A stretch of 64,000 nt of DNA from Blepharisma japonicum (taxonomy: Eukaryota > Ciliophora > Heterotrichea > Heterotrichida > Blepharismidae): positions 124,001-188,000 of the forward strand of contig CATKHK010000063.1 of assembly GCA_949751835.1 (NCBI GenBank). The letters are read 5' to 3'. This document shows, one piece after another, positions 1 to 64,000 of this stretch. The notes under the pieces are model-generated. The model saw only the letters and a program-made list of their open reading frames with translations. It had not been told where the DNA came from and made no database searches. Both the position numbers and the translations under genes were made by a program. Within the stretch, counting starts at the first letter, position 1, and each line of letters begins with the position of its first letter.

Positions 1-960
1 TTCTCAGTTGCAGAAGAGCCATTTTATAATCAAATATATCCTTTTGTAGGCAATAATTCATTTGGAAATGTAAAGAGTATCTATGGCTCAAGTGAGGATG
101 GAACATTAATTGATTATGCTCTCTCAAAAGGAATTTTTGCTTTAGAAGTAGGAATAAATCCACATAATAATAGTATGGAATCATTTTATCATTATTATGA
201 AGGATTAATTGGACTTATGGGCCTGTCAAATTTTTATGTGGATATTTTATATGATTCTTTATATGAAACAAGCTGTGAAGCAAGCTATTACCCCTGCATT
301 AACTCTAACTCAAGCAGCTATATTACTATACAAACCAACGTTTATAATAATGGGATTAGAGATGCTCTAAATTTAAAATTGTTTCTTTTTGTTTCAAATC
401 CAGTAGGAAGTGGATACACCCTATCGCCAACATTTTTGGAAGTTTATAATAATTGGAAATATAATTACAGTCCTATGACAGTTTCTACAAACTCTAGCCA
501 TATATCAATCGAAGCCAATTTTGATATTTTAGCATTCAGCTCGATCAGTCTTTATTGGACAATTGAAAAAGCTTTTATAGAAGAGGCTGATAAAGAGGTT
601 GAAATAAGCTATGAATGGCAAGTTGTAGAAGGAAATGTAATGGCTTATAATGGTTATAATGAAAACTTGAACATATCAAGAGAATTAATTAAAGAAGAAG
701 ACTATGGAAGTTATAGCGAAGATGATAAGCCTTATATGATATGGATATGGATTGGTATTGGCTTCGGAATTCAAGGAATTGTGATATGTATTTTGATATT
801 GCTTGTATGCTACTATAAGAAGAAATTAAAAGAATCCACACGCTTTGATCCATCTAAAGATCAAAGAATATTCGGTGGTCAGATAGAATTCAAGCCAGTT
901 GGATCCCCTGGAGAAACTGTTGATAATTCTCCACAAAGATATGAGTCACCACAAATTTAA
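1..960 (+). CDS. M14-type zinc carboxypeptidase, C-terminal part, membrane anchored (5' partial)
   Basis: The frame is open from base 1, so the start lies outside the window; it ends at TAA 958-960. Near the beginning is a stretch reading SIYGSSEDGTLIDYALSKG followed by FALEVG. This resembles the end of an M14 carboxypeptidase domain (compare the G-S-S-D-D-W-A-Y ... F-E-L segment of carboxypeptidase A), where the Glu is the general base. After it comes an Asn-rich, beta-looking ectodomain of about 170 residues with several N-glycosylation sequons. A single membrane helix (IWIGIGFGIQGIVICILILL) follows, then a basic cytosolic tail rich in Ser and Pro. I infer a type I membrane peptidase facing the outside or a vesicle lumen. 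The zinc ligands (HxxE and a distal His) would lie upstream and cannot be checked here. Confidence 0.6.
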   Translation, partial: FSVAEEPFYNQIYPFVGNNSFGNVKSIYGSSEDGTLIDYALSKGIFALEVGINPHNNSMESFYHYYEGLIGLMGLSNFYVDILYDSLYETSCEASYYPCINSNSSSYITIQTNVYNNGIRDALNLKLFLFVSNPVGSGYTLSPTFLEVYNNWKYNYSPMTVSTNSSHISIEANFDILAFSSISLYWTIEKAFIEEADKEVEISYEWQVVEGNVMAYNGYNENLNISRELIKEEDYGSYSEDDKPYMIWIWIGIGFGIQGIVICILILLVCYYKKKLKESTRFDPSKDQRIFGGQIEFKPVGSPGETVDNSPQRYESPQI

Positions 961-1011
961 CAGTAATCATTTTAACTAATTTGTGCCGTTAAATATATTT
1001 AAAAATAAAAA

Positions 1012-1815
1012 ATGATACTCCTACTTTTAATTTTAAACACAGTCCAAGCTGGACATCCTGGATTATTCAAGCAATCTCCAATTCTCGCACAAAAACTTGA
1101 CAAATCTTTGTGGGATGAAGCTTTAAATGACCTGGACTCAATCCAAAGCCAATTTAGTTACACATTCAATGATTTTCTTCAATGGAGAGAAAGGTTTGTG
1201 CAGCTTCAAGAAAGCATCAACGAACAAATCTTACGAGAACTCTTTGGTAAGGTAGGAGAAAGAGATTTAAGGAAAGAGCTATCAAGATGCGGGATTTTAA
1301 AAATATTTGACCCAGATATCAAATATATCCAAGATGTCTGCAAAGCAAAGAATTCTGCTTATCAATTCGTGAAATTTGAGCTTGGGGATTTAGCAGATAA
1401 AACAAAAGACTGTTCTTTGGTTGTCCCAAAGTTCAAGGTGAGCATTGATACAGCTTATGATGATTTTTTGATAAGTCCTCTAAGCTTTCTTGAAATTTCA
1501 AAAAAAATCGACGAAGACGAAGAAGCAGTTAGCATTGTGGACACTGAACAGTCTGAGCTCATGCTGCAAGCAAATGACGAAATTGTTGAGAAAGATAAGG
1601 CTAATACAGCGTTTCTAGATGAAAAACAGCCAAATGAGAGCTCTCCTCAATCTCTACAAACAAAATCACAACAACATATAAATCCAATGCAAAATATTAT
1701 AGATTTATATGATAAAGAAGCAGAAAATGTGTGTAAAGATTACAAAGATTTGGTATCAAAATTGTTAAATTTGTATCAGTCAGGACAATTATTAGTTAAT
1801 AAAATTTCATTTTAA
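1012..1815 (+). CDS. secreted protein of unknown function
   Basis: A 267-residue frame with a clear signal peptide (MILLLLILNTVQA, cleavage probably after A13) and no later membrane segment, so secretion or a vesicle lumen is likely. The rest is helical and acidic in the middle (a D/E-rich run near residues 164-170) with four cysteines in the first half. I recognise no family. It starts 51 nt after the stop of the carboxypeptidase and ends 28 nt before the MORN gene on the same strand. No TGA codon and no intron is needed to read it. Confidence 0.7.
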   Translation: MILLLLILNTVQAGHPGLFKQSPILAQKLDKSLWDEALNDLDSIQSQFSYTFNDFLQWRERFVQLQESINEQILRELFGKVGERDLRKELSRCGILKIFDPDIKYIQDVCKAKNSAYQFVKFELGDLADKTKDCSLVVPKFKVSIDTAYDDFLISPLSFLEISKKIDEDEEAVSIVDTEQSELMLQANDEIVEKDKANTAFLDEKQPNESSPQSLQTKSQQHINPMQNIIDLYDKEAENVCKDYKDLVSKLLNLYQSGQLLVNKISF

Positions 1816-1843
1816 GAATTTTAAAAACAGACGACATTAATAA

Positions 1844-4111
1844 ATGAAGCATAGAAATAGGCCTGAACCTCTTCCAACAGTTTCTTTTAACGATAAAAGC
1901 TTCAAAAATAGTGATAAAAGTGAAGAAGATGAAAGACTGGCTTATCTTGAGCAGCTTAGAACTATGAGTCCTATTTCATTTAAACGAAAAGACCCAATAA
2001 TGCCTGAACCTCCTCAAATTTTGGCAATTATCCCACACAACCTAGGAAAAATCCAAAAATTAACTGCTTATAAAAATGATTTAGCAACTATTTTCCGTCA
2101 AGAAAATAATCAAAAATCCCAATTTAATGATTCAATTATTAAACCTATGAAAGATTTTACTGAAAAATCCTTTCATAAAGAAATAGAAGCCCTTGAAAAT
2201 ACATTAAAAGAGAAAAAAAGAAGCTTAAGCACAAAATACCCACAAAGCACTCATCATTATTTCAAAAAGAATTTAGGGATTTTTTCCCCTGGAATAGTAA
2301 GAATATTTCCTAAAGACGGCCGCCCTAAAACCCCAACCTCTGTAAAAATGGCTCAAAATGACTCAAAATCTCCTTCCCCCAAAAAAGCAAATTTAAGTAA
2401 AATCTCAACAAGACTAAACATTTCACCATTACTCAAAAGAACAGAAGAAGTAAGACTAACGCCTATGCATAGGCCTAAACATATTGCTTCACCGCTATCA
2501 AAATCGATTTCAATAGAAAATGGAGAAGAACTAGTCAAAGATGAAAGCTCACAGCTGAGAATTGAGTGCTATAAAGGGGATTATTCAGGAGGTAAAAGGC
2601 ACGGAAAAGGAGAAATTGTGTATAATAATGGAGATTCCTACTCTGGGAACTGAGTAAATAATAAGAAAGAAGGCAAAGGCAGGTACTTCTATAACCATAT
2701 TGGTGCAGTTTATAGTGGAGAATGATTTAATAATAAAAGGCATGGCGTAGGGAAACTAAAATTCAAAAATGGAGATAGAATTTCAGGGACTTGAATAGAA
2801 GGCAGACTATCAGAAGACCACACAACAATTGACTATTCAGATAAAGGTAAATACACTGGAGAAACAAAAAATTGTGTCCGTAATGGATCAGGAACCATGA
2901 AATATAGCTGTGGCTTCTTTTATCGAGGAAATTGGAATAATGATATTCGTGAAGGAAATGGCATCATTGTATATAAAAGAGAAATTTTCTTTGAAGGGAC
3001 TTTTCATAATGATTCTACTGATGGGCTTGGAGTTTTGGTAAGAAAAGATATTATTAATTATGAAAAAATAAATAGCTATGATGATGAAAATGACTCACCA
3101 AGTGTTATTTTTATGTCAAAAGATTATGATGCATATGATAGAAAAGCTGAATTTGGGAATATTTCAGTATTTCTTGAATTTAGCCAAATTTCTCTGATGC
3201 CTGAAGATATAGTTTTTATTGCCTTATTATCAGAACAGCTCGATAAAAGACTAGACATCCAGCATCCACACATAGAATCTGGCAGTTTTAAATCAGGAAA
3301 ATTAGGAGGGTAATTTTTATATAGAGCTGGACTAGCAAAATATGGAATTTTTGGAAAATATGAAGGTTCGTTTAAAGAAGGCTGTAGAACAGGATGAGGC
3401 AGGATGATTTATTCAGACCCTGAGCACTTCTGCAACTGATTTAATGAGACTGAAGGAACATACGTAGGAGAATGAAAAGACGATTTTAGGCATGGATCTG
3501 GTGTAATGGTATGGCCAAATGGGATGAAATATGAAGGGAGATACATAAGAGACCGAAGAAATCACGTTACTGGAAAAATGACTTTTCAAAACGGAGAAAT
3601 TTATGATGGAGGATGGGTTGATGATAAAATGGAAGGAGCCTGCACCTTTAAAAAGCAAAATGGGGTCATTTTTAAAGGACAGTTTTCTCGAGGTCTGCCA
3701 TCTGACATGGGAGTTTTAGAATTTCCTGATGGAGCCAGATATGAAGGAAAAATAGAAAAATGGGTGCCACATGGTATGGGAAAAATGAGGTCTGCAAATG
3801 GAGATATTTATGAAGGAGAGTTTGAGGAAGGAAAAATCAATGGGGTTGGGGCTATGATATATGCAAATGGAGATATTTATAGTGGAGAATGGGACAATGG
3901 GAAGAAAAATGGAAAAGGGCATATGAAATATTCTAAAAATGGAGAAACTTATGAAGGAGAATGGGTAAATGATTACAGAGAAGGGAAAGGAGTACTGAAA
4001 GATGCGGATGGGGATATTATCTTTTTAGGGCAATGGGCTAACGATAAAAAAGAAGGAAGAGGGAGTATTGCCCATACACCAAGTGGGAAATTAGCTTTAG
4101 GCTACCTTTAA
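1844..4111 (+). CDS. MORN-repeat protein
   Basis: Reads as 750 residues when TGA is Trp and one 15-nt intron (3310-3324) is removed. The N-terminal 200 residues are basic and disordered. From about residue 235 to the end there are many MORN repeats of the form Y-x-G-x-W/F-x-x-G-x-x-x-G-x-G, for example YEGEFEEGKINGVGAM and YSGEWDNGKKNGKGHM. Tandem MORN motifs bind membranes or act as rigid scaffolds in ciliates and other protists, often at cilia or cortex. Conserved repeat Trp positions are encoded by TGA (2651, 2723 area, 3397 area) as well as TGG, which is direct evidence for reassigned TGA. A region around residues 385-480 departs from the repeat pattern and may be an inserted loop. The partner and location are unknown. 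Confidence 0.85.
3310..3324 (+). other. 15-nt spliceosomal intron in MORN gene
   Basis: GTAATTTTTATATAG. Its first in-frame triplet after the split codon is TAA; removal restores GG|A and continues the MORN repeats on the other side (GKYEGSFKEG). Confidence 0.9.
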
Positions 4112-4191
4112 TTGCTATTTTATATTTCATTGTTTGCATATTGAGCTTAATAAATATTTATTATTATAAAACCTATATTTGCCTTATGAAT

Positions 4192-4518
4192 TTATGATAA
4201 TTTTTTTATAATTTCTTCCTCAATAATGGGAATCATCTCAGGGTTAACCGCTTCAATATTAATAGAAAAAACTATTGGTATATTGGTTTTTTTGCAGATT
4301 TTCTGTATAAAATATGTTCAGCTTTCTTCAAATCCCATGATATGCACAATATTCGGCAATGGATTCTATATGATGTTTACATATTTTGTCTGAATTCCCA
4401 TAATCAGATTGTTAAAAGAGCACTCATCTTTCCCAATATACACATAAGCACACTCATCTAGTTTCAAAATCTGTAAGTATAAAGTGCCGACTTCTAGTGG
4501 GAATTCAATAATTTCCAT
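4192..4518 (-). CDS. proteasome assembly chaperone 4-like (PSMG4/PAC4)
   Basis: Two exons on the minus strand, 4518-4381 and 4365-4192, give 103 residues starting MEIIEFPLEVG. The C-terminal half (CKKTNIPIVFSINIEAVNPE, then EEEIIKKLS) lines up by eye with the human PSMG4 segment KTNKQVFVSYNLQNTDSN...VENRIKEE, and the middle V-Y-I-G...N-L-I-M matches its L-W-V-G...N-L-A-V-A-M. PSMG4 pairs with PSMG3 to help build the proteasome alpha ring in the cytosol. The length is near the family's usual 120 or so. One Trp is encoded by TGA. The start lies 18 nt from the stop of the upstream EF-hand gene. It could be another PAC3/PAC4-fold protein. Confidence 0.6.
4366..4380 (-). other. 15-nt intron in PSMG4-like gene
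   Basis: Minus-strand sequence GTAAACATCATATAG, phase 0, between TKY and NPLPN. Confidence 0.85.
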
Positions 4519-4536
4519 AAATTAATATAATTAAAT

Positions 4537-5262
4537 TTAACTCATAACATATTTTCTGAGCAGCGACCTCACCCCATAGCTATACAACAGCTTGCTAAGC
4601 GAGTTGTTGATATCTCCAAGTTTCATAGTCAATTCATGCTGACTGATTTCTTTTTCTACAAGTAGCTGCTTTGTGATTTCTCTTATAAACTCATCTTTTC
4701 CACTTATCAGTTTATCTTTATAAGCATCAATGTCTTCTTTGTTCATAAACCCTATCCCTTCACCTTTAGCAAGTACAGGTAACACATTGACACAGACATC
4801 GACCATTGCTGCAAGCATTTCTTCGATTTCTGAAGGATCAAGCATCCCAGTTGCATCTACGTCGAATTGCCTAAAAAGTCAGTCAGCTTTCTCTTCAGCT
4901 GTTCCAATCCCTATGACAATCCCTATCAGTGACAGTTTTTTTGTGTCATAAAGCTTATTTTCATTTTTGACCTTTGATAAAAGATGATATGTAGGAGTGT
5001 CTGGAGAAGTTAATTCAGTTTCAGGGATCTGCAGGTCATGAAAAACTCTTTTGAGCTGAGGCAAACTTAAGGCGTTCTGCAAAGATTCTGCTTTGATAGA
5101 TTTCACTATTTCTTTGCTCAAAAGTCTGGAGAAGTGAAGTTTTTTTTCCTGCTCTAAAATAATTTTGTCTTCTAACGTCAAATCTTCTTCTTTTGGAGCT
5201 GCTATACCTTTTGTTGCTGGGGGTGGAAGATCAGAACTATTTTTTGCAACACAGCATCCCAT
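4537..5262 (-). CDS. N-myristoylated EF-hand protein
   Basis: 241 residues when the TGA at codon 128 is read as Trp. It begins MGCC, the classical signal for N-myristoylation at Gly2 with palmitoylatable cysteines beside it, so membrane attachment is likely. A canonical EF-hand loop, D-V-D-A-T-G-M-L-D-P-S-E (about residues 134-145), has acidic residues at positions 1, 3, 9 and 12. The rest is helical, with a possible second, degenerate EF-hand pair around it. The N-terminal 30 residues are Pro/Lys-rich linker. This architecture suits a calcium sensor at a membrane, but no specific family is recognised. Confidence 0.75.
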
Positions 5263-5283
5263 GGTAATTTATTAAGAATTATG

Positions 5284-5586
5284 TTAAAATATGCTTTTGT
5301 CATTTATTGTCTCTTTTGGGGTAGAAGTAGAGTCAATAAGCAAATCAAAATTGATTTTTCTGAGATTAATCTTGTCTCGCTATGTAATAATTACTCTATT
5401 TTGCCAATAAGGAGCTGTGTAAATAATTTCTTTAACTATGTGAGATACTTGATGGGCAAAAAAGCCAGACATAATATAGATAAAGCCAATAAAGACACCT
5501 ACTTTTTTATATTTTGGGTTTCGTTTTGGAAAAGGGATTGAAGCTCCATATCTCAAAGCACCTGGTCGATCTCTATAATTGACCAT
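5284..5586 (-). CDS. small single-pass membrane protein, unknown
   Basis: Two exons (5586-5395, 5379-5284) give 95 residues. The N-terminus is basic (MVNYRDRPGALRYG...KRNPKYKK) and is followed by one hydrophobic segment (VGVFIGFIYIMSGFFA, about residues 29-44), then a polar tail. Size, basic leader and single helix are like many lineage-specific mitochondrial respiratory-chain subunits of ciliates, but that is only a guess. It is divergent from the EGF-RING gene, with 83 nt between starts. Confidence 0.6.
5380..5394 (-). other. 15-nt intron in small membrane protein gene
   Basis: Minus-strand GTAATTATTACATAG, phase 0. Without splicing the frame ends at this TAG after 68 codons; with splicing it continues for 32 codons. 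Confidence 0.7.
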
Positions 5587-5669
5587 TTTCTAATTATTTT
5601 CAATTTTGTTTCATCTAAATTTGATTAAAATGCTTCAATTTATATAAATGAGTTAATTTTTATTTTAAA

Positions 5670-7055
5670 ATGATAATAGCATTGATTTGTGCTTTGAATG
5701 TAATTTTTGCTTCATCAATTTCAAATACAGTAGCTGCCCCTTTGTCAATTGGAGACGAAATTTCAAAAACTCAAAATGACACTTGGGCTTATTTCAAAAT
5801 TAAAGGCTTTGAATCTCCAAACTTATATTTATCTGTCAGTATCGAACTCTCTGAACCTGAATCTGTATGCTTAGTCGTCAAACAAAATACAATGCCTCAG
5901 CTATATGCTGGGTACCCTCAATATGATTGAATTGATATAGATAATTGAAAACTAGGGTCTAAGAGACATGATGTAATAATACCTCCGTGAAAATATTCAT
6001 CATATTCTTTGTATATAGGAGTTTATTTACAAGCAGTAACAGTCATAAAATATACAATTAAAGCAGTGCAATCTGAATCTAAACCTTGCCAGAATAACTG
6101 CACTGAGAACGGAACATGTGATGGAGGAACCTGTAATTGTGATACAGGATACATTGGCAATGATTGCCAAGTGCCTGCAACTGCTTTAAGCTTAGGCTCT
6201 TCTCAGCAAATGAGAACTAATCCTGGTTCAATTACTTATGCTTATTATGGAGATCTAAATTCTGAAACCGGGAAAAATATAAATGTGAATATAAAATCTT
6301 TTGGAGACTCCATCACTGTATATATTAAACCTTCACAAACCAACTTGGCAACAACCTTACCTTCTGAGTCAGTATTTGTAGCAACAGTTAAGAGCGCAGA
6401 TATTGATTATACGATAAATGCCAAAGATTTTATGACTTATTTTGCTATAGTAAATGATGATAGTATTGGTATAGATCTTGAGTGAAAATTGTCTCACAAT
6501 AGTAGCTCTGACAACTCAAAAGAAATAATTTTTTACACCTTAATTACAGTTTCATCCGTAATAGTTTTAAGCTGGGTTTCATTTGCGCTTTACAAATCAC
6601 GAAAAAGATTTCAGATCATCCAAAATCCAGCTGAAAATTACCTAGAAAGAGCGCTAGACTTAAAGATAATTGATGATAATTTTCCAGAAAAAAAGCTAAA
6701 ACAATTAGATATTGATCGCGGTAATGCGTCTTGCCCTATTTGTTTGGAAAATTTTGCAATTGATGATTCGATTAGAGAACTGTTATGCGATCATATTTAC
6801 CATCAAAAATGTATTGATGAATGATTTGCAACTAAATCTTACTGCTGCCTTTGCAAAAGAGACTATAAAAACGTTGACAGCATGGATTTAACGAGACCTA
6901 TTGAAGAAACTTTACCCATGAACAACACTCTCGGACTAATAGTCGGAGCTAATGAGGAATCCCAAGGGATTGCTGTAAGCAACCCTATACAAGAAGAACA
7001 TGCAGAGGATGAAAATGAAGACGTAACCTTCAGAGGAAGCTCAAACATTAATTAG
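5670..7055 (+). CDS. EGF-TM-RING-H2 membrane E3 ligase candidate
   Basis: 461 residues with several TGA-encoded Trp. A signal peptide (residues 1-16) leads into a beta-rich ectodomain, then an EGF-like module at about 140-166 with six cysteines (CQNNCTENGTC...CNCDTGYIGNDC). One membrane helix lies at about 285-307. The cytosolic part carries a RING-H2 finger at about 355-401: C-x2-C, then CDHIYHQKC, then C-x2-C. RING-H2 proteins recruit E2 enzymes for ubiquitylation. The layout resembles PA-TM-RING proteins such as GRAIL/RNF13, but the lumenal domain has EGF rather than a recognisable PA domain. It is expected in the plasma or endosomal membrane with the EGF outside. Confidence 0.8.
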
Positions 7056-7168
7056 GCTTGAAATAATTTTTTTTTGCTAGATACTGATAATAAATAATTT
7101 TTCTTGTGAGTAAATAAATATTTCCTTATTAAGAAAAAATATTCCAAGTGAATTAAAATTGAATTATT

Positions 7169-8299
7169 TTACACTTTTATGTGACATTTTAATGCTTCCC
7201 TTACATCCTCCACATCACTGACTGCCAAATTGACCAAAATTGGCAGTAACCTTTTCAGCTCATTGTCTGACTCATCCCCAGTAAAGGGACTGATTAAAAT
7301 TCCATTATTTGGATGCATGCTGAATGATGTGGACCAGTCGTCAATAATAATGACCTTTGATAGGTCTCTGCCTAGTAGTTCCAAGTTTTTTACATAAGGG
7401 CTGTTAAAAGCTCCTGTATGCTGCCTGTACAGTCTCAGCTTGATTTTATTTGAAGGATCGATTTGTTTGATTGCGGAATCTGCGTAATCTTGTGAGCTTG
7501 CTGTGAACAGCACTAGTTCATAAAATTTGTCAAGCTCTGAAATGAACTCTTCTACGCCAGGTCGTTTATAAAATATCCCGTTCTCTGTATGGCCTAATGT
7601 TTCGTCTAAATCAAGCACCAAAGTCATAGTCTTATGAGAATAAGCCGGCAGAAATGGGGCCTGTCGAAATGTAAAAAAAGATTGAACAGATGGGAAAAAG
7701 CAAATTTTCGTCATAATCTGCGCTTCTTTTCTTAAATTCGCAATTCCAATATATGCCAGCTCAAAAGGAATTTGCTGGAAAATGCTTAACATTTCTATCA
7801 CAGTAAAAATGGTGAGAACAACGCCAGGCGACAAATTTCTACAAGCACTGGCGCAGTAACCCAAGTAAATCCTCAAATTCCCCAAAAAGCCTTCAATGCT
7901 TTGCAAGAGCTTTCTAAGTAATTGTTGCTGCTTCTGTTTGCTTGAATTTTGCAATGTTAAAGCAATTATTTGGAAATGCTTTAATACATCATTTTGCAAT
8001 TTTTCTATAGTGCCATTCCCAGCCATAGGTATAAGGCCTACCACTTCGCAGAGTACTATACTTATCATCCCTAAATTTAAGGCTTTTTCGATAAAAGGGT
8101 CCTTGAAAACGGTCGAATTTTGCATCCATGCTAACCGAGAAAAAATTTTATCATAAGACGATCCTGAGCAGGACTGGAGGTTTTTGAAAATGTCGCTGAT
8201 ACAAATGAGGAGATCGTCTTGGCCCGTCTTTCTGGAGCCAGCTATGTTATCTATAGATGTTTTTGATTGTGAATTGAGAGCCTCAAAGCACGCTTCCAT
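7169..8299 (-). CDS. FCP1/NLI-interacting-factor-like phosphatase
   Basis: 376 residues in one exon. The C-terminal 150 residues form an FCP1-homology HAD domain: DLDET at 230-234 (catalytic DxDxT nucleophile), the RPG segment (KRPGVEEFI), LFTASSQDYAD, and VIIIDDW near 315-322. Such enzymes dephosphorylate Ser/Thr, for instance on RNA polymerase II CTD (SCP/FCP1) or in lipid regulation (CTDNEP1/Dullard). The N-terminal 220 residues are helical with hydrophobic stretches (for example GVVLTIFTVIEMLSIF) and are unassigned; one or two may touch the membrane as in Dullard. It is convergent with the RING gene (113 nt between stops). Confidence 0.85.
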   Translation of the reverse strand: MEACFEALNSQSKTSIDNIAGSRKTGQDDLLICISDIFKNLQSCSGSSYDKIFSRLAWMQNSTVFKDPFIEKALNLGMISIVLCEVVGLIPMAGNGTIEKLQNDVLKHFQIIALTLQNSSKQKQQQLLRKLLQSIEGFLGNLRIYLGYCASACRNLSPGVVLTIFTVIEMLSIFQQIPFELAYIGIANLRKEAQIMTKICFFPSVQSFFTFRQAPFLPAYSHKTMTLVLDLDETLGHTENGIFYKRPGVEEFISELDKFYELVLFTASSQDYADSAIKQIDPSNKIKLRLYRQHTGAFNSPYVKNLELLGRDLSKVIIIDDWSTSFSMHPNNGILISPFTGDESDNELKRLLPILVNLAVSDVEDVREALKCHIKV

Positions 8300-9547
8300 T
8301 AAATATATATTTTTGTTTTACCAGTTGAAATCAAGGTATGAAATGCTGGAAATTACTGCTTACAGTAAATGTTAGGATTAATTCGGCTATTTAGGAAAAT
8401 TAAGATTTAAAAGTAATCCGCAACTTAAATTTTCTGGCCAGCTGCGATAATAGTGATATAGCAGTTGACCATGAAAAGCTGGATTTTCAAAGTTCTCCAT
8501 ATAAGTTTATTTATAAAAAAATCGCAAAAATTCTGCATTTGGCATGCAAAACCTTTTGTATAAAAACGTCAGAGTAGAAAAAATTGCTGGCGTTTTCCAC
8601 ATGACGCTTGTGAAACAGAAAAAAGTTTCAATTTTTTCATTGTGGCAGCATTGAGCTGTAAGTTTATAAAAATACCTACAATTTTTGCCAAAGTAAAATC
8701 AATAAAAAGCTGATTTTATTACAGTAATCTAGAACAAGTGTACCCTATAGTTATTATTTTATTAGATAAATAAATATAATGGACAATCATTTTAAAAAGA
8801 TGGAATTCTTTTAAAGTAAACAGAAATCGTTAAAGTCATAAAAATTGTTTACCTGTGACTCTTTTGCTCTGTTTTTCAATAATATATTGTTTTTAGTTAA
8901 AGAAAATTTCAGATTTTAATAGCTCCAATAGAATTTTTCCCCTTCCATTCTTCTAAAATAAGAGAGCTATTAATGATTTATTTTAAAGCTTTGAGTGAGA
9001 ATAGCATATGCATTCGCTATAAATAAATTTAAATGCACGAAATAGAAAATTAGCGATATGGCAAAAATGATATGCAATTACTATAAACAGAATAGCATGG
9101 AAATTTTTTAAACATAATTTTGAAAATTACCAGTATTTATTGAATCAAACAACTCTTAGAGATATTTATCATAGTAAATGAAGCGAAAATTGGCCCTATA
9201 ATAGGGCGATGACTGCATTAATAAATAATAAAAATGCCTATTAAATAATGCAGGATTAATTATAGCATTTTAAATGCTTAATTATTGATGCTATCTGGCA
9301 AAGCTTCAGAGGCATAATTAAAATAAGGCTTTTAAAAGTTTGACAATAAAATTGTTATAATGCATTTTCAGTAATTTAAAATCAAAAAAAAATACATTAA
9401 ATTATTCTATAGATTATATAGCTATCTTATAAATTAAATATCATTATTGTTTTTATAACTTCAAAAAAAATACTTCTACATTGACAATCAAAAAATTTAT
9501 TCTCCTAAAATTTTGCTTTTCATATTAGATATTGATTTTCAAGAAAA
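8300..9547. other. long AT-rich divergent intergenic region
   Basis: This stretch of about 1.25 kb lies between two divergent starts and is the longest gene-free interval apart from the LINE region and 44.2-45.4 kb. It holds a perfect 10-bp inverted repeat TTAATAGCTC (8916-8925) / GAGCTATTAA (8964-8973) and a 15-nt palindrome GCCCTATAATAGGGC (9193-9207). A 37-codon minus-strand frame at 8387-8500 (MENFENPAFHGQLLYHYYRS...) looks protein-like but has no support. No tRNA or known RNA is recognised. Confidence 0.5.
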
Positions 9548-11041
9548 ATGGGAAGCAGTAGTCTAGTTCAATTCCTCAAAAAGCTCCGAATTATTCACTC
9601 TAAAACATCAAAAAAGCACAAGGAACTAATTCGAATTTTAGATTCCATCGATATGTGTCAATTACCTGTAAATTTAAATTAGGATTATCCTAACAAAATA
9701 GCAGTAAGCTCCAATTCTTTATCAAAATTTGCAGAGACCGCTAGCGATCTTTATGAGAATGAAACAGAAACCAGCGAAATCTTAGATGCCTTTGAAGAAA
9801 AAATACTAGAAATTGGAAAAATCAAGCGAGTCGCCAAAGGCTTAAAGCAACATTTAGATCATATGAAAGAAAGAATTAAAAGAGACAATAAAGCTATTTC
9901 AAATATCGGGAAGCGAATTTCTTCAATATTAAAAGAATATCGCGAAAGATGCCATGGAAGCTATGTTGAATTTTTAAAATCAGTCGATTTAGACCTCCGA
10001 AGAATTCTAAAGCCGCTGGTTCCTAATAAAGTGATTGATGAAAATGTGAATTTTCCTATGATAAATCCAAATTTAAGCTTAATCAATTCTTTTGAGTCCT
10101 CCAAGGTATCTAAAGCCAAAGATGAAGATATTGGTGAAGAATTAGGAGAAGATACAGAAACAGAGTCAGAAGACAAAGACAAAACAATTGAAAAACTCCA
10201 CGAGCATGTAAGTATGCTTATAAACACATTAGAATCCGTTGCAAAAGAACTTATTAATATTCTTGCAGACACAAATTCAAAATATTATGAAATTGTTAAT
10301 CCAAATATTCTGTCGCTGAACCCAAAAACTCCTCTTGCAAAACCTCTGCCTGAATATTTTACTTTTGATATGGAAGAGCCTGAAGATGTACCAAAGATTA
10401 TGCAAGTACAAAAAGATGCATTAAATAGACTGAAATCGAGGCTGAATGAGCTTATAAATAATTGCGATTTGTCAAAGGAACAGGCCAAAGTTTTTGAGGA
10501 GAAACTTAGCAAAATGGATAAAGAAGGGAAAACTGATATTCATGAAATTTTTAAAGATTCAGATGTCCCAATTAGCAAAAGGGAGGAAATCGTATTTAAA
10601 TTAATTGATTCAGGAAGAGAGGCTAGCAAAGATGTGGATATTAATGATATGCTTTCTGTTTGCTCAGTAAAAAATTTGCATAGGAAAGAATCGATTAAAA
10701 AATTTTCAAAATTAAAACTTCCTCCTTCAAATGAAAAAGTAACCAAAAGGAAAAATACCGAACTTGACCCAAGAAGAGCTTTGACTCCTACCCCTGCTGA
10801 AAATGGATTCCACACACCTCAGATAGAATCTGAGAAAAAAGAACGATTTTTCCTTCAAAGGGCTTCCAATCCGGCAGAAATTAAAGATTCTGATTTATTA
10901 AGTAATGACAGATCTGTACCAAAAATACAGAAAAATAAAGAAATTCGAGTGAGATCAACGACACCAACATTTACAAAGAAAAAGCAGCAGTTTAAAACAG
11001 GAATTTCACTGTCTCGAAAAAAAATTGCAAGCAAGCCTTAA
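9548..11041 (+). CDS. coiled-coil protein, unknown
   Basis: 492 residues from two exons (9548-9667, 9683-11041). Helical, heptad-like segments cover most of residues 1-340, including an acidic block (EELGEDTETESEDKD). The last 100 residues are basic and Ser/Thr/Pro-rich, and so probably disordered. It looks like a cytoskeletal or scaffold protein, but no family is recognised. The start at 9548 is chosen because splicing the 15-nt intron joins it in frame to the long second exon; an unspliced reading could only start at the downstream ATG 9863. Confidence 0.75.
9668..9682 (+). other. 15-nt intron in coiled-coil gene
   Basis: GTAAATTTAAATTAG, phase 0, between QLP and DYPN. Confidence 0.8.
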
Positions 11042-11142
11042 TGTAAATTTTTTAATCCCATTTTTGGTAATTCTAAGTAAATCAGAATTTTTGATAAATA
11101 ATATAATTTGGCCTGGTTTATATATTAAAGTATTTATCTATA

Positions 11143-11307
11143 TTAAAATCCAAATAAGCTTCTGATGTTCGGCTTTGGTTCTGTTGTAAATGCCAAGTAT
11201 AAAATTGTTGGTATGAACCCCCAATAAATTGCAGTTTTGGTCAAATTCCCTCCATTTTCAAGTCCTTTGCCAATATTCTTACTCAGCGTCTTCAAGCTTC
11301 GAGCCAT
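11143..11307 (-). CDS. TOM7-like mitochondrial import receptor subunit
   Basis: A 54-residue protein. A basic N-terminus with a Gly/Lys helix precedes the segment AIYWGFIPTILYLAF, and a short Pro-containing tail ends LFGF. TOM7 proteins (about 55 residues) share the core W-G-F-I-P-x-x-I-Y-L-G/A-F and a similar C-terminus. TOM7 is a small tail-anchored subunit that modulates assembly of the TOM complex in the outer mitochondrial membrane. The call rests on this core and the length. The gene is head-to-head with the FIT-family gene (52 nt between starts). Confidence 0.75.
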   Translation of the reverse strand: MARSLKTLSKNIGKGLENGGNLTKTAIYWGFIPTILYLAFTTEPKPNIRSLFGF

Positions 11308-11359
11308 ATTAATATTACCAAACTAATTTACTATGCAAATAAATAAAATTATTCTAAAC

Positions 11360-12007
11360 ATGGAGCGATCACAAGCTATCAATAAACAGCTCGGGCATCA
11401 AAAACATTCGTACATTAATACTCCTTCCTTATATGATTTTATATTACCATGATGCCTCATTTCAATTTTTGGAGCAGCATTAGGCATGCTGTTTATGTAC
11501 AAAAATGGGTTTGCTCCAAAAGAATGAATTGACAGGAATAATTTGCGCTTTTTAACGGGGCCATCATTTTATATGAATTACTGCTTAATATGATTCTGGA
11601 TATATAAAGCAGCATCCATGTTTCAGATTTTGAAGAAAGAAACTACATGGGAATCATATAGGGTTTGCGTCATCCAAGATATTTTTACAACTTTAGCATT
11701 CTGAATAACATATAATGCCTTTGAGTGAATATCTAAAAATTTGCTTACTTTTATAATGTCAGGGCATTCTTTTGTTTTAGTTATTCTAAGCAGCATGATT
11801 TTATTTGAAGCAGAAACAAATTATAGCCTAACATATAATGAATTGATGTTTTACATTGGAAAAGGCATGATTGCGTATAATTATTATATATTTTTCTGGA
11901 CCTGCTTTGCTTTTCATACATTCAGCCACACAGTTATGGGACTTGTAGTAGGAGCTACAATTATATACCTCATTTATTTTAGAATGGATAAAATTAGAAT
12001 AAAATAA
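11360..12007 (+). CDS. FIT-family (FITM) lipid-droplet/ER acyl-CoA diphosphatase-like protein
   Basis: 215 residues, with TGA read as Trp at several positions (for instance FILPWCL and LAFWITYNAFEWI). Six or so membrane helices are visible. Two conserved blocks are diagnostic: SGHSFVLVILSSMILFEAE and FAFHTFSHTVMGLVVGA. FITM1/FITM2 have S-G-H-x-F-L-L...E and F-H-T-x-x-E-K-x-x-G-x-x-x-G, whose two histidines are catalytic in acyl-CoA diphosphatase activity. The family acts in the ER membrane and supports lipid-droplet budding. It is shorter than human FIT2 (262). An unrelated PAP2-like protein is the main alternative. Confidence 0.7.
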
Positions 12008-12077
12008 AGGTTAACACTAAATATTTTGCATTAAAATTAAATATTAGCTGATTTATTTTATGTTTTACAAAATTGAA

Positions 12078-13628
12078 TTATTTAACAAACTTTGTGAGGA
12101 AAAATCTCCATCCTGTTTGTCTAAAGGCTCTAGGAAAAACCTTCATAAAGAAATATTCTAATTCCAGCGAATTTTTCACCGTTGAAAATCCCTTTCTGAT
12201 ATTAAAAGACTGCAACTGTACTAAATAATTGAAATATTTGGAATCTTTTGGAATATCCACTGATTCTGACCCCCATTCCGCTTTTAATTTTACCATATGA
12301 CTTGTCCCTATCACAGACAGCGTAAATACTTTCCCATCTTTACAAAATTCAATTTTATAAAGCGTTGCGAAATTTGTATTATCCAGCATTTCTTTTAAGT
12401 AGTCATCATTCATCAACTTTGATTGGCTTTCTTTTTCTAAATAAATAAAATCTTGATTATCCCCTTCCACCCAAAATAAAGACCTATTAAGATGCACATA
12501 GCACATATATTTAGATATTAGATAAGCGATATGTCTTGGCTTCACTTTAAATATAGTAGACTCATGGGTGATCACACTTCTTGACACTTCTAAGGCGTGA
12601 TCAATTATGCTTGGCTCTATGCGCACTTCATTCTCATTTTCTGTTATTTCTACTGAGCATTGTCCGAGCCCTTTAATTTTGCAGATAATACTATAAAATG
12701 CTGACCCATGCCTTTCATCATAAAGAATACACATAGAATTATCAATGTATTTGTAGAATAAATGAGGAAGAATTTTCTTTGTGATGATGCGAAAAATTTG
12801 TTTTTGGTTCTGATAAGTGTTAGAGATTGATAAACGAAGATTCAGTTGTAGAGCAGGCCCATTATTTGGATGAGCCGAAATTTCTAGATGCTCTAATCAT
12901 TTATCACTTCTTATGTTTATTAAGGTAGATACACTAGAAATAATAAAAATTCCTTGATAAACGATATCTAGTTTTTGGAATTGCAAACTTTTTCTTACAT
13001 AAAATTCTTCATTTTCAACAGAAGTTTCATCGATTTTGTGGTTTTCTCTTTCAAGGGAAACTATAGAACTTAACCCTTTCTTCAATTTTTCTAAAACCTT
13101 ATTATCCATAAATTGTTCTTGGGCGAGTTTTTCTTGCTCAGGCAATGAAACTGCACTAACTCTTAACCTCTCTAGCTTTACAAATAATTCATTTTCTTTA
13201 GCAAAATTATTCTCATAAGTAGCCAAATCACGAATAAGCTCACTTTTGTCACTCATTAATTTGTGAAAATCGTATAATAGAGATTTCATATGTGTTTTAA
13301 GTTGATCTGTCTTAGGAAGGCCAGGAGGCCTATGCGAAATTCTACTTGTTGACCTTGTAGAAGGCCTTATTTGTGTAAGGGGTAATAAAGGAGCATTTTC
13401 TGAGTCATTATCGTTACTTGCAGTCCTAGCTGTAGATTTTCCATTAGTTTTTGAAGATTTCGGCCTAATTCGCTTATAAATTTTTGTATAGAGCTTTACT
13501 CGCGTTTGGTTTGAATCAGTAGTTGAATAATGAGAGTAACCAAAAGAATCCCTTAGTAAAGTGCTTCCTTTTATTGGAATAGTGTTTCCATTCAAAGGAT
13601 TAGTTATTTCATTTGAATCGTCTATCAT
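12078..13628 (-). CDS. unknown protein with central coiled coil
   Basis: 516 residues; one TGA (12897-12899) is read as Trp in ...IRSDKWLEHLEISAHP. The first 115 residues are basic and Ser/Thr/Arg-rich. Residues 115-235 look helical and may form a coiled coil (DFHKLMSDKSELIRDLATYE...). The C-terminal 270 residues seem folded, with alternating beta strands (FTLSVIGTSHMVKLKAEW) and an aromatic C-terminus. There is no signal peptide or membrane segment. I recognise no family. The two halves fit together only under the TGA=Trp code. Confidence 0.75.
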
Positions 13629-13969
13629 CTTTAATGCTAATGATGAGATATAATCAATTGAATAATTTAATTCATATTTTGAGTTTAAAATTAATGAAAA
13701 TGAGCTATAACACTTTTCTTAGTAAACTTTTGCTTCAAATAGTCCCAGATAGTGTCTAATTAATTTTTCAAATTACCATAATTAGTCATAAGCATAATAT
13801 CTTTAAAAGTTGCTTGATTTAATAAAGAATTTTCAAAATATATTTAAAATAGCTGCAACATTATTCTGCTTTAGAGGGATTACAAATCATTTTTGCAATA
13901 TCACTAATTACCTATTATCATCAAATTTATTTATAGCGAATTACAGAATATTTAATTTTTTTAATCATT
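13629..13969. other. AT-rich intergenic spacer
   Basis: 341 nt upstream of the coiled-coil gene and downstream of the LRR gene stop. I see no gene, RNA or repeat in it. Confidence 0.6.
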
Positions 13970-15382
13970 TTATAACTCTAAAGAGCCATATCGATAATTG
14001 GAAGAAATTAGTTCTTGGTTTAAAGAATCAACGTATTCTTTTCTTTCAGTTTGAGAATTAGAATCTTCAGGAGCCTCTCTCGAAACCACAGAATTAGAGC
14101 AAGACGGGACATTTGATATCATTTTTTTAGGGGTGTGGTTAATAGATGAAGAATCAAGCCTTCGATTTGTACTTTCATTCGTAAAGCAATTTACAGCTGA
14201 CACTTTATAAGTCAAAGACAGTTTCCTATTAGCAATTGCTTCATTCACTTGTCTACAAAATTCATCTGGATCTTCACTGATTTTCACCCCTTCACATATA
14301 AATTCACTTAAAGAGTCATTCTGTGTTAAAGATTCACATAATTTTTCAATGGCCAGCATATCTAAATTTTCTATTTCGACTGAATGAGAAATATTTAATC
14401 TTCTCAAACTTCTTGACTCTAATAGTAAAGCCGACAATGCAAAAAGTGCTGAATTTTCATTAAAATTGTTATAAGACACATCCAAACTTGTAATAACTTC
14501 AGGCAAGCTGTCTATTAAATCACAAAAACCTATCTCAGTTATGTGATTATTTTGAAGGTCTAATGAAGATAGCGGCATTTCATTTAAAAATGTGCTGATA
14601 ATAATAGTAATTCCACTGTCCCCAAATCCAATTCCTCCTAGCGCTATGTAGTTTAGCGATCGATTTTCATGGATTTCTTTACAAAAAGCTTCAAAAACTG
14701 TTACATCACTGAGTGATTCGTTACCGCTTAAAATCAATTCTTCTATGTACCTATTGCATCCTAAACTAATCGCAAATCTCGATACTATTTCATGATCTAA
14801 AAACGCCTGTGAATTAAATCCTAAATTTAAATGCTGAATACTCCTGTTTTGTGCTAAAATATCAGAAATCGCTAATAATGCCTCTGATGATAAATTTGAA
14901 TCATAAAGGTTCAGCTTCAGAAGCGAAAAATTGTGTGAAAACAAAGCCTCCATAGCTTCTCCACTTTGCAAAATATTCCCTTGCAAAATTATTGATTTTG
15001 CTCTATTTAAAGACACTTGTGAAAACAGCTCAGAAATCGCATGTGTAGCTTTTGCGGTAAATGCAAGTCTGTTATTTCCTAAATCAAGGACTTTGAGACC
15101 AGAGTCCTTTTCTGCTGACTGAAAAGTTTTGAGGATTTTATTTAGGACTTCGAAGCTCAGCATGCAGTTTTGTAAAATTAAGGCTTTTATGCTCAATTTT
15201 TTCTTGAAATATCTTTTTAAGAGATTGCATAAGAACTCGCAGGAATTTTCGAAAATGTAATGATTTGATAAGTCTAGAACCGATTTATGCCGTCCAAAGA
15301 CTTTTTTGATGTATTCGATTGTCATGAACTCTTCTTTCAATTTAAGCTTAATTAACTCATCTTGAGCTTCTTTTAGTTCCAT
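13970..15382 (-). CDS. leucine-rich repeat protein (ribonuclease-inhibitor type)
   Basis: 470 residues in one exon. About eight LRRs span residues 30-380, with hallmarks such as LKVLDLGNNRL, LLKLNLYDSNLS, IQHLNLGFNS, IEELILSGNESL, LNYIALGGIGF, LSSLDLQNNHITE and ITSLDVSYNNFN. The 28-29 residue spacing is that of the RNase-inhibitor/NLRC3 class, common in ciliate proteins of the cilium and cortex. The C-terminal 80 residues are Ser-rich and disordered. It serves a protein-binding role; no partner is indicated. Only 21 nt separate its start from the stop of the phosphodiesterase gene. Confidence 0.85.
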   Translation of the reverse strand: MELKEAQDELIKLKLKEEFMTIEYIKKVFGRHKSVLDLSNHYIFENSCEFLCNLLKRYFKKKLSIKALILQNCMLSFEVLNKILKTFQSAEKDSGLKVLDLGNNRLAFTAKATHAISELFSQVSLNRAKSIILQGNILQSGEAMEALFSHNFSLLKLNLYDSNLSSEALLAISDILAQNRSIQHLNLGFNSQAFLDHEIVSRFAISLGCNRYIEELILSGNESLSDVTVFEAFCKEIHENRSLNYIALGGIGFGDSGITIIISTFLNEMPLSSLDLQNNHITEIGFCDLIDSLPEVITSLDVSYNNFNENSALFALSALLLESRSLRRLNISHSVEIENLDMLAIEKLCESLTQNDSLSEFICEGVKISEDPDEFCRQVNEAIANRKLSLTYKVSAVNCFTNESTNRRLDSSSINHTPKKMISNVPSCSNSVVSREAPEDSNSQTERKEYVDSLNQELISSNYRYGSLEL

Positions 15383-15403
15383 TTATGATATTTAAACAAA
15401 AAA

Positions 15404-17674
15404 TTAGTGCTTAAGCAAGTCTGTGGGCCTTTTTGCATATTTTTCAGAAACATGCATACTTCTACGCTTGTCAATGACTTCTTGGAAGCTTGGGGAATGC
15501 TCAACAACTTGAAAAGAATTGGTAGCTCTTCTGGCTCGGCCTTTTTCTTCCCATATCTGCTGGTTTTCTTTAAGTTGGTTAAGGCAATTTTTATTTAAAG
15601 TATCTGACCGTAAGTGTCCGCATCATACCTCAAATAGAGGTATACAAATATTTTTTAAAAATCCAGCTTGACTTTTGGCTATATCAGCATGGTCTCTATC
15701 ACAATACATGGAAACTGGCTGTTTTCTACTTTTTTCAATATCTCCTTGGTTGAAAAACTCATCACACACTAATTTTGTCCATTTTTCATGCAATTCTGGC
15801 ACTTTTGCTGAGTGCCCTATATCAGCACATTTCAGTCCCATCGAGAAAATAAGGACTCTGTCATCAAAATTATCAAGATTTAAATCAGACAAAACAAGAG
15901 CTCTGGTCCTGAATCTTCCTAAAATTTCAAAATGTCTCGACATATCAGTTTCAAGGATCATTTCAATGATGGATTTTCTTGCCTTTAACCAATCTTCATT
16001 TGAAAGTTTTTCGAATAAATTACAGTCTTTTTTTCCCATTAAGCTAAATGTCTTAGAGCAGTGCATATTTTCGAGAACACTGCTATCATTATATTGTATA
16101 GCGACCTCTTCACGATTATTTACAAGGAATCTATTTGTTAAACCTGGGTGGCCTACATCGTGGCCTAATGCAGCTATAATAGAGGTGAGCATATCAAGAG
16201 GCTCAAGCGAGCTTGCATAGTTGCTTTGGGTGAAAAAATAAAGTAAAGTATGCAAGACATCTGCGGCATGGCAAGAATTATGATAAGGGTTATTTTTATA
16301 ACTTTTTTCTAGTGTCTGGAAATATGTATCAATTACAATATCAGATATTCCATACGTTGTTTTTAATTCATACTTCGCAAACAAATATTTAGCGACTATA
16401 GAAATACTTTGCCCAGTTGCTCCATGGACAAACCATATATCAAAATTCCAGAGTTTGCCTACAGAAGACAGCACACTTTCAAGCTCGTCGACTCCATATG
16501 TTTCAAATGGAAAAGCAGAGACCTTATCATTAGCATCATTAATTGTAGTCCTCCTTTCATTCGTGTGCTCAGATAGCCTTCTTGATACACCCATATCCAT
16601 GAAGTTTTCATTAATAAAAGCTCGGTCTTGATCATCAATATTTAAATTATGCTCAATCCTAACTTCAGCCCAAAATGTCCCTCTTGCAATTTTTTTTTTA
16701 ATATTTTCCAGCTGCTTCTGTGCAGATTTGAGCTGTGTTTTTACATCTTTGAATAATATTACAGAAGATGCGTATTTTATGTTCTGTTTTATTTTATCGC
16801 AGGCAGAAACTAATAGCTCAGTTTCTGTTTTAATTTCTGCTTGGTCACTGTTTTGGCTTTCTTTAAAATTAGGCCTGGAATTTTCTTCTTCTTTACTTTT
16901 TCTCCAAAATAAGTTTCTCATCCTATAGTCGGTTTGTTGGGCTTCTATAGTCTGAAATGTCAGATAAATAACTATAATTGCGAACTCAGCTGCTATGGAA
17001 TAGTCAGAAACTGGGGAATAACCTAAAGAAAGCCCTAGAAATAGAAGAGCGGAAAGTGTGCTGAGAATAAATATGTAGTAAAAACAGTCAAAAATGACTA
17101 CTCTGAACATTGAGATAAAACAGACAATTCCAATGGTGGTGGGTAATTGATTGTGAGTATATGAAGACCCTGTGAGTCCACATAAAATCCGATGGTCTCC
17201 TAATATAATATAAGCTAAAAATACAATGGCAAGTGTAAAAAACCAAATTCTATTATTGATAAGGAAATTTGAGCTTTTGCATAATGTGATGAGAATAAGA
17301 AATGCAATGAGGGTTATCACTGAAAGAGACACCAAATGAAATAATAATTCCCCGTCCGTTTGATTTCCTTCTGAATGCAAAAGCAAGGCAAATGCAGCCT
17401 GTGCTATTATATAAAGTCCTAAAAATAAGTAAAATATTAGTAAGTTATTTCTGAACTCTTGAGAAAGTTTTCTAGGATTTTCTCTGAAGCAATATAACGC
17501 TTGGAGATATTTTTTATTTAAACCTTTTTCATTAAACGAAAGAAGGTTCGGACTTAACGGGATTGCTGAGTTTTCATGCTGTCCGTGTTCAAGGATGGTA
17601 TAAATCCCTGATTTACTTTGCTTTGAAATACCTTGCTCTGCGACGTTAATTTCCAGGCTCTTCGAGTTCAACAT
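15404..17674 (-). CDS. membrane 3',5'-cyclic nucleotide phosphodiesterase
   Basis: 756 residues. The N-terminal region (about 75-265) has six hydrophobic helices. The catalytic PDEase I domain follows at about 395-700, with all metal-site signatures: HNSCHAADVLHTLLYF (near 464), HDVGHPGLTN (near 500) and CADIGHSAK (near 612). It hydrolyses cAMP and/or cGMP; substrate preference cannot be read here. A TGA at 15623-15625, read as Trp, adds 73 residues ending KRPTDLLKH, which include the helix that normally closes the domain. Polytopic PDEs of this layout occur in ciliates and other protists. The likely site is the plasma or ciliary membrane. Confidence 0.9.
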
Positions 17675-18003
17675 ATGTTTATATTATGAAAAAATTACGA
17701 TTTTTAAGATAGATTTAGATTATTTGCTTTCTTGCTTGGCTATTAAATTTTCCATCAGAATTTCCATAATCTTTCAGCCTATGGAGAAATAAATTTGATA
17801 ATAAATTTAGAAATAATGCAGCTGCATAGCTTTATAATTTATAGGTCTTGGAATTCAATACCACGAAAAGAAAGCAAAGCCAGTCAAAAATCAAAATTTT
17901 TAAATATATAGCTAGAAAGACACAACTAGAGAGAATTTGTATTTAATATAATTATGGATTTAAATTCACCTTATAATGAATCTTTTGGCATTTTATAAAC
18001 GAT
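17675..18003. other. AT-rich intergenic spacer
   Basis: 329 nt upstream of the phosphodiesterase start and downstream of the HAD-like gene stop. No gene or structured element is recognised. Confidence 0.6.
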
Positions 18004-19506
18004 TTATGCTGATAATAGGGAAACTTCAAGTAAATTTGAATAACCTGCTATTTGTTTGGTTTTTACTTCACTAATCACTTTGGTGCCACATAGCATCCCT
18101 CCAGTGACTATCAAAAAATAGCTTTTCAATAAATCTTCATTATGCCCAGCTTTATAATGTGGCCTGGTTTGATTAATTTTCCTTATTTCTTCTACAGTCG
18201 GAGGATGATATTTAAAAATCAATTCCTGGTTTAAATTACCTGTATGGACACAACTGATATTTTTAATTGTGCTCAAATCAGCAAGTGTATAAGGTGTTTC
18301 TAAAACTTGTTTAATTATATCGATAACACTATACAAGCCAATCAAAGGCTGCAAATCAATATGAGGCAAACAAATGGTTAAAGGTGTAAATGGGTGCTCT
18401 TTTGTAGGTATTGGCACGTGCGTAACATAGATTGATGGATTCATACGTCCTGAGTATTCAAGAATATTATAAGGAAAAGGCATTTCGCAAGGGCTTATCA
18501 ATAATGGACAAATTACTATAACTTTTTTGGCTTTATCTCCAGAGATTCCAAAATCGTTGAACACTTGTCCATAGTCTATATATCAATCATTATTTTTATT
18601 TACAAAGTTTTGCTTGATATCTTTTCCAGTCTCTACAAGTTTATATGCTGCTGTTATGTAAACAGCTTTTGTACACATTATAGTCAGAATATTAACAATT
18701 TCATTGAGCTTTCATTTTGAAACTAAAACAATTTGATAGCTTAATTGTAATTCTCTTAAAGAATTTGCGAAATCTGAGCGGACTTTTAAATTCATAGAGT
18801 TTTCATTTTGATAAGAAGACGTTAAAACTCCTTCGATTGAGATTATTAAAATTGCGTTGTTTTCCGTTATTTTACGTGGTTTAAATAAAATACGATGCAG
18901 ATAGCCTAACTGAGAAAAAATTTCTTTTGAGGACAATAAGTGATTTCTTTGCAGGCAACTAAACAATTTCGTTTTTTTGTTATGAAAATCATTTGATCTG
19001 CATGAAGTCTCTGGGGTCTTATATTGAAAAATCGGGTATAATAGTGAGCTGTTTGCGCTCTCCTGGGTTGGCTTAGATATATCAAGGAAATTCGTGACTG
19101 TATTCAACCTATTCAATTTCTGTACATTTTTCGCTATAGGTTTTAGCACTGTTTTTGTGTTCATTCTTCTTATTTTCATTTTGTCAATCCCTGTGCCTTG
19201 CAGCGATATTTCAGAAAATGAAGGCTGCACAGCATTCCCAACTAAATTATTTGCTTCTATTTTTTCTTTTATTACTCTTATGCGTATTTTATCTTCTAGA
19301 TTCTGCGTAAAAGAAGCGTTTACTGTTGGAAGTACGTCATAGCTTTTATGGAAAGTCCCATTCATTCAGATGCTATTAAAGATGTGTGGGTCGACTTGAG
19401 TGATTTTTCAATTTCCTCTTTTTTTTTCTTGACTCTGCTTCTTAGAGTTTTGATTGTTGAAACTGATTGAAAGGTTTTTCTGAGAGCAGCTTCGGAATTT
19501 GTTCAT
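18004..19506 (-). CDS. divergent HAD-like protein without catalytic motif
   Basis: 500 residues starting MNKFRSCSQKN, with four TGA codons read as Trp. The first 150 residues are basic and disordered. From about 220 the order of segments mimics an FCP1/NLI-type HAD domain: ILIISIEGVLTSS where DxDxT should stand, VRSDFANSLRELQLSYQIVLVSK for RPG...YEIVLFTAS, and later GDKAKKVIVICPLLIS for the L-x-K-V-I-I-V-D segment. Neither catalytic Asp is visible, so I infer a non-catalytic relative. The homology is by eye only and the protein could be unrelated. The start was chosen because the frame is closed by a stop 27 nt further upstream. Confidence 0.5.
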
Positions 19507-19675
19507 CGAAGATATCAATTTTTGTTTTTAATACTGAATAAATAATAACTTCGGGAGAATAATTTATTATTAATTCTGCATAGCAACTGGCAAATCAGCT
19601 GAAATCTCTGATTATATAATAGATATAAGCCTCTTATTAAGTTTTTATTATAAGGAACTTAATTTCTCATATTTT

Positions 19676-21826
19676 ATGATTGAAGAGCACACTTGAATTG
19701 GATACTCAGCAGTTGCAGCAAGCACTGAAGCCCATGGGACATCAATTTCTGAGCTAGCTAATTCTGATGAATGTAAGCTTAGCTCATGGGAATGCGGGAG
19801 ATTTGCTAATTTTCCTCAAGAGGTTATCATAAGACTTGATCATCGTGTACAATTGTCATATATAGTGATTGCATCAAAACCTGAAAGAAATATTCCTGAG
19901 GTAGAAATTCACGTTGGAGATGGCCTCTATGGGTCATTTGTAGACGCTGAGTACCATTTAGCTGGAAAATGTGAAAATATAACTCACCAATTAAAACAAA
20001 TTCCCATCAGAGGGATTGGTAGCTTCTTGAAATTTATTTTTACCAAAAAGCCAAGACCAACCCCAAATAACCCAAATGGCCAAATTGGATTAGGAACGAT
20101 AAAGATATGGGCAAGACCTTTAAATTATGCATCAGATATCAATGAAATAAATCCTGTCAAAACTCATAGCGACGACGTCGACAAAATACTTATGTCAATG
20201 GGTGTTCCACTAGAGCTTTTATTATGATCTAAAGAAGACCAAAATTCATATCGTTATGCACCAATTGACGAAGACTCCCGAGAAACAATTTTAGAGCTGG
20301 ATCAACGCCGCAACCAAGCTTATGAAGAAGAAGACTATGGAGCCTTAAAGCAGCTCACAAAAGATATCAAAAGGGTCTTTGACATTGGTACTCAAATTTT
20401 GCAATTAAAAAGAGAGCTAAGCGTTGCAATCGCTAAAGAAGATTTTGATGCAGCCTTAGAGCTTAGAGATAGAATACGTGAGCTCGAAAAAGATAGAGAC
20501 TCAATTGACGCTATGTATGAAACCAAACGCTATCAAAGAATGATTTTAATGGGAAAAGCATCAGATGCACATATGGCTATGGTCAATAAGCTTCTAGAAG
20601 AAGAAAGGCTAAGAGCTGAATTACTAAGACGGCAAAGAGAAGAAGAAGCTGAAAGACATAGGCTTTATTTAGAAGAATTAGAAAGAAAAAGAAGGCTTGA
20701 TGAAATGAGGATGAATAAAAAAGAAGTTCCGCCACCACCACCTGCTAAAAAACCTCAGAAAAGGGAACAAATTGTGGTAGAAGAAGAACCGTATGGATAT
20801 AATGAAGGAGATATTGATTTAGAGCCTTATTTGAGACCAAGGCTAAATGAAGCTGGAGGAAATGTGAGGGTAGCTGACATTGAAATCTTGAAAAGGGCAG
20901 ATGTAAGGAAAATTTTGAGGGTTGTAGGAGTAAGACTTTGGAGCGCGCTGTATAGTGACAATTGGAGGCATAGAGAAGCTGCAATTAGAGCGTTTTTAGA
21001 GTTTTTAGAGTCCCCATTACTTCCAAAGTATCAGCAAGACACCCGTGCGCTATTTAGAGCTGCAATTGATACTGCAATGATCGCCTCTGATGATCGCGTT
21101 ATGCCAATATATCTATACGGCCTCAAAGTTCTTATTACAGCTATGTCTTCCCCTATTGGTGACACCAAAGTGACGGCAAAAATGATAAATGATGGAATGA
21201 GGATCTTTATCCCTATTTTATTAGGGAAAGTTTCAGAGCTAAACTACCGTGCTCGTGACATTTCAATGCACACCTTAATTGAGCTATTTCGACATCCTAA
21301 CATAAAGCATGGCCCACTGATAGAATATATCATGTCAATTACGAACCCAACAGAAGGCCCAGTTGAAAAGCAGCAATGAAGAATTATTTTAGCCAGGCTT
21401 GAAATTCTATTGCACGTCATACAAGAATTAGGAGTTAAAAACGACGAGTGGAGCTGAAAAGATGTCTTCCATAAACTCTTAGTACCATTATTAGGACATG
21501 CCAATTCTGATGTGAGACAAACTAGTGTCGAAATCATTGTTGCACTGTATCAAAAAATAGGAATGGAACTAAGGCTAGAAGTTGATGCATTAGGAAGGAA
21601 CATCAAGCCACAGCTGAGCCAAATTATTTATAAGAAAATGCTGGAAATTGATCAAACTCAAGGAGAAAAACCGAACATGGATGTAATTGAAGAAACTCAT
21701 GAATGGGCTGAACAGACACCGCCTGGGACTGGAAAAGGGAAAATTAGTTGGAATAAACTCAAAGATATGATTACCAATTTGGCTGAAGAAGAAGCACAGA
21801 AGAAAAAGAAAAAAGAAGGGAATTAA
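19676..21826 (+). CDS. CEP104-like TOG-domain ciliary tip protein
   Basis: 716 residues, TGA=Trp at several sites. The order matches CEP104. First comes an N-terminal jelly-roll domain (about 1-180) that opens like a F5/8-type fold. Then a long coiled coil contains the UVR-like motif (LKRELSVAIAKEDFDAALEL), followed by a Pro patch (PPPPPAKKP). Last is a TOG/HEAT array (about 395-620: LWSALYSDNWRHREAAI, LNYRARDISMHTLIEL, VRQTSVEIIVALYQ). CEP104 binds tubulin and EB1 at ciliary tips and controls cilium length. Human CEP104 (925 residues) ends with zinc fingers; here the protein stops soon after the TOG array with a Lys-rich tail, so that module is absent. Confidence 0.75.
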
Positions 21827-21874
21827 TTGTAATGTTGATAAACTATTGAAAATTTGCTAAAACTTAATAATAAA

Positions 21875-22135
21875 ATGGTGAAAGTGCTGTATTTCGGCAG
21901 GGTTAGGGAAGATCTGGGGATTTCAGAAGAAAGCTATGAATTTAGTGGAAATTTGAATCTATTGCTAGAGTTAATTAAAGAAAGGCATCAGAATATGGAA
22001 AATTTGATTGAAGGGATGCTTGGCTTCAATAGTGATATTGCAATTGCTAAAAACTTAGAATATTTGACTACGCTTTCAACTGAAATTTCAAATACAGATG
22101 AAATTGCTTTTATTCCTCCTATTAGTGGCGGATAA
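21875..22135 (+). CDS. MOCS2A: molybdopterin synthase small subunit (MOCS2A/MoaD-like)
   Basis: 86 residues from ATG 21875 (MVKVLYFGRVRE); another in-frame ATG-like start lies 21 nt upstream. It is a beta-grasp protein: V-x-V-L-Y-F-G/A-R-x-R-E at the start and a C-terminal PPISGG. The terminal Gly-Gly is adenylated by MOCS3 and thiocarboxylated, then donates sulfur to precursor Z in molybdenum cofactor synthesis with MOCS2B in the cytosol. Length fits the family (80-90). ThiS and Urm1 share the fold and the GG end, but the opening motif favours MoaD. Confidence 0.8.
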   Translation: MVKVLYFGRVREDLGISEESYEFSGNLNLLLELIKERHQNMENLIEGMLGFNSDIAIAKNLEYLTTLSTEISNTDEIAFIPPISGG

Positions 22136-22298
22136 TCTATTTAAAAATGCTTTTTGTTTTTAAAATTAAAAAAATTCCTCAATTTTAGCCTTAAAAAGTA
22201 TAAGTATCACAACATATGCTCTTTACAAAAAACATTTTCAAAATGAATAATATCTTCGAAATCAATAAAATTAATACTTGCATGCTTATAATCTAAAT

Positions 22299-22775
22299 AT
22301 GGAGGAGCATGACAGGCATTTTTATTATCGCTATTACACACAGTGCTTTGTCTTCATCAAGAAAATCTCTTATTTTAGATATGATCAAAAATTGCCTGAA
22401 GCTGAGAGATACGCACTGAGATTTCTAGACGACTATATGAGGGATAAATCATATTTAGGAGGGGTTATTGGTGGAGTTTGTGGATCAGCTGCCTTAGCAG
22501 CAGTATTCTCATTTGGTTTGAAGCCTGATATGAGTATAAAAGTATTTCTTCTCAAGACTTTAATCTGCGTTTACGGCTTTTATAATTTCAAAACCTTCAT
22601 GAATTGGGGAAGTCATTTTTCAATGATGATGTGTATGCCCAGAGTCTTCGAAATTCTAGACACTTTTCCAGCCGAAAATAGCTTTATCAAAACTGAAACA
22701 AAAAAATTTTTTGAAGAACTGGGAAAAGAAGAAAACAAAATCCAAGAAAATAAAGAAATTTCTAATAATAAATAA
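22299..22775 (+). CDS. small two-helix membrane protein, unknown
   Basis: 158 residues from ATG 22299 (MEEHDRHFYYRYYTQC); an in-frame start 21 nt upstream is possible. Two hydrophobic segments occur, a Gly/Ala-rich one (GGVIGGVCGSAALAAVF) and LLKTLICVYGFYNF, with a charged C-terminal tail. The compact size and Gly-rich helix resemble mitochondrial inner-membrane proteins, but there is no family match. Its stop codon lies 2 nt from the stop codon of the convergent TTLL12 gene. Confidence 0.65.
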   Translation: MEEHDRHFYYRYYTQCFVFIKKISYFRYDQKLPEAERYALRFLDDYMRDKSYLGGVIGGVCGSAALAAVFSFGLKPDMSIKVFLLKTLICVYGFYNFKTFMNWGSHFSMMMCMPRVFEILDTFPAENSFIKTETKKFFEELGKEENKIQENKEISNNK

Positions 22776-22777
22776 GC

Positions 22778-25081
22778 TTATAATTCAATTACGCTTTTAG
22801 TTTCATCAAAGAATAAGCATGAAAAAATTTCATTTGCAAATTCAGGGAAATAAGTTACTGCACGCTCACAGTCAGGGCAGAAGTTTACTTCAAGGATATA
22901 TGGCTGCTTGTTTTCATCAAGCATCACATCAAGGCCATAAATGGCTCGAGATTTAGGATTATGCATCTGTGGATGAGAGGCTGCAGCTATTGTGAAGCAT
23001 TCTTTTATTGCTTTGTAAATTGAGTCTTGGACTGGCTTTCATGGAAGGCCATATTGTTGTTCATAGAGCTCTGCAAGCTCAGTGTCCATAATTTTCTTTA
23101 AATTATGTCCTGAATAGTTCATGACTGTAAAATGAGTTTCATATACGGAATCTTGAGAGTATGCAAGTGTAAATGGATTATTTGAAGATCTCACCCAAAA
23201 ACGGTCATAAACATAAACTTTTAATGGGGAAACGCTCTTCAGCAAGACTATAAATCTTAGGTCGAATTTTTTCCCGTTAATGAGTAAAGGTCTGGTAAGG
23301 TATTTTTGGCAAATTTTAGGGCCAGTTTCCATAACTTTTATTATTGAATCTAAACTGTTTGTGATCCAAGTATCAAGACTTCTAGACATGTTGATTGGTT
23401 TTAGGATTCAATGGTTGTCTTCGCCATTGTCTTTTCTTTTAAAATATTCTCCCATTAAAGCTGGGAGCTCTTTATCAAGATCAAAGGTTAAAGGAAGCCA
23501 ATTTACTTTGGCATTTTGCTGGATTGTTTTTGCTAATTGGTTTTTCATGACTAAGCAGCCCTCATAAGGAAATTGGTTTATAAAGAGATCAGGAGAGAAT
23601 GGGTATTCTTTTTGGTCTCCAATAAACAACTGTCCACGTATCCACAGGACATTTGCATCTTCTGGCTCACTGATTACGAACCTTGGGTCAGTTAGTGATC
23701 TTTTAAAGAAATCAAGGTTTGTAGCAAATTTTAGAGGAATTTCAAAAACTTCAGCACCGCCGCTATTTTTTTCAATCTCTACAGGCGAATTCGTCCCTAA
23801 AGATTTCAACCATTTTTGATATTGAGTATCAATAGGTTCTCTTGGGATTTTGTACCATAAATAAAGTCGGTAGGACCTAAACTGTTCTTCGCTGATCCCT
23901 AGCAAGTAATTTCTTGTTATTACATCTCCTTCCAAAGCTGGAGTTATAGGTCATAACAGAGAGTATGAAATAGACTCACCTTGAGGAGGAATGTATAAGA
24001 AAGGAGCTAAAGCGAAGTTAGGCATATCACTATGAGAAATGGAGCACCCAAATTCATCAAGAATATACCACACTGAAGTTTCATCATATTGAGAAGATGT
24101 GGCCAATCTATAAGTGCCAAAGAATTTCCATAGCTTTTCTATTACTAAATCTACTTGGCTAGGCTTGCCTTTAACTGCATCATTCCCATTTAAATATTTG
24201 AGATTTGGGAACTCATCTAAAGTGTTTCATATCAATTCTTCATAATTTCTATCAATTTTTAAAATTTTATATTTGTTTATCGCTACTAGCCATTCATTAG
24301 TAATCACATTTCCTGTCATATCAATAGAAAACGCGTTTGGTATCTTTTTAAGAATTTCTGGGTCAATTCTGTTGATTTGTCTATCGGAAAAATCTATGTG
24401 CGTAATGGCAGTTAAATCTAAGGTATTTCCTAAGTATTGCAAAGCCCATACTCCAGCGTTTTTTGTCAATTTTGAGTTCAGAATCTCGATATTTTTATAG
24501 TTATTCTCAATAAACTCGAAAAGTTCTGACTCGTTCTCACTAATTGGATTTTCATTGAGCCACAAAGCTTTTAAGCCACCTAAAACATTCTCAAATTGGC
24601 TGAACTCGGTAAAATTATTGCCCCACAAACTCAGCATCAAAATTCCAGGCATTATTGTAGGTATTTCATCAATTCCTTGATTTTCAATATCCATCGAGTA
24701 TGTCTGAAAGACTCCTGGCTTTTTTTCTTCCTGAATCCCAGGAATTTCCATCTTTTCTGGAATAATTCTTGCAATTCCTTCAAGTCTTTCCAATAACCTT
24801 TCATTAGTGCTTATTGTGGCCCTCATATCAGTTAGCCTTGTGCTCCACGCATGATCTATCAGAAAAACATTAGAAAAAGGATGCAAATCGCGTGTAAGCA
24901 TTACTTCTTGGCCTGTAATTTCGTCATACTCATTTGCTTTTTGCATAATTTTGAAGAAATCCCCAGTGTCAAAAATTTCACTTGTGAGTTTTTGATACAA
25001 AAGTGGGAAAATTTCTTCAGGGAAATTCATCCCAAATAGCTGAATTCTATGTTTTTCTAAAAAATCAGCAAACCCTGCCAT
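22778..25081 (-). CDS. TTLL12: TTLL12-like tubulin-tyrosine-ligase-like protein
   Basis: 767 residues when several TGA codons are read as Trp. The N-terminal half includes LRR-like stretches (LMLSLWGNNFTEF, LKALWLNENPIS, ITHIDFSDRQINRID) and the dimer-like region typical of TTLL12. The C-terminal half is a TTL/ATP-grasp domain: KYLTRPLLINGKKFDLRFIV, VYVYDRFWVRSS, and the metal-site segment AIYGLDVMLDE...PYILEVNFCPDC. TTLL12 proteins are an unusual TTL branch with a SET-like region and uncertain ligase activity, linked to tubulin and histone modification. Human TTLL12 is 644 residues. The E-x-N metal ligand pair is intact here. Confidence 0.8.
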
Positions 25082-25175
25082 TTTAATAATAAAAATTCTG
25101 GCATTATAGTGAGCCTTAACGATTTTATAAAATTAAAATGAAAACAAATAATTAAGAGGGAAGTCTTCTATTAGA

Positions 25176-25610
25176 CTATAACTTTCTTTCTCTTTGTAAC
25201 TCGAGGAGTGGCTCAAAGTATTTTTTGTCCTTTAGGAAGTGTGCAAATGTATAAGCTAACAGGAGATCATAAGTGATGAAGAAAGTCCAGAACCTAAAGT
25301 TTTGTTGATACGGGTAAGTCCTGTAAGGAATATTCATAAAGCTTTTCTTGGCTGGCGATTTGTTTGTGAGCCAAGTAGCCACTGGTATGGCGAGAATAGA
25401 TCCTAACAAGAATTTTGACCAGTAACCAAAACGATATTTGGTTATACGGTCATCATAATCTTGCAAGTAGTGTCTTGATGGGTCAGGGGCATAGTTTCGA
25501 TGGCGAAATTTACGATTCCTGAGATCCCACTCCAAATCATCAAGGTATTTGAGTTCTTGCTCACGAGTTGGCACAGGAGGTATATAGTCTGAAGATTGGT
25601 TTTCAGCCAT
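25176..25610 (-). CDS. small membrane protein, possibly mitochondrial
   Basis: 144 residues. The first 65 residues are charged and Tyr/Arg-rich (YLDDLEWDLRNRKFRHRNYAPDPSRHY). Two hydrophobic segments follow (FLLGSILAIPVATWL and FWTFFITYDLLLAYTFAHFL), then a charged tail. Size and layout are like accessory respiratory-complex subunits, many of which are lineage-specific in ciliates, but I cannot identify a family. It starts 94 nt upstream of no shared promoter: the TTLL12 gene lies on the same strand downstream. Confidence 0.65.
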   Translation of the reverse strand: MAENQSSDYIPPVPTREQELKYLDDLEWDLRNRKFRHRNYAPDPSRHYLQDYDDRITKYRFGYWSKFLLGSILAIPVATWLTNKSPAKKSFMNIPYRTYPYQQNFRFWTFFITYDLLLAYTFAHFLKDKKYFEPLLELQRERKL

Positions 25611-26170
25611 TATTTATAAGAAAATTAAAGTAAATGTCCAGGAATTTGAAATACTGAACTTTGACTCATCTCTTTAAATTTTTTATATTTTTCAATAAAG
25701 TAACAGCTTTGGGACTAAGTAAAAGAATTTTCATAATAAAGGGAGACAGCGAATTATAATTTATAATCATATGTGATATGAGTAAGCTCTAAAAGCTTAT
25801 GAGGGATTTAAATAAATTATGACTTTAATTTTCACCAGTAATTCAAACTAAATGATGTCATAAATGGCTGGGGAAAAATTATTCTTTTTATACCAAATTA
25901 GGATTATATTAAATAATTTTATAACAGATTATTCAGAGAGAAAAACTAAACTCACAAATATCAATACTTATTTCTCATAACTTAAGATATTTTTTTTGAA
26001 AATTATGTGAATGCAATAATTTATTTTAAAAAATATAACTGTTATTGCAATAAAGCATTTTACTTTAAAAGTAGCCTTATTATTTGTGGAATTGCTAAAT
26101 AGTATGTTAAAGAAATTCTTGAAAAAATAGGAAAATTGCAATCCTTTATGTTAAACTCAAAATAAGTAAT
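25611..26170. other. AT-rich intergenic region
   Basis: 560 nt between the 5' end of one minus-strand gene and the stop of the DDX52 gene. It has long A/T runs and no open frame, RNA or repeat that I can support. Confidence 0.6.
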
Positions 26171-27634
26171 TTAATTTATTTCTGTTGAATTTTCATTCTT
26201 CCCTTCATTCTTTTTCTTTTTTGCCATAAATCTTCTAAGGGATCTTGTGAACTTTGGTTTTCTCATTATAGTTTCTCTTTTAACTGGCTTTTTCTCTAGC
26301 TCTCTCCTTTCCTTTCTTGTCGGTGCTCTAAGCTGTAGCATTCATTCAGGAATTTCAGCTCCAGACCTCTTCATAAGATTAACAATCATTCTTATATAAG
26401 GTGCATCTTCAAACGTATAAAACGTCACTGCTTTTGCTTCTCTTCCTGCTCGCCCTGCTCTTCCAACTCTGTGTATATAGCCTACAACACTTTGTGGGAA
26501 ATCATAATTTATAACCAAGTTCACTCCACGAAAATCAATTCCTCTTGCAATTAAATCTGTACATATAAGAATCCAAATAGTTCCAATTCTGAAGTTTTTG
26601 ACAACAATATCTCTTTGTGCATCATTCATCCCTGCATGGATCATCCCAACCCTTAAATTATCATTTTTCAGCTCTCTAAACAGCTCTTTAGCTCTTTCTT
26701 TGGACTGTGTAAATATTAAGACAGGTGGTATCAATTCTCCATCTTGTACCATTTGTCTCAGTGCTATTAGCTTGCCTAGTTCATTGGAACAAAATGTTAG
26801 CTTCTGCTCCAAAGTACTAACGGTTGTGTTTTTCATCCCAACAATAATTTTGATTGGGTTAATAAGCATGGCTTTCGCAACTATTTCGACTGTAGGAAGC
26901 ATGGTAGCTGAAAACATCATTTTTACTTGATTTTTTCGTGTGCATTTTTTTAAAATTGTGTCAATTTGATCAAGGTAACCCATGTCGAAAAGTTGGTCTG
27001 ACTCATCAAGAATAATGTATTGAACAGATTTTAAAGTATCAGAATCAAGCTTGTGAACCAATAATAATGGGGTTGTCACTATAATATCATAATTACTTCG
27101 CCATTCCTTTGGCTCTGGGGATTTTTTCGATAATAAATGTATACGTAAATTTGTTCCTTCGCTTAAAACCAAAATTTCTTTATAAAGTTGCCTTGCTAAC
27201 TCTTTTGTCGGGCCAATAATCAGCGCTCTTAATCTTTTTGGCTTTTTTAGTAGCGAAATCAGCGGCAAAGCAAAGCTTAATGTTTTGCCTGTCCCAGTGG
27301 GAGCAATTGCAATCAAATCTCTTTTATTAAGAATGCAAGGAATCGCTTGCATTTGGACAGGAGTTAAATTTTCATAAAGTTCCCCTATTACCTTTTGTGT
27401 GTTTTCTGGAAAATCATAGGAATTAAAAATTTCCTCAAAGCTTTTCAATGGTTCTGGAATATCAGAGCCATCTGCTGAAATATGGAATTCCTTTCTGACA
27501 TCATCGGTTTGAGGGCTCGAAACTTCAGTTTTTATCTTTTTATATGGCTCAGATTGTTTAAACAGTGCAATGTCACTGCCAAACCTTTTCCTATCAAATG
27601 AGGTCCCGTCCTTTAGAATGCTAAAAACATCCAT
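26171..27634 (-). CDS. DDX52: DEAD-box RNA helicase DDX52/Rok1
   Basis: 487 residues. All helicase motifs are present: Q motif with TPVQMQAIP, APTGTGKT (Walker A), PTKELARQLY, TTPLLL, DESD as the DEAD box, SAT, a RGIDF block and HRVGRAGRAG. The DESD box, the INYDFPQSVVGYIHR segment and the C-terminus after the domain (EIPEWMLQLR...KKPVKRETI) match DDX52/Rok1, which acts in 18S rRNA processing and small-subunit assembly in the nucleolus. The last 57 residues follow a TGA read as Trp; this tail fits the family and would be lost under the standard code. It is head-to-head with the GPATCH4-like gene, only 40 nt between starts. Confidence 0.9.
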
Positions 27635-27674
27635 ATTATAAGTTCTGATATAAATCCATTAATAATTCTGTAAG

Positions 27675-27980
27675 ATGTCCAGAAAGTATCTTGATCGACT
27701 TACAGAAGGCTCCATGGTCAGCTCCGAAAAGGTCAAATCTAAATTCGGCGAGAAAATGCTGAAGAAGATGGGCTGGAAAGAAGGAGAAGGCCTAGGAAAA
27801 CACAAAACTGGAGAAGTCGAGCCTATTCAGGTCAGGAAAAGGAAAGAAAACCTCGGAGTAGGTGGAGAAGCTACGACAAAGGCAAAGTGGAACCACAACT
27901 GGTGGGAGGAACTCTTCAATGACACAGTTAAGAACATTAAAGTTGACATTCCTAGAAAAAGAATAAAAGTAGAAAGTTAA
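27675..27980 (+). CDS. G-patch protein, GPATCH4-like
   Basis: 101 residues. A G-patch lies at about 22-68: KFGEKMLKKMGWKEGEGLGK with later glycines GVGGE. It is followed by NHNWWEELFNDTVKNIKV, which matches the N-H-W-W-N-E-L-F-N-K-T segment of human GPATCH4. G-patch motifs activate DEAH helicases; GPATCH4 is nucleolar and works with DHX15 in snRNA/rRNA modification. Human GPATCH4 has a long basic tail absent here. PINX1 is the alternative but lacks the WW segment. The shared divergent promoter with DDX52 would suit co-expression for ribosome biogenesis. Confidence 0.75.
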   Translation: MSRKYLDRLTEGSMVSSEKVKSKFGEKMLKKMGWKEGEGLGKHKTGEVEPIQVRKRKENLGVGGEATTKAKWNHNWWEELFNDTVKNIKVDIPRKRIKVES

Positions 27981-28076
27981 CCATAACTTTAACGATTTTT
28001 ACTACGTCATTTCGAGGTTTTGGTTGGTTTTCGATAAAAGTCTGCATAATCCCATTTTACATTTTATATTTAATTC

Positions 28077-28739
28077 ATGTCTATTTATAGTGGATTTGCA
28101 ACAAGAAACCTTGAAACAGCATATAATAATGGAGTGTGTAACCTTATTCAGCTTATTCAAACGAACCTATTATATCTATTAAAAGGAGGTATCTTATAAT
28201 CAGAGCCTATTGATACTGTTCTTTTAGCAGCCTCATTCACAAAAACTTATAGAGAACTAAAACGTCTGGAAAAAAGAAAGCATCTCATGCCTAATTTCAC
28301 GTCCTACTGCAGCGATATTGCTCTTTATTTTGGTACTATGGTAGTTTCTATGCAGGACAAGCCATTATCACAAGGAGGGTCTTCTGTAAGCTCAATTACA
28401 AGGAAAGAGTTTGATGCCCAAGTTTTTAATGATTCCTTTAGTTTTGAAGAAAGGAAGCATAGATTCACGCCCGTTCATTTAGCGTCAGAATTAGAACCAG
28501 TTACAGAAAAAAGGAGTTTAAAAAGAAGAGTTATGTCAAAAGACACATTAACTAGAAAAGAATCAGAACCAAGACTTTCAGGCTCTCCACTTGGTAGAGA
28601 TATTTATCCTTTGTCTTTAAAAACTCCACAACCTTATAAATCACAGAAATTTAAATCGTTTAAACCCGAAAAAGCTTCACAAATATATCAGCAACGAGCA
28701 TTTCTCAAGCTAAATAAAGAACTTGAAAGTTTAACTTAA
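28077..28739 (+). CDS. basic protein of unknown function
   Basis: 215 residues from two exons (28077-28188, 28204-28739). The N-terminal 90 residues look helical and folded (MSIYSGFATRNLETAYNNG...), while the remainder is Ser/Lys/Arg-rich and probably disordered. The upstream exon is supported by a proper 15-nt intron and in-frame joining at KGE|PIDT. If that were wrong the start would be ATG 28287. No family is recognised. Confidence 0.65.
28189..28203 (+). other. 15-nt intron with CAG acceptor
   Basis: GTATCTTATAATCAG, phase 1. It is the only intron here ending CAG rather than TAG; it contains an in-frame TAA if retained. Confidence 0.65.
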
Positions 28740-28783
28740 GGCATAATAAGTGATAATTTATTTGCCAAGATAATTTAACTAAC

Positions 28784-30349
28784 TTATTTATTATTGTCTA
28801 TCTCTTTCTCGACATACCTGTAAACATGTCCAGAAGGCGTATAAACGTACTTCTCAACAGGTATAAAGGTCTCACGATTGAATAGCAAGAAAAGATATTT
28901 CAGTGTCTTGGTCAATAAAGAGTCTGGCATAACACCTGACAACTCCATATTGGTTTTAAGATTGCTATACCCATAAGGAGCTCTGCATTTCTCGACTATT
29001 TGAGTGTAAACAAAGTAAGCAGCTTTTCTATACATTTCATCACTGGTCAATCTAAATAAATGTAAAAGTCCATCAAAAATATCAGGGAGGATACTAAAGC
29101 CTTTTTCTTCAAACTCCATCCCTTGCCTGGTAAACTGGACATAATTAGGAGCTAAATTGTTTGGAGAGTCTAAGTACATATGAATGCAAGTTTCCATAAG
29201 TCTTTTGGCTAAAATTACTTCTGAAGCATTGTAGCCTAAAAGCTTGTTTTCGATAGCTAGTTGTCCTGCAAACGCACAGGTAGCTTGATGCATCCTATAG
29301 TTGTGCTCAGGTCTGTCCATTCCTCTGGAAGCTATAAAAAGCTCTCCTTTTTCAGTTTGTAGAGTTAGGTTTCTGATGATAAAGTTTTTGTTTTTATCAT
29401 ACATTTCTTTGATATTTAATGCTGTTCTATTAGATAGTATCCATGCATTAAATAGATTTCGTTGAATATGGACACTGTCTTGGTCCATTGTGAAAGGTCC
29501 GACAAATTTCAAAATATCGAATTTAAAGTCTTGGCTTTGTAAATAAACAGGTAAGTACTCGTGAAGAATCTTTTTCTCATTAAGAAGATTTTCAAATTTG
29601 GCAGTGATATTAAGAAATCTTTCATCGCCAGTGTATTTGTATAGTAATAAAGCTTCAGCTTGATTTGAAATATCAGAAACCTTCATGTTTCCATGGCTTA
29701 AAGTCCCTTCTTTTTTGACAGGATCATAGCTATCAAAAGGAAGGTATTCTTTATAGCTAAAAATTTCAGGCATTAGCTCGCCAGCTTCTTTTGCTTTAGC
29801 TAGTAATCCATCTTTATCACTAACATAAAATCCTCCTAATAATCCGCCTATCACGTCTTTTACATAGTCTGCAGTCTTAAAGTTCCCCTTGGGTAGAACT
29901 CCTTCTTTTTCCACTATTTTTAAGGCTTCCTCAAAAAGTTCTTCAGTCCCCATCAAATAAAGAGTATCTAAATTTGCAAAAAACATATGAGAAATCCCTC
30001 CTTTAGGGTTTTCCCCTGCCCCTGTAACAGGGTTCATGGTATCATTTCCTAAGGCTAACGTGATGTATTTTTTCCAAATATAATTAAAATCCCTCACAAA
30101 TTCAAATGTTCTCCCTTCTAGAAAAGTCACATATGTAGAGTAGGCGAAATCATTAAGATCCCGCTTCATGCATTGAGACTGATACTTATCCCAGGAATTC
30201 ACATATTCTCTTATCACTGGACGTTTGCAAAAGTGCTCATGATATTTATCGTCTTCAAAAGATTTGTAGATCAGTTGTTCAAGATCTCCTTCAAGCTTTC
30301 TGACAGATCCAAAGGCAAAAGGTAGTAGAACAAGCAGAAAAAGCGCCAT
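28784..30349 (-). CDS. GH47 (EDEM/alpha-mannosidase-like) protein, possibly inactive
   Basis: 521 residues with a signal peptide (MALFLLVLLPFAFG) and no membrane anchor, so ER lumen or secretion. GH47 landmarks include LDTLYLMGTEELFEEAL, VIGGLLGGFYVSDKD, SNQAEALLLYKYTGDERFL and LPDIFDGLLHLFRLTSDEMYRKAAYFVYTQI. The family trims alpha-1,2-mannose from N-glycans for ER quality control. Aligning by eye, the three acidic catalytic positions are changed: Glu of the F-E-T-x-I-R segment is Asp (D161), the Asp of M-D-H-L-V-C-F is His (MHQATCAF), and the Glu of L-R-P-E is Asp. It may be a lectin-like or altered relative. Length fits the family. Confidence 0.75.
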   Translation of the reverse strand: MALFLLVLLPFAFGSVRKLEGDLEQLIYKSFEDDKYHEHFCKRPVIREYVNSWDKYQSQCMKRDLNDFAYSTYVTFLEGRTFEFVRDFNYIWKKYITLALGNDTMNPVTGAGENPKGGISHMFFANLDTLYLMGTEELFEEALKIVEKEGVLPKGNFKTADYVKDVIGGLLGGFYVSDKDGLLAKAKEAGELMPEIFSYKEYLPFDSYDPVKKEGTLSHGNMKVSDISNQAEALLLYKYTGDERFLNITAKFENLLNEKKILHEYLPVYLQSQDFKFDILKFVGPFTMDQDSVHIQRNLFNAWILSNRTALNIKEMYDKNKNFIIRNLTLQTEKGELFIASRGMDRPEHNYRMHQATCAFAGQLAIENKLLGYNASEVILAKRLMETCIHMYLDSPNNLAPNYVQFTRQGMEFEEKGFSILPDIFDGLLHLFRLTSDEMYRKAAYFVYTQIVEKCRAPYGYSNLKTNMELSGVMPDSLLTKTLKYLFLLFNRETFIPVEKYVYTPSGHVYRYVEKEIDNNK

Positions 30350-30377
30350 TTATAACACGTGTTAAATTGAACAATTA

Positions 30378-31898
30378 TTAGTTTATGTGACGTAAATCTA
30401 TCGTTACAGAGTTGTCTTTAGAGATGTCAGATTTTGTGGGCTGGTAAACTGTAGAGTCTTGGTCTATGTACTCAAACATCTCAATAGTCTTGGACTTGAA
30501 TTTTTCTAAAGCAATTGGGAGGTTCGAAGGGGTAAAGTCATGAAGAGCGACTTCTCCTTGGACTTGATATAGAAGTCTGGTCAGAATTCCTGAGAGCTGA
30601 GATAGTAGGCTTTCTTGACGCTTTATGCGCTCTATGGTCAGTTCTCGATGCTTTTCTGTGTCTTCTATTTTTTTGAGGATTTGAGATTCATAGTCTATTT
30701 TAGGCTCAACCCAGCAATTAAGTTTAGTTTTATTGCAGGTGCTTTTTAGTTGCTCCAGCTCTTTTCTTTTGTTTTCAATTTTAGATTCTAGATCAGCTTT
30801 TGAGTTATTTAAAGCAGCTGATGTTTCTTTAAGTTGATTGTAATAATCTGAGATTTCTTCGATGGAATTTACTTTTGCATGCTTTTTCAGCTGGCTGAAT
30901 ACAAGGTCTTGCCTTTTAATATAATCCAGGCAAGAGTTAAATTCAGCTTCAAGTTGCTCTTGGTCGTTTACTTTTTCCAAATCAATTTCAAGCTCCTGAA
31001 TTTGCATTTCTTTTTCATTGACTTTATTTTTTATTCCATTCTGAATTTGCTGCTTCTTCAGGAATTCTTCTATAAGCTTTTTTTCTTCATACTCATTAAT
31101 AAAATTGTCTTTTTTATTTATTGCAATTTCTTTCTTTTCTTTTGAGTTTTCTACAAATCGTTCTGTTTTTAGTCCGACTTTTCTAGTGTAAGCTTCATAT
31201 CTTCGCCTTTCAGCTGTATATTCTTGGATTTTGATAATGACTTCTTCTTTTTCTTCTTTTATTTTCCTTATGGTTTCTTTGATGTTTTTAATACTGTTTT
31301 GCCTTTGAGATATCATATAATTTAGACTAGCTTTAATCAAAGCTGTCTCATTATAATCCTCTCTTGCAGCTTCAATTTTAGCTTTTAATTCTTCTGCTAC
31401 ATTTTCCATCCTTTCCCCTTCTTTTGCCATAGTTAAATTTGTAATGATTTGCAGTTTTAAAGTTTTAAGTTCATCTTCTTTTAATTTTTTCAGAAAAAAC
31501 AGCTTGTTTAGTGCTCTTTTTTTATATTCTACATCATTACCAAGTGTGCATGCGAAATCTTGTGAGCTTTTGCTTTTTTCTAATTTTTTGATGGTTTCGA
31601 TTAATTCTTTTGGATTTGAATATAAGTTTCCTAGTCTTTCTGTAACAGACTGATCAATAGTTTGTAAAAGCTGGCTGGTGCTTTGGTTGCCGTAGCTTTG
31701 TGGTCTCAGGTTTGATTTAGAGCGAAGTCTTGTGCTTTGGGAACTGCTGATCCGAGAGGATTTCGGACTTGCTGTTTTTTGTCGAGCTATTAATGATAAC
31801 TTGGGAAGCCTAGTGATTGCTCTTCTGATTGCTTGAGCTGAATTTTGCTGCTCTTGATTTATTTGAGTTAATGAAAATGTTTCAGATTGCTCATACAT
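30378..31898 (-). CDS. long coiled-coil protein
   Basis: 506 residues in one exon. The first 80 residues are Ser/Arg/Gln-rich and disordered. Residues 95-440 are almost continuous coiled coil (runs of K/E with regular I/L). The C-terminus has a short conserved-looking helix pair (LSQLSGILTRLLYQVQGEV and LPIALEKFKSKTIEMFEYI). The layout is like outer-dynein-arm docking or other axonemal coiled-coil proteins, but sequence similarity of coiled coils is not decisive, so I do not assign a name. It sits 28 nt upstream of the GH47 gene on the same strand. Confidence 0.7.
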   Translation of the reverse strand: MYEQSETFSLTQINQEQQNSAQAIRRAITRLPKLSLIARQKTASPKSSRISSSQSTRLRSKSNLRPQSYGNQSTSQLLQTIDQSVTERLGNLYSNPKELIETIKKLEKSKSSQDFACTLGNDVEYKKRALNKLFFLKKLKEDELKTLKLQIITNLTMAKEGERMENVAEELKAKIEAAREDYNETALIKASLNYMISQRQNSIKNIKETIRKIKEEKEEVIIKIQEYTAERRRYEAYTRKVGLKTERFVENSKEKKEIAINKKDNFINEYEEKKLIEEFLKKQQIQNGIKNKVNEKEMQIQELEIDLEKVNDQEQLEAEFNSCLDYIKRQDLVFSQLKKHAKVNSIEEISDYYNQLKETSAALNNSKADLESKIENKRKELEQLKSTCNKTKLNCWVEPKIDYESQILKKIEDTEKHRELTIERIKRQESLLSQLSGILTRLLYQVQGEVALHDFTPSNLPIALEKFKSKTIEMFEYIDQDSTVYQPTKSDISKDNSVTIDLRHIN

Positions 31899-32211
31899 TT
31901 ATTAATCGCCTTATTATTAGCTTCAAATAATTCAATGTGTATACTCATTTAAATATTTAAGATTTAAAATTCGATAAGACAATTGCTTAATTTCCTCAAC
32001 AGAAATGAATGAGATTCAAAAATATTAATTTATAATAACTGTGAGACTAACTTAAATTGTAAATTTGATTTACCAATTCATGGAATCTTTCATAATTAAA
32101 TTTCACAATTGGTGTTAATAGGCCTATTTGTGATTACCTTATATGTAATTTTTATTCTTATGTATTTTCTATATAGATAAATTACTCTCCAAATTAACTT
32201 AGTTGAATATT
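31899..32211. other. AT-rich divergent intergenic region
   Basis: 313 nt between the coiled-coil gene start (minus) and the NT-C2 gene start (plus); presumably holds both promoters. No distinct motif is seen. Confidence 0.5.
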
Positions 32212-33492
32212 ATGGCGAAGTTCAGAAGAAGCAGTCCAGAAAAATCTTACTACGAATTAGTCATAAACGTCCACTATATCCATGCCCAGCTTCCTGACCG
32301 TGATCTCATCAAAATCCAAGCCAAGCGCGGGAACGAAATCCAAGAAACCCAACCAATGCACTATAATTCCACAAATGGTTCCATCATTTTTGAATACCCC
32401 TTAACCTTCGAAATCCCTGTATCTAAATATAAGCAGCAATTAGAAAATAAAAAAATCAAGCTTAGTATGATAGAGCTTAATGGAAAAAAGGAAACAATAA
32501 ATGGCAAAGCTGAGTTAGATGCTTCTCTATTACTTTCTGATCTGAAGTTAGATCGTGAAGAAATTGACTTGAAGTCTTGCACTGACAAGCTTGCAATCAT
32601 ATGCGTAAGTATTGATTTAATTACAGCAAGAGACAAACGGTCAAGCACATTAATTCCTGCTTCGGCCCAAGAGAATGAAGAAGAGCTATCATTGCAGAAA
32701 ATTATAGAAACGGAATGGAGGATTAAGAGTGAAGTAGCATGGCCAACGACGAGGACGAAAACTGAAGATGAGGAAGAAGAAAGAGATACTGCAAGAAGTA
32801 CAATAATTTCAGCCAAAGGGGAATTGGCCATGTTTTGAGAAGAGTCACCGTCATTTTCATCGATAGATGAAGAGGCAGCAGTGACTAAAAGAAGAGTGGC
32901 GAGGAGTGGGACTTTGCCTGCATTAAGCAAAGATGAAATTTTGCATAAGGAGGTAGTAGAACCGAAAAGTGCTATAGAAACTTTCATTAGTGTTGACGAA
33001 AAGGCTGAAAAAATTAAAATAGAAGAAGACTCTTCAGAAAAAGATAATAATATTGATCAAAATTTAGAAAAATCTCCTGAAGTAGTAGTAACCTCACCAT
33101 ACATTATATCAGCTGATCCAAATTCTCCTACCAAACTCGATGAAATCCCCACAAGAGCAAAATCTGCCACAGTTTCCGGTCCGATTTCTCCAAAGCTTAG
33201 ATCGGAATCGTTAGCTCCGAAAGCCAAGCTATTTTTAGACATAGATGCTGCTAAAGAAAAAACAATAAATCCTAGACATTCAATTATAGAATCTGAAGAC
33301 TCCAGCTCTGAAGAAGATTTGGTAGACGTCAGTGCAGAGATTCTTCCAAGCGATGATATAAAACCAATTTCTATGATGAAAAGTGCCTCACCGAATTTGA
33401 GGAGCCAAGACACGTTTTTAGAAAAAAAAGAAATGAGCTCAGGAATTCATTCAAATAGAAGTTCTACGTGTTCTGGGTGCATTTTGCAATAA
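32212..33492 (+). CDS. NT-C2 (EEIG1/EHBP1-type) domain protein
   Basis: 426 residues, one TGA (32836-32838) read as Trp. Residues 1-145 look like an N-terminal C2 domain: YYELVINVHYIHAQLPDRD, then IKIQAKRGNEIQET, SIIFEYPLTFEIPV, and a final strand LAIICVSIDLITA. NT-C2 domains bind membranes or actin-related partners in plants, animals and protists. The remaining 280 residues are acidic, Ser/Glu-rich and disordered with clusters of possible phosphosites, ending in a short Cys-containing tail (CSGCILQ). The tail resembles a lipid-modified end (two Cys near the terminus), but this is speculative. Start set at ATG 32212. Confidence 0.6.
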
Positions 33493-33897
33493 TCTTATAT
33501 TTTTAATATTGAATAATTGAAAGTATTTTGTCAAACAATTAATTATTTTTGCTTTGAATCCTCTTTCGAATATTAAGAGTCAAACTTTTGCATTAATTTA
33601 GCATCAAGATTGATTGAACTAAATATTTTTAAAATCTGAGACATAAAATCCAATAAATTTATAACAAGTAAACCAACAACAATTTGAAGTAAAATTCTTC
33701 AATCCCTTTAAAAATAGCACATATTTTCATCATTCAAAAAAATAATTATTCAAAATTTTTTTCCATTTCTATACACTATATCTTCCTATATTTTATCCCT
33801 TTTCTTTACTCTTGTCTTTTCTTTATCTTTTTTCTTCTCTTCCATTCCACAAGACACCTATTCGTTTTAAGTAATTAAGAATCCTCATTATAATTAA
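33493..33897. other. AT-rich convergent intergenic region
   Basis: 405 nt between two stop codons. It contains a pyrimidine-rich stretch (about 33770-33850) and no gene or RNA that I can support. Confidence 0.6.
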
Positions 33898-35325
33898 TTA
33901 TCTTCTCCCTTTACCTTGAGGGACTGTTTTACGTGAATCAACTGTCTTAATACTTTTTAAGTTTTCTTCATCTGCTGATAGCACTTTATGTCCAGCATTT
34001 TTAAGGAAGTTAACTTTTTCATCCATAACTTTTCTAATATCTTCTTTAGAGGCTTCAGGTTTTGCAATTTTTTCCCTCCACTTTTTGCATAAACTGCTAG
34101 CTTTTATCTGAATTTCACTGTTTTTTGAGTCTTTGCTGAGCTTGTTGATAGAGCTCATAAGTGGTTTCATTTCATCGATTATTTTTTCTGGAAAAGAGTC
34201 TCCAACTCTTCGTAGCACGGCTAAGATTTCTACATCAGATGCTTTTGCGATGGCATCATCAAGTCTCTTTTTTAGTCTACCCCAGTCTTCAGCAGCAGAT
34301 TCTTTTGCAGCGACTTTTTTATAGGTCTATATAAAAAATACTTCTTTCAGACTTTTAACGAGTTTTGAGCTTTTATCTTTGATAGCTTCGTTTTCTACAG
34401 TTTTACAGTAGTTCAATAGATTATTTGGGAGATTGGTGTCTGCAAGGATTTTATATGAATAATCGTTGGGACTTGGAATAAAGAGCCTTTCCAAAGTATC
34501 AAGGATTTCAAGAGAAATAGTAGTTTCTACAGTCCCAATATCATCAATCATCTTTTTTACATTTTCAAAATTCAACGTAAGTGAACTATAAGAGAATTTT
34601 TCTTCAATATCCATTTTCGTATCCTCCTCTGACTTATTTTCTTTCACATCTTCATCTCCTTCATCCTCAGTACCAAAAATTGAGTTTTCTGAAGACTCGT
34701 CCTCATCCTCTTCAGAATCAAAAATTTTTTGTCTTTCGTTCTGGTTTTCTGACTCTTTTTTTGCTTGTGTTTTTGGTTCTTCTTCGACCCTTATTTTTAC
34801 TTTTGTTTCTTCGCTGGGCTTTGGCTTTGGCTCATCTTCAGTTTTATTTTTTATTTTTTCTTCTTTGGGCTTCTCTTTTGTTTCTTCTTGCTTGGATTTT
34901 TCGCTTTCTTCTGACTCGCTTTCTTCTCTTGGCTCAGAAACTTTTTTGTTGCTTGGCTTTATTAAAGAGTCGACTTTTGAAGGATCATAGCTTTCTTCCT
35001 CGGAATCATCAGCTTTTCTTTTTTTTTGAGGAGCTGGTGGCTTATGAGGTATTGCTTCAGACTTTTTCTTAGCTGGAGCTGCTGAAGTGGCTGGCCTTTT
35101 CTTTGGGATTGGACCATCTGAGTCAGATTCAGACTCTTCATCAGAAGTTGCTTTGGGTTTCGTTTTCTTAGGGATGGATTTTGTAGTGAGCTCGAGCTTG
35201 GAGTAGAATTCTTTTATTTTTGATAAAAGCTTGCCTGCGCTTGAATCTATCCGAGATTTGAACTCATTTTGGTAGGATTCACATTCTTTTTTGAAAGTCT
35301 CTAGTAATTCGTCGAGTGGATTCAT
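33898..35325 (-). CDS. nuclear acidic protein with TFIIS-N-like helical domains
   Basis: 470 residues from two exons (35325-34342, 34326-33898). Residues 45-230 are a K/E/S-rich, low-complexity, highly charged region with nuclear-localisation-like basic runs. Two helical bundles follow. The second (LAVLRRVGDSFPEKIIDEMKP...INKLSKDSKNSEIQIKASSL, then CKKWREKI) has the spacing of TFIIS N-terminal (TND/LW) domains found in TFIIS, LEDGF, IWS1 and MED26: a helix, a short turn, then S-x-E-I-x-x-x-A-x-x-L-x-x-x-W-R/K. These domains bind disordered transcription-elongation partners. The intron falls between the two bundles. Confidence 0.6.
34327..34341 (-). other. 15-nt intron in TFIIS-N-like gene
   Basis: Minus-strand GTATTTTTTATATAG, phase 0, between LKE and TYKKV. 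Confidence 0.85.
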
Positions 35326-35910
35326 ATTTTTATTATTATTACAAAGCAATTAAGAAATTTTAAAATCATTTTAATGGAAAAATTTATGGTAGAGAAATGC
35401 TGATGAAAGTTGACTATATTGCATGGGCAACGAATAAGATAAGCAATGAATAGCAATGCATATGAAATGGGGCAGATTATTAATAATTTCAATAAATCGT
35501 TAATGATTTTTATAGAGTTTCATATTGTTATAAACCCTTTTATTGGTTTTACATATGCAGCTATATAAAACTTTGAATTAAAACTCATAAATAGAATTTT
35601 GAATTTAAAATAACTCCTAAATCTATCACTCTGCTCCCTTAAATTAGAAAAGGTTTTTTTATTACTTTAAAGGTGAGGGAGGGGTCAATGTCTTCTATTT
35701 TTATGTTTCAAGTTGCCAAATTCGTTTGCCATATTCATATGATATTTATATACCAAAAGGTAAAAGTATCATTGAATTCAATAATGCGCAAATTATATTT
35801 ATAATTGATACTTAGAATTTATTTTTACTATAAAAAATAAATTAGTAAGCTATTCCAGAACATTATTCGGGTAAATTAAATTCTCATACAATCTGCCATT
35901 ATTTATAATT
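35326..35910. other. AT-rich divergent intergenic region
   Basis: 585 nt between divergent starts with no recognisable gene, RNA or repeat. A short G-rich patch (GGTGAGGGAGGGG, about 35670) stands out against the AT background. Confidence 0.5.
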
Positions 35911-36699
35911 ATGATAAAAAACTTGAGAGGGAAACAACAAAGCTGCACTCCAACTGAATCCTCAATTTTCTTAAACTTACCTTGAGAACCAAGTTCTGAA
36001 TTTTTAAGCAAGCCAAACATACAAAAAGTCGTATATTCTGAACGAAATTTAAAGAAACCCAAAAAACTCTTTATCAAACGCTTTGCAAATAAAAGGACTT
36101 CTCTTATTGCATCTCCACAAAGAGAAAACCAAGACAAATTCCTAAAACCAGAAACTAAAAATACATTAAGACTTTACCCAAACTCTTATCACAATCATTC
36201 AAAATCTCAAGTCGCATTTCAGCCGATCTCCCCTAGGATTTCTTCCCCTAAACCTGAAGAAATTTATACAGAGAATAACGTATTGAAACTAAGTGTATTC
36301 TCAAGCGAGAAAAAAAGGAAAAATTTTGATAATAAACAAGCGCTTCCTTTATCGAGGGTTTCACCTGATTTAACTAATGAAAAAGTAGGATATTCAATAA
36401 CTAAATATTCAAGGCCATTTTATATAACAAAAATAAAGGATGAAGATAAAGAAGAATTTTTACCAAATGTTAAAAATGAAAATCTTGAAAAATTTTTAAA
36501 TAGATTTGATAGTGATTTCTCAACTTATGAGCCACCAAAAGGCCGAAAAGGGCTTAATGGTTGAAAATTGACGAACAGGCTTACAGATAATCTAAGTCCA
36601 AAGATATCAAAGGGAGTCTACCTATCGCGGCCTTCAAGCAAAATGAGTTCATTTTTGAACAACCGAAATACGCCTGTCGGTTTTGCCAAGTATAATTAA
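35911..36699 (+). CDS. basic, probably disordered protein, unknown
   Basis: 262 residues from ATG 35911 (MIKNLRGKQQSC) to TAA 36697-36699. Two TGA codons are read as Trp (after LNLP and after KGLNG). The composition is rich in Lys, Pro, Ser and Asn with many K-K/R-K pairs, and there are few hydrophobic runs. No domain is recognised. Continuity of the frame across the whole length, with no TAA/TAG in 262 codons of AT-rich DNA, is the main support. Confidence 0.65.
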
Positions 36700-36945
36700 A
36701 AAACCAAAGAGATTTTGATATAATAATTCTGGATCATTTTATTTAACAAAACCTAAAATTAACTTATGAAAAACTCTTAAAATTAGAAATATTTAATCTA
36801 TTAGATGATATTAACTTCTCAATTATTATTCTAAGTTTTTTTATTTAAATTAATAATACTACACATCTAAAACACACAAAGAATAAATCATCGCTTTATT
36901 CAAATCTTTCACAAATAATGAATTCAACTCAATTATTAACCATTT

Positions 36946-38358
36946 ATGTTCAGCCGAGCTTTAGGAAAGACAAGCCTCTACGTCCCACTTCGTAGCTTCT
37001 CTGGCGGTGCAGGCGCCCATCCTCAAAAACTAGGTGATAAAACTCACCTTGAGACAGCAATTGTTGCCCAAGGACAATACTTGAACGCCGGAAATCTGAT
37101 GCTTGGCACATTTTGTAAAAAACACCCAAAGCTGCCAGTCGCATTAATCAGCGATAAAACTCGTCTCGTGGTCCATGAGTTCTCCAAAGACCTCTTTGTC
37201 CATGATTCATATAAAAACGAGTCTTCAACAGGGAAAGCTATTTTTGCAGCTCCAAAGAAAGGCTTTTTCTACAGGATTGATAGCGATGTCCTCAAATTTG
37301 ACCCTCAAAACAACAAGCTTGTGATGGCAGAAAAAACATTTACCTACGACCACCTCATTTTGGCAGCTGAACAACTCTATGACTGGGGCAAAGTCAAAAA
37401 TCTAGAAGATGCAGTAAAGGATTATTTCAATTCTCACGTGATGACCACAGCTCAGTGCAACTTTTCGTCCAATGTGGTAAGAGCTTCAAGAGAGTTCAGA
37501 TATGGCAATTTTATCTACGCAATTCCAAAAATTCCTCATAAAAATGAAGGAACTTCACATATTTTCGCATGGTTCAATGCACTGTCTAATGATAAGTATA
37601 TAGCATCCCAATGGTATGACTCCAAGTTTATAATCACCACCCCTGATACCTGCATCCATAGAAACCCAACTGTGAATGCTCAGCTGTTAGAATTGGCTCA
37701 GAAAAAAGGAATTGAGGTTAAATTTGGCCTCCAATTAACAGAAATTAGGTACAACAGTATAAAAGATTATCACAGGATTAGCGATGCAGTCTTCAAAGAT
37801 GTCAAAACAGGGCAAGAAGTGGTTATGGATTATGGCTGGCTTGCCACATATCCAGAATGCAAGACTCCTGAAATTATTTCTCCTTTCCTTGAGAACGGGC
37901 TTATTCCTCTCCACCCTGAAACCTTGCAGCATACTAAATTTGAAAATGTCTTTTCCTTTGGAGAGTGCACAAATCTGCCTACAATAAATAACGCAATTGC
38001 CCAAACAGCCCAAGCACAAGTGGTGGCTGGGAACGTAGGGTACATGAAGACCAATATGCCATTAAAATATCATTATGACGGCACTTCAGCAACCCCAATT
38101 TTCATTGACATGCATAAGCTGATCATGCCAGGCTTCAAATATGGATGGGAGCCTGTCTCCACCAAAATGGCACAAAACGTAGACGGTTTCTTACAAGGAC
38201 TTAAACAATCACTGAGCTTCAAGCTCTTCGCTAAGAAAGAAAAGAAAATCTTCGAAAAGAAAATGCAAGGCAAAGTCTACGGCCCACCAAACTGGACCAA
38301 ACCAAACAAGCACTCCTCTTCCACAAAGACAAGTGTGGAGCCTGCAAAAGCTCATTAA
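36946..38358 (+). CDS. sulfide:quinone oxidoreductase-like mitochondrial protein, probably non-catalytic
   Basis: 470 residues with a mitochondrial-type leader (MFSRALGKTSLYVPLRSF). The body follows human SQR (SQOR) throughout. The strongest segment is PLHPETLQHTKFENVFSFGE followed by CTNLPTINNAIAQTA, against [29 protein letters not shown] in SQOR. Canonical SQR oxidises H2S and feeds electrons to ubiquinone with FAD and a cysteine pair. Here the Rossmann FAD glycine motif is replaced by AQGQYLNAG (41-49). The first catalytic Cys, in V-K-C-A-G-A-P, is missing (KNEGTS near 200), while the second (GECTNLP) remains. I infer a structural or altered-function paralogue of the inner membrane. GC content and codon use look higher than in the neighbours, as expected of a strongly expressed gene. 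Confidence 0.75.
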   Translation: MFSRALGKTSLYVPLRSFSGGAGAHPQKLGDKTHLETAIVAQGQYLNAGNLMLGTFCKKHPKLPVALISDKTRLVVHEFSKDLFVHDSYKNESSTGKAIFAAPKKGFFYRIDSDVLKFDPQNNKLVMAEKTFTYDHLILAAEQLYDWGKVKNLEDAVKDYFNSHVMTTAQCNFSSNVVRASREFRYGNFIYAIPKIPHKNEGTSHIFAWFNALSNDKYIASQWYDSKFIITTPDTCIHRNPTVNAQLLELAQKKGIEVKFGLQLTEIRYNSIKDYHRISDAVFKDVKTGQEVVMDYGWLATYPECKTPEIISPFLENGLIPLHPETLQHTKFENVFSFGECTNLPTINNAIAQTAQAQVVAGNVGYMKTNMPLKYHYDGTSATPIFIDMHKLIMPGFKYGWEPVSTKMAQNVDGFLQGLKQSLSFKLFAKKEKKIFEKKMQGKVYGPPNWTKPNKHSSSTKTSVEPAKAH

Positions 38359-38413
38359 GTTAAGCTTCATTTATAAACTAGCTTTCTTTTACATAACAAT
38401 AAGAATTTAATAA

Positions 38414-39748
38414 ATGGATACAGAATCTCGTCCTGTACAAATTACTTTGTTCTTGAACTCAGACTTGACACAGCAGAGAGATATCCTTGTATCCCAGCAA
38501 ATGACCGTGCAAGATATAATTCGTGATGGGAAGGAAGCTTTTAATATCGATTCTTCAATCAAATGCAAACTTTACGACACTGGTGGAGGTGAGCTCTCTG
38601 ATGAAGATGTCGAATATATTAACAAAGAAGAGCCGTTTTTTCTTTCACAAGGCGAAAAATTCTCATCTGAAACCCTTTTTGCAATTTATAAAGAGATCAG
38701 GACTTTAGGAAGAGGCGGATTTGGAACTGTGAAACTTTATAAGCACAAGCTCAGAGACCAGGAAGTAGCTATAAAGTTCATTGATATGAAAAGAGTGGCT
38801 TCTCCTGAAGACGTGATTCGTGTATTCAAAGAAATACAGCTCTTAAGAGACTTGAGACATCCAGGGATCGTCCAATTAGTTGATGCCTTTCCTAACAACA
38901 AACATTTTTGCTTTGTGATGGAATATTGCAAAGGAGGAGAACTAAAAAGACTAGTCAAAGAAAACGGAAGGCTCCCAGAAAATGAAATAATATCGATTGG
39001 CTTACAAATGTGTGACGCAATGAGATATTGCCACACAAATAAAGTTATCCATAGAGACTTGAAGCCAGAAAATATTTTATTCAGTGACATTTCCCATGAG
39101 TATATCAAAATTGTAGATTTTGGCATTGCAGGGATTTTTACAGGACAGAACGGGGATCGCTCACAATGTGGGACTTTGCTTTATTTGGCACCAGAAGTTA
39201 TTTCTGGGCTTGATAATACTTCTAAGCCAAGTTTAGACATATGGAGTATGGGCTGCATTTTTTACTATTTACTTACTGCACAGAAACCATTCACTGGGAA
39301 TAGTAAAAAAGATATCATTCAATATATTTTGCAAGGGAAATATACTCCAATATCTGAACATGCTGATATTTCTCCTCACTGACACAAATTAATAAGAGCT
39401 ATGCTAAGAGTTGACCCGAAAAAACGCTGAACATTATTAAAAGTTAGTGACCATTTGTTTAAGTATAAGTACTCACCTGATGCACCAATCGAGCCTGATA
39501 CGGAAGATGAAGAAGAGGAAAAAACAAAAAGCAGCCTTTTAGTTACACCAAATGCCCAAAGTGAAGGAAGGACTTCGAGGAAGGAAAATGGAAGAAGGTC
39601 GAGGGCAGGCAGCCAATTGGAATCAAATCGCTCACCGATGGCGAGATCTCCAGGAAGGATATCGAAGAGCCCAACAGCTTCTGCGAGGAAAAGCGGTCGA
39701 CCTGCAGCATCACCTAATACTTCACCTAAAAAGGGAATAGCTGAATAA
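38414..39748 (+). CDS. Ser/Thr protein kinase with N-terminal beta-grasp-like domain
   Basis: 444 residues. The kinase domain runs from about 93 to 350: GRGGFG (P-loop), VAIKF (catalytic Lys), HRDLKPENILF, DFGIAG, APE and DIWSMGCIFYYLL, all intact, so it should be active. The sequence is CAMK-like. The first 80 residues (ITLFLNSDLTQQRDILVS...VQDIIRDGKEAFNID...FFLSQGEKF) resemble a KHA/ubiquitin-like fold as found in some protist kinases and potassium channels. The C-terminal 95 residues are acidic, then Ser/Arg/Pro-rich with many SP sites. Two TGA-encoded Trp (ISPHWHKLI and KKRWTLL) lie in the last kinase helices, again supporting the code. Confidence 0.85.
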
Positions 39749-39944
39749 TTATTATAGTAAATTTTATGTAGAATAATGAGGCATATTTAGATAAATTTTT
39801 TTAAATTTATAGCATGGCTAATTGAAGGTTTTTGTTAATTTTAAGTATTTTATTAGGAATAATAAGATTTAACAGTTTATATGTACAACAGATATTTATT
39901 GCTGTATTTTTATATGAATTATCCTCAATTGAGTTAAATAAATT

Positions 39945-40493
39945 CTAATAATTCACTTTGCAGTTGAAAGATATATTTGTCAAATTCCCATTTGCAGCAA
40001 ATCTTGACGACTTTAAAGGAGTTTTATTTCTTGCTTTTATCACATTCGTATTATCATAAGCTTGAAAACCTTTAGGTCCTGGTGCTAAATTTGCATATGT
40101 AGAGTCGCTAACAGTAGTTAGCTCTCTAACGAAATCGAAGTTAGCCGGACCTCTGGTAGAATTAAACATTGACTGCCGAAGATCACTTCAAACAGGGTAA
40201 CTTTTGCTGTTAGTTACACTTTCCTTTAAATTCAAGCAACTAATCAGCTTATTTTCAGAATACTGGCATTTTCGCGATTTATTCGAATGGTCAGATGACC
40301 TTGTTCTCGGTTTTGATATCTGCTGATCATCATAGTGTAGCCTAGAAGTTTCAGTTCTTTTATAGCCAGGTGAGCCTGCGTGCACTTGGTTTGATTTAAT
40401 TCTTTTATCGATAGGAATGCTTGATTCCAAAATGCTATTAGCATTAACTGTGTTGTATCTTCCTCTGAATCTACGTAAAAAGTTGGAGTCCAT
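39945..40493 (-). CDS. basic disordered protein, unknown
   Basis: 182 residues with one TGA read as Trp (PVWSDLRQSMF). It is rich in Ser, Arg, Asn and Tyr with no hydrophobic core. It includes a GPANFDFVRELTT...YANLAPGPKGF stretch that looks like linear motifs. It is divergent from the aspartate aminotransferase gene (92 nt between starts). No family is recognised. Confidence 0.6.
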
Positions 40494-40585
40494 TTTATTA
40501 CGTTTTTGTTAGTTTTATTTAAAATAAAAAATTTAAATGCTTCATATCTATTAGTTAGCTTTTTAATATTAAGAAATGGAATAAA

Positions 40586-41830
40586 ATGGTGGTTAAGAGG
40601 ATAAATAGGTATTTTAGTTTTTGAACAAATGTGCCGAAGGGTCTTTCTGATCCAATTCTTGGTATTTCTGAAGCTTTTAAGAAGGATCATTATCAGAGGA
40701 AGGTTAATTTAGGAATTGGGGCTTATAGAGATGATGATGGAAATCCATGGACACTGCCATCTGTAGTCAAAGCAAAAAAAATAATTTTGGATTCAAACTT
40801 AGATCATGAGTATTTACCTACAGAAGGTTTAAATACATTTAGAAAAACTGCAGCTTTGCTTGCTTACGGTCAATGCCCTGAAATTTCAGAAAATAGAATA
40901 GCTAGTGTCCAATCTTTATCAGGGACTGGAGCTCTAAGACTCGGGATGGCCTTTATAAATCGATTTTATCCACATCATAAAATCATTTATGTCCCCAAGC
41001 CTACATGGGGTAACCACAAGAACATTGCCAGAGACTCTGGCTTAGAAGTGCGAGAATATTCTTATTATTGTCCTGACACAAAAAGCTTAGATTTTTACAA
41101 TTTATTACGAGACATAAATGAAGCTCCAAGAAATTCTATAATCCTTCTCCATGCATGTGCTCACAATCCAACAGGCCAAGATCCAACTCAAGAGCAATGG
41201 GCAGAAATTCATGATGTCATCACAAGGAGGCAGCATCTTGCATTCTTTGATATGGCGTATCAAGGTTTTGCGTCTGGAAATCCTGATGAAGATGCATATG
41301 GATTAAGGTATTTTGTTAAAGAACAAAATTCAGTGCTGCTAGCACAGAGCTTTGCAAAGAATTTTGGTTTGTATGCTGAAAGGATTGGGCTGTTCTCAGC
41401 TATTACTGATTCGAGTGCAGAAACTGACAGAGCTGTTTCACAGTTAAAAATTTTAGGGCGAGCTATGTATTCTAATCCTCCACTTTATGGGGCTAGAATT
41501 GTAAGCACTGTGCTTAATACTCCTGAATTATATAAACAATGGCAAGAAGATTTATTGACCATGTCAGGAAGGATTAAAGACATGAGGGTTGCATTAGTTG
41601 AAAAATTAAAGGAAAAAGGAAATCGACACAACTGGAACCATATAGTAAACCAAATTGGAATGTTTGCATATACTGGGCTAAACCCTGACCAGTCACACAA
41701 TTTAATGATGAATCATCATGTGTATTTAACTTTAGATGGAAGAATTTCAATCGCAGGACTGAACACTAAAAACGTTGAATATGTAGCTGAAGCAATAGAT
41801 TCAGTAACAAGAAACTCTTCTAATATCTAA
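40586..41830 (+). CDS. GOT2: aspartate aminotransferase, mitochondrial
   Basis: 414 residues. It is a class I PLP aminotransferase that interconverts aspartate + 2-oxoglutarate and oxaloacetate + glutamate, part of the malate-aspartate shuttle. Visible motifs are VNLGIGAYRDDDGNPW, LSGTGALRLG, KPTWGNHKNI, LLHACAHNPTGQDPT, FDMAYQGFASG, the PLP lysine in SFAKNFGLYAERIG, and a C-terminal GRISIAGL. The start at ATG 40586 is chosen because it adds MVVKRINRYFSFWTNVPK (TGA as Trp), a plausible mitochondrial presequence; the next codon choices inside would truncate the fold. It ends 5 nt from the convergent coiled-coil gene. Confidence 0.92.
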
Positions 41831-41835
41831 AAACA

Positions 41836-44175
41836 TTAAGATTTATCTTTATCTTTGCCAGAAAATATGTTACTAATTCTCCATTTTTTCTTCTTTTTAA
41901 GAATTTCTTCCAGCTGTGATTTATATATATCTCTTGCATCTGCCAAAGTGACCATCTCTAGCTTGGCATCAATAGCAATTTTTTCTGCTTCCATAAGATC
42001 GTTCATAAGGTTATTGTTATGTTCTGCCCATTTTTCTTTAGAAAGCATCAGCTCAGTTTCCAGCCTTTGGATTTCTGCTTTAAGCATGTCCCTTTCAGCT
42101 TCAACGACTAAAAGTTTGGATTTTTCACTATTTGATGCTACATTATTAGCTTGACTTTTAAGTTTTCTTTTTAATTCTTCACATTCAGTGATAAGTTTAT
42201 CCTGTGCTCTTTTCAAATCACTGAAGTCTTTTTTCAGCTGTCTATTAGAGGTGAATAATTCTTTGACTTGGTTTTCGAGTCCTTGCTTTTCAACGACCAT
42301 ATTTTTGATTAAAAATTCTTTTTCAGCCTAAATAAAGGTTACAATCTCGACTTTGAGTTGGTTGGTTTCTTCAGTTTTTGCTGGAGGAAGTTCGATCTTT
42401 GGTTCTTCTTTTGGAGGAAGCTTAGGTGCCTCTTCTTTTGGAGGAAGTTTTGGTGGCTCTTCTTTTGGAGACGGCTTAGGGAGCTCTTCTTTGGGCTCCT
42501 CTTCAATTGAGGACTCAAAAACTGGTTTCGGCTCTTCAGGCTTGGGAGGATTAAAGAAAGGGCTGATACTTGATCTGACTTCGTATTTAGTTTGTGGAAC
42601 TATAAATACATTTTCTTTGGGTTTCCCGAATTCTAAAACTGCTTTACTAAATTCAATTGTTTTTGGGCGTGAAAATGTGCTGGGACGAGGCCTTGGGAAC
42701 ATACTCCCTCTAGGAGTGGTATCAGCTGAAGGTGGAGGTCTTACACTTTGTCGGATTGGAACAGGTCTAGCATCTGCTGAAACTTCAGACAGCTCATCAA
42801 ATAAAGAATCTTCGCCTAAAAAGGAAGTCTTATTGATATCTAATTGATCTTGCATTTCTTGAATCTTTTCTTTTAATTCTTGATTTTCTCTTGTAAGAAC
42901 TAATAATCTTTGAGTAAAATCATATTGCGCCTTTTTAACAGCATTATTTTCGTTCTCTTCTAAAGCTCTTAATTTATTTTTTAATTCCTCATTTTTCTCT
43001 GCTGCCAATTTAATTTTTTCAGTAAGCCTGTTTATTTCTTTATCTTTTCCATTTACTGCTCTTAAAAGTTCATTATACTTGTATTTTTCTGTTGTTAATT
43101 GGCCATTGAATTCCTCAAGTTTTTCTTCTTTATCTTTTTCCATTTCTCTTATAGTTCGTTCCAATTGCGAGCACTTCTTTTGAAGATCCTGAATTGCTTG
43201 TGCCCTCTGTTCCTCATAGCCTACAGCAGCAGTTGAAATTTCTTCTTCTAAAGCATCAATAGCTTCTTGCTTATTTTCAAGTCCTTTTAAATAGGTTTCT
43301 CTTTCTCTTTCTAGCTCCATAACTTTATCTTCTAAAACTTGGAATTCTTCAGCTAATTTTTCTCTTGATTTTTTCATCTGCTGCAATTTTCCTGCTTGAT
43401 CTTTTAATTCTTCATACTTTTCTCTAAGTTCTTCTTCTAAGCTTTCTATTCTTATTTTAAGCTTGCTGTTTTCGTCACTGTTTTTTTCTTTTTCTTTCTC
43501 AGCATTGTCTTCCTCTTCCAACTTCTGCTTCCTTTCTAGCGACTCTTTTACAGATTCCGAATCCCTCAGTTTTTTCATCAAATCTTCAACATATGCCTGC
43601 ATTTCTTGTCCATCTGTTTTTGCTTGTTCTCTTTCCTCTTCCAATTGATTTTGCAACTTATCATATTCCTTTACATATTCATTATAGGCATCCTGTAGAT
43701 CTTCTTGAATTTCATTTAAGCTTAAAATTTTTTTCTCCTTTTCTCTGATTTCTCCTAGAGCATATTCTTTGAACTGTTTTAGTTCCTCTTTAAGTTTATT
43801 ATTTTGTTCTTGCAATTCTCTAATTACCTCTTGATCCCCTCCGCCAATGAAAGAACCTCCACTGATAAATGACCCTGATGATGATTTAGTATCTAAGACA
43901 TCTTTTAATTGCTTTTCTCGTTCTAAAGCTTCTTCTAACTGTTGCTGAAGCTCAGAGATTTGGGTGAGGTTTGCACGCAAATGTTGTAATGAAGTTTCAA
44001 GCGATAGGCTTTTTTGTTGCTCAGCTTGTAATTGTGCTGAGAGTTCGAAGATTTGTCGTTGGAAATTTCTTTCTTGGTTTTTTTGTTGTGAAGCTACGTC
44101 TTGGTATTTTTGACGCTCTTTGGCAAGCTCTTCTTGGAGATTGTGCAACGCAGATGTCCCAGCTTGATCTACCAT
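41836..44175 (-). CDS. long coiled-coil protein with Pro/Glu/Lys hinge
   Basis: 774 residues from two exons (44175-42343, 42327-41836). Residues 1-450 are coiled coil. A disordered region with Arg/Pro and phosphosite-like segments follows (about 460-540), then a short repeat hinge built on KEEPPKLPP / KEEAPKLPP units (about 570-600), then a second coiled coil to the end (KKKKKWRISNIFSGKDKDKS). It resembles golgin- or basal-body-type scaffolds only in general form; no name is justified. The intron lies just after the hinge. Confidence 0.8.
42328..42342 (-). other. 15-nt intron in coiled-coil gene
   Basis: Minus-strand GTAACCTTTATTTAG, phase 0, between KVEI and AEKEF; joins the hinge to the second coiled coil. 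Confidence 0.85.
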
Positions 44176-44603
44176 ATTAGTAAAATAAATGTATTTATTT
44201 AGTTGCTATTTAAGTTTATTAGGTTTTAAAGCTGAAAACGATAAAATAATTAATATATCTTCAATAAATAGTCTAAATGTTTTTCTTTAACTATTTTAAG
44301 GTTGCCCTTTTGCTTAAGCGTAAATATTTCAGCATTATTTATCCATCCTTAATCAAAATATACTATAAAAGATTCTACTATAAAACTTCATGTCACTTCT
44401 CTTATTTATAATTTTATATGAATGCTGCAAACGAGGTAAATAAAGATATAGTATAAATAGTTTTGAAAAAAGATACTTATAAAAAGTTGGTTTTTATGGT
44501 CTGCTATCTAATAAGTTTCTTGATATATTGATTTTAAGCAAAACTAATTAGAAGAACTAGTTTAAAGAAACGATTATCATAACTCAGGTTTTTTATTTGG
44601 AGT
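44176..44603. other. AT-rich region upstream of the coiled-coil gene
   Basis: 428 nt with no supported gene, RNA or repeat; presumably carries the promoter of the minus-strand coiled-coil gene. Confidence 0.5.
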
Positions 44604-44873
44604 TTAATTAGTTCTACAACGATTTATTTCTCCAGAAGCCCTTGCTAAAAACTCTTGAGGTTGAGCGTTTTTGGCTTGAGACTCACTCAAAGAAGCTTTA
44701 AGTGATTCATTTTTCATGCACTCTTCTTTTAACTTCTCTTTAAAAGATAATAATTTTGTCTTGAAATCTTCAGTCAACTATTCGATGGCTGCACATAGCC
44801 CATAGTTTTTAACATTCAATTCTATGCTGTTCTTGAAAACACTCACCTGAGAATCTTCAGAGTTATCTCACAT
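44604..44873 (-). pseudogene. possible decayed short coiled-coil gene
   Basis: On the minus strand, from ATG 44873 to TAA 44604, 90 codons read as a protein-like, helical sequence: MWDNSEDSQVSVFKNSIELN... and later TEDFKTKLLSFKEKLKEEC. One in-frame TAG interrupts it after 36 codons. No 15-nt GT-AG intron can remove that stop. Lys/Glu/Ser-rich composition is like the real coiled-coil genes nearby. It may be a pseudogene, two small frames or chance. No paralogue can be identified by eye. Confidence 0.3.
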
Positions 44874-45362
44874 ATTATTTAATAATTTGCTCTTATTGTG
44901 TTAGTTAACTAAATAGTTATTTATCCTTATAAATGCAATAAGTTATTAAGAATAAAATATGCTATAATAGGTAGCTTTATGTCTCAAAATACCGAAAATT
45001 TTATCAATTAATAGCATAATAACAAATAAATATTATAAATTACGAATTTTTGGATGTAAAATGAAAATTAATTGTAGAGTTACTTATTTAATTTTATTTT
45101 CAAAATTAATAAATCTTAAACCTATAGTAATTCCAAATATCTTAATAATACAAGTTCAAACCAGCTTAATTTAGTTCAGCCAATTCAAGCTGGGTTGAGC
45201 AACTATAAGATAGAAGATGCTAGATATAGTTTGCTAGTGAGTCATTTCAACTTTAGTTTTCTCAATTAAATTCATAAGTTTGAAAAAATTCCATGATCTC
45301 ATTAATCAATAAGTCTACACGGACCATATACAACATTATTATTTTTAACTCCAATAAAGATA
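44874..45362. other. AT-rich intergenic region upstream of TMEM184 gene
   Basis: 489 nt with no supported gene. An imperfect hairpin, AACCAGCTT ... AAGCTGGGTT (about 45157-45196), is visible. The last few bases run into the chosen start of the TMEM184-like gene. Confidence 0.5.
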
Positions 45363-46322
45363 ATGGTAGTGGAATCTCTGATAGGCAGTGTTTGCTGCAG
45401 TTTCACCGTACTTATTGCCACTACCCAAATCCTCATGCATCTTTGAAACTATAACGAGCCACGGCTCCAGCTTTATATCTCGAGAATAGTTTTAATGGTT
45501 CCTGTAGGAGTTATTTAGGCATACTCAATCCAAAGTTTCCTCTCCATCATATATCCTGACCGTTCTTTATTTTTTAACACTATTAGAGACTGCTACGAAG
45601 CTTATGTTCTCTATTTATTTACCAAACTTATCATAGAGTATATTGGCGGAGAAGAGCGAGTGGTCACTCATTTCTTACACAAAAAGCAAATCCCTCATTT
45701 ATGGCCTTTCCAAAACAAGATCCTTATACTGAACGAAAAAAGTTATCATAGGATTAAGCAAGGCGTTTTTCAATTCATCGTGATTAAGCCTCTTACATCT
45801 TGCCTTGCATTACTATTAGCTGGGTGGAATGTATATAAAGATGCTGATTTTTCGTTTGATAATGGGTATCTTTATTGCTCAATTGTCAACAATATTTCAG
45901 TGACAGTTTCGCTTTACAGCTTAATGCTGCTTTATTTAGCTTGCTTTGAACAATTGGAGCCTTTTGGGTGTGTAGGGAAATTTTTGTGTATTAAAGCTGT
46001 CATCTTTTTCTCATTCTGGCAGTCTTGTGCGTTTGCAATAATTGTTAGACTGGGATGGTTCGGGGAATTTGAAGAAGCCACACTGTTTGTGTCTTCGCTG
46101 CAGGATTTAATTTTGTGCATTGAAATGGCGCTTGCGTCTGTAGCTTATTGGAAATGCTTCAGCTGAAGGGACTTTGTTATGAAAAACAAGAGAGAGTATA
46201 GCTTTTTGAAAAGTGTCCGAGATGTGCTAAATGTAAAAGACGTAATTTATGATGCTAAAAAGACTTTTACGCATACTGGTGTGCAGCTAGGCTATAAAGA
46301 AAATTCTTGGGAAAACATCTAA
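45363..46322 (+). CDS. TMEM184 / OST-alpha family membrane protein
   Basis: 314 residues from two exons (45363-45503, 45519-46322). Seven hydrophobic helices are present. Family blocks are clear: HLWNYNEPRLQLYISRIVLM then VP|AYSIQSFL (spliced), NTIRDCYEAYVLYLF, KQGVFQFIVIKPLTSCLALL, VGKFLCIKAVIFFSFWQS and LQDLILCIEMALASVAYW. These match TMEM184/LAZ1 proteins (M-V-P-I-Y-S, R-E-C-Y-E-A-Y-V, F-L-C-V-K-x-V-V-F-x-S-F-W-Q). The family lies in plasma, vacuolar and endosomal membranes; transport is inferred from the OST-alpha relationship. Two Trp are TGA-encoded. Start ATG 45363 puts the first helix about ten residues in, as in relatives. Confidence 0.88.
45504..45518 (+). other. 15-nt intron in TMEM184-like gene
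   Basis: GTAGGAGTTATTTAG, phase 0. Splicing creates MVP|AYS, the most conserved motif of the family, which makes this the best-supported intron in the window. Confidence 0.95.
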
Positions 46323-46374
46323 TTATATTAGGGAGAATTATGAAGAGAAATTTAACTTAAATAATAATATCATG

Positions 46375-47217
46375 CTAAGAGAGGTAAGGGTCTTGTGTGT
46401 CCCAAGTTTCAGTTTCAAGGTTGTAGATTAATAAATTCATTTCGTCGTTGAATGCAAAAACTTTGTTATCGTATAATAGAGGAGGGTCTATAATTCCCAT
46501 AGAAATTCGTAAAGGCATTTCTTTTCTTTTGTCACTACCTAACCAGTAGCTAAATCTGTTACTGTTTTGATCTCTTAGGCCTCCAAAGATTAAAACTCTT
46601 CTATCTGGGAATAATAAACAGTAGTGAAGATAAGAAGGCCGAAGCAAAGGGAATTCGTTGATGCGTCATGTGTTTGTTAATATATCATAAATCCTAATGC
46701 AATCAAGCACTCTTGTAGATTCACTATCTTTGCTTAGCCCTCCTGTAGCTCATATGAAATTGTCAATTCTGAAGCATCCAGGGAAAACGCAAGGGTAAGG
46801 CATGCTTGCAATATCAATTCAAGTACGGAAATTCAATGAGAATTTATAACAGTTTCCTAGTAATTTTAACTCCCCTTCTTTAGTCTCTACACAACCTCCA
46901 ATAGCATATGCTTCTTCATTGTATTCAATTACTCTTAGTCCTTTCATCTTGAAGGGTAAAGGTGGAAGCTCAGTTACATCTAAAGTTTGAGAATCAATTA
47001 AAATAACTTGATCAATCAGATGGCCAGTGGGTTGATAAATTCCTCCCACTATTAAAATATATCGTCCGCTTAATACACCGATTCCATAGTCATCAGGAAA
47101 AGAAGTTGACATTATCAGAGAATTCTCTGTCACCTGCTTGGAGAATAGTGAATACGTGCAAAAATCATGGCTCCCGCCAATGGGTTTAATCAAAGAAAGT
47201 TCATTTTGAATTTCCAT
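46375..47217 (-). CDS. Kelch-repeat-like beta-propeller protein
   Basis: 280 residues from ATG 47217. Repeated strands of the Kelch type are seen: GRYILIVGGIYQ, EAYAIGGCVE, FIWATGGLSKDSESTRVLD and RRVLIFGGLRDQN, each with a G-G doublet and a following conserved aromatic/W (RTWIDIASMP, NTWRINEFPL, ETWDTQDPYL). Three of these key positions are TGA-encoded Trp. About five blades are present, so either the propeller is short or the first blades are divergent. Kelch propellers mediate protein binding. The N-terminus upstream is closed by a stop, so it is likely complete. Confidence 0.75.
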
Positions 47218-47496
47218 TGGGCTTAGTTGATTACTAATATAAGCAAAATATGTAATAATAAGACTAGGCAATTAATAAATCAATTTTATAGTTATTTGTT
47301 AACTTAATTATTTCTTTGAAGATTTTATATTTAAATTATTTTAGCTAAAATTAACGAAATTATTTTTATAGATTTTGAGTTGCGATTCTTTCAATTTTTA
47401 TAATAATCAATGCTATAATTAAATACCTGCTAATATAAAATATGTAACAATTTTGAAATTTATTGCCTATTTCATCACTTGACATAGATAATTAAG

Positions 47497-50400
47497 ATGA
47501 AAAGTCTAATCCCTCTCCTCATAATGATTCACTATTCTGCTGCAAGTACAAGCTTTGCTAGTATTTCTATTGAAGCAACTTCAAAAGATATTAATGCCCA
47601 GACTACTTATTCAATAACTGTGCTGACAGGAAATTTGGCTGATGTGCCTGCTGGTTTCACACTTGTAATGGTTTTACCAAGTAAGTTAGCTGTGATTAAT
47701 TCAGTTGGAAGTAATCCAGATACCTGCATTCTACAAGATCCATCAGGCGGAACAGCAGATTACCCACTAACATCTGCATATGATTCAACAAATCCTCAAC
47801 CAGGCCAATGTGGTGTTTCAGGAACAAATACTTATACCTTGATCACTCCTAATGTAAGATCTCAAGGCCTTACTTTTCTTATTGGGAAAATCCAAAATCC
47901 TAATGCCTCTTATAGCTCCGCTAATATAGGATCAATTCAATTTTCTGGATACAACTCTGGAAGTACAGCTCCAGATTACCAAGGAACTCAACCTTTACCT
48001 GATTACTATTTTAATCAAGGCACCTTGACGAATATAGCATTCTCTCAAGGTAGTGTGGCTATTGGGGCCTGAAATAGTTACATTTTTTCTTTTTATTTAC
48101 AGAATAGCATCCCTACAGGTGGAATAGTAATTTTTTCATTTGCTAGCGATTTTTCTTTGAGCACTGCTTCGAACACATTTGTTACAGGTCAGATTAATGG
48201 TGGATCGACTATAAGTTTAACCTCAGATATCTCTGGAACAGTTTTAACAGCTTACAATCTATTTAGTTCAAATTTAGCAGTTACATCTCAGTCAACAACA
48301 TATTTAACTCTCAACATTACCCAAGCAAGAAATATCAGATATATTGGATCTGCAAACATTAACGTTACAACAGCTGTATCAAGCTCAGAATATATCGATA
48401 GAATGACAATTTCTGCATCATCAAGCACTTCATGTGATATAGTGCTTAGTTCATTTACTTCAACTGCTAAATATGTCCTTACATCTACTACTCTTACAAT
48501 TTCATTTACACAAGGAAATTATGCAGCAAGCTCTTCAAGTGCTACAAATGCATATTCTATCAGACTAGTCATTCCAACTACATTTACTCTTTCATCATCA
48601 TTCTACTGCAATAAATATCTGGGTATAGATGGTAGCTACAGCACAATTAGCTGTACAAATCAAGGTGGAGGAATAGTCACAACAAATTTAATCAGCCAAA
48701 ATGCCAATATAGTTGCAATAAATTTGTTCAATGTTGTACTTCCTCCCAATTCTAAGACAACAGATTATATACAGATTTCAACTTACACAGGCGCATCAGC
48801 AACTGGATCAAAAATGTGTGAAAATACTCAATATGCAACTTACTCTGCAACTCCAAATGCAATTTCCGTTACCTCGAGTACTCGAAACAGCTCCTATGTT
48901 GGTGATCCTGGTCCTTATACGCTTACTTTTAAAACGACAACTCAAATGCCCTCAAATTCTTATATAAAACTTGTTTTGCCAATGGCACAAATTGTAGAAA
49001 ACACCGGAATGGTGTGCTATGAAATTATATCAGGAGCTACTCAAACTGTAAATGCATGTACAAAATCAAATACCCCATCTGATTCTTCAACATATGAGCT
49101 GTACATAGTAGAGTGATGCTCAACTACGTCTACTAGCTGCACAAACTGCTGTAGTGGAGGCACAACATTATCTGTTAGCATAGATGGGGTAGTTAATCCA
49201 TATTACGTTAATTCAAATACAGGAACATCAATAAAAATTTATACCCTAAATCCAACAAAGGATGGAATTATCGATGATGTCACATCCGGATTGGAATTTA
49301 CCCCATCTCTAGTAGCTAAATCAATTACTTCCACAAGCATGACAAGAGATGTCAACGTTGTTGGCCAAGATATTAAGCTTGATATTTCTCATACATCTAC
49401 TGTGATTTATATTCAAAACTCTCAGATTGTTTATTCTTTTCCTGCTTCATTCATTTTCTCAGCTAATAATAACGTTCAGTGCGCCAATCTTGGGACTACA
49501 AATACTAACACACCTGATTGTTCTACTTATACAACTAATTCAGATGGCTCTATTTCTACACTTACAGTGAAAAGTTTGTGTTCAAGTAACTGCGCTTCTG
49601 GCCAGACTTATAAGATTAGGATATCTAATATTCAAAATGCTATTACTGTTGCACAACTAACGAGTCCTTCTTATATTGTTTCCGCATATTATAGTTCATA
49701 TTTAATAGAAAGTGGATCAATTGATTATTCTGCTTTAAGTAGCCTTAGCACTGGGACGATTACTTCAATAAAAGCATATAGATCAACTAATAGTATTAAA
49801 TCAAGCATTACTATGTGGATTTCTTTTATTCATTCTACAAAGATGAAAAGCTCAGGGGCCATTTCTATCGTTTTTCCTTCTTTGATGGTATATCTGAAGT
49901 CTTCACTTTCTGTGTATCGGTACTCTGATAATGCTGGATTAACAATTTCAACTATAAATGATGGAGCAAATAGTATTACTGGCTTGACGATTACTAATTA
50001 TTGCGCTTCAACCTGCTCTGGGGGTGGAAATATTACGATTGCAATGACTGGGATTAAGAATCTCGATTACCTTCAAACTATTACTGGCTCCTTAACAATA
50101 ACTACATCAGATAGCAGCTCTAATAGCGATATTGGCTCAGTTTCTGATATAACTACAATATTAGCTCCTTTGGAGGCTGGAGCTATAACTGAAATTGATT
50201 TGCACCCTACTAATCCAACTATTTCTGTTACTACAGATTATAGAATCATTTTTACAACTTTTAATGATATACCAACTGGAGCAACTGTAAAAGTAGAATT
50301 TCCAAGTGGAGTCACTCTCTCTTCGACAAGTACCGCCTGCACGAGTTTTATCAATATTGATTCAGGTCTTAGTTGTACTGTTTCAGGTAGTGTGTTAACT

Positions 50401-53400
50401 TTGTCTAATGGATTCCCATCAAAAGTAACAGGACAAATCATGGTTGGATTTATAGCCTCAAATATCGCTAATGGAGCCTCAACTACATCAAGCTATGGAC
50501 CCTTCAAAATTTCAACAGTAGACACAACAACTGGGTATTTAATTGATACTGGATCAACTACTTTTACGTATTTAGCTTATAAAGACTCGAGTTTATGTTC
50601 TACAGACTGCAAAACCTGTGCTGGAACTTCTGGCACTCAATGCTACTCATGCAATAATCCTTCTTCAAAGCCAATTTTGCTCGGTTATTCTTGCGTAACA
50701 ACTTGCCCAGATGGGTACTATTTAACTTCTTCCACACCTCTTACTTGCTTGAGCTGCTATTATACATGTAAAACCTGTCTTGGACCTCAGTCTAGTGATT
50801 GTACAGCCTGTGAATCAGGCTATTACATGTCTGGTGGCTCTTGCGTTACTCCATGTGCCTCTGGATCTACTCTCAATTCCAATAATGTTTGTGTAATAGA
50901 TGGAAATGTATGCACTCCTCACTGTACTTCTTGTAGTGGAAGCTCAAATTTTTGTTTAAGCTGCGATACCTCTGCGCCTGTACTTTATCCAGAGCAAGGG
51001 AAATGTGTAGATGAGCAAACTTCAACTCAGGATAATTGCCCTACAGGATATTATGAAGACAGCAGTAAAATCTGTCAGAAATGCTCAACTAATTGCAAAG
51101 ACTGCTACTCATCTTCCACTCATTGTACAAGCTGCCCAACAATTTATTTAGAAAAATACTTGAATAAGCTTTATAATAATTGCACTTCATCTTGCCCTGC
51201 TTTGATATCTGTTCAGGATGATACAAATCTTGTATGCAATCCATGCTATAGTACTTGCGCTACTTGCAATGGAGTAAATAGTAATAACTGCTTAAGCTGC
51301 TATTCAACTGGGAATGAAAAATATTTGACTGCTGATAATCAATGTGTTACAAGTTGCCCTGGAGGTTATTATAACTTTAAAAATAGTACTTCGAATTCCT
51401 ATAAGTGCATAACCAGTTGTCCAACATCATCTGGCTATTATATTGATTCAACAGGCACTTACTGCAATGCATGTATGACAACTTGTTCAACTTGTTCCAA
51501 TGGGTCTACATGCACTTCATGTAGCACCTCAACTCCTTACTTAAATGAACAATCTATATGTGAATCTGACTGCTCTTCCTCAGAATACAAGTACACCGAA
51601 AGTGGTAACAAAAAATGCTACCAAACTTGTCCTTCAGGAGCTTCTCACTATACAGACAGCTCAAATAAGAAGTGATGCCTTTCCACCTGTCCAAATGGCT
51701 ATTATGCCTCAACTTCTGGGACAGCAGCTTCTGGAAAAAGCAACTCTTATTGTACTGCATGTGACATCACTTGTGCCACTTGCAGTGGAGGAGGACAAAA
51801 TAGTTGCCTCACCTGCTCTACTTCCTCTTCTTATCCTTATAAAAATGAAAATAATGAATGCGTTAGTGCCTGTTCATCAAGTGAATATACAAATACTTTA
51901 AACAGTAAGATGGAATGTGTAACTTCATGTCCAAGCGGTTCATACCAGCTGACTGACAAATCAGGCAAAAAATGATGCTCAAGCTCATGTGGCAATGGAT
52001 ATTATGTCCAAACAGTATCAAGCACAGTCAATAATTGTAATCCATGTGATACTACATGTCAGACTTGCAGTGGAGGATCAACTACTAATTGCTTGACCTG
52101 CACTCAGCAGTATCCTTATTTAAATGAAAAAAATCAATGTGAATCAAGCTGCTCCAGCAATGAATATACTTATGCATTGAATGGAAAAACAATGTGTTAC
52201 TATACATGCCCATCAGATACCTATCAATGGATTGATACATCAAACAAGAAATGGTGCACAGATACATGCTCTAATGGCTATTATGTTCAAAAAGTATCAG
52301 ATAGTGTAACAAACTGTAATCAATGCTATACAACATGCCAGACTTGTGATGGAGGAGCAGACAGTGATTGCTTGACGTGCTCACAGTCTTATCCATATAT
52401 TAATGAAAATAACCAATGTGAAAAAAATTGTTCATCTACTGAGTATTCTTATGATTTAAATAATTCATTAAAGTGCTATACTACTTGCCCTACTGGGACA
52501 TATAATACAAATAGTAGCTCAGGTATAGCATCATGCACAACTTCATGCTCAGCGGGATCGTATGTGGATACTGTAAGTACTACAGACTCTACTAAAAGTG
52601 CTGACTATTGTGAGCCTTGCCCTCAGGATTGTTTATTGTGCTCAAGCAAAATTGAATGCGAGAACTGTAAAGAAAAGCATTCTTTGGCTAATACAGTGAA
52701 CACTACTATTAGTATCTGCTATGGATGGAGTCCTCCAGGACCTGCGAGCCATCTTGGTGGGTATGTAATCTATGCCCTAATATTTGAAACCATTGTGATT
52801 GCTATCCTTATTTTCATATCAAAATTCAAAAATTCAGGGTATTTTGATGCTACTGCTACAGTTTTATGTATGTCAAGCATTATTGAGTTCACTGAAAAAT
52901 TGATGTTATTAATTTTCTTATGGGTCGAGTATGGGCCACATGCAGATATTTTTGTAGCGATAACAGGATCGATGCTATGCGGATCTCTACTGATTTCTAT
53001 GATGTACCAGAACCTGCACTTTGACTCTTTAGTAGAAAGCAGCGAAACCTTAGAAGTGTTTTCTAACAAAAATAAGTGGGGTTTCAGAATAGTGAGACTG
53101 CTTTCTTTTGTTTTTGGGGTTCATTTTCTGAGGATCTTTTACAGTGGATTTATGGGATTTGCAATAGCAACAAATGCCAAAACATTGGGGAATGTTAATG
53201 CATTTAGATTTCCTCTGGAAAAATTGAGTGTTTTAAATTTAGCACTTGTCTGTATTCCTATGCTGCTAGAACAAGCTGCTATTTTGGCATTATTTGATGC
53301 TGAAACCAATCCATGGCAGATATCGTGCTTTGGTATAGTGTTGAATATATGCATTGAAGGACTGTTTTTGTGGGATTATTTTAAAGGCCCATGGAGATTT

Positions 53401-53403
53401 TAA
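47497..53403 (+). CDS. giant cysteine-rich surface protein with C-terminal polytopic domain
   Basis: 1968 residues in one uninterrupted exon, with four TGA codons (48070, 49114, 51673, 51973) read as Trp. A signal peptide (1-16) precedes about 1000 residues of Ser/Thr-rich beta-sandwich-like repeats. Residues 1030-1730 are furin-/GFR-like cysteine repeats (C-x2-C...T-C-x2-C...C-x-x-C). Near 51.47-52.49 kb these become tandem units of about 93-100 residues, each with KKWC, NGYYV, TCSGG and YPYLNENNQC landmarks. The last 220 residues have about six membrane helices. Such proteins are common in ciliates; they probably form surface coats or receptors. The ligand is unknown. Confidence 0.88.
51470..52490 (+). 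repeat. coding tandem repeats of about 280-300 nt
   Basis: Three adjacent units show nearly the same protein pattern. The KKW tripeptide falls at 51667-51675, 51967-51975 and 52246-52254, so the spacing is 300 and then 279 nt. The Trp codon is TGA, TGA and TGG respectively. Units differ by small in-frame gaps and many substitutions, so the duplications are not recent. Confidence 0.8.
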
Positions 53404-53479
53404 CTCATTATTAGTCTTATAGTGATTTTTTAAATAAATTCGAATATTTTCTATAATAAATTGTAGATAAATAAGAGAA

Positions 53480-54720
53480 TGGACAAATAAGGCGAAGTTC
53501 ATAGTTCAACTAAACTGTAGGATGAATAGCTGAAAATCCTTGTGCAGTATTTGCACCATATTATTTGCTGGGTGATTTCAATGCATGCAGATATGCACCC
53601 ACCCACCATCTTGGAGTATATTTAGCTTTGCAACTGTGGCAACATATGATAAAGAATGTTTAAAATATGAATGGTGCTACTAAACTGAAATATGCAAGAA
53701 GTGTACTGCAAAAGAGACATCCCTAATAGATATAGGGTGGATCACACTATGAACCACATGAGAGTGATACTACTCAGATTCAGAAAAAGGGTCTACAGCA
53801 TGAATGATCAATTTGCAGCGCTAATTAGGAGTATAAATACCGAAGAGGTTCTTCAATGAGAGAGAAGTGCAGGGATACCATAGCACTGCTAGGCCTAGAT
53901 GAGTATCAAGCTATTACAAGCTTGCACATGACTGATAAGAAGGAATAGATGCTCAAAGTTAAGAAGCCACTAAAAATCGAAACATGACAGAAGCTATCCA
54001 CAGACTAAAGAATGAAACCGAAAAAATAACTAGACTGTATTAGTCACTCTTGAAAGGAAACGTCAGTACAATGAGATCGACTTTCATCATGGCGAATCAG
54101 CACAGTGAATGTGCAATAGGAGCGATACATAGGTAAGTGCAAGCTTTTATTATTGTAATACTAATGTTAAGATAATGCGACTGATACATGATAATTCATG
54201 TGACCTGTGCAAATTGTCTGAGAACGCGAACTAAATTCCAAGGTACTTGAAGTATAGAAGAGAACTATAGGAGCTACTAGATGTTTAGACATTGACTGGC
54301 CTGCAATAATACTACTTAATGTTGTGCTATATGCTGCAAGGTGCGAAGCAGCACCAGGCGATAGCATAATACACATAGTGGATAACGCAATTAAGAAATT
54401 TCACTTGGGGATCCTCAAAGGCAGACCATAAAGGTTTCAGAAAGGCCACTAATAAGCTGCAAATGCAAGACAAACTGAGAAAATTACTGAATAGCCAACT
54501 AAAAATCCATAAGGGCTTTGGCGACGCTGTAGACGATCTTTATAGACAATAGTATAGAATGGACAAACCCTTGCAAAATGATGTGCTTATGTCAAATTGG
54601 AGTTTAGCCGCCTTTAGGCGGCTTATAAGAACTCCGAGTTGCTGGGAGAAGCATGTCTTGAGGCATGCAATAGCAGTGCAGAAGCTATAATAATGTCGAC
54701 GATATATTATCATTTGATCA
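53480..54720 (+). mobile_element. decayed LINE-like (non-LTR) retrotransposon fragment
   Basis: This stretch differs from its surroundings: visibly richer in G and C, many TAA/TAG in all frames, no long open frame. On the plus strand PYYLLGDFNACRYAPTHHLG (GDFNA at 53571-53585) carries the G-D-F-N-A hallmark of the apurinic-type endonuclease of LINEs. About 600 nt later IMRLIHDNSCDLCKLSENA resembles the C-terminal C-x2-C zinc knuckle of LINE ORF2, with an R-Y-L-K-Y-R-R-E-L stretch after it. The reverse-transcriptase core between them is absent or unrecognisable, so the copy is internally deleted. The bounds are approximate; I see no clear target-site duplication. A strong stem-loop lies near the 3' end. 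Confidence 0.5.
54597..54637. repeat. nested stem-loop near the 3' end of the LINE-like fragment
   Basis: The outer arms GGAGTT (54599-54604) and AACTCC (54630-54635) are perfect complements and enclose the inner arms AGCCGCC (54606-54612) and GGCGGCT (54617-54623) around a TTTA loop. A further hairpin, GCATGT...GCATGC (54651-54668), follows. Some LINEs use a 3' stem-loop for recognition by their reverse transcriptase; that role here is an inference. Confidence 0.6.
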
Positions 54721-55043
54721 GGCCACTCTGAAAAATTAACTCTTTATTTCTTTCTGTTATATATTACTCCTCCCCTATTTAATTTTGAAAGAAAAAAGCG
54801 TTTAAAAACAATGTTTTAAGACATTGCACTGAGAAAGAGCTGGATATTTTTAACTAATAATAAAATTATTGTCTTTTATCTAATGCCTAATAATAATCTA
54901 ACTTGAATCTATGTACTGCATAATATACAAAATTTTAATATAATGAAATAATAAAATAATGCATTTTAGCTTAAACAAAAGAATCCTTCTAACTGGAGTA
55001 AATTTTTATTGCAATAAATAGAAGAATTAATGTAATAACTAAA
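54721..55043. other. AT-rich spacer after the mobile-element fragment
   Basis: Base composition returns to the AT-rich local norm. There is no gene, RNA or repeat that I can support before the ATG at 55044. Confidence 0.5.
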
Positions 55044-56147
55044 ATGGATATGCAGGGAGATTCAAATCTGTATTTAGCCAATTCGAAATCCTCATGCTTG
55101 CCAACGAAAACTAGATCTCAGCTTATAAATATTCACAGCTCCTCTAAACTTACCAATCCAAATAAAGAGCATTCTCTCAGAAATCAGCCTATTAAAATAG
55201 TGAAAAAACCGCAAAACTTGGATTCACATCCTCGATATTACGAACGAGGCCAACAAAATTTTAAAATCCAAGACATTTATGAAGACTCAGAGCACAAAAG
55301 GCCTCGCAGACCTTTTAAGGTACTTGATTATAATCCACATGAGTCATTTCACTCGAGAAGCCCAACAACAATTATAAAAGAAGTTGACCAAAGCTATCAA
55401 TTTGTGTCAGCTTTAAGCAGTGTTCCAGATTCTGATCAATCACGCTCTATAATTTCAATTGATTTTTCAGATTGCCGAAAAGGAAGCTTTAATTTAGATT
55501 GCCTCGATAATTCTGATGAGTCGCTAAGCAATCTTTCATTCATTGAAGAAGGAGAGGAGCCTAAAGAGAAAAGCAATATTAAGGCTTCATTTAACTCCAA
55601 TCAAGAAAGCACAAAGTTTTCAATATTTGGATCAATGGTAGATCCAAAAAGCCAATATTCTCCAGACGTAAGGAAAACTCCGACCAAAAAACCTATTGAA
55701 GAGCGATACTCACCAATATATAACGCAGGCGCAGACTCCTCATCAAAAAGTCCGTATCAAATAAAACCAGAAAAAAAATCCCCTCACTCAGAAAGGAATA
55801 ATTTAACAACAAGAGTTACTGCGAATACTTTAGAAAATGAAACAGAATTAAATACAGAAGCTAATGAATTTCACTATGAAAAGAAAAATTTCTGTAACTT
55901 TGAGTTTAATAGCGATGGGCCGAATATTCTTCCGACAAAAGCGTATTGTAGCATCTGTAGGAAAATGGTAATGACAGCTGTAAAAATAGAGATGGCTGAG
56001 GTTCCACTGTAATTTTTATTTAGATGAAAACGTATTTGCTGCTCTAATTGCTATGGAGGAAATACGCTTAATAATTTGCAAGCAATAGTGCATTACTGTA
56101 AAAAATGCAAAACTTTAATTAGAAAAATTCAGCCGGGAAAGCTATAA
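55044..56147 (+). CDS. LITAF-like zinc-ribbon protein with long disordered N-terminus
   Basis: 362 residues from two exons (55044-56008, 56024-56147). The first 295 residues are disordered, Ser/Pro/Lys-rich. The C-terminal 65 residues form a LITAF-like zinc ribbon: CSIC, then a middle VPLWKRICCSNCYGG, then VHYCKKCKTLI, giving C-x2-C ... C-x2-C pairs. LITAF/CDIP1 domains attach to endosomal membranes through an amphipathic insert between the zinc halves; here the insert is short. The intron sits inside the domain and its removal creates the TGA-encoded Trp codon region PL|W, so the zinc ribbon exists only after splicing. Confidence 0.7.
56009..56023 (+). other. 15-nt intron in LITAF-like gene
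   Basis: GTAATTTTTATTTAG, phase 2 (CT|A). Without splicing the frame ends at TAA just inside the intron, before the zinc ribbon is complete. Confidence 0.9.
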
Positions 56148-56373
56148 GCTGATTGATGTTAATTAATATAGCTTTATCATCTTATAAACCTTTATATAAT
56201 TTCATTAATTCTTTAATAATTTGTTAATTTTCTCATAAGTTAATTATATGCTCTGAAAAGTATTAAATACCTCAATTTTAAATTCCTTATAAAGACTTGC
56301 TATTTATAATCAAAATTCAGTTTATTAAATATTTTCCATTTTGATTTACTAAAACACTGATTATGTTTCAAAT

Positions 56374-56961
56374 TTATTCAATTCTTCTCTTACATGTTGG
56401 GCACGAATTTTTCATCCTCAGCCAAGGCACTAGACATTCTGAATGAAATAAATGCCCACACGGAAGACTATTCGCTTCTTTTCCTTTATCAAAAAATTCC
56501 ATACAAATCATGCACTCTTTTCCTATTAGCTCATTTTCAATACTTACAACAGGCAAATTCTCAATAGTGCCTTGAGAAACATCATTTCTTTCGCCCAAGC
56601 TGTCTTCCATTAATTCCATTAAAACTTGTAAAAAAGCTCTCCTAGTGATATCTCTTCTATCCATCTCTGATTGCCCTTCTGATAAATCGTGAGCAATTCG
56701 TCCAAATAAAGCGCTTGGGTTGAAGACTAGTCTTCTGTTTTCTCGATGATTTCTTACATCAAGATCTTCCTCGTTTGAACGGCGAATTTCAAAAATAAAA
56801 GGATTTGGGTCTGCTTGAGAGTTTCCTCGTAGATCTCCAATTTCGGCTACTTGAAGAAAATCGCTTCCACATCTCGGGCATAGCAGTTGAGAGGGATCAA
56901 TAGAGGAGGTGACTTTACAAGAGTGACAATAATAGTGTTGTTCTTCGATATCTCTATCCAT
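56374..56961 (-). CDS. RNF126/RNF115-like RING-H2 ubiquitin ligase
   Basis: 195 residues. The N-terminal zinc finger YYCHSCKVTSSIDPSQLLCPRC (6-31; C-x2-C...C-x2-C) and C-terminal RING-H2 (CMICMEFFDKGKEANSLPCG then HLFHSECLVPWLRMKNSCPTC) are the two marks of the RNF126/RNF115 (BCA2) family. In animals these ligases handle mislocalised hydrophobic proteins through BAG6 and sort endosomal receptors. The linker is shorter than in human RNF126 (311 residues). The gene is a single exon in the cytosolic/nuclear class, with no membrane segment. Confidence 0.85.
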   Translation of the reverse strand: MDRDIEEQHYYCHSCKVTSSIDPSQLLCPRCGSDFLQVAEIGDLRGNSQADPNPFIFEIRRSNEEDLDVRNHRENRRLVFNPSALFGRIAHDLSEGQSEMDRRDITRRAFLQVLMELMEDSLGERNDVSQGTIENLPVVSIENELIGKECMICMEFFDKGKEANSLPCGHLFHSECLVPWLRMKNSCPTCKRRIE

Positions 56962-57683
56962 TTATAAGCATTTCGCAGATTATTTTTGCTTGAAAATAGA
57001 AGGCTTAAAAAAATAAATAAGACTTAACCTTTCTCTATTCAGATATTCAAACAGGATTTATAATTTCTTCTAATAAGATTAAGTTTAGTGCTGTAATAAT
57101 AGAAGGTATTCATAATTAAAATTTAGAATCAGATATTTTTATCTAAGCACAAATCTATAAAATGGTTAAGTGTGCAAGAGCTATAAATGTCCAATTATTT
57201 TTTTACTATTAAATGCTTTCTTTATGAATTAAAAATCTATTATTTTATTTTATTCCAAACCTTAAATATTTTATCTTTTATTTACAAAGAATTAATGATA
57301 ATTTTAACTTTAGCTATTGCATTAACCAATTTGCACTTGATTTTCTAAAAAAAAAATTAGAATATGTGTAAACGGCATTCTAAAGTTTAATAAATGCAGA
57401 GTTCTTTATAGGTATTTAATAAATTATCCAAAAATATTAAATCGTCTTTGTTTTATTGCTAGATTCTGACTTACTTGATAATTTTAGTTTCCAAAAATAG
57501 ATATTTTTTGTACTAAAAGTTCAGATAAAATAGTTTTTTAATTAATCAGGCTCATTTTAACACTGATTTATCTTAGACCCCTTCTTATATAACCCCCATA
57601 TTTCTATTTGCAAGCGTATTATAATTGAGTCGAATATCAACATTTTTATGTAAAAAGCAATCAATTCTACGATACTATAAAAT
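56962..57683. other. AT-rich divergent intergenic region
   Basis: 722 nt between the RNF126-like start (minus) and the USP5 start (plus). It has long A/T runs and a CCCC-containing patch near 57578-57599; no gene or known RNA is seen. Confidence 0.5.
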
Positions 57684-59975
57684 ATGGCTTGTGCTCACCT
57701 GACCCATTCCAATATCACTCAGAATTTGCAGGGAAAATTTATCCACAAAGACGAATGCACAAAATGTTTCGAAACATCTGTAAATTTCATATAGAAATCC
57801 GAACATGGCATCGATATTTGCTTAAAGTGCTTCAATGGGTCTTGTTCAGATTTTCATTCATCTCAACACTACCTAAGTCAGCATCACCCTATTGCCCTTC
57901 ACCTTGAAATGGTTAAAAGGCCTAAGGTATCAGAAGAGCCTCAACAGATCTCAAAGCTTGCAATTGGAGTTCCAGGAGGAGCAGGATATTCAGGCGACGA
58001 ATGGGATCCTCACACTAACCTAAAGTGCTTAGCTTGCAACATTTTTCTCGTTCCTACAGCAGAAATCCAGCTTCTTACCAATTCTATACTTATGGCAAAC
58101 TCAGCATTATTCCAGTCATCAGTAGATGCATGGGAATTGGAGTTACAGCCATGCGAACATACCTTATTATTAGAACAACTACCAAGACAATTAGCAGAAA
58201 AAAGCTTAGCTTCTTGTAATAGCTGCGATTTAAAAGCAAATTTGTGGCTTTGTATGGTGTGTGGAAATTTAGGATGTGGAAGAAAAAATTATGACGGGTC
58301 TGGAGGGAATGGGCACGCTTTGACTCATTTTCAAACTACTGGGCATGGAGTTGTGTGCAAAATAGGGACGATTACTCCAGAAGGTACAGCTTCAATCCAT
58401 TGTTATAACTGTGATAACGAAGTTTTAGACCCTTCTCTTGCAGATCACTTAAAAACATTTGGAATTCTAATTCAGCAACAAGTAAAAACAGAAAAGACTA
58501 TTACAGAAATGGAATTAGAAAGCAATATCAATTTAACCTTATCAAAAGCAGTTGAAGAAGGTAGAACTTTATCTCCAAGATATGGCCCTGGATATACTGG
58601 GATGGAAAACTTAGGAAATTCTTGTTATCTTAACTCAGTGATGCAGCTGATTTTTTCTTTTCCTGAATGGCAGCAGCGGTATACAGATGAAGACCACTTA
58701 AATGGATGCAGGTCAAATGATCCTTCACAATGCTATTTCTGTCAGATTAATAAGCTTGGACTTGGATTATGGAGTGGAGAACACTCACTTCAGAAATGGA
58801 CAGAACCAGTTAACACTATTACAGGAGAAGTTATCCCACCAACTGAATATCAAGATGGAATCCGCCCTCAGATGTTCAAAGCATTGATAGGCAAAGGCCA
58901 CCCCGAATTTTCTTCTGCAAGGCAGCAAGACGCTTATGAGTTTTTCAGCCACTTTTTAAGTGTCGGCCAAAAAGCTGAAAAAGCAGTTGGAACAATTAGC
59001 TCATACCCAGGAAAAATATTCGAATTTAAGCTGGCAACCAAAATGAAATGCTTAAAATGCCATGGAGTTAAATATAGCAGCGCAAATAGTACTGTAATTT
59101 CTGTAAGCATTCCTATTGACTTAAAAGATGATGGCCCAAATGTTGTTATTGACTTTGACAAAGTTTTAAATACATTTACCCAGCCAGAAATCGTGGAATA
59201 TAACTGTCCTAATTGTAAACAAACTACGAATTTTTCGAAACAATTTATGTTTGAAACTTATCCAAAGGTGCTTGTTATCGTGGTTAATAGATTTGTATGT
59301 CCTGATTGGGTGCCTAAAAAGCTAGAGTGTGGCATAAATGTACCAGTTGACCCATTTTCGCTTGAAAATATGAGGCTGGTTAAAGGAAATGAACAAGAAC
59401 TACCTGGGTCTTCTGAAGAATCAGGACCGAAATTTGATCAAGGTCTTTTAAATGAGCTATTAATGTTCGGATTTGGCGAAAATATAGCGAAAAGAGCATT
59501 AATTGCTACTAGTAATAGATCACTTGAAGAAGCCACTAATTGAATAGTAGAAAACTTAGAAAACCCTGAAGCAAATGAACCATTAGTTTCTTCTAGTAGC
59601 CAAGGACCTCAAATCAGCCAGGAATTAATTGATAACCTTACAGCTATGGGATTTTCAGCTAGTCAAGCTAAAAATGCTTTAAAGAATTGCAATTGTGACC
59701 CTGAAAGAGCTGTAGACTATCTTTTTTCTCACCCTGATGAAGATATGGAAGTAGAGCAGCCTCAAGCACAAGAAGAGGTAGGAGATAAAGGTCCAGCAAA
59801 TTATCAGCTTCAAGGAGTTGTGACTCATTTAGGTGCTTCTGTACATTCTGGCCATTATGTCGCCCATATTTTGAAGGAAGGAGAATGCATTCTTTTTAAC
59901 GATATCAAAGTTGCAGCATCATCTGATCCACCACTTGGAAAGGGCTATCTTTATTTCTTTAGAAAACTTAACTAA
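57684..59975 (+). CDS. USP5: ubiquitin carboxyl-terminal hydrolase 5 (isopeptidase T)
   Basis: 758 residues from two exons (57684-57779, 57795-59975). The N-terminal variant zinc finger (IHKDECTKCFETSK|SEHGIDICLKCF) matches the USP5 cUBP/zf start. The canonical zf-UBP is at about 180-245 (CMVCGNLGCGRKNYDG...GHALTHFQTTGH). The peptidase has a Cys box GMENLGNSCYLNSVMQ (Cys309) and a His box GASVHSGHYVAHI (His719). Two UBA domains (GLLNELLMFGFGENIAKRAL and ELIDNLTAMGFSASQAKNAL) interrupt the catalytic domain as in USP5. It disassembles free polyubiquitin chains. One TGA Trp lies between the UBAs. Confidence 0.93.
57780..57794 (+). other. 15-nt intron in USP5 gene
   Basis: GTAAATTTCATATAG, phase 0, within the N-terminal zinc finger (ETS|KSEHG). 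Confidence 0.9.
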
Positions 59976-60070
59976 TTTAGCAAAGAAATAATAAAAATGA
60001 TTTCACTGGAATAGATACCACTGAAATAGATATTCTTCAAAAATAAAAAAATACAAAGTATGATTATTTA

Positions 60071-60502
60071 CTAAGTTAATATTAACGATCGATTGCAATT
60101 AGGGCATGTCGGAAACTCTAGTTTTGCACTTAATCAATGATCTAAACAATTCGTGTGAAATGGATGCAAACAAGTAGTTACACGGGCTAATTCACCTTCA
60201 ATTACATCACTTAGACAAATCGTACAAACTGGCATTCCGGCAATTTTTATATCTTTTGTAAATTTTACTGCTGGAAGTATTCTTTCACAATATTCACTAC
60301 TAATTAGCCTTGAGAGTTCAGCAAAGCTGCTTCTGTTTGAAGCATCACCAACTACTGTTACTGGGGCAACATATGCTCTTCTCTTAATTATTTTTCTTGC
60401 CAATAAGCAAAAGCATACCACTCTAAATATCGCCTACAAAGAAATCATAACAAAAACTGCACTAATAGTAACTACCACTGAAAAAAAGAGTTCAGAATTC
60501 AT
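60071..60502 (-). CDS. small TM-RING-H2 protein
   Basis: 138 residues from two exons (60502-60438, 60422-60071). One N-terminal membrane helix (VVVTISAVFVMISLVVCFCLLA) is completed by splicing, then a basic stop-transfer KIIKRR. The C-terminal RING-H2 is CTICLSDVIEGE...CLHPFHTNCLDHW...CPNC, with the W after H-x2-C...H encoded by TGA. This is the ATL-like layout of small membrane E3 ligases. Under the standard code and without splicing, both the helix and the last zinc pair would be lost. The target is unknown. Confidence 0.8.
60423..60437 (-). other. 15-nt intron in TM-RING gene
   Basis: Minus-strand GTAGGCGATATTTAG, phase 2 (TT|A), in the middle of the membrane helix. Confidence 0.8.
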
Positions 60503-60655
60503 TCCATTATCATCATTTTTCCATGAAAATTTCGGACTCATTTTGTGCAAATTCAAATTTCCTGGGAAATTCAGCTTAATTTCTGCAATTTTTTTGTATT
60601 TTAGGATATGAGTATCATAATTAATTAAAAAATTAATTCATCTTATAGTGAATAA

Positions 60656-62074
60656 ATGACAATAATGAGCATTCCTGTTTTAATATTTCTTATAGCAGGA
60701 ACATTTGGAGTCTTTCAAGAGGATAACGATGTTTTAGTATTAGAAGATAGAAACTTTAACGATGCTCTAAAAGAATATCCAAAGCTCTTAGTGGAATTTT
60801 ATGCCCCATGGTGCGCTCATTGTAAAGTATTAGCTCCGCTATATGCCAAAGCAGCTGCTACTCTTAAAGCTCATGACCCTCCTTATCGAATAGCCAAAAT
60901 AGATGGGACTGCCAATGTCAAAACAAATCATAAATATCATATAGAGGGATATCCTACTCTAAAATTTTTCGTAAACGGGGAACCTTCTGACTACAAAGGA
61001 CCCAGAACTGATGAAGGAATCGTTTCTTTTGTGCTGAAGAAAATGGGACCTCCAGCAACACATATAAAATCCTTAGAGGATCTAAAAGAGTTTAATGCTG
61101 AGCACAAACTTTCAATGATTTTATTTACCCACAAAGGCTCAGAAGAAGAAAAATTGTTCGAAAAAGTTGTAGAAAGTTTAGAGGGCAATTATTACGGGAT
61201 TATTTATGATAAATCTGCATTTGATTTTTATATCGCAAGTGACCCTTCTGTAATAGCATTTAAGCATTATGATAATTTGAGATCTGATTTTTCTGGGCCT
61301 TTTACCCAAAAGGATTTGACTGCATTTTTAGAGCTAAACCAAGTTCCTTGGATTTTGCCATTTGATGATAACACAATTCAACACGTGTTCGGCAAACAGA
61401 GACCTGCCCTATTTTTCTTTAGGAAAAACGAAGATGCAGGAGTTTACGACCCAATGCTGGTTTCTTTATCATTTAAAACTCAAGGCTCAGTTATACTTGT
61501 CTATACAGATTTAACCCTAGAAGCGAACAAGCGCCTAGCAGATTTCTTAGGTGTCCCAGCCTCAGTGATGCCAAAAGCTCTTTTATTGGACTCTAGTATG
61601 AATAAATATATCCACAATGGAGCACTTAATGAATTAGCCTTAATTCAATTCTTAGACAATTGAAAAGCAGGATTATTGCATCCATATTATAGAACACAGC
61701 CAGCTCCAGAAAAAGAGTTTGAAGATGGAGTAAGAATTCTGGTAGGCAGCACTTTTGGGGATATCGTTTTTGATGAAAAAAAAGACGTCGTTGTGGAATT
61801 TTTTGCACCTTGGTGTGGAAATTGCAAAAAACTTGCAGGGGAGTATAGAAAAGTAGCAAAACATTTCAAAAAAAATGAGAATGTTGTGATAGCGAAATTG
61901 GATTCGACTGAAAATGAAGTCCATGGACACCAAATTTCGAATTACCCTGTTATTAAGATGTTCCCGGCTAAAAATAAAACTGCGATTGAGTACACAGGAA
62001 CAAAGGATGCAGATGGAATAATTAAGTTCATTGAAGAAAACACGTCTTTTAAAAGTGAAAAGGTAGATTTGTAG
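60656..62074 (+). CDS. protein disulfide isomerase
   Basis: 472 residues with a signal peptide (first 18 or so). Layout is a-b-b'-a': the first thioredoxin active site is WCAHC (Cys53/Cys56), the second WCGNC (Cys387/Cys390), each in the E-F-Y/F-A-P-W-C context, and the GYPTLKFF / NYPVIKMF cis-proline segments follow. It forms and reshuffles disulfides in the ER. The C-terminus is KVDL, a plausible variant of the KDEL/HDEL retrieval signal. One TGA-encoded Trp joins b' to a' (FLDNWKAGLL). The CAHC site is unusual next to the standard CGHC; His at position 3 is kept at one site only. Confidence 0.92.
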
Positions 62075-62498
62075 TGGTCTTTGAAGATAAATATTTAACA
62101 TTAGCTAGTTTAGGAGAATAAGAGCTTTGTCTTAAAGAATTTTTATTAAGAATTTTGGGATAATAAAATTCTAAAGAATGAAAGAGAGTGTATGGTAATT
62201 TCTTTGAAATTATTTCAAAAATGTTTGAGATGAGGTAGACCGCCAAAATGACGGTACAAAAATCTCAGTTCCTATGGCGCAATTAAAAGAATGTCTGGAC
62301 ATAATACCCTTTCATTTACCCTTGCGCCATTTTATTTTAATATTATAAGCTTATGTAAATTTAAGGAATAAATCTTTGATGAAATGAAGATAAAGAGCTC
62401 AAATGTTTATTAAGCGAATAATAAATTTTTAAAATATTGAGAAAGCTAATAATTGCTAATCCAATAATCTCTGCTTAAATTTAATCAAATGAATTAAA
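62075..62498. other. intergenic region with nested inverted repeats, RNA gene candidate
   Basis: Between the PDI stop and the dehydrogenase stop (convergent). The segment 62226-62340 is unusually structured for this AT-rich DNA. TGAGAT (62226-62231) pairs with ATCTCA (62262-62267) around ACCG (62239-62242) / CGGT (62252-62255). Then ATGGCGCAA (62274-62282) pairs perfectly with TTGCGCCAT (62332-62340). No known RNA family is recognised; it could equally be a processing or terminator-like element for the two convergent genes. Confidence 0.4.
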
Positions 62499-63236
62499 TT
62501 ATAGTCTCGCATGATATCCTCCAGCAATAACCACAGTTTCTCCATTAACATAAGATGCCTCATCACTACACAAAAACGCAGCAACACTTGCGCACTCTTC
62601 TGGATTTCCCATCCTTCCCATTGGATTTCTTTTTACTTCTTCGCTTTCCCAAATTGCTTCCGAGAATCTCGTCTTTATTATTCCTGGTGCAATCCCATTT
62701 ACCCTGATTCCAGCGCCAGCCAATTCAATTCCCAGCATTTTTGTCATCCCAATCAAAGCTGTTTTAGTCACTCCATAAATCCCAATTGCTGGCGAAGGAG
62801 CATATCCCCCATAGCTCGAAACAAATAAAACTGAAGGGCTTTTGCTTTTTTTAAGCCAAGGCAGGGCTGTCTTCAATAAGAAAAATCCAGCCTTTATGTT
62901 GATATCAAACATTCTATCATACGCCAACTCTGTGATATCCATTGTTGGCCCAAATGCAGTAGAGACTGCAGCATTATTGACGAGGACATCAATTCCTCCG
63001 AACTTATCTACAGCAAAATCTACTAATTTTTGTCTGTCTTTCCCGACATGACATACAACACCTTCAGCTATAATTCCTTCTTTTCTTAATTCATCAACAG
63101 CAGCTTGGACATGCTTTTCGTTTCTTGAGCTTATCACAATTTTCCCGCCTTCTTGTCCCATTCTTTTGGCGATGGCAAAGCCGATGCCAGTTGCAGATGC
63201 GGTTATCACACAGACCTTATTTTGATATCTCCCCAT
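62499..63236 (-). CDS. DHRS4-like short-chain dehydrogenase/reductase, peroxisomal signal
   Basis: 245 residues. It is a classical SDR: cofactor motif TASATGIGFAIA (residues 12-23), NNAAVS, catalytic Ser in LFVSSYGGYAPSPAIG, Y-x3-K as YGVTKTAL, and PGIIKTRF. The segments LGIELAGAGIRVNGIAPGII and FLCSDEASYVNGETVVIAGG match DHRS4 closely. DHRS4 is an NADPH-dependent carbonyl/retinal reductase of peroxisomes. The C-terminus ARL is a PTS1-like tripeptide (human DHRS4 ends SRL). The cofactor loop has SATG where TGxxxGxG is usual, still within known variation. It starts 30 nt from the stop of the UBX gene on the same strand. Confidence 0.88.
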   Translation of the reverse strand: MGRYQNKVCVITASATGIGFAIAKRMGQEGGKIVISSRNEKHVQAAVDELRKEGIIAEGVVCHVGKDRQKLVDFAVDKFGGIDVLVNNAAVSTAFGPTMDITELAYDRMFDINIKAGFFLLKTALPWLKKSKSPSVLFVSSYGGYAPSPAIGIYGVTKTALIGMTKMLGIELAGAGIRVNGIAPGIIKTRFSEAIWESEEVKRNPMGRMGNPEECASVAAFLCSDEASYVNGETVVIAGGYHARL

Positions 63237-63266
63237 AATAAAAAATATGATATATTTAATTGAATA

Positions 63267-64000
63267 TTAGCCTAAAGATTGACTTCTATTAAGACAGTCT
63301 TCGTTTAAGAATGGGCCATGCTCTGCAAGGGTTTCATTTACATCATTCCACGCGAAACTTAATAAAGTGGCTGGTGCGTAACTTTTAAGATCTTTTGTGG
63401 TAGCTTTGACTATTGTTTTTGGAGGTGAAAAGAAAAGGTGAAACTTTCTGCCTTGCTGAGCCAAAAAGCTTGCTACAAAAGCATAAACGTCTCTTTCTGT
63501 TTCTTTTACCGAAAAAGTGCCTTGCAAAAGCGTTCTGTCTGGGAATCGAATCCTTATTAAAGCTCTTGTATATATTTCTCTGCTTTGTAAAGCTTCAAGC
63601 TGTTTTTTCCTCTTATTTTGGAATTTTGATAACTCTTCTCTTTCTTTCATAACTCTCTGAATATTTCTTAAATTGATCTGCCTTTCTTCATCTTCCTGAT
63701 ACCTATTTTTTTCTTCTTCATTCAGTCTTGCCAAAGTCGCATTTAAATTTCCATCACTAATTCTATACACCACAGGATCTCTGCTGACAGAAGTTTGCCT
63801 CGCTAATTGATCATGATTTTCTTCAATTTTTTTAATAGCTTCAGTTATGGCTATAGGGTCATGCTCTCTTGAATTAATTTTTGGCACATCTGGGTTGGTC
63901 TTAGTAATCGCAGGTTTGTAAGGGTTAAACACTTCTGGGGTAATTTCAGTTCTTGGGACAAGTTTTGGAGCCAGCCCGATGTTTTCTGCAACTTCATTGA
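63267..64000 (-). CDS. UBX-domain protein, TUG/ASPSCR1-like (5' partial)
   Basis: The frame is open to the window edge, so the start lies beyond 64000; at least 244 codons are present. A charged coiled coil (LARLNEEEKNRYQEDEERQI...) leads into a UBX domain: ALIRIRFPDRTLLQGTFSVK, ERDVYAFVASFL, FHLFFSPPKTIV, PATLLSFAW. The R-F-P-D-R-x-x-L-Q-G-x-F and F-x-L-F-x-x-P-P-K-T segments match ASPSCR1/TUG, which binds p97/VCP and remodels its hexamers. UBXN6 is the alternative. The FPR-type p97-binding turn of UBX corresponds here to the SPPK loop, so binding is likely but not certain. Confidence 0.75.
   Translation of the reverse strand, partial: NEVAENIGLAPKLVPRTEITPEVFNPYKPAITKTNPDVPKINSREHDPIAITEAIKKIEENHDQLARQTSVSRDPVVYRISDGNLNATLARLNEEEKNRYQEDEERQINLRNIQRVMKEREELSKFQNKRKKQLEALQSREIYTRALIRIRFPDRTLLQGTFSVKETERDVYAFVASFLAQQGRKFHLFFSPPKTIVKATTKDLKSYAPATLLSFAWNDVNETLAEHGPFLNEDCLNRSQSLG

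Follow-up and report, generated by a model that had tools for sequence, protein, structure and literature searches.

The window, by which we mean the whole 64-kb stretch of Blepharisma japonicum DNA analysed here, belongs to a 45.2-Mb assembly of 224 contigs. Once TGA is read as a sense codon, the longest stop-to-stop frame grows from 852 to 1,971 aa, and in long frames (themselves defined with TGA as sense) TGA accounts for 199 of the 618 TGA and TGG codons. One TGA in the USP5-like gene (57684-59975, +) aligns with a conserved Trp in the USP5 UBA region, which supports reading TGA as Trp. Under this code, genes of the window are interrupted by eleven short segments with the appearance of introns, listed here with strand, phase, host gene and the kind of evidence behind each (the free-length gene model is described further below).

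3310..3324 (+): 15-nt intron, phase 2, with the sequence GTAATTTTTATATAG; A10 is base 3319; gene 1844-4111; in-frame stop TAA at intron positions 2-4; joined frame and free-length model.
4366..4380 (-): 15-nt intron, phase 0; PAC4-like proteasome chaperone gene; joined frame.
5380..5394 (-): 15-nt intron, phase 0; small gene, family unassigned; joined frame.
9668..9682 (+): 15-nt intron, phase 0; gene 9548-11041; joined frame and free-length model.
28189..28203 (+): 15-nt intron, phase 1; ends in CAG; stop TAA at positions 9-11 takes in A10; joined frame and free-length model.
34327..34341 (-): 15-nt intron, phase 0; gene 33898-35325; joined frame and free-length model.
42328..42342 (-): 15-nt intron, phase 0; gene 41836-44175; joined frame and free-length model.
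45504..45518 (+): 15-nt intron, phase 0; organic solute transporter alpha-like gene 45363-46322; domain across the junction.
56009..56023 (+): 15-nt intron, phase 2; LITAF-like zinc-ribbon gene from 55044; joined frame.
57780..57794 (+): 15-nt intron, phase 0; USP5-like ubiquitin hydrolase gene 57684-59975; domain across the junction.
60423..60437 (-): 15-nt intron, phase 2; RING-finger protein gene; joined frame and a model call at 14-17 nt.

When the letters of the 64-kb window were re-read, all eleven segments proved to be 15 nt long at these coordinates and on these strands. An earlier note on this DNA had described them as starting with GTA, ending ten times in TAG and once in CAG, and carrying A at position 10 throughout, and the re-reading returned exactly these figures (GTA 11/11, TAG 10, CAG 1, A10 11/11); its statement that all introns are exactly 15 nt holds for those placed in the window, but not for the genome, where 16-nt introns were also found. 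With TGA read as Trp, excision of the segment joins two open frames in 11/11 cases, while the unspliced frame runs into a stop within it; that stop occupies positions 13-15 of the intron in seven of the eleven, 2-4 in three and 9-11 in one. The weakest case of the eleven is the 5380 intron, which scores 10.3 against a logo trained outside the window. Two further intron-like 15-mers, at 32162-32176 (+) and 39757-39771 (+), score 10.8 each; these lie outside predicted coding sequence, just before or after genes, and are either introns of untranslated regions or chance matches.

A Pfam scan of the joined proteins covered ten of the eleven genes, the gene at 42328 lying outside it, and yielded matches that cross four of the ten junctions scanned, two of them under the family cut-off. 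The strongest are PF03619 (Solute_trans_a; E 7e-80, residues 6-266, junction at residue 47) in the 45504 gene and PF17807 (zf-UBP_var; E 1.4e-18, residues 18-73, junction at 32) in the 57780 gene, whose joined protein also aligns with USP5 (3ihp) gap-free at the junction. The two matches under cut-off are PF16093 (PAC4; E 1.9e-6, residues 12-83, junction at 46) in the 4366 gene, with 28.2 bits against a cut-off of 31, and PF10601 (LITAF-like; E 0.0079, residues 297-355, junction at 321) in the 56009 gene. The RING match of the 60423 gene (PF13639; E 2e-9, residues 101-145, junction at 34) and the Med26/TFIIS helical bundle of the 34327 gene (PF08711; E 4.7e-7, residues 388-414, junction at 328) lie wholly past the junction and therefore support only exon 2. 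MORN repeats (PF02493; E 1.8e-55) occupy seven stretches in the 3310 gene, the best at residues 535-556 and the junction at residue 488, and are not counted as spanning it; the Pfam scan returned no match for the joined proteins of 5380, 9668 and 28189. Domain-spanned junctions are thus four of eleven, those without being 3310, 5380, 9668, 28189, 34327, 60423 and, outside the scan, 42328.

The shared A at position 10 exceeds the background of the window. Among the other GTA-N10-AG 15-mers of the window, A10 occurs in 16 of 67 (24%), and from this background the chance of finding it in 10/10 cases is about 6e-7 if independence is assumed. We also used a free-length gene model, based on GT, AG and codon usage with a uniform prior on lengths from 10 to 40 nt, on a sample of 264 kb comprising the window, a 10-kb stretch from each of 20 contigs (C1-C20) and six short snRNA loci. 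At one setting the model called 27 introns, 18 of which were 15 nt long, seven in the window and eleven outside it, with A10 in 18/18; at the other three settings 15-nt introns made up 16/22, 18/27 and 18/30 of the calls, and every one of them had A10. The nine calls of other lengths include one 16-mer and two that turn into a 15-mer and a 16-mer under restricted lengths, and inspection of the remainder revealed no pattern. At the setting with 27 introns and 10-40 nt, the model missed four of the eleven window introns (4366, 5380, 56009 and 60423); with lengths limited to 14-17 nt it recovered 60423, and 4366, 5380 and 56009 were joined by hand. Under the same limit, the 20 random stretches outside the window gave twelve 15-nt introns, A10 being present in 12/12. 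Plain word counts across the 264 kb point the same way: among GTA...TAG words of 9-30 nt, A stands at -6 in 40/73 at a length of 15 nt vs 474/1,472 at other lengths, the next-highest length being 20 nt (25/57).

With 14-17 nt allowed, and including the three introns joined by hand, the lengths found were 15 nt (n=40), 16 nt (n=8) and 17 nt (n=2). The 40 distinct 15-nt introns (37 model calls plus 4366, 5380 and 56009; 11 from the window, 12 from the random stretches and 17 from loci chosen by pattern) were assembled into a logo whose consensus is GTAA....YA..TAG, with GTA in 39, A4 in 31, a pyrimidine at position 9 in 36, A10 in 40, T11 in 28 and TAG in 36, the GT and AG ends being a requirement of the model and not an outcome of it. 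These introns are 78% A+T, and A10 is the sole internal base that is fixed. The earlier note had asked for a genome-wide logo of introns with and without in-frame stops; run in part for those with a stop, it gives A10 in 40/40, with the pattern-chosen loci contributing 17. Within the window, logo matches scoring at least 6 number 12 (nine of them introns noted earlier) against a mean of 9.6 in triplet shuffles, so the logo alone is no proof of introns and carries little weight. Across the whole genome, GTA-N9-TAG words have A10 in 7,699 of 14,467 (53%; 6,768 without), whereas words one base longer (16 nt) have A at the matching place in 3,969 of 13,333 (30%; 9,364 without), and reversed-word controls give 33% and 35%. 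If the rate in 16-mers is taken as background, words with A exceed expectation by about 4,830, which gives a rough idea of how large the GTA/A10/TAG class is; in B. stoltei, 4,670 multi-exon genes are reported (PMC10946202).

The eight 16-nt introns called, six of them in chosen regions, have A10 only in six cases, A11 only in one and both in one, and the two from the random stretches comprise one of the A10 and one of the A11 kind. The first five are biased, since they were drawn from words without A at position 11. Genome-wide, GTAA...YAT...TAG 16-mers number 238 with A9, 287 with A10 and 323 with A11, the A9 count being a makeshift baseline only, and the corresponding reversed-word controls number 579, 533 and 495. 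We therefore dropped the idea that 16-nt introns here use A10, unlike those of Stentor, since the genome counts put A11 no rarer. The 16-nt introns seem instead to use two registers, A10 and A11, in which case the distance from the first G to the branch point could be 9 or 10 nt, and that from the branch point to the last G 5 or 6 nt. In Stentor, A11 is found in 442 of 633 16-nt introns (PMC9505925), whereas here A10 and A11 both occur; the Stentor figure would also be compatible with two registers.

Introns without an in-frame stop lay outside the reach of the earlier note, and we searched for them with a logo-trained score over 213 kb of sense coding sequence from the random sample. Stop-free matches scoring at least 6 numbered 2 in sense and 8 in antisense, against a mean of 7.3 (s.d. 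2.2) in synonymous shuffles; this shortfall in the sense direction hints that cryptic tiny introns are avoided in coding sequence. The view that stop-free 15-nt introns are absent, taken from a first scan, is ruled out by one of these two matches, in a protein kinase gene (L019), where removal of the segment raises the Pkinase score from 174.2 to 185.9 bits (+11.7). The loci chosen by pattern hold five intron-like 15-mers vs 2.2 in shuffles, an excess to be expected from the way the loci were chosen; all five stop-free candidates score at least 7.5, against 1.5 to 2.2 matches in shuffles at scores of 6 to 7. Among these chosen loci, removal brings a modest gain for a DER1 candidate (30.1 to 34.5 bits) and takes a Sec23_helical candidate from no match to 17.1 bits, still under the cut-off. 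For the stop-free half of the logo that the earlier note had proposed, we used a score blind to position 10: matches of at least 8 have A10 in 4/4 (one random, three chosen), but those at 6 or above, where chance matches dominate, in only 4/12. Judging from these scores and the kinase domain, there is a class of predicted stop-free 15-nt introns, the best of which have the same A. This class is a minority, at about 1 of 24 (1 vs 23) in the random sample and up to 5 of 22 (5 vs 17) in the chosen loci. A gene for a cysteine-repeat protein (L037:3425-6359) contains at least four candidate tiny introns, comprising one of 16 nt, one of 15 nt with a stop and two that are stop-free.

Rfam models for the major snRNAs found genes for U1 (2), U2 (3), U4, U5 and U6 (1 each), and all eight reach the gathering score except the second U1. 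Intact motifs include ACTTACCTG in one U1, GTAGTA in U2 and ACAGAGA in U6. With TGA as sense and U1, U2, U4, U5 and U6 genes present, the segments fit introns of the major spliceosome (U2 type), the snRNA search having covered the major set. G is found at donor +5 and at -1 in 15% and 15% of introns (n=47) and in 18% and 17% of coding GTA sites; since these textbook donor bases are unenriched, we infer that U1 is able to pair with little beyond GUAA. All eight snRNA genes (L009-L014, L035 and L036) have CCCATAA or CCCTTAA about 50-60 bp upstream, by eye a putative shared snRNA promoter element. The second U1 gene (L013:1501-1661; G000:C17:419159-419319) scores 61.8 bits against the Rfam cut-off of 69.5; it keeps the upstream element, a TATA-like box and the 3' flank, and has a 5' end reading CAATTACAATGG in place of CACTTACCTGG, which would make UU|GUAAUU its pairing partner. 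Its mean pairing is 6.60 at introns (n=47) vs 5.96 for the normal U1, and 6.07 vs 5.79 at coding GTA sites, so that a variant U1 tuned to the tiny introns was rejected as weak, the fit being barely better than at coding GTA sites. The variant gene is only a lead, and a literature search on variant U1 genes gave no ciliate title among the matches listed.

The joined frames, the domains across junctions and the presence of A10 in samples well beyond the window support the earlier note's proposal of heterotrich-type introns with a fixed branch-point candidate. We consider it very probable that these are ordinary U2-type introns of a heterotrich ciliate in which A10 is the branch point, both splicing and branching being deduced from genomic sequence. 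U1 would pair with hardly more than GUAA, and U2 would pair weakly with the U-rich stretch ahead of the A; the 2'-OH of A10 would attack the first G of the intron to form a lariat with a 10-nt loop and a 5-nt tail, and the nearest AG, five bases downstream of the branch A, would be taken as the acceptor. There would be no space for a polypyrimidine tract between branch point and acceptor. Fixed length and fixed A would then express one constraint, because a near-minimal spacing has to accommodate donor, branch point and acceptor alike.

Alternatively, the introns could be real while A10 served recognition of the 3' splice site, as one base of a longer acceptor motif (A-N-N-TAG), and not branching. 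The constant distance between A10 and the acceptor in 15-nt introns suits this account; splicing nevertheless requires a branch base, A10 is the only internal base that never varies among the 40, and in some 16-nt introns the A stands one base farther from the acceptor, a poor fit to a rigid motif, so that we hold this account to be unlikely. The earlier note had cautioned that a search guided by in-frame stops is biased, and the fixed A might on that ground be an artefact of detection through a stop (TAA or TAG) whose middle base is position 10. The caution is apt for 28189, where the stop takes in A10, and for three others of the five stop-bearing phase-1 introns; yet in 10/11 window introns the stop lies elsewhere, the called 16-nt introns, which are visible by frameshift, have A10 or A11 in 8/8 cases, and the best stop-free candidates have A10 as well. 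As a general account it is refuted, and we give it very little credence. Ciliates carry internal eliminated sequences (IES), and retained copies also break frames, so the segments might be germline-type insertions left in this copy, or else sequencing errors. Such an origin would account for the broken frames, but hardly for a constant 15 nt, for GT-AG ends on the gene's own strand or for the same logo across the sampled genome, and is the least credible of these accounts.

The consensus of these introns has a further property. Read unspliced, it contains TAG in phase 0, TAA in phase 2 and no stop in phase 1, and shifting the 35 introns of phases 0 and 2 into a phase-1 reading would give a stop in only 3 of them. 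Actual phase-1 cases have a stop in 5/11 overall and in 3/4 of the random sample (Fisher p 0.013 and 0.008), small numbers in which the six stop-free cases among the eleven are logo matches and not all domain-checked. In four of the five stop-bearing phase-1 introns, 28189 included, the stop is a TAA centred on A10. Phases 0/1/2 in the random sample stand at 16/4/4 (p 0.002 vs uniform); we rejected this skew as a special feature, since it does not differ from 50/25/25 (p 0.26). It is conceivable, although we would not favour it, that the consensus both offers the spliceosome a minimal substrate and carries a stop signal of its own, with phase 1 often recruiting the branch A into a TAA; on this two-role reading the 15-nt length would be tolerated because most such introns, if left in the mRNA, would end translation. 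Lengths divisible by three, of which 15 is one, are under-used in several other ciliates; an enrichment of stops in 3n introns has been described for Paramecium, Nyctotherus and other ciliates (PMC5014332, PMC2633312). For heterotrichs, a literature search gave no stop-by-length analysis among the matches listed, the 2017 Stentor paper and the Blepharisma supplement lying outside it, and the main text of the Stentor paper PMC9505925 has none of the terms stop codon, in-frame, nonsense or retention.

The note's statement that 15-nt introns are known in heterotrichs is borne out for Stentor (PMC9505925) and Blepharisma (PMC9942806), and about 95% of heterotrich introns are given as 15 bp (PMC11441545). 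In Stentor coeruleus, 8,173 of 8,806 introns are 15 nt and the others 16 nt, with A10 in 8,005 (Nuadthaisong 2022, PMC9505925); they start with GTA, are mostly GU...AG, are 75.6% A+U and occur alongside all five major snRNAs (PMC9505925). The earlier note called the fixed A striking, fairly enough, but the pattern had already been published for Stentor (PMC9505925). The commonest Stentor intron (PMC9505925) is identical to the first intron of the window, at 3310; Stentor uses the standard code (PMC9505925), whereas here TGA is sense. Blepharisma stoltei has a 41-Mb genome (45.2 Mb in the assembly studied here), 66% AT, UGA read as Trp, and introns mainly of 15 and 16 bp (PMC9942806, PMC9942856), and A10 in Blepharisma introns may be described already. 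Loxodes magnus, of the sister group, has very short introns too, but with a mode of 17 bp, a negligible number below 16 bp and lengths divisible by three depleted (PMC11441545). Yarrowia, Trichomonas and Giardia share the fixed distance from branch point to AG and the lack of a polypyrimidine tract; they differ in having a strong CTAAC-type branch motif, where here little around the A is fixed, and the tabulated Yarrowia and Trichomonas introns are far longer than 15 nt (PMC2483917).

The intron pattern is thus confirmed and already known in kind. Its value is that raw sequence independently confirms how close heterotrich introns come to a lower limit for a spliceosomal substrate. With introns this small, the limits that spacing sets to the spliceosome can be put to the test, namely how U1, U2 and the acceptor can act on 15 nt. 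If the two-role reading were true genome-wide, a length of 3n would be tolerated by way of the stops in the consensus, which would tie the limits of splicing to mRNA surveillance.
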